From: Apostichopus japonicus | Taxonomy: Eukaryota; Echinodermata; Holothuroidea; Aspidochirotida; Stichopodidae | Assembly (NCBI RefSeq): GCF_037975245.1 | Contig: NC_092566.1 | Span: forward strand, 8,784,001-8,848,000 | DNA: 64,000 nucleotides | Direction: 5' to 3' | Shown: one piece after another, positions 1 through 64,000 of the stretch | How positions within the stretch are numbered: position 1 is the first letter of the stretch | Layout of the letters: each line of letters starts with the position of its first letter | Position numbers and translations under genes: made by a program | The notes under the pieces: model-generated | What the model saw: only the letters and a program-made list of their open reading frames with translations | What the model was told of the DNA's origin: nothing | Database searches by the model: none

Positions 1-141
1 CGACTTAACGGGGGAAGGGGGAGGGGTCCATAGGGTGCACAATTACATGGAGTAGACTTACCATATTTGAATGAGTGGTCAATAAGTAATTGTGTATCCG
101 TGTGTGCGAGTAAATGTGTGAGTAAAAGAGGGTGCCGCGAA

Positions 142-985
142 CATGGGCGGCGATCCGTACTTCCGAGTGGGGGGGGGGGGGGATATGACCTTGTTGACTA
201 TCTAAGCGTAGCGCCACCATAAGTTGGCGCGAAGCGTACAGGAAAATTTTGGGATTTACAAACCCTCTAGATGGCCGGAAACGGCACTTCCTGAGGTTTC
301 CAAGCGGATTATACCCAACTTTAAAATAGGGATATCATGTCCGAAATATCTCATAATCAGGATCCTAAATACTTTTTTTTTTAATTTCGGGTGTTATTTT
401 GGGAAAATTGCCCCTGTCAATCTTGTTTCAGGCGCTACGTTAGAATGTTCGAGAGCTCTTTTATATTATTCGATGAAGAAATGGCCTCAGGCTATTATAG
501 GCCTATACACATGCAATACACAATTACACATAGTTACATTCCTAGGTACCGATTGCTAGGGCATCCAGGTGAAACGTGTATTAAGCATTACCCTGGTAAC
601 ATGAGATTCTCAGCTATTCGAGGGAACATGTACGTGTGTAGGCCTACTATAGGGCCTATATGAATACTATGAGGGTGCATATATGTACTATATCAATACC
701 GTGGGCGCAATAATACATTTTGTTGTTATAGGGCCAATGAAGCCTACAGTCAACTATTCTTGCTTTATAACGACGGTTTATTTGAAAAGATCGCACTGCG
801 TTTATGGTAGGCGAGAAATGAAGCTAAAAAAGAGCCGTACATTCACGATGATGCATAAATGTAGGCATGAAAATATTCTTATCCCTGGCATTTGGTGGGG
901 GGGGGGGGGATATGGTGTATTACATTCCCTCCACCCATTTTCATGGGCGGATATATCCCCCCTTCCCCCAGGATCGCCGCCCATG
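142..985. mobile_element. hAT-like non-autonomous element, unit A only
   Basis: The ends are inverted repeats CATGGGCGGCGATCC (142-156) and its complement (971-985). The flanks are GCCGCGAA (134-141) and GTCGCGAA (986-993), a 7/8-matching 8-bp target duplication. Unit B keeps the empty site GTCGCGAA at 10220-10227, so this copy inserted after the A/B duplication. There is no transposase frame. Inside is a GCGCCACC...GGTTGGCGCG motif shared with the other hAT-like elements here. Confidence 0.85.
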
Positions 986-993
986 GTCGCGAA

Positions 994-1159
994 CTCCTAA
1001 ATCGTAAGGCCGATTGACTTCAAAACTTGGTGTGTGTGTATGCATGGGAATGGGTAGTCTTGGCCAAGTCGTTTGTTATACTCTTTTCTCGCGTACAAAC
1101 TGTACATGCCTCAGAGTCCGTTTCTGCCTACCACGAATGTGATTGTCCACTGTATTTTA
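994..1159. repeat. Start of ~300-bp satellite-like repeat (unit A)
   Basis: Begins with 'cgtaaggccgattgactt', the phrase that opens monomers at about 3294, 10240, 31384, 31610 and 44472. It is cut by the hAT-like element that follows. Confidence 0.6.
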
Positions 1160-2785
1160 GCCAGGATTTTTTTTCAGTGGGGAGGGGCGCTGGGGAGCTT
1201 GAACATTTCCGGGGGGGGGGGGCTTGACCATTTCCTTGTTACTATCTAAGCGGAGCGCCACCATGAGTTGGCGCGCAGCGTACCGAAAATTTTTAGCTAA
1301 AAAGGCCTCCTAGATCGTTGGAAATGACACTTCCCAGGCCTTATAAGCTGCTCTAAAGATTTCTCAACATCCTTTATTTTGAGATCCCATGTTTTGATAT
1401 GGTCATCAAATAGTTTAGTGAAATAGAAAAACAAAAATCTGGTAAGTTACTTTGAAATATCATGACATATCTTTTGTAAGTTTGACACCGGCATTGACAT
1501 TTTTCGACAAATCTGCAAATTGCGCGTGGAAAATAAAGAAAGATTGATTGGGCTTTTCACCCAAGTAACATACTGACATGACCAAACTATATGTCAAACT
1601 GACATCAAAGATTGCGTCTGAAATATTATCAGGGTCATAGACTGATTGGCCGGCAGTGGCGGAGCTAGGGGTATTGATCAGGGGGCGAGAATGGCCTGTA
1701 GGGGCGCCTTCGACACCATCTAAGCGGAGCGCCACCATAGGTTGGCGCGGAGCGAACAAACTTTTTTTGAGTAAAGATATTCCCTAGATCGCCGCAACAA
1801 ATGAGTTTCGTACAACAGAATTAAGTCCCGATAAATTAAATACCTCCGTACGTTTAGAGCATTTTGTCAGCAAACTACACCAACAAAATGTGACAAATGC
1901 CAATCGGTAGATGAGAGTGCAATAAAAAAGTCAATAATCGCAAATAAGTAAAAAGTGCTAAAAAGCTGAAAAGGTCGCCAGCAGTCCATTTGAGTCCGTC
2001 GGGGTGGGGGTTGGGGGAGGGCATCCGCCACCCTGACTGTTTGGACGCTCCGCCACTGTTGACCGGTAGTTCTCAGTGATAGTGTCGTCTCCTTTCTTGA
2101 AAATTTGATTTTTTTTTAGCGGTTTTAAGAGCATCAGGGTACGTCCCAGAAGTGAAAACCCGATTGAAAATGTAACAAGGTATCGAGGCAATGACGCGAG
2201 CAATGATGTGAGAAACATGTGTATGATGTCAGCATTTTGTACCTTTTAACATCTTCCTTGGCATTCAAGTACCTGAAAACCGCCTTTCTGTAAGGGTATA
2301 GTATTGCTCACTAGCTTGTTTGATCAGTTAATGTGCACTGGTCACAAGATACTGATTGGCTGTTTGTATTAGTATTTATTTGTATGTTAGGGATTATGGA
2401 TATTTTAAAAAAGAGTGACAAAGGCAAAGTTTGCCCGAACAGACGACCACACAGATTCAGTAGTAAATATTATGTATGTTGTAGTCTTGAAGAGCAGGAA
2501 TTATATTATGCGACGGTCGTTAACATGCGTTTTCAGTGTACTGTTACTACTGTAGACTTCTCGGCCTATGCGCTATGTCATGTCAGGTTTTTCAGCAGCC
2601 TACTGCCGGTCCGCGGTCGAAGGGTCATTCATGAGTGGTCATCATGGAGTTTCGAGACCATTCAGACCAATGATATATTTTTCGCACATGTAATTTTTTT
2701 CGACACCCAAAATCCCGGTGGGGGGGGGGGGCGACAGCTTTCATGGGGGGCTGTCGCCCTCGCGCCCCCCGTAGCTCCGCCACTG
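1160..2785. mobile_element. hAT-like element, left end deleted (unit A copy)
   Basis: The same insertion as 10609-12402 in unit B. The right end GCTCCGCCACTG (2774-2785) is followed by TACGGGAG (2786-2793), identical to the 8 bp before the intact left end in unit B. The extreme left end and about 200 bp of flank are deleted here, so the element starts inside its TIR at 'gccagg'. There is no intact transposase frame. It carries a nested element at 1654-2058. Confidence 0.82.
1654..2058. mobile_element. Nested hAT-like MITE (unit A)
   Basis: The ends are CAGTGGCGGAGC at 1654 and a CTCCGCCACTG end at 2058. The flanks TTGGCCGG (1646-1653) and TTGACCGG (2059-2066) match at 7 of 8 positions. The unit B copy (11090-11676) is longer because about 180 bp were deleted here after 'caacaaatga'. 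No coding capacity. Confidence 0.8.
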
Positions 2786-3540
2786 TACGGGAGACAGGAC
2801 TTGAATAAACATTTTGGGGAAGTGGGCCCAATTGGCAAACGTCATTGGCTTCTTCGCTTTTCTGAAGCAAAACTGCAAAAAAATCAGAGGAAAACAGATA
2901 GCTTGGGAGATATGTGCAAGACCCTAGTATCAATCTAAAGCGTTGCCGAGGGTTTCTCTCTGGGCAGTAGAGCAAATAAATGCGAGAAAAAGAAAGGTAC
3001 ACTAGGCTGTTCATACTAGGTTCTTAACAAGACTAGGGAAAGGGATGTAGGGCCTCCGTGACTTATGACGTCATAGACAAAGGAGAAGACAAAGGTCAAA
3101 TAAACTAAAAACAGCATTGTGGTCATTAAATGAATAACAGTATGGCCCAATACTTCATACACAAGTAGGTTATCACAGACTGTATATCCACGGTGTGAAA
3201 ATTAGTTTAAAACGCCAATGCCCACGCGATCATAGCTAGTCAAAGTTCAACTTTTTTAAACGTAAAAGTGTTTTGAAAGCAACTCCTTCTTCGTAAGGCC
3301 GATGGACCTTAAACTTGTAGGTACGTGCCTTGGCATGGGTTGTTGCGCCTGTGTGACCAATAGCGTCATAGGATCAAAGGCAAAGTAACCAATAACAGCG
3401 CTGTTACCGTTACACGTACACTAAAAAGACAACATGACACAATACTTCAAACGTAAGTAGGTTATCACAAACAATATACAATTAACATTTTTATACGTTA
3501 AAATGTCTTAAAAGTTATAGCAAAATAGGTAACAATATAA
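2786..3540. repeat. ~300-bp satellite-like repeat (unit A)
   Basis: Follows the hAT-like element. From about 3050 two degenerate monomers are clear. Shared landmarks are a cgtcatag-type phrase, 'cacaatacttca/cccaatacttca', 'gtaggttatcaca', and 'cgtaaggccgatgga', about 295 bp apart. The same sequence occurs in units B-E. No coding function seen. Confidence 0.65.
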
Positions 3541-3739
3541 TGTAGAACAATCTCTTATCATCTTTGTTAAAAATAAATGCTATATAGTAATATCGAATAA
3601 TTACTATCTTATGCCAGACGAAACTGGACATTAAACACTACAAAGTCTAAAAGTCAACTTAATCGAATTTGTGTGTGTCTATAAGGCAGAAACTGTTCAA
3701 TGTAATGAAATGAAATGTTTATAGGAGTTGAAAATAGAT

Positions 3740-4110
3740 AACTTACTGTAAACTTCGACTACAGCTACTTCTTCGAAGTTTTGCCTCGATCATGCACCTT
3801 CATCATATATTTTCGTATAATTTGGTCTTATTGCTCGTATTTATAAGAATATGACAGGAAAAATTCACACTGCAACATCTTCGTCTTCTGGCTAATTATC
3901 ATTGTATCAATTAATCAATATTTTTCAGGATTCTGCAGTTTAATGGGAAACACACTTTGCGAATATATGAACCTTTGATCATAATATTTCACCAGTTGCC
4001 TTATCCCGGTAATGAAGTAAACGGTGCTGTTGAGCAATATTTATGAACAACTGATCCTGAGTTTCATGCACATAAGCGCAGTGAGGGAACTATACCTCAA
4101 CTGTTCACAC
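3740..4110. repeat. Conserved unit block (unit A)
   Basis: About 350 bp that recur at the same place in units B (13335-13690) and C (33000-33360). It contains 'cactgcaacatcttc' and 'aggattctgcagtttaat'. No frame is kept in all copies. Its retention across diverged units makes it either a recent homogenised segment or a noncoding element worth testing. Confidence 0.55.
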
Positions 4111-4725
4111 ATAAAAATAAAAAAGTTCAAGATCGGGTTTCTAGTTAACTTTTAACACGCATCCCGAACACCCCGGGGCGTAACAATATCAGGGAAGACG
4201 TTAATTGTATCTGCTTATTACAAAGTTACAAATTTGATAATGAGATCTACGGAGAGCAACTCCCACCCCTCCCTCCCCCAAAAACTAAAGATTTTCAAAT
4301 TGACAATAATGAATATTTCTGATTTATTAGCAATACTATGTCAAAATGTCTCTTTTTGGTTCGAATTTTAGACCCAATTTGACACGCACACAAACACACA
4401 AAATATTTTTGGAACCCCACTTCAAATATTGTACTAAGTCCATCCAATGTTATTGTGTTAATCTATGTTGGGGATAAAACCTACTGACACTGTTGATTTG
4501 GTCCGCGTTCCCCTCCTACGTGTTCCAATGGGGTCCAAAATACAGAGCAGTGGCAAAGAAAGCTAAACCAAAACGTCAAGGAGCAGATCGGGGGTGTTTT
4601 AGGGTATTCTCCACTATTCTCAGGCCAAGCTATACATGTTTTTTTTAGGTTTTACATTTGTTAAGCGCTTTGAGCAGCTTTGCTGGTGATGCGCTATTTA
4701 AATATTACTTAGTATTATAACAGAT
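4111..4725. mobile_element. Non-LTR/SINE-like repeat with AT-rich 3' tail
   Basis: The right end carries 'aagcgctttgagcagctt' followed by a short spacer and a ctatttaaatattact tail. This is the form of 3' ends of many invertebrate SINE/LINE copies. The same insertion, with the same tail, is at about 13700-14287 in unit B, so it predates the A/B duplication. The 5' end is not defined. The open frame seen in the unit B copy is interrupted here. Confidence 0.45.
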
Positions 4726-5917
4726 ACATACACAAGTGGGATGATGGAAATTTCAATATTTTTATTTTCAAGTTTCAACACTTTCGGAAGTTCCACTTAA
4801 TTAGTATATCGAAATGTCAATTTTTCACCTTCAAAACATGATTCGATTTCATGATCATGTAATATCGAAATTTCGACTTATCCCTTTAAATGTCGACCTT
4901 GTAATTTCGACGTGTTATATACGTCTTCCGCTTGTTTAATTGTTGTTTTTTTTTGCAATTTCAACTTTTTACAAAATTTCAAAGATTTTGTCTGAAATTT
5001 GGATTATTTTATATCTATAAAGTTCAATTATTAACTCTTAATTAATAGTCTGTACTTTTTTACCGAACTTTTTCCAAATCAAAAATGGTTTTAGTAGGAC
5101 CATTTTAGACAAAAGTGCAACATTCAAGTTCGAATTGAGCTGTTCGAACTGTTGTTGTCTCAAAATGGACTCACATTTTCAGTGAATTGCAAATAATGCC
5201 TTCGAATGACATGAAATGACCTTGAAAATGGCCGTAATACCTCACCTCGGTCAAACTCCAAACCCTATATTTTCACCAATTTTCATTTTCATAAAGATCT
5301 AAAGTTGAGTAAATGAGAGCATTTTAAGCGCTGCTGCCGCAAACATTCTTGACCAAAAGTGCCTCTAGATCATAATACCTCATAATCCATTCTAGCCCGT
5401 TTAACAGTTAATCATACTACAGGACGAAATTTGTAACCGGTATCCAATATACATACCGAACCAAATCGTTACAGCTTTTATAAGAGATAATTAAGATATT
5501 ATATTTTGGCGTAATGCATCCATCATTTTGTTCAAAACGTGTATAGGAAACCAATTTATAGCAAAAAACAGAAGAGAACTCGAAACAGACAAATATTTTG
5601 AAAGAAACTCCCTGATTTAATTCTTTAGTCAATAACTTGCTCCGTTACTAAGATATTGCTATATGTATACAATTTAGCAAACATTCAGTCTCAAAAAGTG
5701 TATTATGTAATGTTCGGTGACGTCATTGATTATAATACATTCACTTGACTTTACTGTTCTTGGGGTGTGGCAATGGGGTTGCACAGTGAAATAAACTTAC
5801 ATCATTAGGCGTTTACATAAGTTTTACACATGAAATGGTACTCTCATGAGGTAGATTAGACTATAAAAATTAAGGCTGTAGGTCTTTACACGTAAGGTTG
5901 TGCAAAATATTGCTTCT
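4726..5917. other. AT-rich intergenic DNA, no gene seen
   Basis: Noncoding sequence downstream of the TRIM gene. It matches unit B (about 14288-15480) closely, with small indels. It contains short 'tcgaaatttcga'-type phrases. No exon, RNA gene or element end was recognised. Confidence 0.6.
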
Positions 5918-5923
5918 TTTATT
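5918..5923 (-). terminator. Candidate AATAAA poly(A) signal for TRIM gene A
   Basis: AATAAA on the minus strand about 270 bp past the stop codon. The unit B counterpart at 15481-15486 sits at a similar distance. No experimental support. Confidence 0.3.
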
Positions 5924-6191
5924 GATTTACTTATTGATTTTTGTGTGGGATTGAAAAGGGGTTAGAAATATATTTTCTACACCAATCTGGGTCAGCAGCT
6001 GTAAATATTATTTGCTCTCACGCTACGTAATTTAGCGTATTATGTTATTTTAGGAGCAACGGTAATGACTAATTCGAAGGTATATACAAAGGTATAGGAA
6101 GCATAACGAAACCCTACCGCATGTTGAATGATAGTACCGTTTAGTATAATTGAGAAAAATAAATGTCAATTGCGTCTTGCGCAGTCCCTTT

Positions 6192-8372
6192 TCACCCATT
6201 CAGGTCAAAGATATGCATCATTGCAGACTGAAAGGTAATTACTAAGAGCTTAGGCTTGAAGTCTGACGTTACACATAAAGACACCGCATCCGAGAAAAAC
6301 AGCGGAAATTCTTTGGTTATGTCACTGTTCTCTCCTCTGTACTGAACAACAACACAACACTGTTCACACGGGGTTTGTTTCTCCCTCCAAAGAATATAAA
6401 TGAAGCCCTTCCCGTCTGAGCAAATACTGACAGGTATGTTGCACCTTTTGCTGACCTCTGGTTTTTGGAATTTGTGAATTTGTACACCTTTCATGTTTAT
6501 AGCCCATGCGTGTTTCCCTCCTATATCACAAACGAAGATGTTTGAATCGTGGACAATTAGATCGGCAGGCCACAGGCTCATGTCCCATGGAAGTCGTATG
6601 GTGTCTTTATAATTTAAGCTCTCGTCAAGCACGTGCATATCTCTGTTGTTATAGATGCATAGAAAGATGGAGTTAGTGACAGAATCCGTAGCGATGCATG
6701 TAACTCGCTGTTTTGACTGTGACCACCCTGGGATGAAATCGCGCAGGTGCTTGCTTAAATATGAACCATCAATGATATCATACAGAGCTATTCCATTTTC
6801 TTGACAGGCAACAGCAATTTTTAACTCATTGACAGGAGCACAGTAACAGCCAGGTTCGGAAAGTACTGATTTGAAATGTTTACCTAGCTTAGAATTTAAA
6901 ACTCTGCCTGTCATGTGTATAAAACTGATATAGTTTTGTTTGTCTGATGTACCCCCACTGATAACGATTCTACCATTCCATGTACATGCTATACTATTGA
7001 TATACAAGCCGGCAGCTTTGATACCATCAATGTGAACCACAGTGGCTTCAGTGCTGCATAAGTGTTCTTGTTTTAGCTGTCGCCCTACATAAATTGCCAG
7101 TTTTGCCACATTGGAGTAGTTCCTTTTCATATCCTGAATCAACGGCTCTGTGGCTTGGCAGATAGCTTCAATATTATGCGCTGCAGTCCAATCATCCTGA
7201 CTCGAAAGAACGTTTTCAGCTGTGTTTGTGACATATTCAAATTTTCTAACCGTACTATTTACTTCTGAAGAAAACTTCTCCCAGTTTAGAAGCTTCTCTC
7301 TCTTCTCAGATTCTATTTCGGTACAATCTTTTTGCAACTCCAGAGCGAGTTGTTTGCGTTTCGCATTTGCATCTTCTTGAGCTTGTTTTGAACGTTTCTT
7401 TAAGGCATTCGAGTTTTTAGTTGCCTCTGTGCGATGATTGATTTCAATTAGTTTGTAATTCTCTCGAATTTGTTGAATTTCCCTTTCCATTTCCTTGTTT
7501 TTAAGTGAAATATTTTCTTCAAGTTCCTGTGTTATTTCATTTTCTTCAACCTCAATCTTTCGTTGAATATCTCGCTGTGTACTTTCCAGACTACTCTTCG
7601 TTTCATTGTTTTTCTTTGTACTTTCGTCCAAATGTTTGGCGGCATTAGAGAAAATTTCGTCTTTAGCCATTTTTATTTGGGAGAGTGTTTCATAAACTCT
7701 GTATTTAAACTCATCAAGGGCCTTTGAATGCCTCTTTAATTTCTTTCTTTCTGATTTGGCAAGTTCTGTGACGTCATACATATCATGATTCCTGTGTTCT
7801 CCGTAGGTACAGGTCAAACAAATTGGGCGGTTTGCGCAAGATTTACAACATAACTGTGACTGATTCTGAGGATGAGTCTGGCACCTGGGAGCTTCCTTTA
7901 ATATGGATAACTTTCCGAGAGTGATATTTTTGGCTTCAGCATCTTCCAGTGATAGGATATGCGGCCTATGTTCCTGTAAACTTTTCCTGCTCAAGTGATA
8001 TTCATGACAATCCTCGCACAGAAAATCAGTACACTTGAAGCAGTATGCTGAAGATTTGGTTTGCTTGGAACAATCACCGCAAGTAAGAATTTGATCCTCT
8101 TTCAGAGACTTTTTTACTTTAATATAATCTAGGATTTCATTCATGTAAAAGTCTGACTTAAAGCCCTCTACGCCATTTTTTGGAACATCGATCTTTTCCT
8201 GACATAATGGACACTTGAAATCAGTAGGATCTTTGGCGATCATTTTCTCCAAGCATTCTGTACAATATCTATGGAGACATTGTAGTTGCCTTGGTTTCTT
8301 ATATTGTTCAAAGCAAACACAACACTGACAAAACTTCTCATCGATATCATCCACCACTCTAGCAGCTGCCAT
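6192..8372 (-). CDS. TRIM E3 ubiquitin ligase A (RING, two B-boxes, coiled coil, propeller-like C-terminus)
   Basis: 726 aa in one uninterrupted exon. The RING is C3HC4: C17, C20, C32, H34, C37, C40, C54, C57. B-box 1 covers about 98-138 (C98, C101, C111, C114, C119, C122, H126, H138). B-box 2 covers about 164-196 (C164, H167, C176, C179, C185, C188, H193, H196). A charged coiled coil follows to about 395, then about 280 residues of blade-like strands with GKGFIYILW-type turns, resembling NHL/TRIM56-like propellers. In the family the RING recruits a ubiquitin-loaded E2, the coiled coil dimerises and the C-terminus binds target; the target here is unknown. The start is the ATG shared with gene B (MAAA.V.DDIDEKFC), 20 nt past a 3' splice site. 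The gene is the first of five tandem paralogues. No frame damage is seen. Confidence 0.93.
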   Translation of the reverse strand: MAAARVVDDIDEKFCQCCVCFEQYKKPRQLQCLHRYCTECLEKMIAKDPTDFKCPLCQEKIDVPKNGVEGFKSDFYMNEILDYIKVKKSLKEDQILTCGDCSKQTKSSAYCFKCTDFLCEDCHEYHLSRKSLQEHRPHILSLEDAEAKNITLGKLSILKEAPRCQTHPQNQSQLCCKSCANRPICLTCTYGEHRNHDMYDVTELAKSERKKLKRHSKALDEFKYRVYETLSQIKMAKDEIFSNAAKHLDESTKKNNETKSSLESTQRDIQRKIEVEENEITQELEENISLKNKEMEREIQQIRENYKLIEINHRTEATKNSNALKKRSKQAQEDANAKRKQLALELQKDCTEIESEKREKLLNWEKFSSEVNSTVRKFEYVTNTAENVLSSQDDWTAAHNIEAICQATEPLIQDMKRNYSNVAKLAIYVGRQLKQEHLCSTEATVVHIDGIKAAGLYINSIACTWNGRIVISGGTSDKQNYISFIHMTGRVLNSKLGKHFKSVLSEPGCYCAPVNELKIAVACQENGIALYDIIDGSYLSKHLRDFIPGWSQSKQRVTCIATDSVTNSIFLCIYNNRDMHVLDESLNYKDTIRLPWDMSLWPADLIVHDSNIFVCDIGGKHAWAINMKGVQIHKFQKPEVSKRCNIPVSICSDGKGFIYILWREKQTPCEQCCVVVQYRGENSDITKEFPLFFSDAVSLCVTSDFKPKLLVITFQSAMMHIFDLNG

Positions 8373-8394
8373 TTTGTGATATAACTAATTAGCT
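8373..8394 (-). promoter_or_regulatory. 3' splice acceptor and 5' leader of TRIM gene A
   Basis: On the minus strand a run of T ends in CAACAG (AG at 8394-8393). It is followed by a 20-nt leader to the ATG at 8372. The arrangement is conserved in gene B. With the donor at 9605 it defines a 5'-leader intron of about 1.2 kb. Confidence 0.65.
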
Positions 8395-9604
8395 GTTGAA
8401 AAAAAAACATATGAAATAAAATTGTTTGTTGAAAGTATAACCAGAATGCCATTGTCTGACCTTTGCCAATTTCCATAGGCTTACACACCCAATAGGGTGC
8501 ACTTAAAGTTTATATATCATACATGTACTTTGGACTAGTGTAAAATCTTAACAAGTACAAATATGAGATACACAAGTGTAATAACAGGAATAAATAAACA
8601 AAGCAAAATCATAATTTCTTTGTTCAAGTCCGAATGCAAAACAATAAAGAGCAAACTCAAACATGCACATATATACATACCGTCACTTTCGCAAACATTT
8701 CTTTTGCCGTCGATAAGGAATCAATCAGTACGCCGAACTGTTCAGCGATTCCATGCCATGGTATAATAGTATTTAACACTGACACTGCACACACGATTTG
8801 TAAGTGCCTTTGACTTCAAGTGTTCAGCAAGTACTATTAATGCGGATACACATATCAACTATATACAGTTTTGACAAATACATACAAGTTAACCTCCATT
8901 CCAAGTATGAACTTCAAGGAAGATGTACTTTTTGTGTTATCGTGTTAGGAAGGTTTTCATAATTGACCTATGTTGACCACAAATGATCTTTGACCTCGAT
9001 GCTTATATCGACAAGGTTTTATACTTACCAAAGTATCTATCTATCTATCAATCAAGTATGGACTTCCACCAAGATTTACTTTGCAAGTAAAGGTGCTAAA
9101 ATAGTTTTGAAATGTTAACGTTATTGTCTCGAATGCCCTTTAACATTCACTACTTTCGATAATGTTCTTGCGCTTACCATGGAGAATCTACCTACTTGCT
9201 TATGTATTATTATGTTGACCTTTGACCTCAACTATCAATAATACGCATTTACTAACAATGGAGGATTTATCTATACCAAGTATTGTCTGAACGTCAAATA
9301 ATAATGTTGACTTCGGCCAAGGAGATTTGCAAGGTCCTTGTTGAACCACCTAATTGCTTCAGCAAAATATCAAAGTTGAGATCGGACTGTTGTCGTGTTC
9401 TCGAGAAAGCACTATTTTATAACCAAGCATTGCTTTCACGTGCATATGTTGTAAATTGATAATATACTATAGTTGCCAAAGCCAATATAACAGTACTGTG
9501 AGTATACTGTCTCTATATAACAACTGTTTAAGTTCAGCAGAAGTGCACATTATCTTATAAAACTTAACCAGGTAGCTTTCATGACTGGAATAACTTAAAC
9601 TCAC
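8395..9604 (-). other. Putative 5'-leader intron of TRIM gene A
   Basis: Bounded by GTGAGT (donor side, 9604) and CAACAG (acceptor side, 8393). It contains degenerate tandem-repeat sequence (for example around 8930-9320, 'tgacctttgacctcaa' phrases) and a short ATCT run near 9034. No exon was recognised inside. Confidence 0.5.
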
Positions 9605-9760
9605 CTGAGAATGGGTTTTCATGTTGGATATGATGGTGAAAAACAGGTTCCCGCACATTTCTGCGAATACAACTGCGTGTGTTACTGTCTACCTGTTCGC
9701 TAATTACACGTACGCAAGTGTACTTTACTTATATGCTAGGCTAAACCGGTATTTTCCAAC
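9605..9760 (-). promoter_or_regulatory. 5' noncoding exon and promoter-like block of TRIM gene A
   Basis: On the minus strand a conserved block ends in CTCAG|GTGAGT, a near-consensus donor at 9605/9604. Upstream are CTTGCGTACGTG (9707-9718) and a TATA-like CATATAAGT (9727-9735). The same block, with donor, occurs in units B, C and D, while the introns between differ greatly in length. The transcription start is inferred. This copy contains ATGs at 9658 and 9622 that read through the splice junction out of frame with the main ATG. Confidence 0.6.
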
Positions 9761-10088
9761 AGGATAAAAATAGAATTTTACAGTCCACCGCATATATTAT
9801 CGAATCCCAACACGTACTGAGGATGAGATGTTGAACTTTGTTAATTATATGCAGGGGTACATTATTTTTAAATAGAGATGTGCAAAAAAAAACAGCAACT
9901 AACAAATTGAGGGCCTATTTTATGTAGAAGTATGATAATTATTCCTATGCATATTATATAGGTTAAGTTATTACTTTCTCATCCCTACGTGTAAGTAGTG
10001 TACTTGGGATGAGATATTGTAACCTTGAGCAGTATATGAAATTGTTGCCCACTTCATACTACTTGAAATTAAACTGGGTGAGTTCATC
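9761..10088. other. Unit A/B junction, no gene
   Basis: Contains the site 'aacaggataaaaatag', the uninterrupted form of the position where unit B has its 11.7-kb insertion. It then runs as AT-rich sequence to the repeat start at 10089. The same tail is at 30761-31138. Confidence 0.6.
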
Positions 10089-10227
10089 CGACTTAACGGG
10101 GGAAGGGGAGGGGTCCATAGGGTGCACAATTACATGGAGTAGACTTACCATATTTGAATGAGTGGTCAATAAGTAATTGTGTATCCGTGTGTGCGAGTAG
10201 TGTGTGAGTAGAAGAGGGCGTCGCGAA

Positions 10228-10600
10228 CTCCTAAATCGTAAGGCCGATTGACTTCAAAATTTTGCGTGTGTGTGTGTTTGCGTGTGTGTGTGTGTATGCA
10301 TGGGAATGGGTAGTCTTGACCAAGTCGTTTGTTATACTCTTTTCTCGCGTACAAACTGTACATGCCTCAGAGTCCGTTTCTGCCTACCACGAATGTGATT
10401 GTCCACTGTATTTTACATGCCAGAGGTTCTTTCCGAAACAAACGTCTTGGACATTTCGCCAAAGAGGGGCGTGAAAACCACAAAATCTTTATTCATATTA
10501 TTATTACGGAATTGCGTGTCATGTGAGATCATGTTTCTCCCACAGCAATTAGCGACCGTCTCGCAGTGTACAAAACAATCTAAGGGCAAGTGATTGTGCG
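10228..10600. repeat. Start of satellite-like repeat (unit B) with TG-rich tract
   Basis: Matches unit A 994-1159 and extends about 200 bp further up to the intact hAT target site. That segment is deleted in unit A. It includes a gtgtgt-rich stretch at about 10264-10297. Confidence 0.55.
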
Positions 10601-10608
10601 TACGGGAG

Positions 10609-12402
10609 CAGTGGCGTAGCCAGGATTTTTCAGTTGGGGGCGCTGGGGGGTTGAACATTTCCTGGGGGGGCTTGACCATTTTTTTTTTTACTTTCTAAGC
10701 GGAGCGCCACCATGGGTGGCGTACCGCAGCGTACCGAAAATGTTTAGCTAAAAAGGCCTCCTAGATCGTTGGAAATGACACTTCCCAGGCCTTATAAGCT
10801 GCTCTAAAGATTTCTCAACATCCTTTATTTTGAGATCCCATGTTTTGATATGGTCATCAAATAGTTTAGTGAAATAGAAAAAAAAAACAATCTGGTAAGT
10901 TACTTATCTTTTGTGAGTTTGACACCGGCATTGACATTTTTCGACAAATCAGCAAATTGTGCGTGGAAAATAAAGAAAGATTGACTAGGCTTTCACCCAA
11001 GTAACATACTGACATGACCAAACTATATGTCAAACTGACATCAAAGATTGCGTCTGAAATATTATCAGGGTCATAGACTGATTGGCCGGCAGTGGCGGAG
11101 CTAAGGGTATTGATCAGGGGGCCAGAATAGCCTGTAGGGGCGCCTTCGACACTATCTAAGCGGAGCGCCACCACAGGTTGGCGCGGAGTGTACAGATTTT
11201 TTTTTTTGAGTAAAGAGATTCCCTAGATCGCCGCAACAAATGACCCTTTCCGGGCCTTGCTAATTTGCAGATAAACGAAGAATAAATATGTGTCATCGCC
11301 ATTTGTGACAAGTCGGAAGTTTATATGGGTTTTGAAAGTACATGCGCTTCATCACGATCCCTGTGGTATCTTTGTGAGTGCTCATGTTTTCGAAAATATA
11401 GATCGAAAACCCCGTACAGTTCTTGGAAAGAGTTTCGTACAACAGAATTAAGTCCCGATAAATTAAATACCACCGTACGTTAGAGCATTTTGTCAGCAAA
11501 CTACACCAACAAAATGTGACAAATGCCAATAAGTAGATGAGAGTGCAATAAAAAAGTCAATAATCGCAAATAAATAAAAAGTGCTAAAATGCTGAAATGG
11601 GCGCCAGCAGTCCATTTGAGTCCGTCAGGGGGGGGGGGGCATCCGCCACCCTGACTGTTTGGACGCTCCGCCACTGTTGACCGGTAGTTCTCAGTGATAG
11701 TGTTGTCTCCTTTCTTGAATTTTTTTTTAGCGGTTTTAAGAGCATCAGGGTACGTCTCAGAAGTAAAAACCCGATTGAAAATGTAACAGGGTATATCGAG
11801 GAAATGACTCGAGCAATGATGTGAGAAACATGTTTATGATGTCAGCATTTTGTACCTTTTAACATCTTCTTTGGCATTCAAGTACCTGAAAACCGCCCTT
11901 CTATAAGGGTATAGTATTGCTCACTAGCTTGTTTGATCGGTTAATGCGCACTGGTCACAAGATACTGATTGGCTGTTTGTATTAGTATTTATTTGTATGT
12001 TAGGGATTATGGATATTTTAAAAAAGAGTGACAAAGGCAAAGTTTGGCCGAACAGACGACCACACAGATTCAGTAGTAAACATTATGTGTGTTGTAGTCT
12101 TGTAGAGCAGGAATTATATTATGCGACGGTCGTTAACATGCGTTTTCAGTATACTGTGACTACTGTAGACTTCTCGGCCTATGCGCTATGTCATGTCAGG
12201 TTTTTCAGCCACTATAGCCTACTGCCGGTCCGCGGTCGAAGGGTCATTCATGAGTGGTCATCATGGAGTTTCGAGACCATTCAGACCAATGATATATATG
12301 CACATGTAATTTTTTTCGACACCCAAAATCCCGGTGGGCGGGGGGCGACAAGCTTTCATGGGGGGGGGCTGTCGCCCCAAGCCCCCCGTAGCTACGCCAC
12401 TG
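10609..12402. mobile_element. hAT-like non-autonomous element with intact ends (unit B copy)
   Basis: The left end CAGTGGCGTAGC (10609-10620) and right end GCTACGCCACTG (12391-12402) are perfect 12-bp inverted repeats. The flanks are TACGGGAG (10601-10608) and TTCGTGAG (12403-12410). The right flank in unit A is TACGGGAG, so the original 8-bp target duplication was perfect. No transposase frame; it carries a nested MITE. Internal sequence repeats the GCGCCACC/GGTTGGCG-like motif seen in other elements here. Confidence 0.88.
11090..11676. mobile_element. Nested hAT-like MITE (unit B, longer form)
   Basis: CAGTGGCGGAGC at the left and GCTCCGCCACTG at the right. Flanks are TTGGCCGG (11082-11089) and TTGACCGG (11677-11684). 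It is the 587-bp form of the 405-bp copy in unit A. Both copies sit at the same place in the outer element, so this insertion predates the unit duplication. Confidence 0.82.
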
Positions 12403-12639
12403 TTCGTGAGGCAGGACTTGAATAAAAAATTTGGGGGAAGTGGGCCCAATTGGCAAACCTCATTGGCTTCTTCGCTTTTCCGAAGCAAATCTGCAAACAA
12501 TCAAAGGAAAACATGAGATAGCTTGGGAGAAATGTGCAAGACCTTAGTATCAATCTAAAGCGTTGTCGCGGGTGTTCGCTGGGCAGTAGAGCAAATATAT
12601 GCGAGAAAAAGAAAGGTACACTAGGCTGTTCATACTAGG

Positions 12640-13130
12640 TTCTTAACAAGACTAGGGAATGGGATGTAGGGCCTCCGTGACTTATGACGTCATAGACAAA
12701 GGAGAAGACAAAGGTCAAATAACTAAAATCAGCATTGTGGTCATTAAATGAATAACAGTATGGCCCAATACTTCATACACAAGTAGGTTATCACAGACTG
12801 TATATCCACGGTGTGAAAATTAGTTTAAAACGCCAATGCCCACGCGATCATAGGAGGTCACAAAGTTCAACATTTTTAAAATTGTACGTAAAAGCGTTTT
12901 GCAAGCAACTCCTTAACTTGGTACGTAGTATGTGCCTGCGCATGTGCTGTTGCCCCTGTGTGACCAATAGCGTCATTGGATCAAAGGTCAAGTAACCAAA
13001 AACAGCGTTGAGCCATTACACGTACACTAGAAAGACAATATGATACAATACTTCAAACATAAGTGGGTTATCACAAACTATATATAATTAATATTTCTAT
13101 ACGTTAAGATATCTTAAAAGATATAGCAAA
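12640..13130. repeat. ~300-bp satellite-like repeat (unit B)
   Basis: Collinear with 3040-3540 of unit A, with point changes and a small deletion. Two degenerate monomers are visible. Confidence 0.6.
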
Positions 13131-13334
13131 TATGTAAAAATTTATTATACGACAATCTCTTATCCTCTTTGTTTAAAAATACATAATAGCATTATCGGAT
13201 TAACTATATCTTATACCAGAAGAAAATGGACATTAAACACTACAAAGTCTACTTGCTCGAATTTGTTTGGGATTATAAGGCAGAAACTGTTCAATGTAAT
13301 GAAAGTGAAATGTTTATAGGAGTTGAAAATACAT

Positions 13335-13690
13335 AACTGGCTGTGAACTTCGACTACAGCTACTTCTTCGCAGTTTCCTTCGATCGAGCACCTTCATCAT
13401 ATATCTTCGTATAATTTGGTCTTATTGCTCGTATTTGTGAGAATATGACAGGAAAAATTCACACTGCAACATCTTCGTCTCCTGACTCATCAATATGATT
13501 CAGGGTTCTGCAGTTTAATCGGAAAACACATTGCGAATATATGCACCTTTGATCATAATATTTCACTAGTTGCCTTATCCCGATAATGAAGTGAACGGTG
13601 TTCTCGGGCAATATTACGAACAACCGATCCTGAGTTTCACGCACATAAGCGCAGTGAAGGGGGAACTATACATTCATTTGACTTTTTACA
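13335..13690. repeat. Conserved unit block (unit B)
   Basis: Counterpart of 3740-4110 and 33000-33360. A short internal deletion removes part of the 'attatcattgtatcaatt' stretch. Confidence 0.5.
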
Positions 13691-13699
13691 ACTTAAATA

Positions 13700-14290
13700 A
13701 AAAAGTTCAAGATCGGTTTTCTAGTTAACTTTTAACACGCATCCCGAACACCCCGGGGCGTAACAATATCAGGGAGGACGTAAATTGTATCTGCTTATGA
13801 CAAAAGTTAACAATTTGATAATGAGATCTACGGAGAGCAACTTCCACCCCTCCCTCCCACAAAAACTAAAGATTTTCAAATTGACAATAATGAATATTTC
13901 TGATTTATTAGCAATACTATGTCAAAATGTCTCTTTTTGGTTCGTATTATTGACCCAATTTGACACGCACACAAACTCACACAAATTATTTTTTGAACCC
14001 CACCTCAAATATTGTTCTAAGTCCATCCAATGTTATTGTATTACCCTATGTTTGGGGATAAAACCTACTGACACTATTGATTTGGTCTGCGTCCCTGTCG
14101 TACGTGTTCCAATGGGGTCCAAAATACAAAACGTCAAGGAGCAGAAATCGGAGGGGTTTGGGGTATTCTCCAGCTATTCTCAGGTTAAGCTATACATATT
14201 TTTAGCTTTTACATTTTTACATTTGTAAAGCGCTTTGAGCAGCTTTGCTGATTACCCGCTATATAAATAATACTTATTATTATAATAGAT
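13700..14290. mobile_element. Non-LTR/SINE-like repeat (unit B copy)
   Basis: Same insertion as 4111-4725. Its tail reads 'tgtaaagcgctttgagca' then 'gctatataaataatac'. A 147-codon open frame (13785-14228) is probably chance: the unit A copy is interrupted and no domain is recognised. Confidence 0.45.
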
Positions 14291-15480
14291 ACATACAAAT
14301 GCGGGATGATGGAAATTTCAAAATTTATATTTTCAAATTTCAAAACTTTCGGAAGTTCCACTTAATTGGTATATCGAAATGTCATTTTTTCACCTTCAAA
14401 ACATGATTCGATTTCCTTATCATGTTATATCGAAATTTCGACTTGTCCCTTTTAATGTCGACCTTGTAATTTCGACGTGTTATATACGTCTTCCGCTTGC
14501 TTAATTGTTTTTTTCAGTTTCAACTTTTTACCAAATTTCAAAGATTTGTCTGAATTTTTTTTTATATCTTTAAAGTTCAATTATTAACTCTTTATTAATA
14601 GTCTGTATTTTTTGGCGGAACTTTTTCCATATAAAACATCGAATTAGTAGGTCCATTTTAGACAAAAGTGCAACATTCAAGTTCGAATTGAGCTGTTCGA
14701 ACTGTTGGTGTCTCAAAATGGACTCACATTTTCAGTGCATTGCAAATAATGCCTTCGAATGACATCAAATGACCTTGAGAATGGCCGTAATACCTCACCT
14801 CGGTCAAACTCCAAACCCTTTATTTTCACCAATTTTCATTTTCATAATGATCTAAAGTTTAGTAAATGAGAGCATTTAAAGCGCTGCTGCCGCAAACATA
14901 CTTGACAAAAAATGCCTCTCGATCATAATACCTCATAATCCATTCTAGCTCGTTTAATAGTTAATCATACTACAGGACGAAATTTGTAACCGGTATCCAA
15001 AATACATACCCGTACCAAATCGTTACAGCCTTTATAAAAGATGCTCCAGATATTGTATTTTGGCGTAATGCATCCATCATTTTGTTCAAAACGTGTATAG
15101 GAAACCAATTTATAGTAAAAAACGGATTGAAGAGAACTCGAAACAGTCAAATATGTTGAAAGAAACTCCCTGGCTTAATTCTCAAGTCAATAACTTGCTC
15201 CGTTACTAAGATATTTCTATATGTGTACAATTTAGCAAACACGCTGTCTAATAAAAAAAAAAAACCTGTTACCTAATGTTCGGTGACGTCATTGATTATA
15301 ATACATTCACTTGACTTTACTGTTCTGGGGGTGTGGCTATGGGGTTGCACAGTGAAATAAACATTAAGCATTAACATAAGTTTTAAACATCAAATTTTAC
15401 ACTCATGAGGTAGATTAGACTATAAAAATTAAGGATGTAATTAGGTCTTTACACGTAAGGTTGTGCCAAATATTGCTTCT
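14291..15480. other. AT-rich intergenic DNA (unit B), no gene seen
   Basis: Close match to unit A 4726-5917. A candidate minus-strand AATAAA lies at 15481-15486, about 230 bp past the stop codon of the next TRIM gene. Confidence 0.55.
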
Positions 15481-15712
15481 TTTATTTATTTATTTAATTT
15501 TTGTATTGGGTTGAAAAGGGGTTGGGAATGTATTTTCCACCCTACTCAGCAGCTGGAAATATCTTTGGATTCACGCTACGTAATTTAGCGTATCCTTGTT
15601 TTGTTAGAAGCAAAGTACTAACTAAATCCAAGGTATACAAAAGTATGGGAAGCGTAATGAAACCCTGACGCATGTTAAATGATAGTACTGTTTAGAATGA
15701 GAAAAATAAATG

Positions 15713-17908
15713 TTAATTCCCATTCAGGTCAAAGATATGCATCCTTGCAGACCGAAAAGTAATTACTACGAGCTTAGGCTTTGATTTGGGGAATTTCGAG
15801 TCTGATGCTACACATAAAGACACCGCATCCGAGAAAAATGGCAGAAATTCCATGGTTATGTCACTGTTGTTTCCTCTATACTGAGCAACAACACAACGCT
15901 GTTCACACGAGAATTGTTCCTCCCTCCATAGAATATAAATGAAGCCCTTGCCGTCTGAGCAAACACTGACAGGTATGTTGCACTTATTACTGACCTCTGG
16001 TTTTTGAAAATCGTGAATCTCTTCACCTTCCATGTTTATAGCCCATGCTTGTCTCCCTTCTTTATCACAAACGAAGATGTTTGAATTGTGGACAATTAGA
16101 TCGACTGGCCACGCTATTATCTCTGGAAGTCGTATGGTGTGCTTATAATTTAAGCTCTCATCAAGCACATACAGATTTCTGTTGTTGTAGATGCCTAGAA
16201 TGATGGAGTTGCTGACAGTATCCATAGCGATGCATGCAACTCGTAGTTTAGACCGTGAGCACCCTCGGATGAAATCGCCCAGGTGATTGTTCAAATATGA
16301 ACCATCACTTATATCAAACAAAGCTATTCCATCTTCTTGACAGGCAACAGCAATTTTTAACTTATTGACAGGAGCACAGTAGCAGCCAGGTGAGAAAAGT
16401 ACTGAATTGAAATGTTTACCAAGCTTAGAACTTACAATTTTGCCTGTCATGTCCATTGAACTAATATAGTTTTGTTTCTCTGATGTACCTCCACTGATAA
16501 CGAGTCTACCATTCCATGTACATGCTATACTATTGATATACATGCCGGGAGCTTTGATATAATCAATATGAACCACAGTGGCTTCAGTGCTGCATAAGTG
16601 TTCTTGTTCTTGCTGTCTCTCTACATAAATTGCCAGTTTTGCCACATTGGAATAGTCCCTTTTCATTTCCTGAATCAACGGCTCTGTGGCTTTGGAGATA
16701 GCTTCAATACTATGCACTGCAGTCCAATCATCCTGACTCGAAAGAACGTTTTCAGCTGTGTTTGTGACATTTTCAAATTTTCTCACCGTACTATTGACAC
16801 TTGAAGAAAACTTCTCCCAGTTTAGAAGCTTCTCTCTCTTCTCAGATTCTACTTCGGTACAAACTTTTTGCAACTCCAGAGCGAGTCGGTTGCGTTTCGC
16901 ATTTGCATCATCTTGAGCTTGTTTTGAACGTGTCTTTAAGGCGTCAGACTTTTGTGCTGCCTCTGTGCGATGATTGATTTCAATTATTTCGTATTTCTCT
17001 CGAATTTGCTGAATTTCTCTTTCCATTCCCTTGTCTTTACGTGAAATATTTTCTTCAAGTTTCCGTTTTATTTCATTTTCTTCAACCTCTATCTTTCGTT
17101 GAATATCTCGCTCTGTACTTTCCAGACTACCCTTCGTTTTATTGTATTTCTTTGTACTTTCTTCCAAATGTTTGGCGGCATTAGAGCAAATTTCGTCTTC
17201 AGTCATTTTTATTAGGGAGAATGTTTCATAAATTCCGTTTTTCCACTGATCAAGGGCCTTTAACTGCCCCTTTAATTTCTCTCTTTCTGATTTGGCAAGT
17301 TCTGTGACATCATACATATCATGATTCCTGTGTTCTCCGTAGGTACAGGTCAAACAAATTGGGCGGTTTTCGCAAGATTTACAACATAACTGTGACTGAT
17401 TCTGAGAATGAGTCTGGCACCTGGGAGCTTCCTTCAATATGGATAACTTTTCAAGAGTGATATTTTTGGCTTCAACACCTTCCAGTGATAGGATATGCGG
17501 CCTATGTTCCTGTAAACTTTTCCTGCTCAAGTGATATGTATGACAGTCCTCACACAGGAAGCCAGTACACTTGAAGCAGTATGCTGAAGATTTGGTTTGC
17601 TTGGAACAATCACCGCAAGTAAGAATTTGATCCTCTTTCAGAGACTTTTTTACTTTAATATAATCTAGGATTTCATTCATGTAAAAGTCTGACTTAAAGC
17701 CCTCTACGCCATTTTCTGGAACCTCGATCTTTTCCTGACATAACGGACATTTGAAATCAGTAGATTCTTTGGCGATCATTTTCTCCAAGCATTCTGTACA
17801 GTATCTATGGAGACATTGTAGTTGCCTTGGTTTCTTATATTGTTCAAAGCAAACACAACACTGACAAAACTTCTCATCGATATCATCTAACACTTTAGCA
17901 GCGGCCAT
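15713..17908 (-). CDS. TRIM E3 ubiquitin ligase B
   Basis: 731 aa, closest paralogue of gene A. The RING (C17 to C57), B-box 1, B-box 2 and coiled coil are all intact, followed by a propeller-like C-terminus ending FDLNGN. The frame extends 48 codons upstream to 18052, but the homologous start is the ATG at 17908 (MAAAKVLDDIDEKFC). The extension reads through the polypyrimidine tract of a 3' splice site, so it is not taken as coding. Relative to A, the RING and B-boxes are almost unchanged, while the coiled coil and C-terminal blades carry most substitutions. A short insertion near the C-terminus (about residue 712) adds a SKFPK-like stretch. Same orientation and setting as gene A, and probably same promoter type. 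Confidence 0.93.
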   Translation of the reverse strand: MAAAKVLDDIDEKFCQCCVCFEQYKKPRQLQCLHRYCTECLEKMIAKESTDFKCPLCQEKIEVPENGVEGFKSDFYMNEILDYIKVKKSLKEDQILTCGDCSKQTKSSAYCFKCTGFLCEDCHTYHLSRKSLQEHRPHILSLEGVEAKNITLEKLSILKEAPRCQTHSQNQSQLCCKSCENRPICLTCTYGEHRNHDMYDVTELAKSEREKLKGQLKALDQWKNGIYETFSLIKMTEDEICSNAAKHLEESTKKYNKTKGSLESTERDIQRKIEVEENEIKRKLEENISRKDKGMEREIQQIREKYEIIEINHRTEAAQKSDALKTRSKQAQDDANAKRNRLALELQKVCTEVESEKREKLLNWEKFSSSVNSTVRKFENVTNTAENVLSSQDDWTAVHSIEAISKATEPLIQEMKRDYSNVAKLAIYVERQQEQEHLCSTEATVVHIDYIKAPGMYINSIACTWNGRLVISGGTSEKQNYISSMDMTGKIVSSKLGKHFNSVLFSPGCYCAPVNKLKIAVACQEDGIALFDISDGSYLNNHLGDFIRGCSRSKLRVACIAMDTVSNSIILGIYNNRNLYVLDESLNYKHTIRLPEIIAWPVDLIVHNSNIFVCDKEGRQAWAINMEGEEIHDFQKPEVSNKCNIPVSVCSDGKGFIYILWREEQFSCEQRCVVAQYRGNNSDITMEFLPFFSDAVSLCVASDSKFPKSKPKLVVITFRSARMHIFDLNGN

Positions 17909-17927
17909 TTTGTGATATAACCTAGCT
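17909..17927 (-). promoter_or_regulatory. 3' splice acceptor and leader of TRIM gene B
   Basis: TTTTTTTTCAACAG ends at 17926 (AG at 17927-17926), then a 17-nt leader runs to the ATG at 17908. With the donor at 18858/18857 it gives a leader intron of about 0.93 kb. Confidence 0.65.
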
Positions 17928-18857
17928 GTTGAAAAAAAACATATGAAATCTAATTTTTTGTTGAAAGTATAACCAGAATGCCATTGTCTGACCTTTGCCA
18001 TTTTCCATAGGCTTACACACCCAATAGGGTGCACTTTAAGTTCAAATATCATATACGTACTTTGGACTAGTGTAAAATCTTAACAAGTACAAATACAAGA
18101 TACATAAGTATAATGAAAGGAATAAAGTAATCAAAGCAAAATCATAATTCCTTTGTTCAAGTCCGAATGCAAAACAATAAAGAGTACACATAAACATGCA
18201 CACATATATACCATCACTAATGCAAACGTTCTATTTGCCGTCGATAAGGAATCAACCAGTAAGCCGAACTGTTTAGCGATTCAATGCCATGGTATAATAG
18301 TATTTAACACTGACACTGCCCACAAGATTTGTTAGTGCCTTTGATTTCAAGTGTTCAGCAAGTATTAATGCTGACATACATGTCAACTATATACAGTTCA
18401 TGGACATCTACATACAAGTGAACCTCCATTCCAGGTATGAACTTCAAGGAAGATGTACTTTGCGAGTTAAGGTGCTAACATAGTTTTGAAATGTTAACGT
18501 TGTTGCCTCGAATGACCTTTAACATTCACTACTTTCGATAAGGTTCTTGCGCTTACCACGGAGAATCTATCTACTTGCTAATTTAAAATTATGTTGACCT
18601 TTGACCTCAACTATCAATAACACGCCTGTTTTTACAATGGAGGATCTACCTATACCAAGTACTGTCTGAACGTCAAGCATATGCACTTGTCATGCATATG
18701 TTGTATATTGATGCTATACTTTAGTTGCCTAAGCCAATATAACAGTACTGTGATTACACTTTCTCTATATAAACAACTGTATAAGTTCAGCAGAAGTGCA
18801 CATTATCTTATAAACCTTTACCAGGTAGCTTTCATGACTGGAATAACTTAAACTCAC

Positions 18858-19040
18858 CTGAGAATGGGTTTTCGTGTTGGATAGAATGGTGTAAAACAGG
18901 TTTCGATCCTCACATCCACTTTCCGCACATTTCCGCAAATACAACTTTGTGTGTAGGTCTACCCTGTGTTTCTGCAGGAACTCCGTGGTTTCTGTTCGCT
19001 AGTTACACGTACGCAAGTGTACTATACTTATGTGCCAGGC
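18858..19040 (-). promoter_or_regulatory. 5' noncoding exon and promoter-like block of TRIM gene B
   Basis: Counterpart of 9605-9760. CTCAG|GTGAGT donor at 18858/18857, and the CTTGCGTACGTG motif near 19009-19020. The upstream frame here is only MCGKWM then stop, within the exon, unlike gene A. The 11.7-kb insertion begins just outside, at 19069, so sequence farther upstream has been displaced. Confidence 0.58.
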
Positions 19041-19940
19041 GAAACAGGTATTTTCCAACAGGAAAAAACAGTTGGAAGTCTGACCCCGTGACCTCGAAGA
19101 AAGATCAACGATCACGCATATCATTAAATTTGAATTTCCCCGCTTTTAACGTAAAGTATGTCCTACGATTCACTCACAGAATTTACAGACATTAAAATTT
19201 AACAACTTACCAAAACCTCACAGAATGGATTAAAAGTAATTCCAATGTATGGTAGGGCAAAGATACCCGAGAAAAAATCAACGAAAACCTATGAAACAAC
19301 GATTGCAATCCAACTTCGTCTTCACTCAGGGTTTTTTGTTAAGAAATGCAGTAGGCGGGTCAAGTTGAAAAGTAGGCGGGACTGTCTGTACGCGGACATG
19401 GGGGAGGGGTCTAAGGGGAGGGGGTGCCCCCTCCTCTTTGCCGGAAAATTGCAATTTAAAATGTCTCTAGATGCAAAATGGTGCAATATACAGCTGTTTG
19501 GTCAATGATATTGCCCCCTCCCAATCACCCCTTTCTTCTGTCCTATTTTTCTTTTTTCTCCTCAATTTTTTTTATTAACACTCGGGTCATGGAGCCTAGG
19601 GAGGTAGCTATGCCACTGAACCGAACTTAGCAAGGGTGTGACGCACTTGCTGCATTAAATGAAGTGCGATCATAACAAAATGATAATAGGTCTACGGTAC
19701 CTACAAAGTGACTGAGTAGGATTTTACTGCCAAAAAATACCCAACTAGGTCTGTGATAGAACCTTGGTTCTTGACAAGATCTTCCGTCTGAGCAGTTTTC
19801 CACTGTAGCCTACACTTTGTTTACTGGCCAACCTCTCCACGTTGCCCTATTTACACAAAATAAATGTATGTCATTCAGTGCCATCACCCAATGCATGCAA
19901 GCATGGTGCAAGTTCTGGAAGATTCATGTCAATTGGGTGC

Positions 19941-20998
19941 GCGCGTACCATGTATGGACGGTCATGTGATGTGTTCCAGGGTGGTACTATACTGAAATTT
20001 CTCTGTAGCAGTTCGAGAAAAGTGTTAGTGACTTCGTGAAAGATTTGCACCAAGACGGATCGGACATGGGAACTAACGGCGTAAGAAGGTACTGGTACTT
20101 CAGGCCTACGAAATAGTGCTAATATGCTAACGTTCAACCTTATTCTCTTGAATGAAGGCAAGCCTTCTACATAATAGATCTTACTTATTAATACAGCTCC
20201 AGGGGCAAGCTTTGTCTCATATGGCCTAACGTTATTACTACTTGCTATAAGTGAATGTAGAAATGGGAAATGTGGGGAAATGTTTAGTTCAGTGCAACCA
20301 CGGAATTCTCCACGTAGCATACGTCCATTAAAAGCCCCATTGACTTACACACTAAATCACAAAAGTAATGTGGTCTCTAAGTCTAGAGAGAAGTTTTCAC
20401 TAGCTAAACGCTACCCATCACCGGATAGCTGACAAGTTGGCCATTCATGGCACCATCAATTTTCCGTACCATGACCGTGAAGATTTTTTTGCTATCCGAG
20501 CCGGAAGTTTTCGTCACTTGTAAACAAACCTCTTCACTCAGTGGTAAACAAATTTCCTACGCTGCTCCCCGGAGTCCTAAAGGGGTCTAAAATTGCCTCA
20601 ATTGACCCAATTTTTTCACCACATGTACTTCCATTCATGCTCTTCAACAAGCAAGCCACAAAAAAACTAGATTATGATTGATAACAGGTCACAAAAGATG
20701 TTCTCCCGCTGCTTTTTGGCACTTTTCCTGAAGGAGAACAATCGAGCGGATTGATATAGACTCTAATAGGAGTATGCCACCTCCATGGAACAGAGCCTAA
20801 TGCTGCTCGACGGGAATATAGCTAGCACGTTAGGCTACAGGCACGGTTATTGCTAGGTAACGGGTGTCGTCTGCTGCTCTAAGCACGCAAACACATTTAC
20901 GTACTAGTTGGGTGAAATCATCATGCATAATAGGGAGAGTAGTATATTAGTACCACCCTGGAACACATCACATGACCCTCCATACATGGTACGCGCGT
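19941..20998. repeat. ~53-bp inverted repeat pair
   Basis: Arm 19941-19993 (includes GCGCGTACCATGTATGGA and TTCCAGGGTGGTACTA) is repeated inverted at 20946-20998 with only a few mismatches. The spacer is about 950 bp. It could be the ends of a small element or a foldback. No flanking duplication was identified. Confidence 0.65.
20330..20830. repeat. Diverged repeat shared with unit C (40395-40830)
   Basis: 'ccattgacttacacact' starts the shared stretch in both places. It is followed by 'agttttcact/agttttcaact', 'gatagctg' and 'atgaccgtg/cttgaccgt' landmarks in the same order. It is an interspersed family of unknown type; no coding frame. Confidence 0.45.
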
Positions 20999-21778
20999 AT
21001 TTACTGTGTGATAGTTTCTCCAGATTCATTTACCTCGATGCAAAACGTGTTAGCTTTCATGAGAAACAGATAGGCCTAGAAGTATTCACAACGAACTGTA
21101 CATGACAACTTCCGAACCATGATTTTTTCGCAATGATCCTGTACTCGTAATCATGATATACTATGCCTGAAATTGAATCACGGTAGCGGGGACTCCGCGA
21201 CACAGTACAAATTTCCAAAATACGAAAATATGACATCCTACCTAGTCAGCACTGTGCTAAGCGAATGGCCTAACCACCTCGACGTGTATGTCACCTGTTA
21301 ATGGCTTGAAATTGGCTATGAATAGTTACTCAAAATATCCATCTCAAAAAGCATCTCAGACAAACCATCCGTTTTCAATCTTTACCAAAGTGTAAACTTT
21401 AATTACATATTGCCTACATTCCGACATTATTTTGTACTTATTTTCAGTATTATACCGTTAATGAACAAATAGAAATGTTACGAACTTGGAAGTTAAACAT
21501 ACCTATTCGTTACCTATTTAACTCCATTCAAGTTCAATTAGAAAATGTAAGCTTAGGCCAATCAAACTGAAAATCAAATTGTGCCATCGTAACTTGTTTA
21601 AAATTACTCTAGAATGTTACCAGATCGATTTAAAGAAATAATAACAACTAGAAACTACTCCGATATAAAATACAACATTCCCTCTTTAAGACATAGCACA
21701 TACCTTCCAAACAAATGCCGATTTCCAGCAAATGAAAGTTGTAAACTAAGCTACGCATTTTGTTGTTGCTGCAAACCG

Positions 21779-22213
21779 ATGGTTAGGCTACATTTCCCAT
21801 TGACTTAGTGTGGTTGTTATGCTAACATGTGGTCGAAGGTTGCAGTATTTCATGGATATTTTAGTTCTAGCTAACTGCGTCACAATTTCAGCGAATAAAG
21901 AGATGCTTAGACTAGATTTTCTCGTTTACTACGTGTGGTGTTCGGGTACCATGCGCGACGATAGCAGCAAGGAAAGTATGTTAAGAAGCTACGCAAAGTA
22001 TTGTTTTTTTTTTGTTTTTTTTTTGCAAACCGATGGTTGAGCTACATTTCCCATTGACTTAGTGTGGTTGTTAGGCTAACATGTGGTCGAAGATTTGAAG
22101 TTTCCATGGATATTTTTATTTTTTATTTGCGACACAACTAGAGCGGATAAACAGATGGCTAGGTTAGATTTCCATGTTGACTTAGTGTGAAGTAAGGCTA
22201 CCATGTGGTCGTA
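21779..22213. repeat. Three spaced ~61-bp direct repeats
   Basis: 'tttcccattgacttagtgtg' followed by 'gctaacatgtggtcgaag' occurs at 21779-21838 and 22031-22091. A diverged copy is at 22154-22213. Spacing is irregular (about 252 and 123 bp). Confidence 0.6.
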
Positions 22214-22770
22214 GATTTGTGGGGATTTTAGGTTATTCGCTGGTACTGAAATTGCTTCGTCGAGGCCGTAATTTGCCAGTGACTTTGCGGGAAGTTCCCG
22301 GTGATTGTGCGCGACCTTCTCGCACTGCTTCAAATTTTATGCGGGATTGTGAGAACTGTTTGCGCGATTCGCGCTGCAACTGCAAACCTAGGTAGCTAAA
22401 GCAAACGCATGTCACAATTAATTTTACACAGACACCTGATATAACGAGGGCGATTTTCTTATATTTCTCTTTTCTTTTTCGCACTCGTAATTGTGCTTTA
22501 GGAGGGTTTTTTTTTAACACTTGCGAGGGCGAATCCGAATCGCCCGTCGTCCCCGCTTATTTCCGACCCTGTCCAGCACACTCGTTAATTCGCGAAATTG
22601 GTATTGTTAACATGCTTACTGTGCCGAGAAATATGAAGTCACTAACCACGAGGGAAGCAAAATCGGCGACCCTGGCAGCCTAATTTGATGAAATTACATC
22701 GTCAAAGACGTACAGAGGGTGTCATTATTTTAATATTTCGCAGTAAAAGAACAAACCTAATACATCAGTT

Positions 22771-22869
22771 GATATTTTCAACTTCCATATGTTTTTGAAT
22801 AATGATATTTTCACCTTCCATATGTTTTTGAATAATGATATTTTCACCTTCCATATATTTTTGAATAAT
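22771..22869. repeat. 33-bp tandem repeat, three copies
   Basis: Copies start at 22771, 22804 and 22837 with the phrase 'gatattttcaccttccat'. An imperfect 'ccgattccgatta' repeat follows at about 22905-22960. Confidence 0.85.
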
Positions 22870-22984
22870 CGGTATGACATAAATGGTATTCCACGTAATT
22901 TTTACCGATTCCGATTATGTTCCGATTATGCAATAATCGTACCGATTCCGATTAAGTTAATCGTTTGAATACTAAATATCACGG

Positions 22985-25027
22985 TGAATCCTGATCCATT
23001 ACAGTTACCAGTCCATGTATATAATTCCGTGTTGATTCTGGGTAACCATGACGTGAGCCTGAGGTGCTGTAATATCTGGACTTACTGCAACATGTACGTG
23101 AACTTGTGCGATGATCGAAAGAAAACATCCCATTCCAAACTAATTCACACAAAGATATTGAAATGAGACGAAACAAAAAACAAACTCACGTTGATGTTTC
23201 AATCACACCTGACCTGGTTGTGGGTATTTATTCCTCTCGATTTTTTTTTTTTTTAACTGAGCGTCGCAAAGTAGCCGGGTCATGTACGTGAAGTAGGCGG
23301 GTCATTTGACCCGGGTCCCGGCTACTAACGAAAACCCTGTCACACATGTATTTCTAACTGACACAAAATAGGTCAAAACGAACCAACGAAAGAGAGTTAC
23401 AGCAAAAAAAGTTCTCTCATTTGTGGATCTTTTACTCTCCTACATGATGCTGTAAAGATTAGGTGAAATGGTTGTCTAAGACGGCCGGTCACAAAACGAT
23501 TACCTCGACTAGGCGATTTTGTTGCTGTCGCCGCCATTTTGAATTTAGGTAGACTTTCGCCAAGCCGTTTGCATGCTATGGGCTACTACCGACAAGACTT
23601 CATTCAAATCGTTTTCAATGTAGTGGAACCCATTCCTTTAGTGTACGGTCTATTAGGGATGTTAGGTTTTGTGGCGTGAAGTTAAGTAATTTTAGTTGTG
23701 CTAAGGTTTGGAAGAAATTTTGTCCCCAATTCTAATATATGATTAGGTAAAATTAATGAGAGCTGCGTATGGGAGGGGTAAGAGTGGCAGGATGGGGAGG
23801 GGGCAGGGGAGATGGTGTTTCCTCTCTAGCTAAATTATAGTGGTAACTATTAAGGTAATACAAACTTCCTGAGTCTGTTGTCAAAACTGAAGGGGTCATA
23901 CCACATGTCGAATATACAGAGGTAACATGGCCTAGGCCAAACCTTATTTCTAGTTGCTTTATTGTAAGGAACTTCCAACAATTCCGAATGATCCATACCT
24001 ACAATACCAAATGATTTATACTTACCCACTTACCATAAATCCACAGTAGCCCTTACTCAGTGAGATTCTGCAAAGCTGGGTACTCATCTGTTGCTTATAT
24101 TCATCAATAAATATAAGTCAATACCAGTCAATACCAATCCTGGTTTGGTTCATGTATCACACTACATAACCACTTGTCAATATTGGAGTTAAGTACTGGG
24201 GCTTGGGTAGGGGTGTGTTGTTTAGGGGGGTGTGGTGTTTTTAGGGTTTTTTGGGAGGGAATGTGGTGCTTAGCGGATTTAGGAGTTTCCCAGCTTTGGG
24301 GTGGGTGTGGTGTACACCAGCTTTAGGAAGAGTTAGGGTATTTTGGAGGGATGAGGTGGTTTTGCCACATATGGGGAGCTTAAACTAAAAGCAGACTTTC
24401 AGTGCACAGGCCATGTTTGGATGCATTACGTTCTATTGATACTCTGACCAAATTTTTTGAGAAGGGCTGTTTTCTTTTTCTTTTGCACATGCATAAATAC
24501 AAACATTAGTCAACATGAGTGGAAATAGAGTTGCCTGGTCTTTTATTGATTTTGTAACTGTTACAATAAGGCACTTTAAGTGACAGAAAAAAGAAAACAA
24601 AAACATTTGGTGTTACACTCTCCATGAAAGAACATGTTTTAATGTCCTGTGAAAATATGGGCATGAAATAAAAATTACTCTGATCACTTCAGAGTGAAAT
24701 ACTTTGTTCAAATGGAAGGAATAGCTTAAATTTTTTTTAATACTTCTTGAAAACACACTTCATACTGTGAAGACTTCATACAATAATATTGTCTAAAAAA
24801 ATCACACAAAATGTCAAGTGCATTATGGCTGGAAGGGGTATTACAAGGTGGCATAGTGAAGGCATGACATGGCAAAAACAGTTCAGATGGCAGGATGGAT
24901 AGTTTTGTAACTTTGAAATGGTGAGATATAACTGTGACATATAGCATAAGATTTAAATTAAAAGACAAATATATAAAGTATATAAATGGTAAGAGTAGAA
25001 AGTAAATAAATAACTCCAAACTTGACA
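22985..25027. other. No gene recognised
   Basis: Holds the right hAT-type end (about 23250-23339), a GC-rich patch with GCCGCCATTTTG near 23530, G-rich 'gggtgtggtg' sequence (24200-24360) and AT-rich DNA. Frames are short and unlike known proteins. Confidence 0.5.
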
Positions 25028-25445
25028 TATAACAACCTGGTCTTCTTCAGAAATAGGAGCACCAATAGCAGCCCAACGATCCTTAATTCCTTTCATATAA
25101 TTCAAATTATTTCCAACTGACTTGCCCTCTGCCATTCCAGTTCGGAGGTACTTTTTCTTGAGCTGAATTTTGTTGGCTAGAGAATCCCTTTCGGGCATCC
25201 TAAGCATCCTTGGTTTGTCACTTTTTGTAATTAATTCCAGCTGACTAGATGCTATTGCAAGCACAATGGTGAAAAAAGCTAGTTGTGTCTTTTTCAAGTT
25301 CGCACTCTTCTACTTCTCACATACAGTAACCCCCAACTTTCCTGAGTCATCCTTATAGCCCACAGGCCTTTTGCAAGCAACAAATGTCTCATCTGGAAAT
25401 TCCATGTCAGCCAGTTTGAGCCATCCATTTTGTTAATTTTTCACG
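25028..25445 (-). pseudogene. Copia-type gag remnant
   Basis: Read on minus in two frames, the sequence has the order of Ty1/copia gag (UBN2 family). First comes MDGSNWLTW and FQMRHLLLAKGLW near 25340-25425. Then, after a frameshift near 25365 and an in-frame stop near 25312, come LAFFTIVLAIASSQLEL, NKIQLKKKYLRTGMAEGKSV and AAIGAPISEEDQVV. The frame ends at about 25028. No protease, integrase or reverse transcriptase follows, so only a truncated gag piece remains. It lies inside the 11.7-kb insertion. Confidence 0.72.
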
Positions 25446-27027
25446 TCATATCTTCTGTTGTTCCAGCCATATTGGTCAGTTGTCACGACTAAATTAACCA
25501 ATTTAAGTACCAACATTTCCCAAGAAATGGTTCCAAAATCAGCACATAAATTCCAAAGAACAATCTATTCTACACAGTTAACTTCCAGTGTATGTGTCTG
25601 GGCCAATAACCTGTTCGAGTTAGCTAGAGAATAGGCATGAGACTGTTGAGTATATTACAGCCTGTTGCTGCACACAACTTGTTCTTTCTATAAGTGTATA
25701 ACAGAAACTGAGGAAAAATCTAAATTACATATATATAGAAAACAAAATTGCTTAAAGGTAGCACACTAATAATACAACCTGATTAAACAAACAATAGTTT
25801 GGAGCAGAGTTGTAACAACAGGCACTTAACTGATCCACAGGCTGCATTCCTTCTTACTACAGGTACATATAACAGAGCTAGGAACTTAAAGATATATAGT
25901 ATTAAATAGAATGTGAGACTACATTTATCAACAGATTTCTATAAATAAACTCTTATATGAAGACTTCAGATATGAGGATAATATACATGAGGATGTAATA
26001 AACTCTGGAAGCTCTCTGTTCACCTTAAGAATGAGGTACATAAAGTAGATGAATACTTTTTTTTGGGGGGGGGGGGGGTTGGGCTTATACTTAATACCAG
26101 TGGAACTGCATTTTGCAATGTTAGTCATTATACATAACAAAACAAATTTAATAGTGAATGAAACTTTTCTTCTTTTTGGGAATAACTTTTTTTTGGTCAT
26201 ATATACATGGGAAAGCACCTGAGAGAAATCTGTGTGTGACACACACACACATAGGGAAGACTGTACGTGAATGACTAAGTACTTATACTACTGTACCTAT
26301 CATAGAAAACAACTTAACAATAAAAAGATCGTAAACTCTCGTTAACAGCAAAACATGTTGTCACAAAATGATCCCTAATATTGTTTTAAGTCACCTGGAA
26401 TTATAAGTAGCTATATATGTACAACTACATTGCTCTATGAGGTGCAATTGTTCTCAAGTACCAGCAGTAGGTCAAACTGTAATAGCAATAAGTATAAAGT
26501 GTAAGCAGTATAAAGCAAGCTAGTTTTATTTCAGTGTTACGTATCTTGCTCTACCCAACTACATATTAAGCATAGGGAATTGGGCCTAGACTTAAGTCAT
26601 GGATCTAATACCGGTCATGAACACTTGTAACAAAGTGCCATTGAAATGGATCCCTAACCCCAGGATGGAGGAAATTTTCACCCAGTCCAGCTTTAATAAA
26701 ACTCATAATAAGCAATGATCTTAAACTTATACATAGTACAAAGGCAGTCTACTAGTACTACTAATAATTTTTGTATAATAATTATAATACTAAATTGTAT
26801 CTTATGCAGTCCAAATCTTTTCAAGAACAGGCCCCTTAGAATTATTACCCAAGAACAAGAAGGCGTAGGCTAAGAACTAAAGGTTATAAGCCTTAGTCCA
26901 TTATTAAAATTGGACTAAACTATGCAGGTATTCTAGTATTCCTAAAACTAGGCTAGGGCCTACCTGTAGTAAAAACTTGTCGTAGTATATTACTTGAGTA
27001 AATACAAAAGTACTAGGCCTATAGGCT
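25446..27027. other. No gene recognised
   Basis: AT-rich, with a G run at 26066-26079 and a short CA run near 26240. No frame, element end or repeat structure could be supported. Confidence 0.5.
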
Positions 27028-27035
27028 AGCCTAGG

Positions 27036-27296
27036 GGTTCCCGGACAATTCCCCCCTGGACGATTTCCCCAGGGACGATTACCCCCCGGATGATTCCCCC
27101 TCGGACAATTGCCCCCCGGACAATTCCCAACCCTGACAATTGTCCCCCGGACAATTCCCACCCGGACAATTGCCAACCCTGACAATTGCCCCCGGACAAT
27201 TCCCACTCCGGACAATTCCCACCCATGACAATTGCCCCCCGGACAATTTCCCCCCGGACAATTTTCCCCGGACAATTTCCCCCCGGACAATCCCCT
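27036..27296. repeat. Left terminal array of GGACAATT(N)CCCCC units
   Basis: About 17 imperfect copies of a 13-16-bp unit (cggacaattgcccccc and variants gacgatt, gatgatt). It mirrors the inverted array at 29742-29983. The copies vary internally and have no spacers, so this is not a CRISPR. Confidence 0.85.
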
Positions 27297-27393
27297 TCCT
27301 CGGAAATTTCGACGATTTATTGACAGCCGATGTAGGCGGGGTTAAGGCTATTATTCCAGTAAAAATGAGGGTGTGCAACAAGAGATTTCAGTT

Positions 27394-28113
27394 TTGGTTT
27401 CGATGACAATCGTAACCTATGCATTCATGCGGGCGGAGAGTGTGTATGCGTGTATGCGTGTGTGTTGGGGGGGGGGGGTGTAACGCCTCGCTTGTAAATA
27501 CGATATCTCAGGAAGTGAAGCCCTGACCATTTAATATTGGTGTATATGAGTAACACATTGGGTAGAAGAACCCTTTTGTCTTGTGGGTAGGTCAAAGATC
27601 ATTTTGAGTCACCAGGGGCCAAATAGTAAAAACCTTGTAAAGACGATATCTCAAGGATGTAAGCTTAAACCAATATCATATTTAAGTTCGTGAGCAGGGG
27701 ACCATATTTAGGAGCAAAAGCCTCTAGTTTAATGTGGAGGTCAAAGGTCATTTGGGTTCACCAGGGGTCAAATAGTGTAAACCTTGTAAACACGATATCT
27801 CAAGAAGGGAATGCTGAACGAATCTCATATTTAGTATGTAGTTGTTACACGTTCAGTACAATATTTTATTGAGATCAAAGGTCATTTTGAGTCGCCAGAC
27901 GCCAAGTTGTGGAAACATTGTTTATAAGCTACAGTATCTCCCACCGACCAGCCTATCAGATAACATGTGCGTTATGCCTCGTACGAATAGGGGGCTATTG
28001 GCATCGGAAATGAGCTTATGGGCATCCGTAGAATCTAAAACTCAAAAACTGTAAACTCCAACATACTTGCATTTGCTTAAACCTGCCGCTTGGAAGCCTT
28101 ACTTTGCGTTCAA
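27394..28113. mobile_element. Tandem-repeat-core element (Helitron/HINE-like), inserted in the 2.95-kb transposon
   Basis: Starts at 'tttggtttcgatgacaatcg', then a TG-rich tract and poly-G, then three ~148-bp monomers ('cgatatctcaagaaggg' to 'gtcaaaggtcattttgagtc') at about 27484, 27632 and 27780, then a unique tail ending 'gccttactttgcgt'. A second copy with the same ends is at 41205-41830, and an inverted partial one at 60395-60830. A unique end, microsatellite and tandem core resemble non-autonomous Helitron-type elements of marine invertebrates. That class assignment is inference. Confidence 0.55.
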
Positions 28114-28478
28114 AAGGTGTACCATTACTTTAAATAATTCAGACAACAGAGGATAGTTGTAGCCTTCCTGGATTACAAGCTGGGATAGGGGACCAAATGG
28201 AATATTTTTGCCACTGACTTGAGACTTGAGTTGAGCCCACTCTTTGTGAATTACCTCCTTTATTTCTTCAAGTCATCTGGGTTGTTCTGATCATTTAGCA
28301 GCAAAGTACTACAATGATCAGCCACCCTCCCAATTTCTTCAACACCCCCGATGAATTCAAAGTTTCGTCTTTTCTTGCTGGCCATAATAAGGGTCAACAA
28401 TTTGGTAACAGAACTGAAAGTTTTTGGACAAAAGCCGAAGCTATGCCTCATATTACTGACTTGTGAATTAGGATACAA
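28113..28478 (-). pseudogene. hAT-like transposase C-terminal fragment (broken)
   Basis: On minus, a frame with FSSVTKLLTLIMASKKRR and GGVEEIGRVADHC runs to a frameshift near 28262. It continues as EEIKEVIHKEWAQLKSQV and then EGYNYPLLSELFKVM. The YPLLSELFKV-type segment matches the start of the hAT dimerisation domain (usually followed by LPxSNAxVERxFS). That continuation is missing because the tandem-repeat element is inserted right after it. It is the only transposase-like sequence in this element. The assignment rests on motif resemblance. Confidence 0.5.
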
Positions 28479-28507
28479 TGTTTTATTGACATGTCAGGTA
28501 GGCCTTT

Positions 28508-29216
28508 CTATTCTGTGCAAAAAATATATTCTGTAAGAAATATATATATATGCTGAACAAAGTACTGAGCTCTGTAAGTGCCAACTGAGATGTTGGTGTT
28601 TCAGTAACTTCAGTGAACAGCTTATTCATTATATTGGCAATAAGTGTGCAAGTACAATGCACTTTCTTGCTCAGAACCGAAATGCCGTTCAAAGTTAGTG
28701 GTTTTGCGACATCACATTGCATATGATATTACGACGATACGATCGACAGCATAGCCTACTGTATCTAGCCAGCTTAACAGTCCCATTAACATATCATAAA
28801 AGCAGGGAGCTGTTAGAGTAGCAGCTCCCTGGTATAACATAGGTAACATATACGTATAGCAGCAGTACTGCAATCATGGCGTCCAGATATAGCGCGTTAG
28901 TAGGATAGTTGGTAGTGTGATGTTAACGTTAGACTACTCTAAACAGCATACTTATTACTTACACTAGGCTAAGACTTAGCATATATTCCACTATTTGCTC
29001 TTCTCTAACCACAGTCTTTCAATAATTTGTTGCACTTCTGCAAGGACTCTATACATCAACGGAAAGAAAGTGGATGTGAAGAAAACAGCAATATGATGAA
29101 TAAGCTGGTCACTGAAGTTACTGAACAACAAAACATCTCAGTTTGCACTTACAGAGCACCGTACTTTGTTTAGCATATATATTTTTCTTACAGAATATAT
29201 TTTTTGCACAGAATAG
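28508..29216. repeat. ~120-bp inverted repeat within the transposon
   Basis: Arm 28508-28635 (includes gtgcaaaaaatatattctgt and tgaacaaagtactgagct) is repeated inverted at about 29094-29216 with scattered mismatches. The loop is about 460 bp. It would fold into a long hairpin. Confidence 0.75.
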
Positions 29217-29640
29217 AACTTTGTTATTAGAGAATATATATTATTTCATACAAAGAATAAAAATTTATGTTTGTACAGACAAAAACTTTTTCTATAGAAT
29301 ATATATATTTTCTGTCACAGAATTTATTTTTTTTGTTAGAGAAAAATATTTTTCGGTCAGAGAATTGACATACTTTTTGAAAAGAATATATATTTATTTC
29401 TTTAGAGAATACCTTCTTTTTCTCTTAGAGAATAAATATATTCTTGGCAGAGAAAAAAAGTATTTTTTTGTGTGTTAGAGAATATATATTTTTGACAGAA
29501 TATTTACTATAAGAGAATATATATTTTTGCACAGAATACATATTTGTTATTAAGAAAATACTTTCTGTACGCCTGGAGAATATATAAATATATACTTTAA
29601 GGGAATAAATATAAATTTCAGGGAATATATATGTGTAAAC
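29190..29640. repeat. AT-rich degenerate tandem repeat
   Basis: Many imperfect copies of 'agagaatatatatttttg' with irregular 20-40-bp spacing. The open frame at 29143-29478 is a by-product of this simple sequence. Confidence 0.7.
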
Positions 29641-29741
29641 AAATATGTCTAAAATGTATTTTTGAAGTTAACCATGTATGTATTTCGCAAGTACAGCATA
29701 TATATATATTTTTACGTATATATTCCGCTTTCTCGCGCCAT

Positions 29742-29983
29742 AGCAATTGTCCGGGGGAAATAGTCCGGGGGAAATTGTCCGGAAGGGTTATTGACCGGGG
29801 GTAATTGTCCGTGGGGAAGTCGTCCGGCATGGGAATTGTCCGGGGGGAATTGTCTGGGGTGGGAACTGTCCGGGGTGGGAATTGTCTGGGTGGGAATTGT
29901 CCGGGGGGTAATTGTCCAGGGGGGAGTTGTCTGGGGGGTAATTGTCCGGGGGTAATTGTCCAGGGGGGAGTTGTCCGGTCACC
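29742..29983. repeat. Right terminal array (inverted GGACAATT units)
   Basis: About 16 imperfect copies of 'ggggggaattgtccgg' in the opposite orientation to 27036-27296. The outer ends of the two arrays match best, as expected of terminal inverted repeats. Confidence 0.85.
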
Positions 29984-30462
29984 AGCCTAGGCTAGTACTA
30001 GTAATATTACTGTCCGCTATGCCCTCGAATTTTTAAATTTTAACTATTTAGTAGCCATAAGTAGTACCGTGACTTATCAACTCCCTGATTTTTCCATATT
30101 AACGCAAAAAAATGAAGGGAATCTATGCCGAATAGAAAGATTACGAAAAATACGAGACGTTGCAAATCTAGCACTAGCTACATCATAGTCGACATATAGA
30201 GCTAGGCTGCACGGCGGATACGGTGCTTTCGTGTATATGTGTATTATGTACGTTAGGATACATGTATTAGGGGCAACCAAAACCACATAGGAGCACCATT
30301 TTCGTTGACCAAAAAATCACACTTTTCGGGGGAGTTACAACTTTTCTGAAAAATATGAGTAAGATTTATGCTTATATATTACAAAAATGCTATTTTTACG
30401 GTTAAAAGTTGTCTAAGACGCGAAAGTCACATAACGATAGACGTCGACTCGATTTGACTTAC

Positions 30463-30651
30463 CTTCATGTTTTTGCGTTGGTCGTCGATAAGAGAATGCA
30501 CTGTTCTATTGGTAAAATCTTCGTTTCTTTCCGGAAATGATCGTATTTGAGTCTCTGAAGTATCCTTTATCGAGCTACGATACTCGTAAACCCGAATGAC
30601 ATTGGGATGTTTGCGAATTTTACCGATTACATCCATACATGGAAGTAGCAA
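30463..30651 (-). CDS. Exon-like open frame at the right end of the 11.7-kb insertion
   Basis: On minus, an ATG at 30651 opens 63 codons (MLLPCMDVIGKIRKHPN... ending DDQRKNMK). They end exactly at AAG|GTAAGT (30463/30462), a consensus donor in phase 0. An ETS-like CCGGAAGT lies 40-50 bp upstream (30689-30696). This has the form of a first coding exon plus promoter near the inner edge of a terminal inverted repeat, where transposon genes often begin. No domain is recognised and the next exon was not found. Confidence 0.35.
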
Positions 30652-30760
30652 ACCGAAGTCCGTAGAACCGGATTTGCGCGAAACAATTACTTCCGGGTCA
30701 AGTAGCTGTGCTCGAAAATTTGCTAGTAACGGTCATATATTGAGGTCAGACTTCCAACTG

Positions 30761-31138
30761 AAAAATAGAATTTTACAGTCCACGCATAATACTCGCATCC
30801 CAACACGTACTGTATGCCATAGGGTGGCACAATAGCATAGGAAGGACTTAATATTTTGAATATGTCTGAATAGAGATGTGCACAAATGTAACAACAAACA
30901 TATTGAGGGCCTATTTTATGAAGAAGTATGAGAATTAGTCACATACATATAATATATATTATAGATAGGTTACGTTATTATTTATCTCATCCTATACAAG
31001 TCGTGTACTTGGCATTAGATATTGTATTCTTAGGCAGTGTATGTAACTGTTTTTCCAAAATTGCTACAAAAAATTCTTGCCAACCTCGTACTACTTACAA
31101 TTTACAATTACGTACAATTTAAACTGGATGGGTTCGTC
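30761..31138. other. Unit B tail after the insertion
   Basis: Resumes unit A sequence ('aaaaatagaattttacagtc' onward) and runs to the next unit start at 31139. No gene. Confidence 0.65.
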
Positions 31139-31279
31139 TGACTTAACGGGGTGAGGGGGGGGGGTGCGGTTACCATAGGGCGGCACAACGACATGGGGTA
31201 GACTTATCATTTTTGAATTGGTGGTCATAAAGTTTTGTGTATGCGTGTGTGTTTGTTTGTTTGTTTGTGAGCAAGAGGT

Positions 31280-31910
31280 GTGTCACGAACTCCTCCTAAA
31301 CCGTCACGCGATGATAGATCAAAGGTCGAACATGGTTAAACTTGTTCGTTAAAGTGTTTTGCAAGCACCCCCTGGCTTGATCATAAGGCCGATGGACTTC
31401 AAACTTGGTATGCATGTGCCTGGACATGGTTATTGCGCCTGTGTGATCAATTGTCAAGTAACCAAAACCAGAATTGTAACCATTACACGTACACTAATAT
31501 AACAATATGACACAATACTTCAAACACAAGCAGTAGGTTATCAAGCAGTAGGTTATATGTCAACAGTGTATTAATTAATGGTAAATGCCAAAGGGCAAAA
31601 CTCACTGACCATACGGCCGATGGACTTCAAACTTGGGGCATGTGAATGGGTTGTAGTGCCTGTGTGAAGATTGACGTCATAGTGTCAAAGGTCAAATGAC
31701 CATGAAACAGCAATTTGGCCATTTCACATATACCAAATAATAATATGACCGAAAGCTTTACAAAAAAGAACGATCTCGCAGACTTCATAATTATATCTTA
31801 AGTGCATTAATAAATGCAAACTTTGAAATGACACGTGATCAAAGTAGGTCAAGGTCGAACTTGCTCAAACTTGTGCACGTACCCAAAGGACCAGAAGTGT
31901 GTGGTTAATT
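31280..31910. repeat. ~300-bp satellite-like repeat (unit C)
   Basis: About two degenerate monomers with 'aaggccgatggacttcaaac' (31385) and 'cggccgatggacttcaaac' (31614) and the shared 'cacaatacttcaaacacaag' phrase. A GTTT run precedes at 31251-31266. Confidence 0.6.
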
Positions 31911-32999
31911 TATTTCAAGTCAACGGTATTGCGGTAGCTGAAGTCAATTGCATAACCAAAGCGCTAGAAACAAAAATTTTAGTGTTCTTTTCTATGTAAA
32001 AGGAAAACGATAAACCATCTGAGTGATGTTCACATGAGGAAGTACTGTAGTGACTGCGATGTTTGAACGAATGTTTATTTGTGCCTATATACCCAAACTT
32101 TGCGAGGAGGTCTGCAACTCGACAGCTTTCCTACTTGGCTATGTTATAGTTTCTATAGTCATATTTTACTAATTATGGCTATAATTTATTAAAGAATTCA
32201 TGCCTTATGAAATATCAAATTAGATAGGTCATTAATGTACACAGCGTGATAAAGTGGTGCAGTATAGTAACGATTTCTTAATTTCTCGATAGACCTTTTT
32301 CATACTGAGTCTAAATACGCCTAATTGACGTCTAAAATGCTACTTCCTTCTGGGGGAGGACTCGCAGACCGCCCCTTTCTCCTACATGGGTTCTGCGACC
32401 CCAGCGCCAAATCCTCTTTTGGGTCCAGGGATGCGAGGGTGTACACCACCCCCACCACCTTGTGAGTATACGTTTGGGAATGCAAAAGGTTCAATAGCTC
32501 TATCCAATCCAAACTCAGAACAAAATCGTCAACTTTCATACCAAGATTTGTCAATTTCTTTACATATATAGGACAGTTTCTTCCAAACAAAAGCACAAAG
32601 ACTATGCTATTGTTTTGTCTGTGTGCGGTGTTTTCTGTATTTAAGTTTCCATCATACTACATTTTCTCCTGTTGAACCGAAATCTTCCGGTAACACACCG
32701 CATATCTTCATGGCTGAGTTTTTACAATATAATTGTTTATAACCTATTATTATTATTATTTATTATAAACTAAAACAACCGACTGCACAGTAATCTCAGC
32801 ACTTCACCGCCAACGTGTACGGGAGGCTGACGGTGTTTTAATATCATACCTCTAAATGACACGGGAGGTACGTAGAATGTTTCAGGTGTATCATGAAGGT
32901 GGAAAAACATTCCTTAAGTATGAACTTGCATGGGGACCATAACACAGCTTTCTATCACATTAATGTGCTGCAGGGGCAGTGACATACGCAGTAGTTAAC
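31911..32999. other. No gene recognised (unit C)
   Basis: Mixed AT-rich DNA with an ATT run near 32747-32764 and a GC-rich patch at 32340-32460. No supported frame or element end. Confidence 0.5.
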
Positions 33000-33360
33000 T
33001 TGTACTACAGCTGCTTCTTATCGTGAACCTTCATCATTTTGTTTACGTAATATATTTTCGTGAAATTTGGTCTTATTGCTCGAATTTGTGAGAATATGGT
33101 AGGTGAATTTCACACTGCAACATCTTCATCTCCCGACTCATTATCATGTATCAATTAGCCAATATTTTTCAGGATTCTGCAGTTTAATGGGAACACACAT
33201 TGCGAATATATGAACCTTTGATCAAAATATTTCACTAGTTGCCTTATCCCGATAATGAAGTGAACGGTGCTGTTGGGCAATATTTATGAACAACTGATCC
33301 TGAGTTTCATGCACATATGAGGAGTGAGGGCACTATATACTTTGACTGCACACACACAAA
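33000..33360. repeat. Conserved unit block (unit C)
   Basis: Same sequence order as 3740-4110 and 13335-13690, retained although unit C has diverged strongly elsewhere. Confidence 0.55.
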
Positions 33361-34648
33361 TAGACAATAACAAAAAGGGTCAAGATAGGTTTCTAGTTAA
33401 TTTTTAACTTTCTTTCCATGAAGTGATGAAAGAGAATCTAACGAGGAAACAATGATCCAGTTGTTCACTTCCTGCTGCAAAAGTGCTCAATACATAGAAA
33501 TATAGCAAGTACATCATGTAGTACACCTATACAGTAACTTACAGCATGTCGTTACTCGAGTTTCACGCCCTGCAGTGTTCGGCGATCGTCAGGCAGACAA
33601 CTCTGATGATCGCCACACAGCCGTGAAAAGGGAGTGCCCTACTCGTTAAGCCATAAAGGTTTTCAGAACACTTCCTTTAACAACTCTTTGTATTTTTTTT
33701 ACTTTAGATGTGCTTATGATTATCACCTGAATGTTGTGATAAAACAAATAATGAAAAAAAAAATGAAATGAATGATACCGCACAAAGAGGGTTTGGTATG
33801 ATATTTCATGACACCTTATAAATTCTGCCCCTTTTAACGAATTCAAATTTTAGGAAGGATAACATCTTACTGAGTTTCCGTACTTATGAGGGTCCTTTGA
33901 TGCAAAATGGTACTATATCATTCCATCATTTTAACGACGTATTTATGTATATGACATCAATTGCGAGTGTTAATAAATGAAAGCCATTCGTAAAAAACGT
34001 TTGGAGAGGGGACGGGAGAAGGCATGTTTCCCCATGCTCGAGGTGGCTATCCGCCCTTTCAAACATTTACAATTACATGATAGTGCGTGTCGATATGTAC
34101 ATGCAGGTATCACTAACCAAAATAGAAATACTTTTTCGCTAAATACAACAATCCAGTGCCACAAGACACGAAAATTTGACTAGAAGTATCAATTACCGAG
34201 TCAAAGTTAATTCATTCTTTCCTTACTATGACTAACGAAAAATTCCTGAAGAGAAGCAGATTCAGGCCGTGCTTAAAGCAAGTAGCCTATTCAGTATATT
34301 CATTTAATTTTCTTTTGCCATTTTGCCTACTTTTTTTTTCGTCCCCGAAAAATGCAGTGCAGGGGTTCATACAGCTAAGTTACCAGAACTTCAAATAGAC
34401 GCATAAAGAAAAGATACATGTTTTGTCGATGTGTATATATGGTTTACAGTGTGTCAATTGTGTTGCATTGAGAAGTACTCGTTTGTGCGTGTCGAATAAG
34501 TTAGGATTCGCTCTGGAATATCGGCTAAGACTTGCAACACATCATACGTGTTTTACCTCGTCAAAAAAGTATCAAATTACTATGTGGGCATGAAAATTAG
34601 TACTAAACTGAATACGCTTATGTATAAGAATGTGGAAAGCAGTATCCC
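33361..34648. other. 3' flank of TRIM gene C, no gene
   Basis: 33780-34250 matches the 3' flanks of genes D (46040-46560) and E (55610-56150), for example 'gggtcctttgatgc'. Around 33615-33680 a short stretch recurs inverted at 54935-54995 ('cgttaagccataaa'). No exon seen. Confidence 0.5.
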
Positions 34649-36841
34649 TTATGCCAATCCATATCTGTAAAACTTTCCATTTGTTTTTGATACCATCAAC
34701 AGTTTTTCTGTTGAACCAATCCGTCCTACCGTAAAACATCTGATGCTTGCGTAGATTGGCTTCGTAAAGAGCAATTTCATGTCATTGTTGTAAACAGAAA
34801 GATTATATGTTCCACCCTTCCCAGGCAACACATTACTCCACATAACATAGATGAAACCCTTTCCATCTCTACGGACACACACTGGTCGTTTAGTTGACAC
34901 GGTCGATGAAGATAGCTGGTACAGTTTCCCACCATCTCCCAAACTTACTGCATATATTTTCATGTTACTGTAATCGGATACCATAACTTCCCTACTGTTA
35001 ACGTGTACATCGATTAAATCAGTTACATAATCAAGCCTAAACAAGCTGCAATATTGCAACTGATCATTCAATACATACAAGTTGTTGGTGTACCCGCATC
35101 CAATAATGATGTTATCACTTTTTTCATCCACACTCACGGATCGCATGCTCTGACCGCGTGGCCAGTCGACAATGTCACTCATTTTTTTTCCTTGAAATGA
35201 TCCATTTCGAACATCAAATATACCGATACCATGTGGATCATAAGCAATTACAACTTGATACTGTTTGAAGGCAGCACAATAACTTTCGGGATACTGGAAA
35301 GGACTCTGTGGAGATTTACAGGTAATGAAGCATTGACGCAATACTTTGCCGCTCTGATCGATCACAGTAACGTGGTATGTGTAGCCTTCTGTGGGTCCGG
35401 TCACAACAATGCTTCCACTTTTAGTGCAGGTAATGCCGCTAATGCTCCATCCTTTAGTTTGAATCCCATCAATTTCGACCACGCTCTCTACTTGTTTGGA
35501 AATTGTTACGTTTCCCACTTCTTCGAATTCCTTGAATGTAAGATTAGCCGAGAGAGACTCAGGTAGTGTTTCCATCGCAGAGAATGCTCGCTTCATGTCT
35601 TGAAGAAAAGATGCTCCCGCTGAGAGAATTCCTCCAACATTCTGTGCTATTGTCCAATTATTGTCACTTGAAATTACCCCAGATCCAGTCTGTGTGATGT
35701 TATCACATCTTTTTATTTTCCTCTGTATCTGATCTGAGATTTCATTACCTTTTGTAAGATTTTCTTTCTTCTCAACTTCCAAAGATTTACAGAAATTATT
35801 CCATTTCTCATCTATGGTTTCACTTTTCTTTTGTAAGTTGGACTCTTTGGCATCTTGATCGATCTTGAGGTCCTTCAGTTTAGCATCTGCTTCAAGTTTG
35901 TCTTTTACTTTCATGGCCTCGAAGTCCTTTCTTAGTTTTTCTATTATTTCCTCCATTTCCCGCTTTCTGATCAACAAATTATCTTCAAGTTTGTTCTTGA
36001 TTGCAGTCTCAGCACGTAGACCTTCCTCTTGAATTTTCGCTTTCTCTTTGTCCACCTTTTCCACTTCTTGTTGGTATTGGCTTTTGGTATTTTGCAGTTT
36101 CGTCTCTGCATCAGATAATATCTCTTGCTTCGACTTTTCTATTTCAGCAGATGTTTTACAAAGTTTATTTTTGCAGTCGTGTACCTTCTCAAGTTGCTGT
36201 TTCAATTTTTCACGTTCGGCATTGGCGAAGCTTATGACGTCAAAAATATCGTGGTTTCTGTGTTCACCATACGTACAAGTTACACAAATGGGGAGGTTGG
36301 AACAAGTCTTGCAACACAGTTGCGACAAATTTTCAGCATGGGTCTGACATCTGGGGGCTTCCTTCAGGGAGCTCAGTTTCTCTAGGGATATGTTTTGGGA
36401 ATCAACATCTTTCAGTGTTAGGATATGAGGCCTATGCTCTTCCAAAATCTTACTAGTCACGTGATACGTGTGACAGTTACGGCATAAGAAATCCCGACAC
36501 TTGAAGCAGTAAGCTGTTGGCTTCTCTTGTTGGGAACAGCCGACGCATTGTCGCGATTGATCTTCTTCGAGAGAATTTTGTACCTGAATAAATTCAAGGA
36601 TTTCATTCACGTAAAAATCCTTCTTGAAACCTTCTGCTCCATTTTCTGGGACATCGAACTCGGCTTGACAAAGAGGACAGTTGATAGTTCCATTACCACG
36701 ACCTATAAGTTGTTCGATGCAATGTTTACAGTATCTGTGAAGACAAGCTAATTGTCTTGGATCTTCATACTGCTCAAAACAAATGCAGCATTGACAGAAT
36801 TTTTCGTCAATATTCTTTAAAATCACAGAAGCAGAGGCCAT
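34649..36841 (-). CDS. TRIM E3 ubiquitin ligase C (second subfamily)
   Basis: 730 aa, single coding exon. RING C18, C21, C33, H35, C38, C41, C55, C58. B-box 1 about 99-139 (C99, C102, C112, C115, C120, C123, H127, H139). B-box 2 about 165-197 (C165, H168, C177, C180, C186, C189, H194, H197). The coiled coil runs to about 400 and is rich in EK and Q. A C-terminal propeller-like region (about 455-730) has blades such as VVIAYDPHGIGIFDV and RRDGKGFIYVMW. The frame continues 19 codons upstream to 36898, but that is the poly-T and ATACAG of a 3' splice site; MASAS at 36841 is shared with D and E. It differs from A/B throughout but keeps the same layout, so the two subfamilies share an ancestor. 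Confidence 0.93.
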   Translation of the reverse strand: MASASVILKNIDEKFCQCCICFEQYEDPRQLACLHRYCKHCIEQLIGRGNGTINCPLCQAEFDVPENGAEGFKKDFYVNEILEFIQVQNSLEEDQSRQCVGCSQQEKPTAYCFKCRDFLCRNCHTYHVTSKILEEHRPHILTLKDVDSQNISLEKLSSLKEAPRCQTHAENLSQLCCKTCSNLPICVTCTYGEHRNHDIFDVISFANAEREKLKQQLEKVHDCKNKLCKTSAEIEKSKQEILSDAETKLQNTKSQYQQEVEKVDKEKAKIQEEGLRAETAIKNKLEDNLLIRKREMEEIIEKLRKDFEAMKVKDKLEADAKLKDLKIDQDAKESNLQKKSETIDEKWNNFCKSLEVEKKENLTKGNEISDQIQRKIKRCDNITQTGSGVISSDNNWTIAQNVGGILSAGASFLQDMKRAFSAMETLPESLSANLTFKEFEEVGNVTISKQVESVVEIDGIQTKGWSISGITCTKSGSIVVTGPTEGYTYHVTVIDQSGKVLRQCFITCKSPQSPFQYPESYCAAFKQYQVVIAYDPHGIGIFDVRNGSFQGKKMSDIVDWPRGQSMRSVSVDEKSDNIIIGCGYTNNLYVLNDQLQYCSLFRLDYVTDLIDVHVNSREVMVSDYSNMKIYAVSLGDGGKLYQLSSSTVSTKRPVCVRRDGKGFIYVMWSNVLPGKGGTYNLSVYNNDMKLLFTKPIYASIRCFTVGRIGSTEKLLMVSKTNGKFYRYGLA

Positions 36842-36860
36842 TATCGCTAGCAGGAAACCT
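36842..36860 (-). promoter_or_regulatory. 3' splice acceptor and leader of TRIM gene C
   Basis: A T-run then GGATACAG (AG at 36860-36859) is followed by a 17-nt leader GTTTCCTGCTAGCGATA to the ATG. The same leader precedes gene D and, slightly changed, gene E. Confidence 0.65.
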
Positions 36861-37878
36861 GTATCCAAAAAAAAAAAAAACACAAAAGAAAAACTCAAGA
36901 AAATAGAATAATTTTAATGCATCATAGGCCCGAGAAATGTAGGATCGAGGATACTACGGGCTCAATTTATTTGTTTTTGTTTTAACAACAATTAGTGTAA
37001 TGGACACAGTTGCATATTCAATTAACCATTAACAACACTGAGTTGGTAATAAATGGCTGTAACATGCAAGGGCGGATCCAGCCCGCTATAGGGCATTCTG
37101 TTGGTAGCAGTAGCATAGATATGCCGAGGGGAAGCCACATGCGAAATTTAGGTGTAAACTAATTACGGTTTGTGTTATCATTATTTGCTTTACATGTCAA
37201 AAATGTACCTACTAGGGCACCAAATGAGCTGAGTGGGTGGGCCTTGTAGGGGACTGGGGGACGCGCCCCCCTAGCAATAAAGTCCTTGGTATATATACAG
37301 TACCTCAATGTTTTTAGTTAAAACATTGGGGCACTTTAGAGGCTAACAATGAAACTGAAAGGCTTACATCAAACACAAAGAATAAATAAATATATTTATG
37401 AACCGTAGTTTCACATTAGACTGTTACACTGTTCACCCAGGTTAAATCTGAGGAGCCCTCTACATTTATTGCTATTCTAACAAAACTCGTGAAAACAAAC
37501 GCACGGTCATCGTGAATATACGTGATGAGCAGTTAAAATAAACCTTGAGGTTGCACACTACCGGCTACTAAAATTAGAAGAAATGATATGAACATTTCGC
37601 TAAAACTAACTAATTATCGTGAGCCTACTTTCACTTAGGGCGTGGAATTCTCAGGGGGTAACTTCTCTCTGGGTGCCACCGTATAGTCGAAGATACTTCT
37701 TACGTGCATTAAGAATGAGCATGATACCGTGAAGTTTAGACAGACATAGGATACACACAGATACCATTACGGATGCAGGTGGAGGCTATTATGTAATTGA
37801 AAAACATCGTATGAGTGTGAATCTGTTTTCAAAAGTAGAGGGCATGGAGGGTAAAAGTGGAGGGCCAGGAGGGGTAAA

Positions 37879-37976
37879 GTGAGGCGGTCGATGGTAATTT
37901 ACTGTGTGGAGTGTCAGGAGGGTATAAGTGAGGTGGTCGGTGGTAAATTACTGTGTGAAGTCAATGGTAAAATTTT
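37879..37976. repeat. 49-bp minisatellite, two copies (unit C)
   Basis: Copies begin at 37879 and 37928 with 'gtgaggcggtcgatggtaat'. Unit D has three copies, so copy number changed after duplication. Confidence 0.8.
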
Positions 37977-39131
37977 CAAAAAGTTGTTTAACCGGCGCTT
38001 TCGAAATGTTACCGGCCATGGCAATTGAAACTAATTAAATGTCAGAATTCCTGTTTTTGGCTGGTAAACGGTCAAACTGGTAAACCTGTTTCTACGTTCT
38101 GTTCTATCATAGCTTCATCGTTTACACTTACACATAAACACGCACTCATGCATTGTTCGGAATACGAAAGTCCTTGATAAAGTTCTACGGTGTTCAGAGA
38201 CTGAACGTGAAGAAGAAAATAAGCCGAATTTGTTATAGAAATCTTCATGGGGCGCCAATTAAGTAACCAATTCATGCTTCATCGGGTATACAGCTTTGGA
38301 ATGAATAAGCGAGGGATGATGAAATGACAAATTTATGAGCATTTATCATGAATGGATGGGCGGCAAATTGTGTGTGAGGTTTAAGGGGGGGGGGCAGTCG
38401 ACTGCCCCCAGTTGTGGAAGGTAAGGGATTGGGAATTTCTGAGGATATATTATATCAAAATGTCTGGGAAGTTTCTTTATTTGTCTCACTTTATCCAATA
38501 TTGGCAAGCCTTATGTGGATATTATGTATTTTTTGGTGGGTTTTCAGGGTGCTACCAAGGCATTAGCCAACTGAAATGAAGAGCTCTCTTTCAGCAACTT
38601 GCTTAAAAATTGCTAAATCGGTTGTTTGACGTTTTGTATGGATATATCAAACTTCAAATATGCAACTAGCAATTAGTGACATGACCAGGTTACCAGAGGT
38701 AGCTGTAAAGGGGTGTTTGTACATAATTGTACCATTCTTGGATCACTTCTATTGTAATGAAATTTTCTATGGGCCTAGTCTCCCCCTTCCCCGGTATAGC
38801 ATTGTCAAGATAGAACTTATTTTGTTTTTATTCTGGAGCTGGAGGTATAGAGGGGTGAAGTGGTTTCGGCCTGTGATATTTGACTATCAAAATCCCTAAT
38901 GGTCAAACAGTTTGAAGAAAATTACAAATAAAATGGTTGGCTCACAGTACCCTATCCAGCTTTTCACAATCACTGAAAATAGTATATGATGATGATTATT
39001 GCTATAGTTAAAGAAGTTCATACATAAGGTTTATTTCAATTAACAAATTTAATACTTTTATGGTACAGATATTAATCCCCTCCTAGTACTTTTTAAACTT
39101 CAATATAAGTTCTGTTTCTGACTTATTTCAG

Positions 39132-39356
39132 AATCGAGAGACGGCAAGGTGGCGGTCCTTCCCCACTGGACCCTATCAATGCTTTAAACCGATGGTTCCA
39201 TACACCGTTTGGTGATTACAGGACACCCTTCTCCTCCTTCCACTGCTCCTTCACACCGGTGCCCCATCCGACCTGCCCACCCCCGCCCACCCCGCCCACC
39301 ATCAACTTGAAAACTATTCCCTCAGTCCCTCAATCTGCTTCTCAGGATATGTCAAG
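39132..39356 (+). other. Exon-like block, plus strand (unit C)
   Basis: Preceded by 'tttctgacttatttcag', a good 3' splice site, and followed by CAAG|GTATTG. The 225 bp between stay open in one frame (LDPINALNRWFHTPFGDYR, then proline-rich, then PSVPQSASQDM) with phase-2 ends on both sides. The unit D copy has a 1-bp loss and stops, so it is not maintained there. It may be a captured or dead exon; no domain recognised. Confidence 0.28.
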
Positions 39357-40189
39357 GTATTGCCAAGTGAGACTAGATCTACAATTGAGGGTTTGTTTTA
39401 TGTGGCAGTCATTTTACTTCAATTTAAATGTTGTAGTAAACATATGTAAATGCTGAAAGTAAGTTACTAGGCATGCCCGGAAACACTGTTAACTTCTGTA
39501 GGCAACTAAAATATCATGTATGGTACCAATTGCCAGCCTGACCTAGTAACCAACTTGCCTCGGCCTCGCAAAGAACGTTGTTAAAAGTAGGACATTTCTG
39601 ATTTGTGTGAACACAAATCACAAGAAACGTTGTTCCTGACATAAAAACCAACATTTTCTTGCAAAAGAGTTGTTAATTTCCCTATTTCCTAACCACATCG
39701 ACAAAATATATAGGCACCTTAATCATTAGCAATCAGTTTCTCGATTATCTGTTTTGGGAGTGTTTGACGATTATTTGGAAAAATCAATTAGATCCATTTC
39801 TCCGTTGCGATTTGTATTCGACACCTGTCTTTCAGTGTACATACTCCTCTCGCCTTACCAAGTAATAATCCAGTCATCATGTACCTTTGAATTATTGTGT
39901 TTACAAGCTCGCGTCAAGTACATTCAACACCATCGCATGCCATCATCACCGCATACTAGATTCATTTTGCTGCGGCAACGCTCCAGCAAAAAATCATAGT
40001 TGTGTTCGGACTCAAGTCGTGTTGCTGTGAAAGCGCCATTTTATAACTAAGTGTTGCTTTTCATGTACATATGAGGTACATTGCTATAGTCAATAAAACA
40101 GTGGTGCGATTACTGACCCTATTAAGCTACTGTATAATCTCAGAAGAAGTGTTTTTTACTGGGTAGCTTTCATGACTGGAATAACTCAC

Positions 40190-40350
40190 CTGAGAACGAG
40201 TTTTCGTGTTGCAAAGGATACTGTAAATCGGGTTTCCTCACATCTACTTTACGCACATTTCGCAAATACAACTTTGTGTGTAGGTCTACCTAACGTGTGT
40301 TTCTGTTCGCTAACTACACGTACGCAAGTGTACTATACTTATGTGCTAGG
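40190..40350 (-). promoter_or_regulatory. 5' noncoding exon and promoter-like block of TRIM gene C
   Basis: CTCAG|GTGAGT donor at 40190/40189, and CTTGCGTACGTG near 40316-40327. Strongly similar to the blocks of units A and B although the coding exon belongs to another subfamily. An upstream frame MCVK then stop lies wholly in the exon. Confidence 0.58.
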
Positions 40351-40394
40351 CGAAACCGGTATTTTCCAACAGGATAAAAATAGAATTTTACAGT

Positions 40395-41190
40395 CCACCT
40401 CAAGTTCCATTGACTTACACACTGAACTCGTCACTTTCAATACCCGTTAACGCATAGGCAGAAGTTTTCAACTGGCATATCCATCCTACCAACCACATGA
40501 TAGCTGGGATCGTAGCCTGTCAAGGCACGTACAAATTTCCATATCTTGACCGTTTAAGCTAGAAGAGGAGCAAGTTTAGCAAACTGAAGCCCAACCCTTC
40601 CATCTGCTCCCTAGGAGTGATATCAACATGTAACCAAAGATTTTCTAAAATGGTTTATATCACCTTTGATCCTCCTAATTTTCACACCATCTGTACTTTT
40701 AATTATGCTCTTCTACATTAAGGCAGACAAAACAATGATGGTGACTGATAATATGCTAAAAGAAGCATTGCATTAGGTCATTTAGCTCCTTTTCCGACAA
40801 TTGTTAACTCTATAGATGTACACTACTCTAATTGTGGTGTGGTACCTGAACGGTAGTTAGTGGTTCATGGTTGTTCGGGACTTCAGATACTTCATCCAGC
40901 ATTCACGTTTTCAGGATTATAGTGGCAGCCAGCATGGCATCAAAATGAAGTTCGGAGACATTGACGAATAAGGGACACACGGTACCATATCATATGAGCT
41001 GTTAGCCAAGAACCTTGTTGAAGCTTGTGCTTTGATAGGCTGTGCGGAAGCCAAGAACCTTCAAGAAGTGTTTTAATATATGTTGTTGCTGAATAGGATT
41101 CCTTAAAAAAATTGCTTCAAGCCAAGAAAGTAAAGAACACACAAAATGAGAGGACAAATGTACACCCAGGAAATATTTTAGGCGAGCAGT
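40395..41190. repeat. Interspersed repeat region (unit C)
   Basis: 40395-40830 is a diverged copy of 20330-20830. 40860-41160 is similar to 54210-54510 of unit D ('gttcggagacattgacgaat'). No gene. Confidence 0.5.
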
Positions 41191-41204
41191 AAATTGGAAA
41201 ATTC

Positions 41205-41830
41205 TCATTTTTGGTTTCGATGATAATCGTAACCTATGCATTCATCCAGGCGGAGAATGTGTGTGTGCGTGTGCGTTTGTTTTGCTATCTGACCGAGGAC
41301 TTGAACAAAAGAATTTCAGGTCCTCGGTTGTGATTTCTAAAGAATCACCACGTCCTAGGAAGAATTATATTGTATGGGGTATTGTTAAAGTTAGGGTACG
41401 TGGATTTGAACAATGGAAAATACAATGGGGTCCTCGGTCTGAATGAAACACAAACATGCGTGTGCGTGTGTGGGTGTGTGTGACGCCTCGCCTGTAAACA
41501 CGATATCTCAAGAAGGGAAGTTTGGACGAATCTCATATTTAGTATGTAGTTGGTACACGTTCAGTACAAGATTTAATTGAGGTCAAAGGTCAGTTGGAGT
41601 CACCAGACGCCAAATTGTGGATACTTTGTTTTATAAACTATACAGTATCTCCCACAGACCAGCCTATAAGATAACATGTGCGTTACGCCTCACACGAATA
41701 GGAGGCTATTTGCAATTAGAAATGAGCTAATGAGCATCCTTAGAATCTTAAATTAAAACTGAAAACTCGAACATATTTGCATTGGCTTCAACGTGCCGTT
41801 AGGGAGCCTTACTTTGCGTGCAAAAATGTG
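41205..41830. mobile_element. Tandem-repeat-core element, second copy (one monomer)
   Basis: Starts 'tttggtttcgatgataatcg' and ends 'gccttactttgcgtgc', the same ends as 27394-28113, with only about one core monomer ('cgatatctcaagaaggg'). The TG tract is interrupted by a small insertion at 41291-41439. Confidence 0.55.
41291..41439. mobile_element. Small insertion with 10-bp inverted ends
   Basis: GACCGAGGAC at 41291-41300 and GTCCTCGGTC at 41430-41439, lying inside the TG-rich tract of the tandem-repeat element. About 150 bp, MITE-like. An internal GGTCCTCGG also occurs. Target duplication not clear. Confidence 0.45.
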
Positions 41831-42427
41831 TACTTTGTCGTACATCGCTTCTATTGGACGTTTTCCGTCGTATTTATTTCAGGTTGGATGTAGTTCCGTT
41901 GTGACCAGGCAGCGTTTATGAAACTTAACAGTTCGTCTAGTAAGATGTTTTACAATGACCAATCTCGATGCGAAATAATTGTGTAAAACGGTCTTAGTTT
42001 GGCAGTGAGTTCACGGGCTTTTGTCTGGATCGGCTGTTGATCTCAATTTGTGTAGTCTCTTCCACCAGTTTCAGCATAGCTAGGCCTTTAAAGTAACGTT
42101 CGACTTTCGTCAGGTTTATGATTATGGAACAACTTGAACAAACCTGGCTAGGCCTGTGAGCAATTTTATGTTGTCTAGGCCAGCAACGGTTCGGTACTGA
42201 GAATAGGGTTCGTTAACACAACAACGGGAAGAATTCCAGTCCGAATACTAATACGCTTAAGATGGCAAAACATCTCCTTTAATTCATTTTCCTACTGGCT
42301 ATCAGTCATAATTCGCAAAATATAGAACAATTTTAGGAGTTTTGAGACAAGTTTGCTGTTGTTGCTGCTAGGCTTTTAGAAAGATAGGCCTAGATTCTCT
42401 TACAACCTTTGTGTAATGTTAACAATA
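41831..42427. other. No gene recognised
   Basis: Unassigned sequence between the tandem-repeat element and the start of unit D. Confidence 0.5.
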
Positions 42428-42528
42428 ACATGTGATAGACTTACCATTTTTGAACTGGTGGTCAAAAAGTAATGTGTATGCGTGTACGTGTGTGAGTAAA
42501 AAAGGTGTGTCACGAACTCCTCCTAAAC

Positions 42529-44463
42529 CAGTGGCGGAGAAACAGGGGGGTTGGGGGGTTTTAACCCCCCCACTTTTTGAAGAGGGGGGTTGGCCCACAC
42601 AATCAACCCCCCTAGTTTTTGCTAGTAATGTTCTGTTATAGCCTATGTTATGTGCTCCAAATGGCGTAATAAATCAAATTATTAAATTTGAAATTGTTAA
42701 AGTCATTTCAACCTTTTACCTGGTAGGCTACATCAACAATTAACGACCGAAAACCGAGTTAGAATTGACGACCCACACATTATTTCTAGCCCCTTTCCCC
42801 CACCTTGCGCATTGGAACTTGTAGCTCATAGCGCTAACTTCACCCCACAACAGACATACACAAAATAACGTTTTGTTGCTGTTGAATAGCTATGGAACTG
42901 TATACACTTGCCAACTTCAACGAGGTGAAGGAAGGAAAAGAAAAAGAAGAACGAGAGAAAAGGAGAAAAGGATGGAGTAGAAAATACGGCAAGAAAACGG
43001 GAAGAGAATGAGGAACAGTGACAAAATTATTCGAATTTGTAAAGCAAACAGCAGATATCACATCATATCATTGAGCATGAAAATGGCGTTCCACGATAAA
43101 CAGCCTCCAAACCATGGGCGCAGATCCTGGTGAGGACAGCGGGACGCGTCCCCACCAACTTTTTCAGTAGTGGGGACATGATATACCGTGTCCCCACCAA
43201 TTTGTCTTGACCAATAGCTGCATTTCAAGTTCCCCTGTATTGAACTTTGGCGCAGTTTGATCCAGCATTGTGCAAATGACATGCAGCAGTTCTCATTTTA
43301 TTGTATTTTATCCACAGTTGTTAAATATAGGACGGAAATCGCATTTGCGGCAGTCTATATTTGTTTTCTGGGAGAGGACCCCACACCCATCGTATATACA
43401 AAAGTCTACTTGGATTATTTGTCCCCTGATATTCTTTCTGCAGACGCCCATGTATTTCTCCAAACTAAATTTCTAAGCCATGAGATCTAAAACTTAAGGA
43501 GGTTTAGGAGCATCATTAGGTCTGGGAAGTGTTATTTCCGGCGATCTGGGAGGTATATTTGCCCAAAAAAATCGTGCGCTACGCGCGAACCCATGGTCGC
43601 GCTTCGCATAGATAGTGTCATAGAACAGACACGCGTCCCCACCATTATCCAAGACTGATCTGCGCCCATGCTCAAAACTGTCGATGTGTGTAGTGTTCGG
43701 TTTCGGAAATATCTGGTATATTTTTATTTCCTTCAACGAAATTTTTTAGTAGTCGTCTGAATTTTCGAAAATTCCCTAACCATCATTCTTCATCATACTC
43801 GTGCAATTTTGACCCGTCTGTTAGGGTTTGAAGGAGGTTTTTCTATATCGGTTGTCCATAGATGATATTTTGTGCAACATTATGGGTATGTTTTGAAGTG
43901 AATTTATTCACGAGAATTGTGAATTTTCAAATTCTGAACAGTGGGGCTGACGGATATTGTGGGCCGCGATGAAGAATCACCTACAAAAGCAACAATCCAC
44001 AGGATATGTGATGAAGTCGAACATGATGTGTGACTGGTGACGAAGTTATAGATGAGAAAAAAAGTATTTGGAAAAAACTTGGTTCTCAGGCAAAAGTGTA
44101 CATATGGTTGGTCAGTTTCAAGCCCGAGAAGTGCAATTTCCGGTGATCTGGGGGTACCAAAACCACAAATTTGCTTGTACGCTGCGCGCCAACCAATGGT
44201 GGCGCTCCTCTTAGATAGTAATACGCGCCCCCCCCCCCCCGGGTTAGAAAATCCTGCATACGCCACTGGTTAAATGCAGCTTTTCAAGGCCTGGGCAGTG
44301 CCATTTACTGCAATCTGGGAGGCAATATTTGCCAAAAAATTCTTGTGCACTTCGCGCCAACTTATGGTGGCGCTCCACTTAGATAGTGAGCCAGCAGTTA
44401 TGACTTTTTATTTCATCAATGGCCAGCAACCCCCCCACCTCTGACAAGAAATCTCCGCCACTG
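42529..44463. mobile_element. hAT-like composite element with perfect 8-bp target duplication
   Basis: Left end CAGTGGCGGAGA and right end TCTCCGCCACTG are perfect 12-bp inverted repeats. TCCTAAAC flanks both sides (42521-42528, 44464-44471). It sits inside the satellite-like repeat, which resumes with 'cgtaaggccgattgacttc'. The length is swollen by nested elements: 43113-43670, and a further hAT-like right end at about 44272 whose partner was not found. There is no transposase frame. Confidence 0.88.
43113..43670. mobile_element. Nested hAT-like MITE, CATGGGCGCAGATC ends
   Basis: CATGGGCGCAGATC at 43113 and its inverse ending 43670. Flanks CTCCAAAC (43105-43112) and CTCAAAAC (43671-43678) match 7 of 8. 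Ends resemble those of 142-985, suggesting one family. Confidence 0.82.
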
Positions 44464-44471
44464 TCCTAAAC

Positions 44472-45410
44472 CGTAAGGCCGATTGACTTCAAAACTTTGT
44501 GGGTGTGTACATGTGTGTACAAGAGGCTCTGTGACTTATTACGTAATAGACAATGGAGAAGACAAAGGTCAAAATAACTAAAAACCAGCATTGTGGCCAT
44601 TAAATGTATAGCAGTATGGCCCAATACTGCATACACAAATAGGATATCACAGACTGTTTATCCATAGTGTGGATAATAGCTTAAAAACGCCAAAGCCCAC
44701 GCGATCATAGGAGGTCAAAGGTTAACATTTTTAAACTTGTACGTAAAAGCGTTTTGCAAGCAACTCCTTCCTCGTAAGACCGATGGACTTGGTAGGCCGG
44801 GTATTTGCCTGGGCATGGGTTGTTGCGCCTGTGACAAGGGCGTAGGAACCGGGGGGGCGCTAGCCCCCCCCCAGTGAAAAATGTGGAGGGGCGGAAGTAT
44901 CATTCCGCCCCCCCGGTTCGCAAGTCAGAAAACCCCTTTTTCATTTCCAAATGAGAAAAAAAAATCTCATTTGGAGCACCAAATTGCATCTAAGGCCAGG
45001 TGAAAATACAAAATTAAGTTTACAAAATGGAGTGGGTGTTGAAGTGTGCTATATTGCACCAAATTGCATCTGAGGTAATGCAAAAAATTCCAAAGGGGAG
45101 GGGGACACCCCCTCCCCTTAGACCCCTCCCCCAGGCTGGTCATCAGTCTTCAGCCCCCCCACTCAAAAGTACCTTCCTACGCCACTGGCCTGTGAGACCA
45201 ATAGCGTCGTAGGAACAAAGGTCAAGTAACCAAAAACAGCATTGTAAACCATTACACAAACACTTAAATAACAATGGGACACAATACTTCAAAAATAAGT
45301 AGGTTATCACAGGCTTTATATAATTAACATTTCTAAACGATAGATATCCTTAAAGTTATAGTGAAAAAGGTAATAATTTAAAGTAGGATAAACTCTTATC
45401 ATCTTTGTTT
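44472..45410. repeat. ~300-bp satellite-like repeat (unit D), interrupted
   Basis: Monomer sequence at 44472-44834 and 45196-45410 is continuous once the element at 44835-45187 and one target copy are ignored. Confidence 0.62.
44835..45187. mobile_element. hAT-like MITE with perfect 8-bp target duplication
   Basis: Ends CAAGGGCGTAGGAA and, inverted, CAGTGGCGTAGGAA. GCCTGTGA flanks both sides (44827-44834, 45188-45195). 353 bp, noncoding, with G/C runs just inside each end. Confidence 0.88.
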
Positions 45411-45539
45411 GAAAATAAATCATAGCATTATCAGAGAAACTATATGTTATACCAGAAGAATATTAACATTAATCACTACCAAGTATACTTGCTTGAATCT
45501 AATGAGAAAATGTTTTTTTGGAACTCAGTTGAAATAAAT

Positions 45540-45654
45540 TAGCTCCCAATTATCAAGTTTTAAGTTTCAAGTTTATTTGTACCATCATCATTAATTTATA
45601 TTTTATAACATGATTATTATTAAATTTATATACTTATATATAATAAATGATATG

Positions 45655-45701
<47 letters not shown>

Positions 45702-45878
45702 TAGCCTGACCCCTTACAATAAAGAAAGGAAAAGATATAAAGAAAATAATCAGCAATGTGCTTATTACAAAAGAATACCAGCAACATTTAAGATTGGTCT
45801 AAATATGCATATAATTATATGTAATATAAAGTCGACATCAATTATTTTCTTAACCTATTTTTAAAAGTATATAAAGTA

Positions 45879-45930
<52 letters not shown>

Positions 45931-45935
45931 TATAA
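45540..45935. repeat. AT microsatellites
   Basis: (AT)n at about 45656-45712 and 45881-45928, with AT-rich sequence between. The open frame there is low complexity. Confidence 0.85.
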
Positions 45936-46958
45936 CATTTTAGCAATAGTTATATTGTGTGGTATTTCAAAACTTTATTTCAAAATTTATTTAAGACGTC
46001 CAAATAAGCAAAACATGTATGATTATTATTTTGCTGACGTCCGTTCTGGGGAAGGGTATTGGCATGACATTTCATGACACCATATTGGCTTTACCCTCTG
46101 TAGCGAATACAAATTTTAGGACGGACAGCATTTTGCTGACGTCCGTACTGGGGAGGGTCCTTTGATGCGAAGTGGTAGCCTACTATCAATCCATGATTTC
46201 AACTACATATTTGTGTACCTGATATCGTGTTCATGTGTAATGAAATGTAAGCCATTTGCAAGAAACTTTTGGAGAGGGGAAGCGAGGAGGCATGTGTTTC
46301 CATGCTCGCGATAGCTATATGGCCCTTTATATATTACCGATATGAAGCATGTACATTATAGTATGTGTGGGTATGTACACCCAGGTATCACTATGCAAAA
46401 TAGAGATAAGTTTTTATTAAAGACAACAATCCAGTGCTACAAGACACGGAAATTTGACCAGCAGTGCCACTTACTAAGTCAAAGTTAATGTGTTCGAAAA
46501 AATCTCGTTCTATCCATACTATAGGCCTATGACTAACGAGGAATTCCTAATGAGAAACAGATCACACCGTGTTATAAAAGCAAGTATATTACATAGCATA
46601 TATTGATTTCGTTTTCTTTTACCATTTCTTATTTGCCGTTCCCGAAAATTTCAGTGCCGGGGTGGCAGAGCTGAAGGGTTCATACAGCTTAGTTACCAGA
46701 ACTTGAAATAGACATATAAAGAAAAGACACATGTCTTGTCTGTGTGTATGGTATTCAGTGTATCAGATGTGATGCATAAAGATGTACTCTTTTTACGTGT
46801 CGAGTAAGATATGATTCGCTCCAGACGGAATATCAGTAAATACAGACAGTATCACCATAAGTTTTGTACAACGTCAAAAAAATCATCAAATTACTATGTG
46901 AGCATTAAAAGTAATACTACCCAAATACCCTTAGGAGTATGTGGAGAGTAGTACTTAC
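45936..46958. other. 3' flank of TRIM gene D
   Basis: Aligns with the 3' flanks of genes C and E. A minus-strand AATAAA at 46413-46418, also present in unit E, may be the poly(A) signal about 540 bp past the stop. No other gene. Confidence 0.45.
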
Positions 46959-49142
46959 TTACGGCAACCCATATTTGTACAACTTTCCATTTTTCCACGA
47001 TACCATCAACAGTTTCTCTGTTGAGCCAATCCGTGCTATCGTAAAACATTTGATGCTTGCATTGATTGGCTTCGTGTAGAGCACTTCCATGTCGTTGCTG
47101 TAGACTGAAAGATTATATGTTCCGTCCATCCCAGGCAACACATTACTCCACAGAACAAAGATGAAACCTTTTCCATCTCTACGGACACACACTGGTCGTT
47201 TAGTTGACACGGTCGATGAAGATAGCTGGTACTGTTCCTCGCCGCCTCCCAAATTTACTGAATATATTTTCTTGTTCGTGTAATCGGATACCAAAACTTC
47301 CCAACTATAAGCGTTGACATCAACTAAATCAGTTACATAATCCAGCCTAAACAAGCGGCTATATTGCAACTGATCATCTAATATATATAAGTTGTTGGTG
47401 TACCCGCATCCAATTATGATGTATTCAGCTTCATCCACACTCACGGATCTCATGCTCTGACCGCGTGGCCAGTTTACAATGTCACTCATTGTTTTCCCTT
47501 GAAATGATCCATTTCGAACATCAAATACACCGATTCCGTGTGGGTCATAAGCAATTACAACTTGATACTCTTTGAAGGCAGCACAATAACTTTCGGGATA
47601 CTGGAAGGGACCCTGTTGAGACTTAATAAAGCGTTGGCGTAATACTTTACCCCTCTGATCGACCACAGTAACGTGGTATGTGTAGCCTTCTGTAGGTCCG
47701 GTCACAACAATGCTTCCACTTTGAGTGCAGGTAATACCGCTAATTCTCCATCCTTTAGTTTGAATCCCATCAATTTCGACCACGCTCTCTACCTGTTTAG
47801 AAATTGGTACGTTTCCCACTTCTTCGAATTCCTTGAATGTAAGAGTAGCCGAGAGAGACTTAGGTAGTGCTTCCATCGCAGAGAATGCTCGCTTCATATC
47901 TTGATGAAAAGATGCTGCCGCTGAGAAAATTCCTCCAACATTTTGTGCTATTGTCCAATTATTGTCACTTGAAAGTACCCCAGATCCAGTTTGTGTGATG
48001 TTATCACATCTTTTTATTGTCCTCTGTATCTGATCTGAGATTTCATTACCTTTTGTAAGATTTTCTTTCTTCTCAACTTCCAAAGATTTACAGAAATTAT
48101 TCCATTTCTCATCTATGGTTTCACTTTTCTTTTGTAAGTTGGACTCATTGGCATCTTGATCGATCTTGAGGTCCTTCAGTTTAGCATCTGCTTCAAGTTT
48201 GTCTTTTACTTTCATGGCCTCGAAGTCCTTTCTAAGTTTTGCTATTTTTTCCTCCATTTCCCGCTTTCTGATCAACAAATTATCTTCAAGTTTGTTCTTG
48301 ATTGCAGTCTCAGCACGTAGACCTTCCTCTCGAATCTTCGCTTTCTCTTTGTCCGCCCTTTCCACTTCTTGTTGGTATTGGTATTTGGTATCTTGCAATT
48401 TCGTCTCTGCATCAGATATTATCTCTTGCTTCGATTTCTTTATTTCAGCAGATGTTTTACAAAGTTTATCTTTGCAGTCGTTTACCTCCTCAAGAAGCTG
48501 TTTCAGCCTTGCACGTTCGGCATTGGCGAAGCTTATGACGTCAAAAATATCGTGGTATCTGTGTTCACCATACGTACAAGTTACACAAATGGGGAGGTTG
48601 GAACAAGTCTTGCAACAGAGTTGCGACAAATTTTCAGCATGGGTCTGACATCTGGGGGCTTCCTTCAGGGAGCTCAGTTTCTCTAGAGATATGTTTTGGG
48701 AATCAACATCTTTTAACGTTAGGATATGAGGCCTATGCTCTTCCAAAATCTTACTAGTCACGTGATACGTGTGACAGTTACGGCATAAGAAATCCCGACA
48801 CTTGAAGCAGTAAGCTGTTGGCTTCTCTTGTTGGGAACAGCCGACGCAGTGTCGCGAATGATCTTCTTCGAGAGAATTTTGTACCTGAATAAATTCAAGG
48901 ATCTCATTCACGTAAAAATCCTTCTTGAAACCTTCTGCTCCATTTTCTGGGACATCGAACTCGGCTTGACAAAGAGGACAGTTGATAGTTCCATTACCAA
49001 GACCTATAAGTTGTTCGATGCAATGTTTACAGTATCTGTGAAGACAAGCTAATTGTCTAGGATCTTCATACTGCTCAAAACAAATGCAGCATTGACAGAA
49101 TTTTTCGTCAATATTCTTTAAAATCACGGAAGCAGAGGCCAT
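46959..49142 (-). CDS. TRIM E3 ubiquitin ligase D
   Basis: 727 aa, closest to gene C. RING, B-box 1, B-box 2, coiled coil and propeller-like C-terminus are all intact. N-terminal changes from C are few: the loop before the last RING pair reads GLGNGT, DHSRHC precedes B-box 1, and HRYHD replaces HRNHD in B-box 2 without touching the metal ligands. Substitutions and small gaps are more frequent in the C-terminal region, especially about residues 595-650. The frame extends 65 codons upstream to 49337 with a hydrophobic FFFCVLLFFLL run. This is the translated polypyrimidine tract and intron, not a signal peptide; the start is MASAS at 49142. Confidence 0.93.
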   Translation of the reverse strand: MASASVILKNIDEKFCQCCICFEQYEDPRQLACLHRYCKHCIEQLIGLGNGTINCPLCQAEFDVPENGAEGFKKDFYVNEILEFIQVQNSLEEDHSRHCVGCSQQEKPTAYCFKCRDFLCRNCHTYHVTSKILEEHRPHILTLKDVDSQNISLEKLSSLKEAPRCQTHAENLSQLCCKTCSNLPICVTCTYGEHRYHDIFDVISFANAERARLKQLLEEVNDCKDKLCKTSAEIKKSKQEIISDAETKLQDTKYQYQQEVERADKEKAKIREEGLRAETAIKNKLEDNLLIRKREMEEKIAKLRKDFEAMKVKDKLEADAKLKDLKIDQDANESNLQKKSETIDEKWNNFCKSLEVEKKENLTKGNEISDQIQRTIKRCDNITQTGSGVLSSDNNWTIAQNVGGIFSAAASFHQDMKRAFSAMEALPKSLSATLTFKEFEEVGNVPISKQVESVVEIDGIQTKGWRISGITCTQSGSIVVTGPTEGYTYHVTVVDQRGKVLRQRFIKSQQGPFQYPESYCAAFKEYQVVIAYDPHGIGVFDVRNGSFQGKTMSDIVNWPRGQSMRSVSVDEAEYIIIGCGYTNNLYILDDQLQYSRLFRLDYVTDLVDVNAYSWEVLVSDYTNKKIYSVNLGGGEEQYQLSSSTVSTKRPVCVRRDGKGFIFVLWSNVLPGMDGTYNLSVYSNDMEVLYTKPINASIKCFTIARIGSTEKLLMVSWKNGKLYKYGLP

Positions 49143-49161
49143 TATCGCTAGCAGGAAACCT
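49143..49161 (-). promoter_or_regulatory. 3' splice acceptor and leader of TRIM gene D
   Basis: T-rich tract then GGATACAG (AG at 49161-49160) and the same 17-nt leader as gene C. Confidence 0.65.
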
Positions 49162-49437
49162 GTATCCAATAAAAAAAATAGTAAAACACAAAAGAAAAAC
49201 TCAAGAAAATAGAATAATTTTAATGCATCAAAGGCCCGAGAAATGTAGGATCGAGGATAGTACGGGTTCAATTTATTTGTTTTTGTTTTAACAACAATTA
49301 GTGTAATGGACACAGTTGCATACAACGGCTTTAACATGCAAGGGAATATCCAGCACGCTAAGGCATTCTGTTGGTAGCAGTAGCATAGAAATGCTGAGGG
49401 GAAGCCACATGCATTTGTTATTGTTTTAACAACAATT

Positions 49438-49643
49438 AGATAGATAGATAGATAGAAACTTTATTGTCCATTTCAGAAAACAGAATACGGAAATTATTTC
49501 CCGTCGACAGTAAACATAAAACAGTACTTAATACAAACACAACCATACAAAAAACAAACTATTAGTGAACAACTACGAGAATAAAACTAAATAAGCAGAA
49601 CCAGAACAGTAACAGAGGCAGCACAGAGGGCAAATGACAGATC
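49438..49643 (-). mobile_element. Truncated non-LTR retrotransposon or SINE 3' end
   Basis: On minus it ends GGACAATAAAGTTTCTATC followed by a TATC-type repeat tail, the form of many CR1/L2-like 3' ends. CAATTAG on both sides is a likely target duplication. Absent from unit C. Confidence 0.6.
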
Positions 49644-50329
49644 AATTAGTGTAATGGACACAGTTGCATATTCAATTAACCATCAACAACACTGAGTTGG
49701 TAATAAATGGCTTGAACATGCAATGGCGAATCCAGTCAGCTAGGGCATTATGTTGGTAGCAGTAGCAACGTTATGCTGAGGGGAAACCACATGCGAAATT
49801 TAGATGTAAATTAATTACGATTTTGTGTAATCATTATTTGTTTTACATGCCAAAAAGGTACCTACTAGTGAACTAAATGAGCTGAGTGGTGGGCCTTGTA
49901 ATGGACTAGGGGACGCGCCCCCTAGTAATAAAGCCCTGATATGTAAGTATATATAGGCCTACAGTACCTAAATATTTTTAGTTAAAACAAAGGGCACTTT
50001 AGGGGCCAACTATGGAACTGATAGGCCTACATAAAACACATAGAATTAATAAATATATTTATGAACCGTAGTTTCACCTACAACTGTTACACTGTTCACG
50101 CAGGTTAAATCTGAGGAGCTCTCTACGTTCATTGTTATTCTAACAAAGCTCGTGGAAACCAAAACAAACGCACGGTCATCGTGAATATACGTGATGAGCA
50201 GTTAAAATAAATCTTGAGGTTGCACACTACTGGCTACTAAAATTAGAAGAAATGATATGAACATTTCGCTGAAACTAACTAATTATCGTGGGACTACTCT
50301 CATTTAGGGCGTGGAAATCTCAGGGGTAA

Positions 50330-51060
50330 CCCCCCCCCCCCCCCCCCCGCAGGCTTATGCCCTGGCCTTGGAAGAAGCCAATAGAAGTTAAGAACGCTAT
50401 TATATGTTTAGAACGCTTCATTACAAAAATAAGTAAGTGAAAGCATGAAATGGAAATGCAAGGAGAAGACTCAACTTGACCCTGTCAAATTTAACAGGGA
50501 ACCAACCCCATCAATTACGACCGCCTCTACGCATAAACCATGTTTAAGAAAACAGTACAGTAGCCAACCCTCCTTACTGCTCGACTTTTTTGCAAATGAG
50601 AAAACTTGATCAGGGTACAGAAAAAGTGTTGTTTTTACATTCCACCGAGTGTGCGGTGTTTAATTACTCAATGATTTTTTTTTTCATTTGGTTTATTCAT
50701 TAGATGCATTTAATCCTAATGACGATGCATTTTATGCTTTTCTTCTACACAACACTACTTCTGTAACATACCTCTCCGTGTCCAACATGTCTAAGGCCAT
50801 CAGCAAAACCACAGTGATATATAATATTACGTTTGGTATCGCCTATAAGTTAGCCTATTTCAGTTTTACTATTTCAGTCAGTTGATGTGAATTCGCACGT
50901 AGCTTGAATACAGTAGTTCTACGCAGGGCTGCCAGTCTTTTCCTGACACAACCGGTCATATTGAAGATATCTTTCTTACCAAATTGAGGAGGGCGCAATA
51001 TAGTCTGCAGGGGTAGGGGATATGGGAACGGCCTCTGTGTCTCCCAGCCTAGTTACGGGC
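50330..51060. other. Unit D-specific insertion of unknown type
   Basis: Replaces a few bases of unit C ('cttctctct', about 37663). Begins with a C run of about 20 (50329-50348) and ends near 'agttacgggctt'. No inverted ends or target duplication could be confirmed. No coding frame with a recognisable domain. Confidence 0.45.
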
Positions 51061-51270
51061 TTGGGTGCCTCCGTATAATCGGAGATACTTCTTACGTACA
51101 TTAAGGATGAGCATGATACCGTGAAGTTTAGACAGACATAGGATACACACAGATACCATTACGGATGCAGGTGGAGGCTACATTGTAATTGAAAAACAAC
51201 GTATGAGTGTGAATCTGATTTCAAAAGAAGAGGGCATGGAGGGTAAAAGTGGAGGGTCAGGAGGGTTAAA

Positions 51271-51417
51271 GTGAGACGGTCAGTGGTAATTTACTGTGTG
51301 GAGCGCCAGGAAGGTAAAAGTGAGGCGGTCGATGGTAATTTACTGTGTGGAGCGCCAGGAGGGTTAAGGTGAGGCGGTCGGTGGTAATTTACTGTGTGAA
51401 GTCAATGGTAAAATTTT
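51271..51417. repeat. 49-bp minisatellite, three copies (unit D)
   Basis: Copies start at 51271, 51320 and 51369 with 'gtgag.cggtc.gtggtaat'. One more copy than unit C. Confidence 0.85.
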
Positions 51418-52371
51418 CAAAAAGTTGTTTAACCGGCGCTTTCGAAATATTACCGGCCATGGCAATTGAAACTAATTAAATGTCAAATTTCCTGTTTCTA
51501 CGTTCAGTTATATGATAGCTTCATCGTTTACACTTACACATAAACACGCAATCATACATTGTTCCAATACGAAAGTTCCTGATAGAAGTGCTACGGTGTT
51601 CAGAGGCTGAAGAGAAGAAGAATATGAGCCGAATTTGTTATGAAAATCTTCATGGCCGGGGAGCCAATTAAGTAACCAATTCATGCTTCATCGGGTATAC
51701 AGCGTTGGAATGAATAAGCAGGGGCCGGGTGATGAAATGACAAATTTATGATCCAAAAACGTCAAGTGGAGCATTTATCTTGAATGGATGGACGCCAAAT
51801 AGTAAGGGTAGTGAGAGGGGGGGGGGGCTGCCTCCAGTTGTGGAAGGTTGGGGATTGGGAATTCTGAGGATAGATTAAATCAAAGTGTCTGGGAAGTTTC
51901 TTAATTTGTCTCACTTTATCCAATATTAGCAAGCCTTATGTGGTTATTATCTATTTATATGGGGTTTCAGGGCGCTAACAAGGCATTTGCCAATTTGAAA
52001 TGAAGGGCTCTCTGTCAGCTACTTGCTTCAAAATTGCTAAATCAAGATAGAACATATTTTGTGCTGATTTTGGAGCTGGAGTTATAGAGGGGTGAATTGG
52101 TTTCGGCCTGTAAGATTTCACTAACGAAATCCCTAATTGTCAGACACTTTAAAGAAAATTACAAATAAAATTGTTGGCTCACAGAACCCTATCCAGACTT
52201 TCACAACCGCTGAAAATAGTATATGATGATGATTATTGCTACAGTTAAAGAAGTTCGTACATGGAGAATTTTATTTTCATTAAAAAATTTAATACTTTTA
52301 TGGTACTGACATTAATGCCCTCCTAGTACTTTTTAATCTTCAATATAAGTTCTGTTTCTGACTTATTTCAG

Positions 52372-52576
52372 AACCGAGAGATGGTGAGGTGGCGGTCCCT
52401 CCCCACTGGACCCTTCAAGGCTCTAAACCCATGGCTTCATGCACCGTTTGGTGATTACAGGACACCCTTCTCCTCCTTCCACTGCCCGGTGCCCCTCCGT
52501 CCTGCCCAACCCCGCCCACCATCAACTTGAAAACTATTCCCTCAGTCCCTCAATCTGCTTCTCAGGCTATGCCAAG
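52372..52576 (+). other. Exon-like block, plus strand, broken (unit D)
   Basis: Counterpart of 39132-39356 with the same acceptor and donor-like edges. A TGA follows early in the unit C frame, and a 1-bp loss plus shorter proline tract shift the rest. Confidence 0.25.
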
Positions 52577-53380
52577 GTATTGCCAAGTGAGACTAGATCT
52601 ACAATTGAGGGTTTGTGTTATAAGACATATGTAAATACTGAGAGTAAGTTATTAGGCATGCCCGCAAACACTATTAACTTCTGTAGGCAACCAACATAGC
52701 ATGTACGGTACCAATTGTCAGCCTGACCTAGTAACCAACGTTCTTGGCCTCGCCAAGAATGTTGTTAAAAGTAGGACAACATTTCTGATTTGTGTGAACA
52801 CAAATCACAAGAAACGTTGTTCCTGAATTGAAAACGTACATTTTCTTGCAAGAGAGTTATTCATTTCCCTTTTTCTTAACCACATCGACAAAATATATGG
52901 GCACCTTAATCATTAGCAATCAATTTCTCGATTATCTGTTTTGGGAGTGGTTGATGACGACTATTTGGAAAAATCAATTTCTCCGTTGCGGTTTGTATTC
53001 GACACCTTTCTTTCAGTTTACATACTCCTCTCGTGTTACCAAGTAATAATCCAGTTATCATGTACCTTTTGAATTAGTGTGTTAACAAGCTCGCGTCAAG
53101 TAAATTCAACACCATCGCATGCCGTCACCACCGCATACTAGATTCATTTTGCCTGCGGCAACGCTCCGGCAAAAATCATAGTTGTGTTTGGACTCATGTC
53201 GTGTTGCTTTAAAAGCGCCATTTTATAACTAAGTGTTGCATTTCATGTACATATGAGGTACATTGCTATAGTACCTAAGTCAATAAAACAGTGGTGCGAC
53301 TACTGTCCCTATTAAACTACTGTTTAATCTCAGCAGAAGTGTTTTATATACTGGTAGCTTTCACGACTGGAATAACTCAC

Positions 53381-53530
53381 CTGAGAACGGGTTTTCGTGT
53401 TGCAAAGGATACTGTAAATCGGGTTTCCCACAGCCACTTTCCGCAAATACAACTTCGTGTGTCACTGTAGGTTTACCCTTTGTTTATGTTCTCTAATTAC
53501 ACGTATGAACTATACTCGTGTGTTACACTG
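53381..53530 (-). promoter_or_regulatory. 5' noncoding exon and promoter-like block of TRIM gene D
   Basis: CTCAG|GTGAGT donor at 53381/53380. Upstream sequence resembles units A-C, but the CTTGCGTACGTG motif is degraded here. No upstream ATG at the conserved position. Confidence 0.5.
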
Positions 53531-53604
53531 CTGCCACGCTATCTATTATGTTTCCCCTACCACGCATGCGCAGTGTCCCCTACACTTTCCCTACACACCT
53601 AGGC

Positions 53605-53705
53605 GCATTCCCACATACAAAATTTGGTATTCCCCTACCAAATTTGGTTTTCACCTACAAAATTTGGTTTTCACCTAAAAAATTCAGTTTTCCCCTACAC
53701 AATAG
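53605..53705. repeat. ~20-bp tandem repeat
   Basis: Four to five imperfect copies of 'cctacaaaatttggttttca'. The frames here are repeat translations. Confidence 0.8.
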
Positions 53706-54590
53706 TTGTTTTTGAACTTCAAATGCACCGGTGGGAGCCTTATAAAACTGACTTGGGTGATTGCAGGATAAGTTGTTGGAGTTGCCTCCCCCAACTGTTG
53801 ATATGGTATCAGTTCAATGGTCCAGTATGTAGTTTTTGCTTTTGATAACCCTTACTGTTCAGCTGCAGGTCACACAAAGTGTGTGTGTGTAAGAGGGTAA
53901 GAGGGGGGGGGGGTTGCTTAATTATCCACCCACTCAAAAAAAGTAAGGAAAATTCCATCCCCCTCCCAAAATCGTTGCCCTCTTGGTAACATTAGCTGCA
54001 CGTATAAAGTCCAAACTGTCATGGAACTGTCACTTGGCCTGGCCTTATATGTATAATTGTTAGAAGACATAACTTGGAGGACGTAAGCAGTTAGTAAGGC
54101 AACAATCACGAAAAGCTTGACTGCTCGGTCATCGACTCGGCCTATATTAGGGTTCCCCCATACAATGAATTATTCATTACTTGACGACATATCTATGTGG
54201 CATAATTGGTTAATAGCTTTATCGGAACTTCACAGACTACACCTAGCATTAACGTTTCCAGGATTATGGTGGCAACCGGCATGGTATCGAAATGGAGTTC
54301 GGAGACATTGACGAATAAGGACACAAGGTACCAGATCATATGAGCTGCTAGTCGTGAACCATGTGGAAGATTGTGTAATTTAAGGCTACACGGAAGCCAA
54401 GAACTGTCAAGAAGTGTTTTTAAGATATAGGATACCTTCATTTTAGTTTGATTCAGGTCAAGAAAGTAAAGAACACACTAAATGAGAGGACAAATGTTAA
54501 GCCAGAATCTATTTTACTTTCCCAGTAAATGATTTTGCTATTAATTCCATTTTCATATCAGATATATGCATAAATTCATCAACCATGTAT
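53706..54590. other. Unit D tail, no gene
   Basis: 54210-54510 resembles 40870-41160. There is a G run at 53907-53916. No supported frame. Confidence 0.5.
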
Positions 54591-54935
54591 GTCTACAGTG
54601 TATCAATTAATGTAGAACGCCAAACGTCATATGAGGTCGAAGATGGTTAAATTTGTTCGAAAAGGCATTTTTGCAAACACCTCCTTGATCATAACGCAAT
54701 TGAAATCAAACTTGGTGAGTATGTGCAGAGGGGGGGGGGGGGGGTGGGATGTAGTGTCTGTATGACGAATAACGTCAAAGGTCAGAGGTCAAATAAACAG
54801 CAATTTGGTTTTTACACATTGCAGGATATCGCAAACTACATATATCTTCAGTGCAATAATAAATGTAAAATGCCAAAGATCACATGATCAAAGTAGGTAA
54901 AGGTCGAACTTGGTCAAACAACAAAGAGTTGTGAA
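54591..54935. repeat. Satellite-like repeat marking partial unit E
   Basis: 'cagtgtatcaattaatg' and 'cacatgatcaaagtaggt' match unit C 31560-31870. Includes a G run at 54731-54746. Confidence 0.5.
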
Positions 54936-55289
54936 AGGAAGTACTCTAAAAAAACATTTATGGCTTAACGAGTAGAACACTCCGGCCCTATACTTCACTT
55001 TGAATATATACATACATATATGTCTCTAAACAAGAAACAAGCAAAAAAGAAGAGAACACAGAAAAAACCACGACATTGTAACTGAACCCACTCATTACCT
55101 GCCGACCCCTGCCAAGACTATTCCAACTTTCCCCACCCATAACTCCCAGATATAACCCTACCAACTCACTCTAAACCTCCCATCCCTACCCCGCCCAACA
55201 CCTGTTGAACGTTTTCCTGAAAAAGGTATACATGACATTATAATACAAAAATAAATAGGTTTTATTCGATAGCACCTCTCTACTCAGTA

Positions 55290-55500
55290 GTTCTACTGGT
55301 GTGTGGTCGAGTAGTACGGTTATGCGTTCCATATACGGACTGTGAAACAAGGTCCAGGCTTCCATTCCTACCTTCGACTGCTTAGTCCCAAAAGGAGGAA
55401 ACCGGTCGTAAAGTGGATTTTTTCTGCTGTGTTCATCTTTATTAAGTTTTATTATTATTAAGATTATTATTATTATTCAAGTTATTATTATTCTAATTAT
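55290..55500 (+). mobile_element. tRNA-derived SINE
   Basis: 'gtggtcgagtagtacggtta' resembles a tRNA A box and 'ggtccaggcttccattcc' sits at B-box distance. A TTATTATT-type tail begins near 55440. The acceptor stem does not fold well, so it is not called a tRNA gene. Confidence 0.45.
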
Positions 55501-55602
55501 ATACATGTATGTATGTATGTATGTATATATATATATATTTGTGTGTATATATATATATTTATATATATATATATATATATATAAATATATATGTATATAT
55601 AT
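55501..55602. repeat. TATG/AT microsatellite
   Basis: (GTAT)n then (AT)n, following the SINE tail. Confidence 0.85.
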
Positions 55603-56580
55603 CCGTTCTGGGGAGGGGTCTATAAGGGGAGGGGTATTGGTATGACATTTGATGACATCATATAGACTTTATCCTCTGCATGCAGCGAATTCAAATCTTA
55701 GGAAGGGACCTTTTTTACTGACGTCCGTACTGGAAAGGGTCCTTTGAACCAAAATGGTACTATCATTCCATCATTTTAACTACATATTTTTTATATATGA
55801 CATCGTGTGAGTGTGTTATTAAATGTAAGCCACTTGCAAGAAACTTTCCGAGAGGGGAAGGGAGGAGGCATGTGCTCTCATGATCGCGATGGTTATACGG
55901 CCCTTTATTTATTATCGATAACAAACATTTACAATAAAATAATATTAACAATATTTACGTTTTAGTACGTTTGGGTATGAACATGCAGGTATCACTTACC
56001 AAGATGGAGATTACATTTTTATTAAAGACAACAATCCAGTGCCATAATACGCACGGAAATTTGACTAGAAGTGTCAATTACAGAGTCAAAGTTAGTTTGT
56101 TCGGAGAAATCTCGTTCTATCCATAGTATGACTAACGAGGAATTCCTTATGAGAAGTAAATCCCGCCGTGCTATTGAAACAAGTAGCCTATCCAGTATCT
56201 TATATAGCATAGTGATTTCATTTTCTTTTGCCAATTCTTATTTGCAGTCCCCGTTTCGTCCCCGAAAATTTCAGTGCTGGTGTGGGGTGGGGGGGGGGGT
56301 TGATACCGATAAGTTACCAGAACTTCAAATAGACGTATAAAGAAAAGACACATGTCTTTTCAATGTGTATGGTTTTCAGTGTGTCAGTTGTGTTGCATTG
56401 AGAAGTACTCTTTTACACGTGTCGAATAAGATATGATATTCGCTCTGTAATACAGGTTAATACAGGCAGTATCACCATACGTTTTTACCTCGTAAAAAAA
56501 GTATCAAATTACTATGTGGGCATTAAAAGTAATACTAGACCTACCATTTTTATGTATGAGGATGTGGAAAGCAGTATCAC
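55603..56580. other. 3' flank of TRIM gene E
   Basis: Collinear with the flanks of genes C and D. Minus-strand AATAAA at 56018-56023 matches the position in unit D. G run at 56289-56299. No gene. Confidence 0.45.
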
Positions 56581-58773
56581 TTATGTCAATCCATATCTAT
56601 ACAACTTTCCATTCGCCTTTGATACCATCAACAGTTTCTCTGTTGAGCCAATCCGTCCTACCGTAAAACATCTGATGCTTGCGTAGATTGGCTTCGTGAA
56701 GAGCAATTTCATGTCATTGTTGTAAACTGAAAGATTGTATGTTCCACCCATCCCGGCAAACGCATTACTCCACAGAACATAGATGAAACCCCTTCCATCT
56801 CTACGGACGCACACTGGTCGTTTAGTTGACACGGTCGATGAAGAGAGCTGGTAGAGTTCCTCACCGTCTTCCACACTTACTGCATATACTTTCATGTTCA
56901 TGTAATCGGATACCAAAACTTCCCCAGCATTAGTGTAGACATCAATTAACTTACTTACATGATGAAGCATCAACAAGCGACAATATTGCAATTGATCATT
57001 CAATACATATACTGTGTCGGGGTTCCCGCATCCAATAATGATGTAATCACCTTTGTCATCCACACTCACGGATCTCACGATCTGACCGCGTGGCCAGTCG
57101 ACAATGTCATTCATTGTTTTCCCTTGAAATGATCCATTTCGAACATCGAATATACCGATTCCATGTGGGTCATAAGCAACTACAACTTGATACTCTTTGA
57201 AGGCAGCACAATAACTTTCGGGATACCGGAAAGGACTCTGTGGAGATTTACCGGTAATGAAGCATTGACGTAATACTTTGCCACTCTGATCGACCACAGT
57301 AACGTGGAATTTGTAGCCTTCTGTAAGTCCGGTCACAACAATGCTTCCACTTTTAGTACAGGTAATGCCGCTAATGCTCCATCCTTTAGCTTGAATCCCA
57401 ACAATTTCGACCACGCTCTCTACCTGTTTGGAAATTGTTACGTTTCCCACTTCTTCGAATTCCTTGAATGTAAGATTAGCCGAGAGAGACTCAGGTAGTG
57501 TTTCCATCGCAGGAAATTCTCGCTTCATATCTTGAAGAAAAGATGCTCCCGCTGAAAGAATTCCTCCTACATTTTGTGCTATTGTCCAATTATTGTCACT
57601 TGAAAGTACCCCAGATCCAGTCTGTGTGATGTTATCACATCTTTTTATTGTCCTCTGTATCTGATCTGATATTTCATTACCTATTGTAAGTTTTTCTTTC
57701 TTCTCAACTTCCAAAGATTTACAGAAATTATCCCATTTCTTATCTATGGTTTCATTTTTCTTTTGTAAATTGGACTCTTTTGCATCTTGATCGATCTTGA
57801 GGTCTTTAAATTTAGCGTCTGCTCCAAGGTTTTCCTTTATTTTCAAGACCTCGAAATCCACTCTTAGTTCTGCTATTTTTTCCTCCATCTCCCGCTCTCT
57901 GATCAACAAATTATCTTTAAGTTTGTTCTTGATTGCAGTCTCAGCACGTAGACCTTCCTCTCGAATCTTCGCTCTCTCTTTGTCCACCTTTTCCACTTCT
58001 TGTTGGTATTGGCATTTCGTATCTTGCAGTTTCGTCTCTGCATCAGATAATATCTTTTGCTTCGACTTCTCTATTTCATCAGATGTTTTACAAAGTTTTT
58101 CTTTGCAGTCGTTTACCTCCTCAAGTTGATGTCTCAATTTTTCACGTTCGGCATTGGCGAAGCTTATGACGTCAAAAATATCGTGGTTTCTGTGTTCACC
58201 ATACGTACAAGTTACACAAATGGGGATGTTGGAACAAGTCTTGCAACACAGTTGTGACAAATTTTCAGCATGGGTCTGACATCTGGGGGCTTCCTTCAGG
58301 GAGCTCAGTTTCTCTAGGGATATGTTTTGGGAATCAACATCTTTTAATGTTAAGATATGAGGCCTATGCTCTTCCAATATCTTACTAGTCACGTGATACG
58401 TGTGACAGTTACGGCATAAGAAATCCCGACACTTGAAGCAGTAAGCTGTTGACTTCTCTTGTTGGGAACAGCCGACGCATTGTCGCGATTGATCTTCTTC
58501 GAGAGAATTTTGTACCTGAATAAATTCAAGGATCTCATTCATGTAAAAATCCTTCTTGAAACCTTCTGCTCCATTTTCTGGGACAACGTACTCGGCTTGA
58601 CAAAGAGGACAGTTGATAGTTCCATTACCACGACCTATAAGTTGTTCGATGCAATGTTTACAGTATCTGTGAAGACAGGCTAATTGTCTTGGATCTTCAT
58701 ACTGCTCAAAACAAATGCAGCATTGACAGAAGTTTTCGTCAATATTCCTTAAGATCATCGAAGCAGACGCCAT
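56581..58773 (-). CDS. TRIM E3 ubiquitin ligase E
   Basis: 730 aa, second subfamily with C and D. All RING and B-box ligands are present. The N-terminus reads MASASMILRNIDENFC, and AEYVVPENG replaces AEFDVPENG between RING and B-box 1. The coiled coil carries more changes than C versus D (for example KIKENLGADAKFKD). The C-terminal blades are distinct near residues 600-650. The frame extends 14 codons upstream to 58815 through an ACACAG splice acceptor; MASAS at 58773 is the supported start. Unlike genes A-D, no conserved 5' noncoding exon was found in the 5 kb upstream, so this copy may lack the array promoter or use another. Confidence 0.92.
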   Translation of the reverse strand: MASASMILRNIDENFCQCCICFEQYEDPRQLACLHRYCKHCIEQLIGRGNGTINCPLCQAEYVVPENGAEGFKKDFYMNEILEFIQVQNSLEEDQSRQCVGCSQQEKSTAYCFKCRDFLCRNCHTYHVTSKILEEHRPHILTLKDVDSQNISLEKLSSLKEAPRCQTHAENLSQLCCKTCSNIPICVTCTYGEHRNHDIFDVISFANAEREKLRHQLEEVNDCKEKLCKTSDEIEKSKQKILSDAETKLQDTKCQYQQEVEKVDKERAKIREEGLRAETAIKNKLKDNLLIREREMEEKIAELRVDFEVLKIKENLGADAKFKDLKIDQDAKESNLQKKNETIDKKWDNFCKSLEVEKKEKLTIGNEISDQIQRTIKRCDNITQTGSGVLSSDNNWTIAQNVGGILSAGASFLQDMKREFPAMETLPESLSANLTFKEFEEVGNVTISKQVESVVEIVGIQAKGWSISGITCTKSGSIVVTGLTEGYKFHVTVVDQSGKVLRQCFITGKSPQSPFRYPESYCAAFKEYQVVVAYDPHGIGIFDVRNGSFQGKTMNDIVDWPRGQIVRSVSVDDKGDYIIIGCGNPDTVYVLNDQLQYCRLLMLHHVSKLIDVYTNAGEVLVSDYMNMKVYAVSVEDGEELYQLSSSTVSTKRPVCVRRDGRGFIYVLWSNAFAGMGGTYNLSVYNNDMKLLFTKPIYASIRCFTVGRIGSTEKLLMVSKANGKLYRYGLT

Positions 58774-58792
58774 TATCGCTACATGGAAACCT
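58774..58792 (-). promoter_or_regulatory. 3' splice acceptor and leader of TRIM gene E
   Basis: ATTTCGGACACAG (AG at 58792-58791) then GTTTCCATGTAGCGATA to the ATG. The T-tract is weaker than in C and D, and the leader has gained an ATG followed at once by a stop codon (ATGTAG). Confidence 0.5.
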
Positions 58793-58815
58793 GTGTCCGA
58801 AATAAAATACAACAA

Positions 58816-60394
58816 ACTAGATAATTTGTTAAGGCACCATAAAAAATGTAGTTTCGAGGGTGCTATGGTTTCAATGGTTTTAATAACAATTAGTGTAGAG
58901 TGTTCAAATGTAATTCATTGATTTGTTAACCCTCCATATTATTCACAGACGTAGATGAGGGCTCAATTAGATAATTAAATGTCTAAGAGAGGAAATGAAG
59001 TTAACGAACGCTCTGAGTTAAATCAATTGAAGTTAATATTTGAATAAGAGTGACTAGCCTAATATGCGGAAGGAATACTGATGACCTTCAAGCGATTCAA
59101 AAGAAAGACAATGCCACCAGGAACTATGTATATCTCATTTTCACAGATAAAACGCTGCTAGGATTTTGTTCCTAGAATAAATGATATTGTGAGGCCCAAA
59201 AGATCAGGCTTACCTAGCTCACCAACGTCACAGTATGACACATTTCCCCGATTTTTTTTCCCGCGTAAGAAAAACCAAATCATCTGTTCCACATGTTCCA
59301 CTAAAGATGACTAACCTTGCTCGTTCGACATACTTTCAGTAGAAATGTGGAACTCGATTCTATGTTTGAATGTCACCACGAAGATTTAATAACGAAATTC
59401 TGGTTCTTAAGACAATGTCGATCAAACGAATGAAAATTGAAGAAACATATCCCTCTCCTTCGTTTTACTTTGTACGTCCTCAGAGTGTAGTAGACGGTTA
59501 ATTGTATAATTAAGTTACTGTCTATAATATATTAATTTCGATATGTTCATGTAACTTACCCCAACTTACTTCTTAAAGCTATGATGGATAGTTGGTGAGA
59601 GAAATTTGAAATCCTCGTTCGTCCAAATACAGTTCGGCAGCCCTGTCTGTATGTTTTAATACTTAACGCTAAAAAAAGCAATATAGCTTCATATTATAAG
59701 GACGATGAACATGTGATTTTGATCACTCAATACACAATGTATCATACAAATGGAAAGAACCAGATAAGTTTTATCACGGACTTTGGAATTACTATCCACA
59801 CAGTCGATAGCCGAGTACGAAGGTCGCTTTTCATCAACCATATTTGATAGACAACGACAATGTCAATATGATTTATATTTAGATATTGATAAGTGGATTA
59901 TTTATGTGTATAGACATGTTAATTGCCATTAACATCACACTGAGTAGGTAGAATATTTGAACAAGAAAATGCTGCGTGTCCTAATACATGGCTTAATAAA
60001 TACGAGACTTCGGACTACCTTACCCGAACAGATGCCTTATCGCTTGTTTTATTTACTCCATTTTTGTTCAGATATTTTGGCAAGTTGTCTGCAAACTTTG
60101 TAGTTTGACATTAAAGAAGCAATGAACTTCTTTCCTTGTGTCCTCAGCAACCAACCAGTGAAGTTACCAGAATGCAAAATGCATTGTGGTTGCAATGATG
60201 TAACATGAGCAGTTTTCTCCATGAATCAGACGTAATATATGGTGAGGGTGTACAACATACTCGATCTTAGTAATACAGTGAAAAGCAGTTTGATATGACA
60301 AAAAAAAGATCGCAATGACACAGACTGCCCTGAAATGACTATATTGACCTCAACAACAGGCTTCTTGATATGATACATCAACATACTATAAATA
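58816..60394. other. No gene recognised
   Basis: Homology to units C/D fades by about 58910. AT-rich; a possible minus-strand donor (CTAG|GTAAGC) at about 59212 is not conserved in other units. Confidence 0.5.
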
Positions 60395-60830
60395 TGACAT
60401 CTGTCCTTGTTGAAATATTGTGTAAAACATGGTTTTCACCATTTGAACCCTGGTGAACTCAACGATTATTCACATCCTCCGACGTTAGGCTTCTTGTACT
60501 TAATGTGGTTCTTCTACACACCAAATATGAAATCTGCCAAGCTTGCCTTTTTGAGGTATCGTGTTTACAAGGTTTTCACAATTCGACCCCTGGTGACCCC
60601 AAATGACCTTTGACCTCAACAATAAACAATATGATCCATGTGCTCTATGTGGTACTTCTACACACCAAATATTAAATGCGTCAGACCTTCCCCTCTTCAG
60701 ACATCGTGTTTACAAGTTGGCTGTCACAAACGCACACACACACATACGCCATCATGAATGCAAAGGTTACGATTATCATCGAAACCAATTATCATCGAAA
60801 CAAAAACAAACGATGGAAAACAAAAGGTCA
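60395..60830 (-). mobile_element. Tandem-repeat-core element, third copy (inverted)
   Basis: Two to three ~155-bp monomers with 'cgtgtttacaaggttttcac' and 'aaatgacctttgacctcaa', then a CACACA tract and 'ttacgattatcatcgaaacc'. Together this is the inverse of the start of the copies at 27394 and 41205. The monomers extend farther left in diverged form. Confidence 0.5.
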
Positions 60831-61129
60831 AAGTATGAAACATTCCATTCCCTTATTAGTACGATACCTTAACCGTTCCCTTGTTCATTGCAACACATAT
60901 CAAACCCACTTCTTTTCTCATGTTGTTATTAATTACAGACGCTATGAGATTGTCCCTTCTCAGGACGCCACCGTCAATTTTTACAAGTTATTTTAATTTA
61001 GTTTAGAGACCCCAAGGATCAGGAAGCCTTACAGTAGCTTATTTGAGACCCTATCCGTGTTAGATCGTTGATGAACACCAGCTTATTTCAAGCCTTCTCT
61101 TTTTGATAAGTGTTCAGAAGATACGAAGC

Positions 61130-61485
61130 AGGGGTGTGAATTCGATCCCATTCCTGCTCCCGGGACCGCATTTAACGTCTTGATTCGACGGACGAGAGTT
61201 TATGGCCCAGCACCTGGCCACTTTCTCAAATGCTGAGGTAGGCAAAAGGCACCCCATTCGAAATCACTGCAGTGCAGCCATGACGAACAAAGTTGTTTCG
61301 AAACCAAGTGAAGAACAGAAACATGCCCCTTTCCTAAGTTTACAAACCAGATATAACAAATCTACGGACGACTCCGCACTGCACCCCTGCACTTCAGCGA
61401 ATTTTGAGTAGGTCAAGAGAATCTGAGTTTTGATCCTGAAACCTAAGGATTTTGAGGCAGACACTCTAACCGCTGAACCAAGCCT
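61130..61485 (-). mobile_element. tRNA-derived SINE
   Basis: On minus, 'tggttcagcggttagagtgt' and 'ctgcctcaaaatcc' look like a tRNA-like head with a B-box-like 'ggtttcaggatcaaaact'. It is followed by a body with 'cgtccgtcgaatcaagacgt'. The open frame at 61264-61734 crosses it and is not a gene. Ends uncertain. Confidence 0.45.
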
Positions 61486-63107
61486 TTGCATCGTCTTTGC
61501 CAAGCCTTTTGGGTAAACGTAAACATAAAGTATCTCTATGAGGTAAAATGCATCAAAGGTGGCAGTAAAATACGAGCATCGGTGAGAATAGCATAACTTA
61601 CTTACAAAGTGTACTGCCAGTATAATGAGTAGTATATGCTTTCTCCAATATGAGACAATTGAAAAAAAAAAAAAAACACAGCTGGAAAATCCAATCCATA
61701 AATTAGGTATATTTGTCTCTGACTTGACCTCCACACCATAGACCTATAGTGCTTATATATTCGTGTTGTATATAGAAATATACACAAATTACAACAATGG
61801 TTGATATGCCTTTGACAATAATATGCCACATGCATTATTAAGAATTTCATGAGTCATGTTGTATGACTTGTAAATTACAAAATCACATTTGAAATAAAAT
61901 GAAACATTCTGCTGCTCTGTGTGTGTGTTTGTCTGTCATATCTGAGAGATGTAAGCAATAACAATCTTCTTGCGACTATGCTTAATAATCGCTTAAAGAG
62001 AAGAAACCAAATTTGTTTCGTCAAGTTTCATGTTGTTAGCTTGAATAAAGGTGACCATTAAATAATGCTAACATGGAATTAAAATTTAAAAACAACATCG
62101 TTGTTGGAAGAGCAAGAATCAAAAGTTCCAAAAATAGTCACATCACCGTGAATCAAATGCGTCTCAGCTTACTTCATATTAATCCAATTACAGGGAATAA
62201 TTCATTTAAACCAGAAAAAAATTGTTTGAATTTGTGAGAATAGGACAGAAAATATTCACAATGATGCAGTTCATGTGTTTAGATAATAAAGCATTAAAGT
62301 GTAAAACTTGAAAAATAGCTAAAAAACTTTAAATCAACCAAGTCTCAGCTTTGCTTGAATTGATTAGGAAAAAAATAGCAGCTTCCTGGAGATTGTTTCA
62401 AGTCAGTAGCTTTCTTAACAATGGCAAACAAAACCACGCAAATTATTGGGAGGTCACTCACCCATATACAGTATTTACTCAACATATAATTGGAAATCAA
62501 TTTGTGGGCAAAATGTAAAGCACTATTCTGGCAGAACCACTTTGGCAGTATATCTGCCATTCCATTTACACTATACTAGTTGTTTCACCTTTTCTGTTCA
62601 GCTGGATATCAAAGTTGGCCATAAATTGAATCATGAAGTACCATCATTGTTCAAATAAGGCATGGTGTGTGATGTACATTGACTTACGGCCAGCCTCTTC
62701 CATGAGAAATAAACTGGTGGCTTTCCTGCACAGCAAACATGAGTCAATCTGCAAAACCATCATAAATATCAAGAAATCCTTAACAATTCCCCATCTTAAC
62801 ACATGACAGGCATATTGATACCCTGCTATGTAAACCAGTACATCTGCATTAAAACCTCTCCTTGCAGAAATAACTCAAAGGTTGTTGCACTTGTTACCTT
62901 TGCCACACAGCGAATCATCTAGTATCAAACAGCTCTACAAGGTAACTTGTTTATGCACTCAGATCTTTTACATGATAAAACTTGCTCAAACAGGAAAGCC
63001 CTACAAGACTTCTAAATAACAAAACCAATCAAAGATATCGTCTTTGGTTTGTGAATTTCCTGAATGACATAATTAACGCTACCCATCAATTTCTTCTTTC
63101 ACTGAGA
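61486..63107. other. No gene firmly recognised
   Basis: AT-rich. On minus a 38-bp segment (62688-62725) is bounded by TTTGCTGTGCAG and GTAAGTC and reads KPPVYFSWKRLA in one frame. It could be a small exon, but it lies downstream of a stop-containing exon and is unproven. Confidence 0.4.
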
Positions 63108-63373
63108 TCAAGTTTTGTCTTCCATATCTTCATCATCTTTTTTGCTCCCTTCATCAAGCTTGCTCCTGTCATCATCCTCATCTACAAACTCTTTCAACTC
63201 TTCTTCCCCTTGGATATCTTCATCCTCACCAACTTCATCCTCCTGGTTCTCGTTTGATTCTGTCTCTGTTAATTTCTTCACTCTTCGCAGTTTTATATTC
63301 TGTAGGTATTTTGCTTCTCCTTGCCAAGCTTTGAGAATCTTCAATATCTTTCCATTGCACAAGTCTGGCATTT
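63108..63373 (-). CDS. Probable terminal coding exon of an acidic protein
   Basis: On minus, CTCTGTGTTCCCCACAG (a strong acceptor) is followed by 266 bp open to a TGA at 63108. The exon enters with two bases of a split codon, then reads MPDLCNGKILKILKAWQGEA, a basic LRRVKKL segment and a long Glu/Asp tail ending DDEDMEDKT. The composition is unlike repeat translation. The acidic tail suggests a nuclear or chaperone-like protein, but the family is not recognised. Upstream exons should lie beyond or near the right edge of the window. Confidence 0.5.
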
Positions 63374-63483
63374 CTGTGGGGAACACAGAGTGGTAAAATG
63401 AAGAAAATAGTTTGCTGATCTACTTATCATTTGTAATATATATATAAAAACTCAAACAAGCGATATTTCCTTTAAAGAGGTAT

Positions 63484-63977
63484 AGGAGAAGTCAACAAAG
63501 TCTAGCAGACAAACCAATTGGTAAGGTGCAACACAAAATTAAATTTTATAGAAAAAGAAGGGGCTTTCCATTGTATTAAGTACAGTAACGGATGCTGTAT
63601 AGACCTTCATTAACAATAAGATTGGCCATGTTACTTTTCATGTCGCTTTATAAATCTGGCAACACTTTTATGCAGACAGCATAATTATATTTTCAAATAA
63701 ACAACTAGTACTGGGAAATAACCTATAAATAGGAGAAGTCAACAAAGTCTAGCAGACAAACCAATTGGTAAGGTGCAACACAAAATTAAATTTTATAGAA
63801 AAAGAAGGGGCTTTCCATTGTATTAAGTACAGTAACGGATGCTGTATAGACCTTCATTAACAATAAGATTGGCCATGTTACTTTTCATATCGCTTTATAA
63901 ATCTGGCAACACTTTTATGCAGACAGCATAATTATATTTTCAAATAAACAACTAGTACTGGGAAATAACCTATAAAT
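63484..63977. repeat. Near-perfect 247-bp tandem duplication
   Basis: 63484-63730 and 63731-63977 differ by about one base ('catgtcgc' versus 'catatcgc'). It is a very recent duplication, or an assembly artefact. Confidence 0.9.
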
Positions 63978-64000
63978 ATTGCACCATATTCCATCTAGGG

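What the first reader, a model, noticed from the sequence alone, without database searches (positions are those of the whole stretch)
1..58900. Five-unit tandem TRIM array driven by ~10-kb segmental duplication
Five complete RING/B-box/coiled-coil/propeller genes lie in one orientation inside repeating units whose flanks also align. Two subfamilies (A/B and C/D/E) share the same unit skeleton, so one ancestral locus expanded twice. Fast-expanding TRIM families often serve innate immunity. The sequence shows the expansion; the immune role is inference.
Basis: partly seen in the sequence, partly recalled or inferred. Interest (0 to 1): 0.7.

Follow-up and report, generated by a model that had tools for sequence, protein, structure and literature searches.

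The report
Tandem TRIM genes sharing young spacers
A chromosome segment, probably from an animal, carries five similar ubiquitin-ligase (TRIM) genes in a row, and stretches of the DNA between the genes, including a likely shared promoter and first exon, look much younger than the split between the two gene types they surround, which suggests that old genes were re-fitted with common control regions by recombination.

Summary
The five intact TRIM genes are real (A 6192-8372, B 15713-17908, C 34649-36841, D 46959-49142, E 56581-58773, all minus strand), each one coding exon with RING and B-boxes; the one modelled (C) ends in a fold nearest to NHL propellers. The repeated units are real for A/B and C/D. 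E shares the 3.3-kb gene core and short 3'-side pieces, but no upstream flank. A/B and C/D/E units share an ordered, patchy skeleton. An 11.7-kb TIR element (19069-30760) explains the wide B-C gap. The simple history (one locus expanded twice) does not fit: between types, fourfold sites are near saturation (30-40% identical, random 27%) and the 3' noncoding DNA of the gene core does not align, yet the end block, dn2 and dn1 (with D) are 75-89% identical outside gaps, and between-type divergence in these blocks is only 1.1-2.0 times the within-type one. The end block holds the window's only four CAG|GTGAGT splice donors, so it is probably promoter plus first exon. Best reading: ectopic recombination in spacers and 5'UTR intron joined old coding exons to younger shared flanks. 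Independent repeat insertion is the main rival. Immune role untested. TRIM arrays are a known kind; the age mismatch is the interesting part.

The parts
6192..8372 (-). TRIM gene A, coding exon (726 aa), type alpha
   Evidence: Open frame; Pfam RING, B-box below cut-off; RING nearest TRIM2/TRIM56/TRIM3 in PDB
15713..17908 (-). TRIM gene B, coding exon (731 aa), type alpha; 82% identical to A
34649..36841 (-). TRIM gene C, coding exon (730 aa), type beta; 37-39% identical to A/B over the aligned part
   Evidence: structure model
46959..49142 (-). TRIM gene D, coding exon (727 aa), type beta
56581..58773 (-). TRIM gene E, coding exon (730 aa), type beta; no shared promoter block found upstream within the window
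9356..9792 (-). End block of A: predicted promoter + noncoding exon 1, donor CAG|GTGAGT at 9599-9607
18684..19068 (-). End block of B: predicted promoter + exon 1, donor at 18852-18860; cut off on the right by the TIR element
39980..40402 (-). End block of C: predicted promoter + exon 1, donor at 40184-40192
53163..53525 (-). End block of D: predicted promoter + exon 1, donor at 53375-53383
8385..9604 (-). Predicted 5'UTR intron of A (alternative acceptor about 8 nt further upstream); its first part (9356-9604) aligns with C/D
36847..40189 (-). Predicted 5'UTR intron of C (acceptor choice uncertain by about 12 nt)
3054..3649 (.). Spacer block dn1 of unit A (B: 12673-13262; D: 44527-45498; C partial and repeated: 31305-31880; E weak: 54586-54944)
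3805..4156 (.). Spacer block dn2 of unit A (B: 13399-13736; C: 33050-33408); outside gaps A-C 88.5% vs A-B 90.3%
9754..10232 (.). Start block, contiguous with the A end block; matched at 30752-31294, partly at 1-142 and 42422-42529; its distal part also occurs inverted elsewhere
19069..30760 (.). 11.7-kb insertion with exact 17-bp terminal inverted repeats (19069-19085 and 30744-30760) and a likely AAAAA target duplication; separates B's end block from the start block
   Evidence: copia-type gag fragment inside at 24956-25309
33788..36999 (.). Gene core shared by C, D (46053-49305) and E (55632-58897)

Best explanation
This is a tandem array of TRIM E3-ligase genes of the RING/B-box/coiled-coil/NHL-like-propeller build, in an unidentified genome that the TRIM content suggests is animal. 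Units multiplied by tandem duplication, probably unequal crossing-over. The two gene types (alpha A/B, beta C/D/E) are old, but ectopic recombination (unequal crossing-over or gene conversion) in the intergenic spacer and in the 5'UTR intron has since put both types into a common, much younger frame: promoter plus noncoding exon 1 in front, shared spacer behind. In effect single-exon coding cassettes were exchanged inside, or their flanks homogenised across, one recombining array. Shown: array, intact frames, two types, in-register skeleton, near-saturation of silent sites against low spacer divergence. Predicted from sequence: promoter, exon 1 and intron. Inferred: the exchange mechanism, joint regulation, and that the propeller is the diversifying recognition part.
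For: Fourfold sites alpha vs beta 29.7-40.5% identical (27.1% expected from composition), within type 89.3-93.5%. Spacer blocks alpha vs beta, outside gaps: end 75.4-82.0%, dn2 87.0-88.5%, dn1 with D 77.6-88.8%; A-B in the same blocks 85.2-92.9%, C-D in the end block 88.4%. Between/within distance ratios over A-D: end 2.01 (95% 1.60-2.57), dn2 1.29 (0.93-1.89), dn1 left 1.14 (0.92-1.42), right 1.20 (0.98-1.47); at fourfold sites distances are 1.18-2.07 between and 0.068-0.116 within, ten-fold or more. Noncoding DNA on the 3' side of the cores does not align between types (0 of 2035 bp for A, 0 of 1976 for B), whereas 1937 of 4381 bp of the A-B spacer does; the same query against the TIR element gave 0 of 4381. 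In dn1 D is nearer A/B than C (AD .175 vs DC .261, 18 of 5000 bootstraps reversed; BD .126 vs DC .252, 0 of 5000). The only four CAGGTGAGT sites of the window lie in register in the four end blocks (0.29 expected, 0 of 100 shuffles reach 4). The E-C/D match ends at the matching place, just upstream of the ATG in what is intron in C/D (58897). Nonsynonymous change sits in coiled coil + propeller, not RING/B-box (A/B 126.8/1240 vs 14/496 sites, P 3e-8).
Against: No reads, transcripts or second genome were available, so recombination junctions are inferred from block edges. The skeleton is patchy and its blocks could be repeat copies. Identities are outside gaps; with gaps BLAST gives 69-72% for A's end block against C and D (A-B 77.5%). 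Ratios differ between blocks (end 2.0, others 1.1-1.3), so no single exchange event explains all. dn1 holds internal repeats and C's copy is partial and repeated, so D-C is less secure; dn1 comparisons with C or E fall to 64-83%, and C-D in dn1 is only 70-79%. The extra dn1 and dn2 matches at 992-1058, 10226-10272 and 62221-62263 show that pieces can lie out of register. A test for conversion inside the C/D/E coding exons was negative at third positions (runs P 0.74), although clustered at all sites. The intron cores do share 173 of 983 bp (A) and 44 of 775 bp (B) with C/D/E introns; all of it falls on the repeat at 60514-60768 upstream of E.
Confidence: 0.53

Rival explanations
1. The shared spacer blocks are copies of dispersed repeats that inserted independently near alpha and beta genes shortly before the A/B and C/D duplications; the two gene types were brought together or expanded by ordinary duplication.
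For: The window has such repeats: a family at 27388-28122, 41205-41833, 60405-60788 in both orientations, a 100-150 bp family at 171-291, 1211-1391, 10684-10842, 43479-44388 inverted between units, and the distal start block. dn1 contains internal repeats and is repeated in C; short dn1 and dn2 pieces lie out of register. Block ages differ.
Against: The end block and dn2 occur once per unit that has them, and with dn1 keep the same order and orientation relative to the gene; apart from three short weak matches nothing else of them was found in the 64 kb. The end block carries a splice donor at the same place in four genes of both types, which suits a gene part better than an insertion.
Confidence: 0.24
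2. One ancestral unit duplicated long ago; the blocks stayed similar because they are under strong constraint (promoter, exon 1, enhancers), while everything else diverged.
For: The end block looks like promoter plus first exon, a kind of sequence that can be constrained.
Against: The blocks are not slow: A-B differ in end, dn1 and dn2 by 7-15% and C-D in the end block by 11.6%, as much as or more than at fourfold sites (6.5-10.7% within types). Constraint strong enough to hold 75-88% across a near-saturated split would leave A-B nearly identical there. It would need relaxation in both lineages at about the time of the late duplications. (The short start-block piece, 140 sites, is 97.1% identical in A-B.)
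Confidence: 0.12
3. One reading: one locus duplicated twice with flanks and genes of the same age.
For: Collinear skeleton on both sides of the genes.
Against: Silent sites near saturation and unalignable 3' core noncoding DNA versus 75-89% identical spacer blocks.
Confidence: 0.06
4. Assembly artefact: units are unmerged haplotypes or misjoined copies.
For: A 247-bp tandem duplicate at 99.6% near the right end shows that near-identical copies exist in the window.
Against: Copies differ by about 12% (A/B) to 12-20% (C/D pieces); RING/B-box dN/dS 0.12-0.26 shows separate long-term selection; the TIR insertion is present in one spacer only.
Confidence: 0.04

Closest known systems
TRIM56 and the C-VII TRIM-NHL proteins (TRIM2, TRIM3, TRIM32, TRIM71, Brat, Mei-P26)
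   Same: RING of A and C closest to TRIM2/TRIM56/TRIM3 among solved chains; C-terminal model of C closest to NHL propellers of Mei-P26, Brat, TRIM3, TRIM2 (ranks 1-12, target TM 0.73-0.77). TRIM56 has two B-boxes and an NHL-like domain without clear NHL repeats (passages of PMC11768893; PMC2533329).
   Different: No Pfam filamin or NHL match at E up to 1; the coiled coil to propeller gap in the C model is about 25 residues, too short for a filamin domain. A disordered region is described between coiled coil and propeller of TRIM56.
Lineage-specific TRIM expansions (fish, known to me as finTRIM; the primate chromosome 11 TRIM locus)
   Same: TRIM genes multiplied by duplication, in primates by segmental duplication (title and abstract start of PMC2657112 in the listing; passages of PMC3228819).
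   Different: The primate genes end in B30.2 (for the fish genes this is recalled); here the end is an NHL-like propeller on a single coding exon. Both are reported under positive selection; here no dN/dS is significantly over 1.
Sea urchin Sp185/333 immune gene clusters
   Same: Clustered genes, tandem segmental duplications, repeats at unit edges, proposed unequal crossing-over and limited gene conversion (passages of PMC5103432).
   Different: There the genes themselves are described as similar; here two nearly saturated gene types sit in similar spacers.
Human KIR complex
   Same: Head-to-tail genes separated by about 2.5-kb intergenic regions in which unequal crossing-over is reported (passages of PMC7089957).
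   Different: Unrelated proteins; KIR exchange is shown in individuals, here it is inferred from divergence.

Membership tests
TRIM (RBCC) family | RING finger at the N terminus | tested here: met
   5 of 5 pass PF00097 and PF13445 cut-offs (B and E were given without the first Met, D with 4 extra residues in front); C3HC4 pattern in 5 of 5
TRIM (RBCC) family | One or two B-boxes after the RING | tested here: met
   PF00643 E 1.7e-5 to 3.3e-4 in 5 of 5, above the curated cut-off in 2 of 5 (C, E); B-box1-like cysteine pattern in 5 of 5, my strict B-box2 pattern in 0 of 5
TRIM (RBCC) family | Coiled coil | tested here: inconclusive
   Long helices 202-299 and 311-390 in the model of C, pLDDT about 50-78; no coiled-coil predictor run
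NHL-type six-bladed propeller at the C terminus | Propeller fold | tested here: met
   24 strands in residues 451-728; the 12 best Foldseek hits are NHL domains, best E 3e-14, target TM 0.73-0.77; WD40 and other propellers are among the later hits. Only C was modelled, with a 5-row alignment, mean pLDDT 57.7
NHL-type six-bladed propeller at the C terminus | NHL repeats by sequence (Pfam) | tested here: not met
   No NHL family at E up to 1 in 5 of 5; so 'NHL-like', not NHL
C-VII with filamin domain (TRIM2/3/71) | Filamin domain between coiled coil and propeller | tested here: not met
   No Pfam match in 5 of 5 and no room in the C model
TRIM56 orthology | Clustering with TRIM56 in a tree with other TRIMs | not tested
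   No library of animal proteins was at hand; RING similarity only
Antiviral TRIM | Induction by infection, restriction activity | not testable with these tools
   No expression or assay data
Segmental tandem duplication | Collinear direct repeats including noncoding flanks | tested here: met
   A/B and C/D; not met for E's upstream side

The most novel reading that the evidence does not exclude
The array is a cassette-exchange platform: the 5'UTR intron and spacer are recombination zones that place anciently divergent single-exon TRIM coding cassettes behind one interchangeable promoter/first exon, so that new recognition domains can be brought under a common control without mixing coding sequence.
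Probability: 0.3. Interest if true: 0.62.

Novelty: new member of a known kind. Interest (0 to 1): 0.42.

Why it matters
Lineage-specific TRIM arrays are known, and in an ordinary array genes and flanks share one history. Here parts of the flanks, with a probable promoter and first exon, look far younger than the split of the genes they serve. If borne out, it shows how an immune-type gene array can keep divergent coding sequences apart while sharing regulation, and gives a concrete locus in which to test it with long reads and RNA-seq.

Tried and rejected
Gene conversion within the C/D/E coding exons: all-site patterns, 3' flank included, are clustered (254 runs vs 312 expected, 0 of 5000 permutations as low; segment scans P 0.005, 0.065 and 0 of 200 for C, D and E as the odd one), but the 99 informative third positions are not (68 runs vs 65.6, P 0.74), so lineage-specific amino-acid change explains it as well; not claimed. 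Positive selection: no pair and domain of those tested has dN significantly above dS; highest is the A/B coiled coil, 1.29, P 0.58. Variable residues lean to propeller loops in C/D/E (P 0.016) but not clearly in A/B (P 0.087). Hidden pseudogenes: the best tblastn match outside the five genes had E 0.26. Relatives in IMG/VR: none confirmed of 26 pattern matches. Rfam at gathering thresholds: no hit. Bacterial promoter scan of 9000-10000: not applicable to an animal gene, ignored. Pfam on 10 open frames outside the TRIM genes (7 of the 44 listed for the TIR element region, and 3 elsewhere): only a copia-type gag fragment passed its cut-off. The organism could not be identified: no whole genome is held for the window.

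Literature: seven searches showed, among the rows listed, no title or abstract start about a TRIM array with flanks younger than the genes; this covers only open-licence PMC papers and these terms. Papers: PMC2533329, PMC11768893, PMC13043383, PMC5103432, PMC7089957, PMC3228819 seen as passages; PMC3503706 abstract and outline; PMC2657112 search listing only.

Full report
Observation. Five long minus-strand frames encode TRIM proteins of 726-731 residues. RING is above the curated cut-offs in 5 of 5, the B-box in 2 of 5, with weaker matches (E below 4e-4) in the other three. A and B are 82% identical, C/D/E 83-89%, and the two types 37-39% over the aligned part. Self-comparison gives A/B as one long repeat (1800-9043 vs 11427-18573, 88.4%) with further direct blocks from position 1 to 19068, and C/D as a set of collinear pieces up to 40348/53525. 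E shares the gene core (55632-58897 against C) and short 3'-side pieces, but none of the upstream flank.

The wide B-C gap. A's and C's end blocks run unbroken past a point at which B's stops (19068); the continuation resumes at 30761. The intervening 11,692 bases begin and end with the same 17-base sequence in inverted orientation, flanked by A-runs consistent with a five-base target duplication. So a TIR element has split an otherwise regular spacer; without it the B-C start-to-start distance would be about 7.2 kb (coordinates). It contains a copia-type gag fragment, perhaps nested.

The shared skeleton. Profile searches place the end block in A, B, C, D, dn2 in A, B, C and dn1 in all five units, in C and E as overlapping partial pieces. 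Most of these copies were in the profiles and match by construction; a plain search with A's blocks on both strands finds the same places, all direct, plus short extra pieces at 992-1058, 10226-10272 (dn1) and 62221-62263 (dn2). The TIR element holds none of these three blocks. The start block is less clean: its distal part also occurs inverted at 4381-4467 and 13959-14039. Other repeats in the window occur in both orientations and out of register.

Age mismatch. At fourfold sites the two types are 29.7-40.5% identical, with 27.1% expected from composition; within types 89.3-93.5%. The 3' noncoding DNA in the core does not align between types (0 of 2035 bp in A, 0 of 1976 in B). In the introns 173 of 983 (A) and 44 of 775 (B) bp do, all on the repeat at 60514-60768 upstream of E. 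In contrast the spacer blocks, outside gaps, reach 75-82% (end), 87-88.5% (dn2) and 78-89% (dn1 with D) between types, against A-B 88.7%, 90.3% and 85-93%, and C-D 88.4% in the end block; dn1 comparisons involving C or E are lower, 64-83%. With gaps counted, A's dn2 is as close to C (85.9%) as to B (83.6%), and its end block is 69-71% to C and D against 77.5% to B. Between/within distance ratios over A-D are 1.14 to 2.01 with upper limits to 2.57, against ten-fold or more at fourfold sites (1.18-2.07 vs 0.068-0.116; the lower limits of single pairs go down to 0.79). In dn1, D is significantly closer to A/B than to C or E, opposite to its coding exon. Constraint does not easily explain this, since the blocks diverge between A and B as fast as or faster than silent sites.

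What the end block is. It contains CAGGTGAGT on the minus strand in A, B, C and D; these are the only four in the window, with 0.29 expected and 0 of 100 shuffles reaching four. AG dinucleotides after T-rich tracts lie 5-20 nt before the ATGs. I therefore predict a promoter plus noncoding exon 1 and a 5'UTR intron, 0.9-4.2 kb long. The type boundary lies inside this intron (9356 in A, 39980 in C), and E departs from C/D at the matching place, 58897. No transcript evidence is available and no animal promoter test was run.

Protein. The C model (mean pLDDT 57.7; the propeller mostly 60-88, the RING/B-box part poor) matches NHL propellers best. No NHL or filamin family is found by sequence. RING/B-box is under purifying selection (dN/dS 0.12-0.26 in the N-terminal 205 codons). 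Coiled coil plus propeller is freer (0.39-0.87) and takes most replacements, but nowhere significantly above neutral.

Interpretation. Best: unequal crossing-over or conversion through spacer and 5' intron placed two old coding types in one young frame. Different block ratios argue for more than one event. Main rival: independent insertion of repeats, which needs a genome search I could not run. The immune role is plausible from relatives (TRIM56 antiviral work, passages; TRIM up-regulation in urchin coelomocytes after UVB, not infection, and 140 genes annotated as TRIM there, passages) but untested here.

Noticed in passing
19069-30760: 11.7-kb element with exact 17-bp TIRs and probable 5-bp AAAAA target duplication; superfamily not identified; copia-type gag fragment inside at 24956-25309.
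   Followed up: partly
27040-27295 and 29745-29978: Two 15-bp-period GC-rich minisatellite arrays (CCCGGACAATT) in inverted orientation, about 2.4 kb apart, inside the TIR element.
   Followed up: no
63482-63978: 247-bp tandem duplication, 99.6% identical: very recent or an assembly effect.
   Followed up: no
1-142: Matches the start block, so the array probably continues off the left edge, perhaps with another TRIM promoter just outside the window.
   Followed up: partly
27388-28122, 41205-41833, 60405-60788, 8928-8997: Dispersed repeat family in both orientations, out of register with the units.
   Followed up: partly
171-291, 1211-1391, 10684-10842, 43479-43617, 44116-44388: A 100-150 bp repeat that lies in opposite orientation in the A/B and the D spacers.
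   Followed up: no
28506-28636 and 29089-29218: AT-rich inverted repeat pair (44-bp arms, 98% complementary for the outer part) nested between the minisatellites.
   Followed up: no
19940-19989 and 20948-20997: 50-bp inverted repeat, 98% complementary, near the left end of the TIR element.
   Followed up: no
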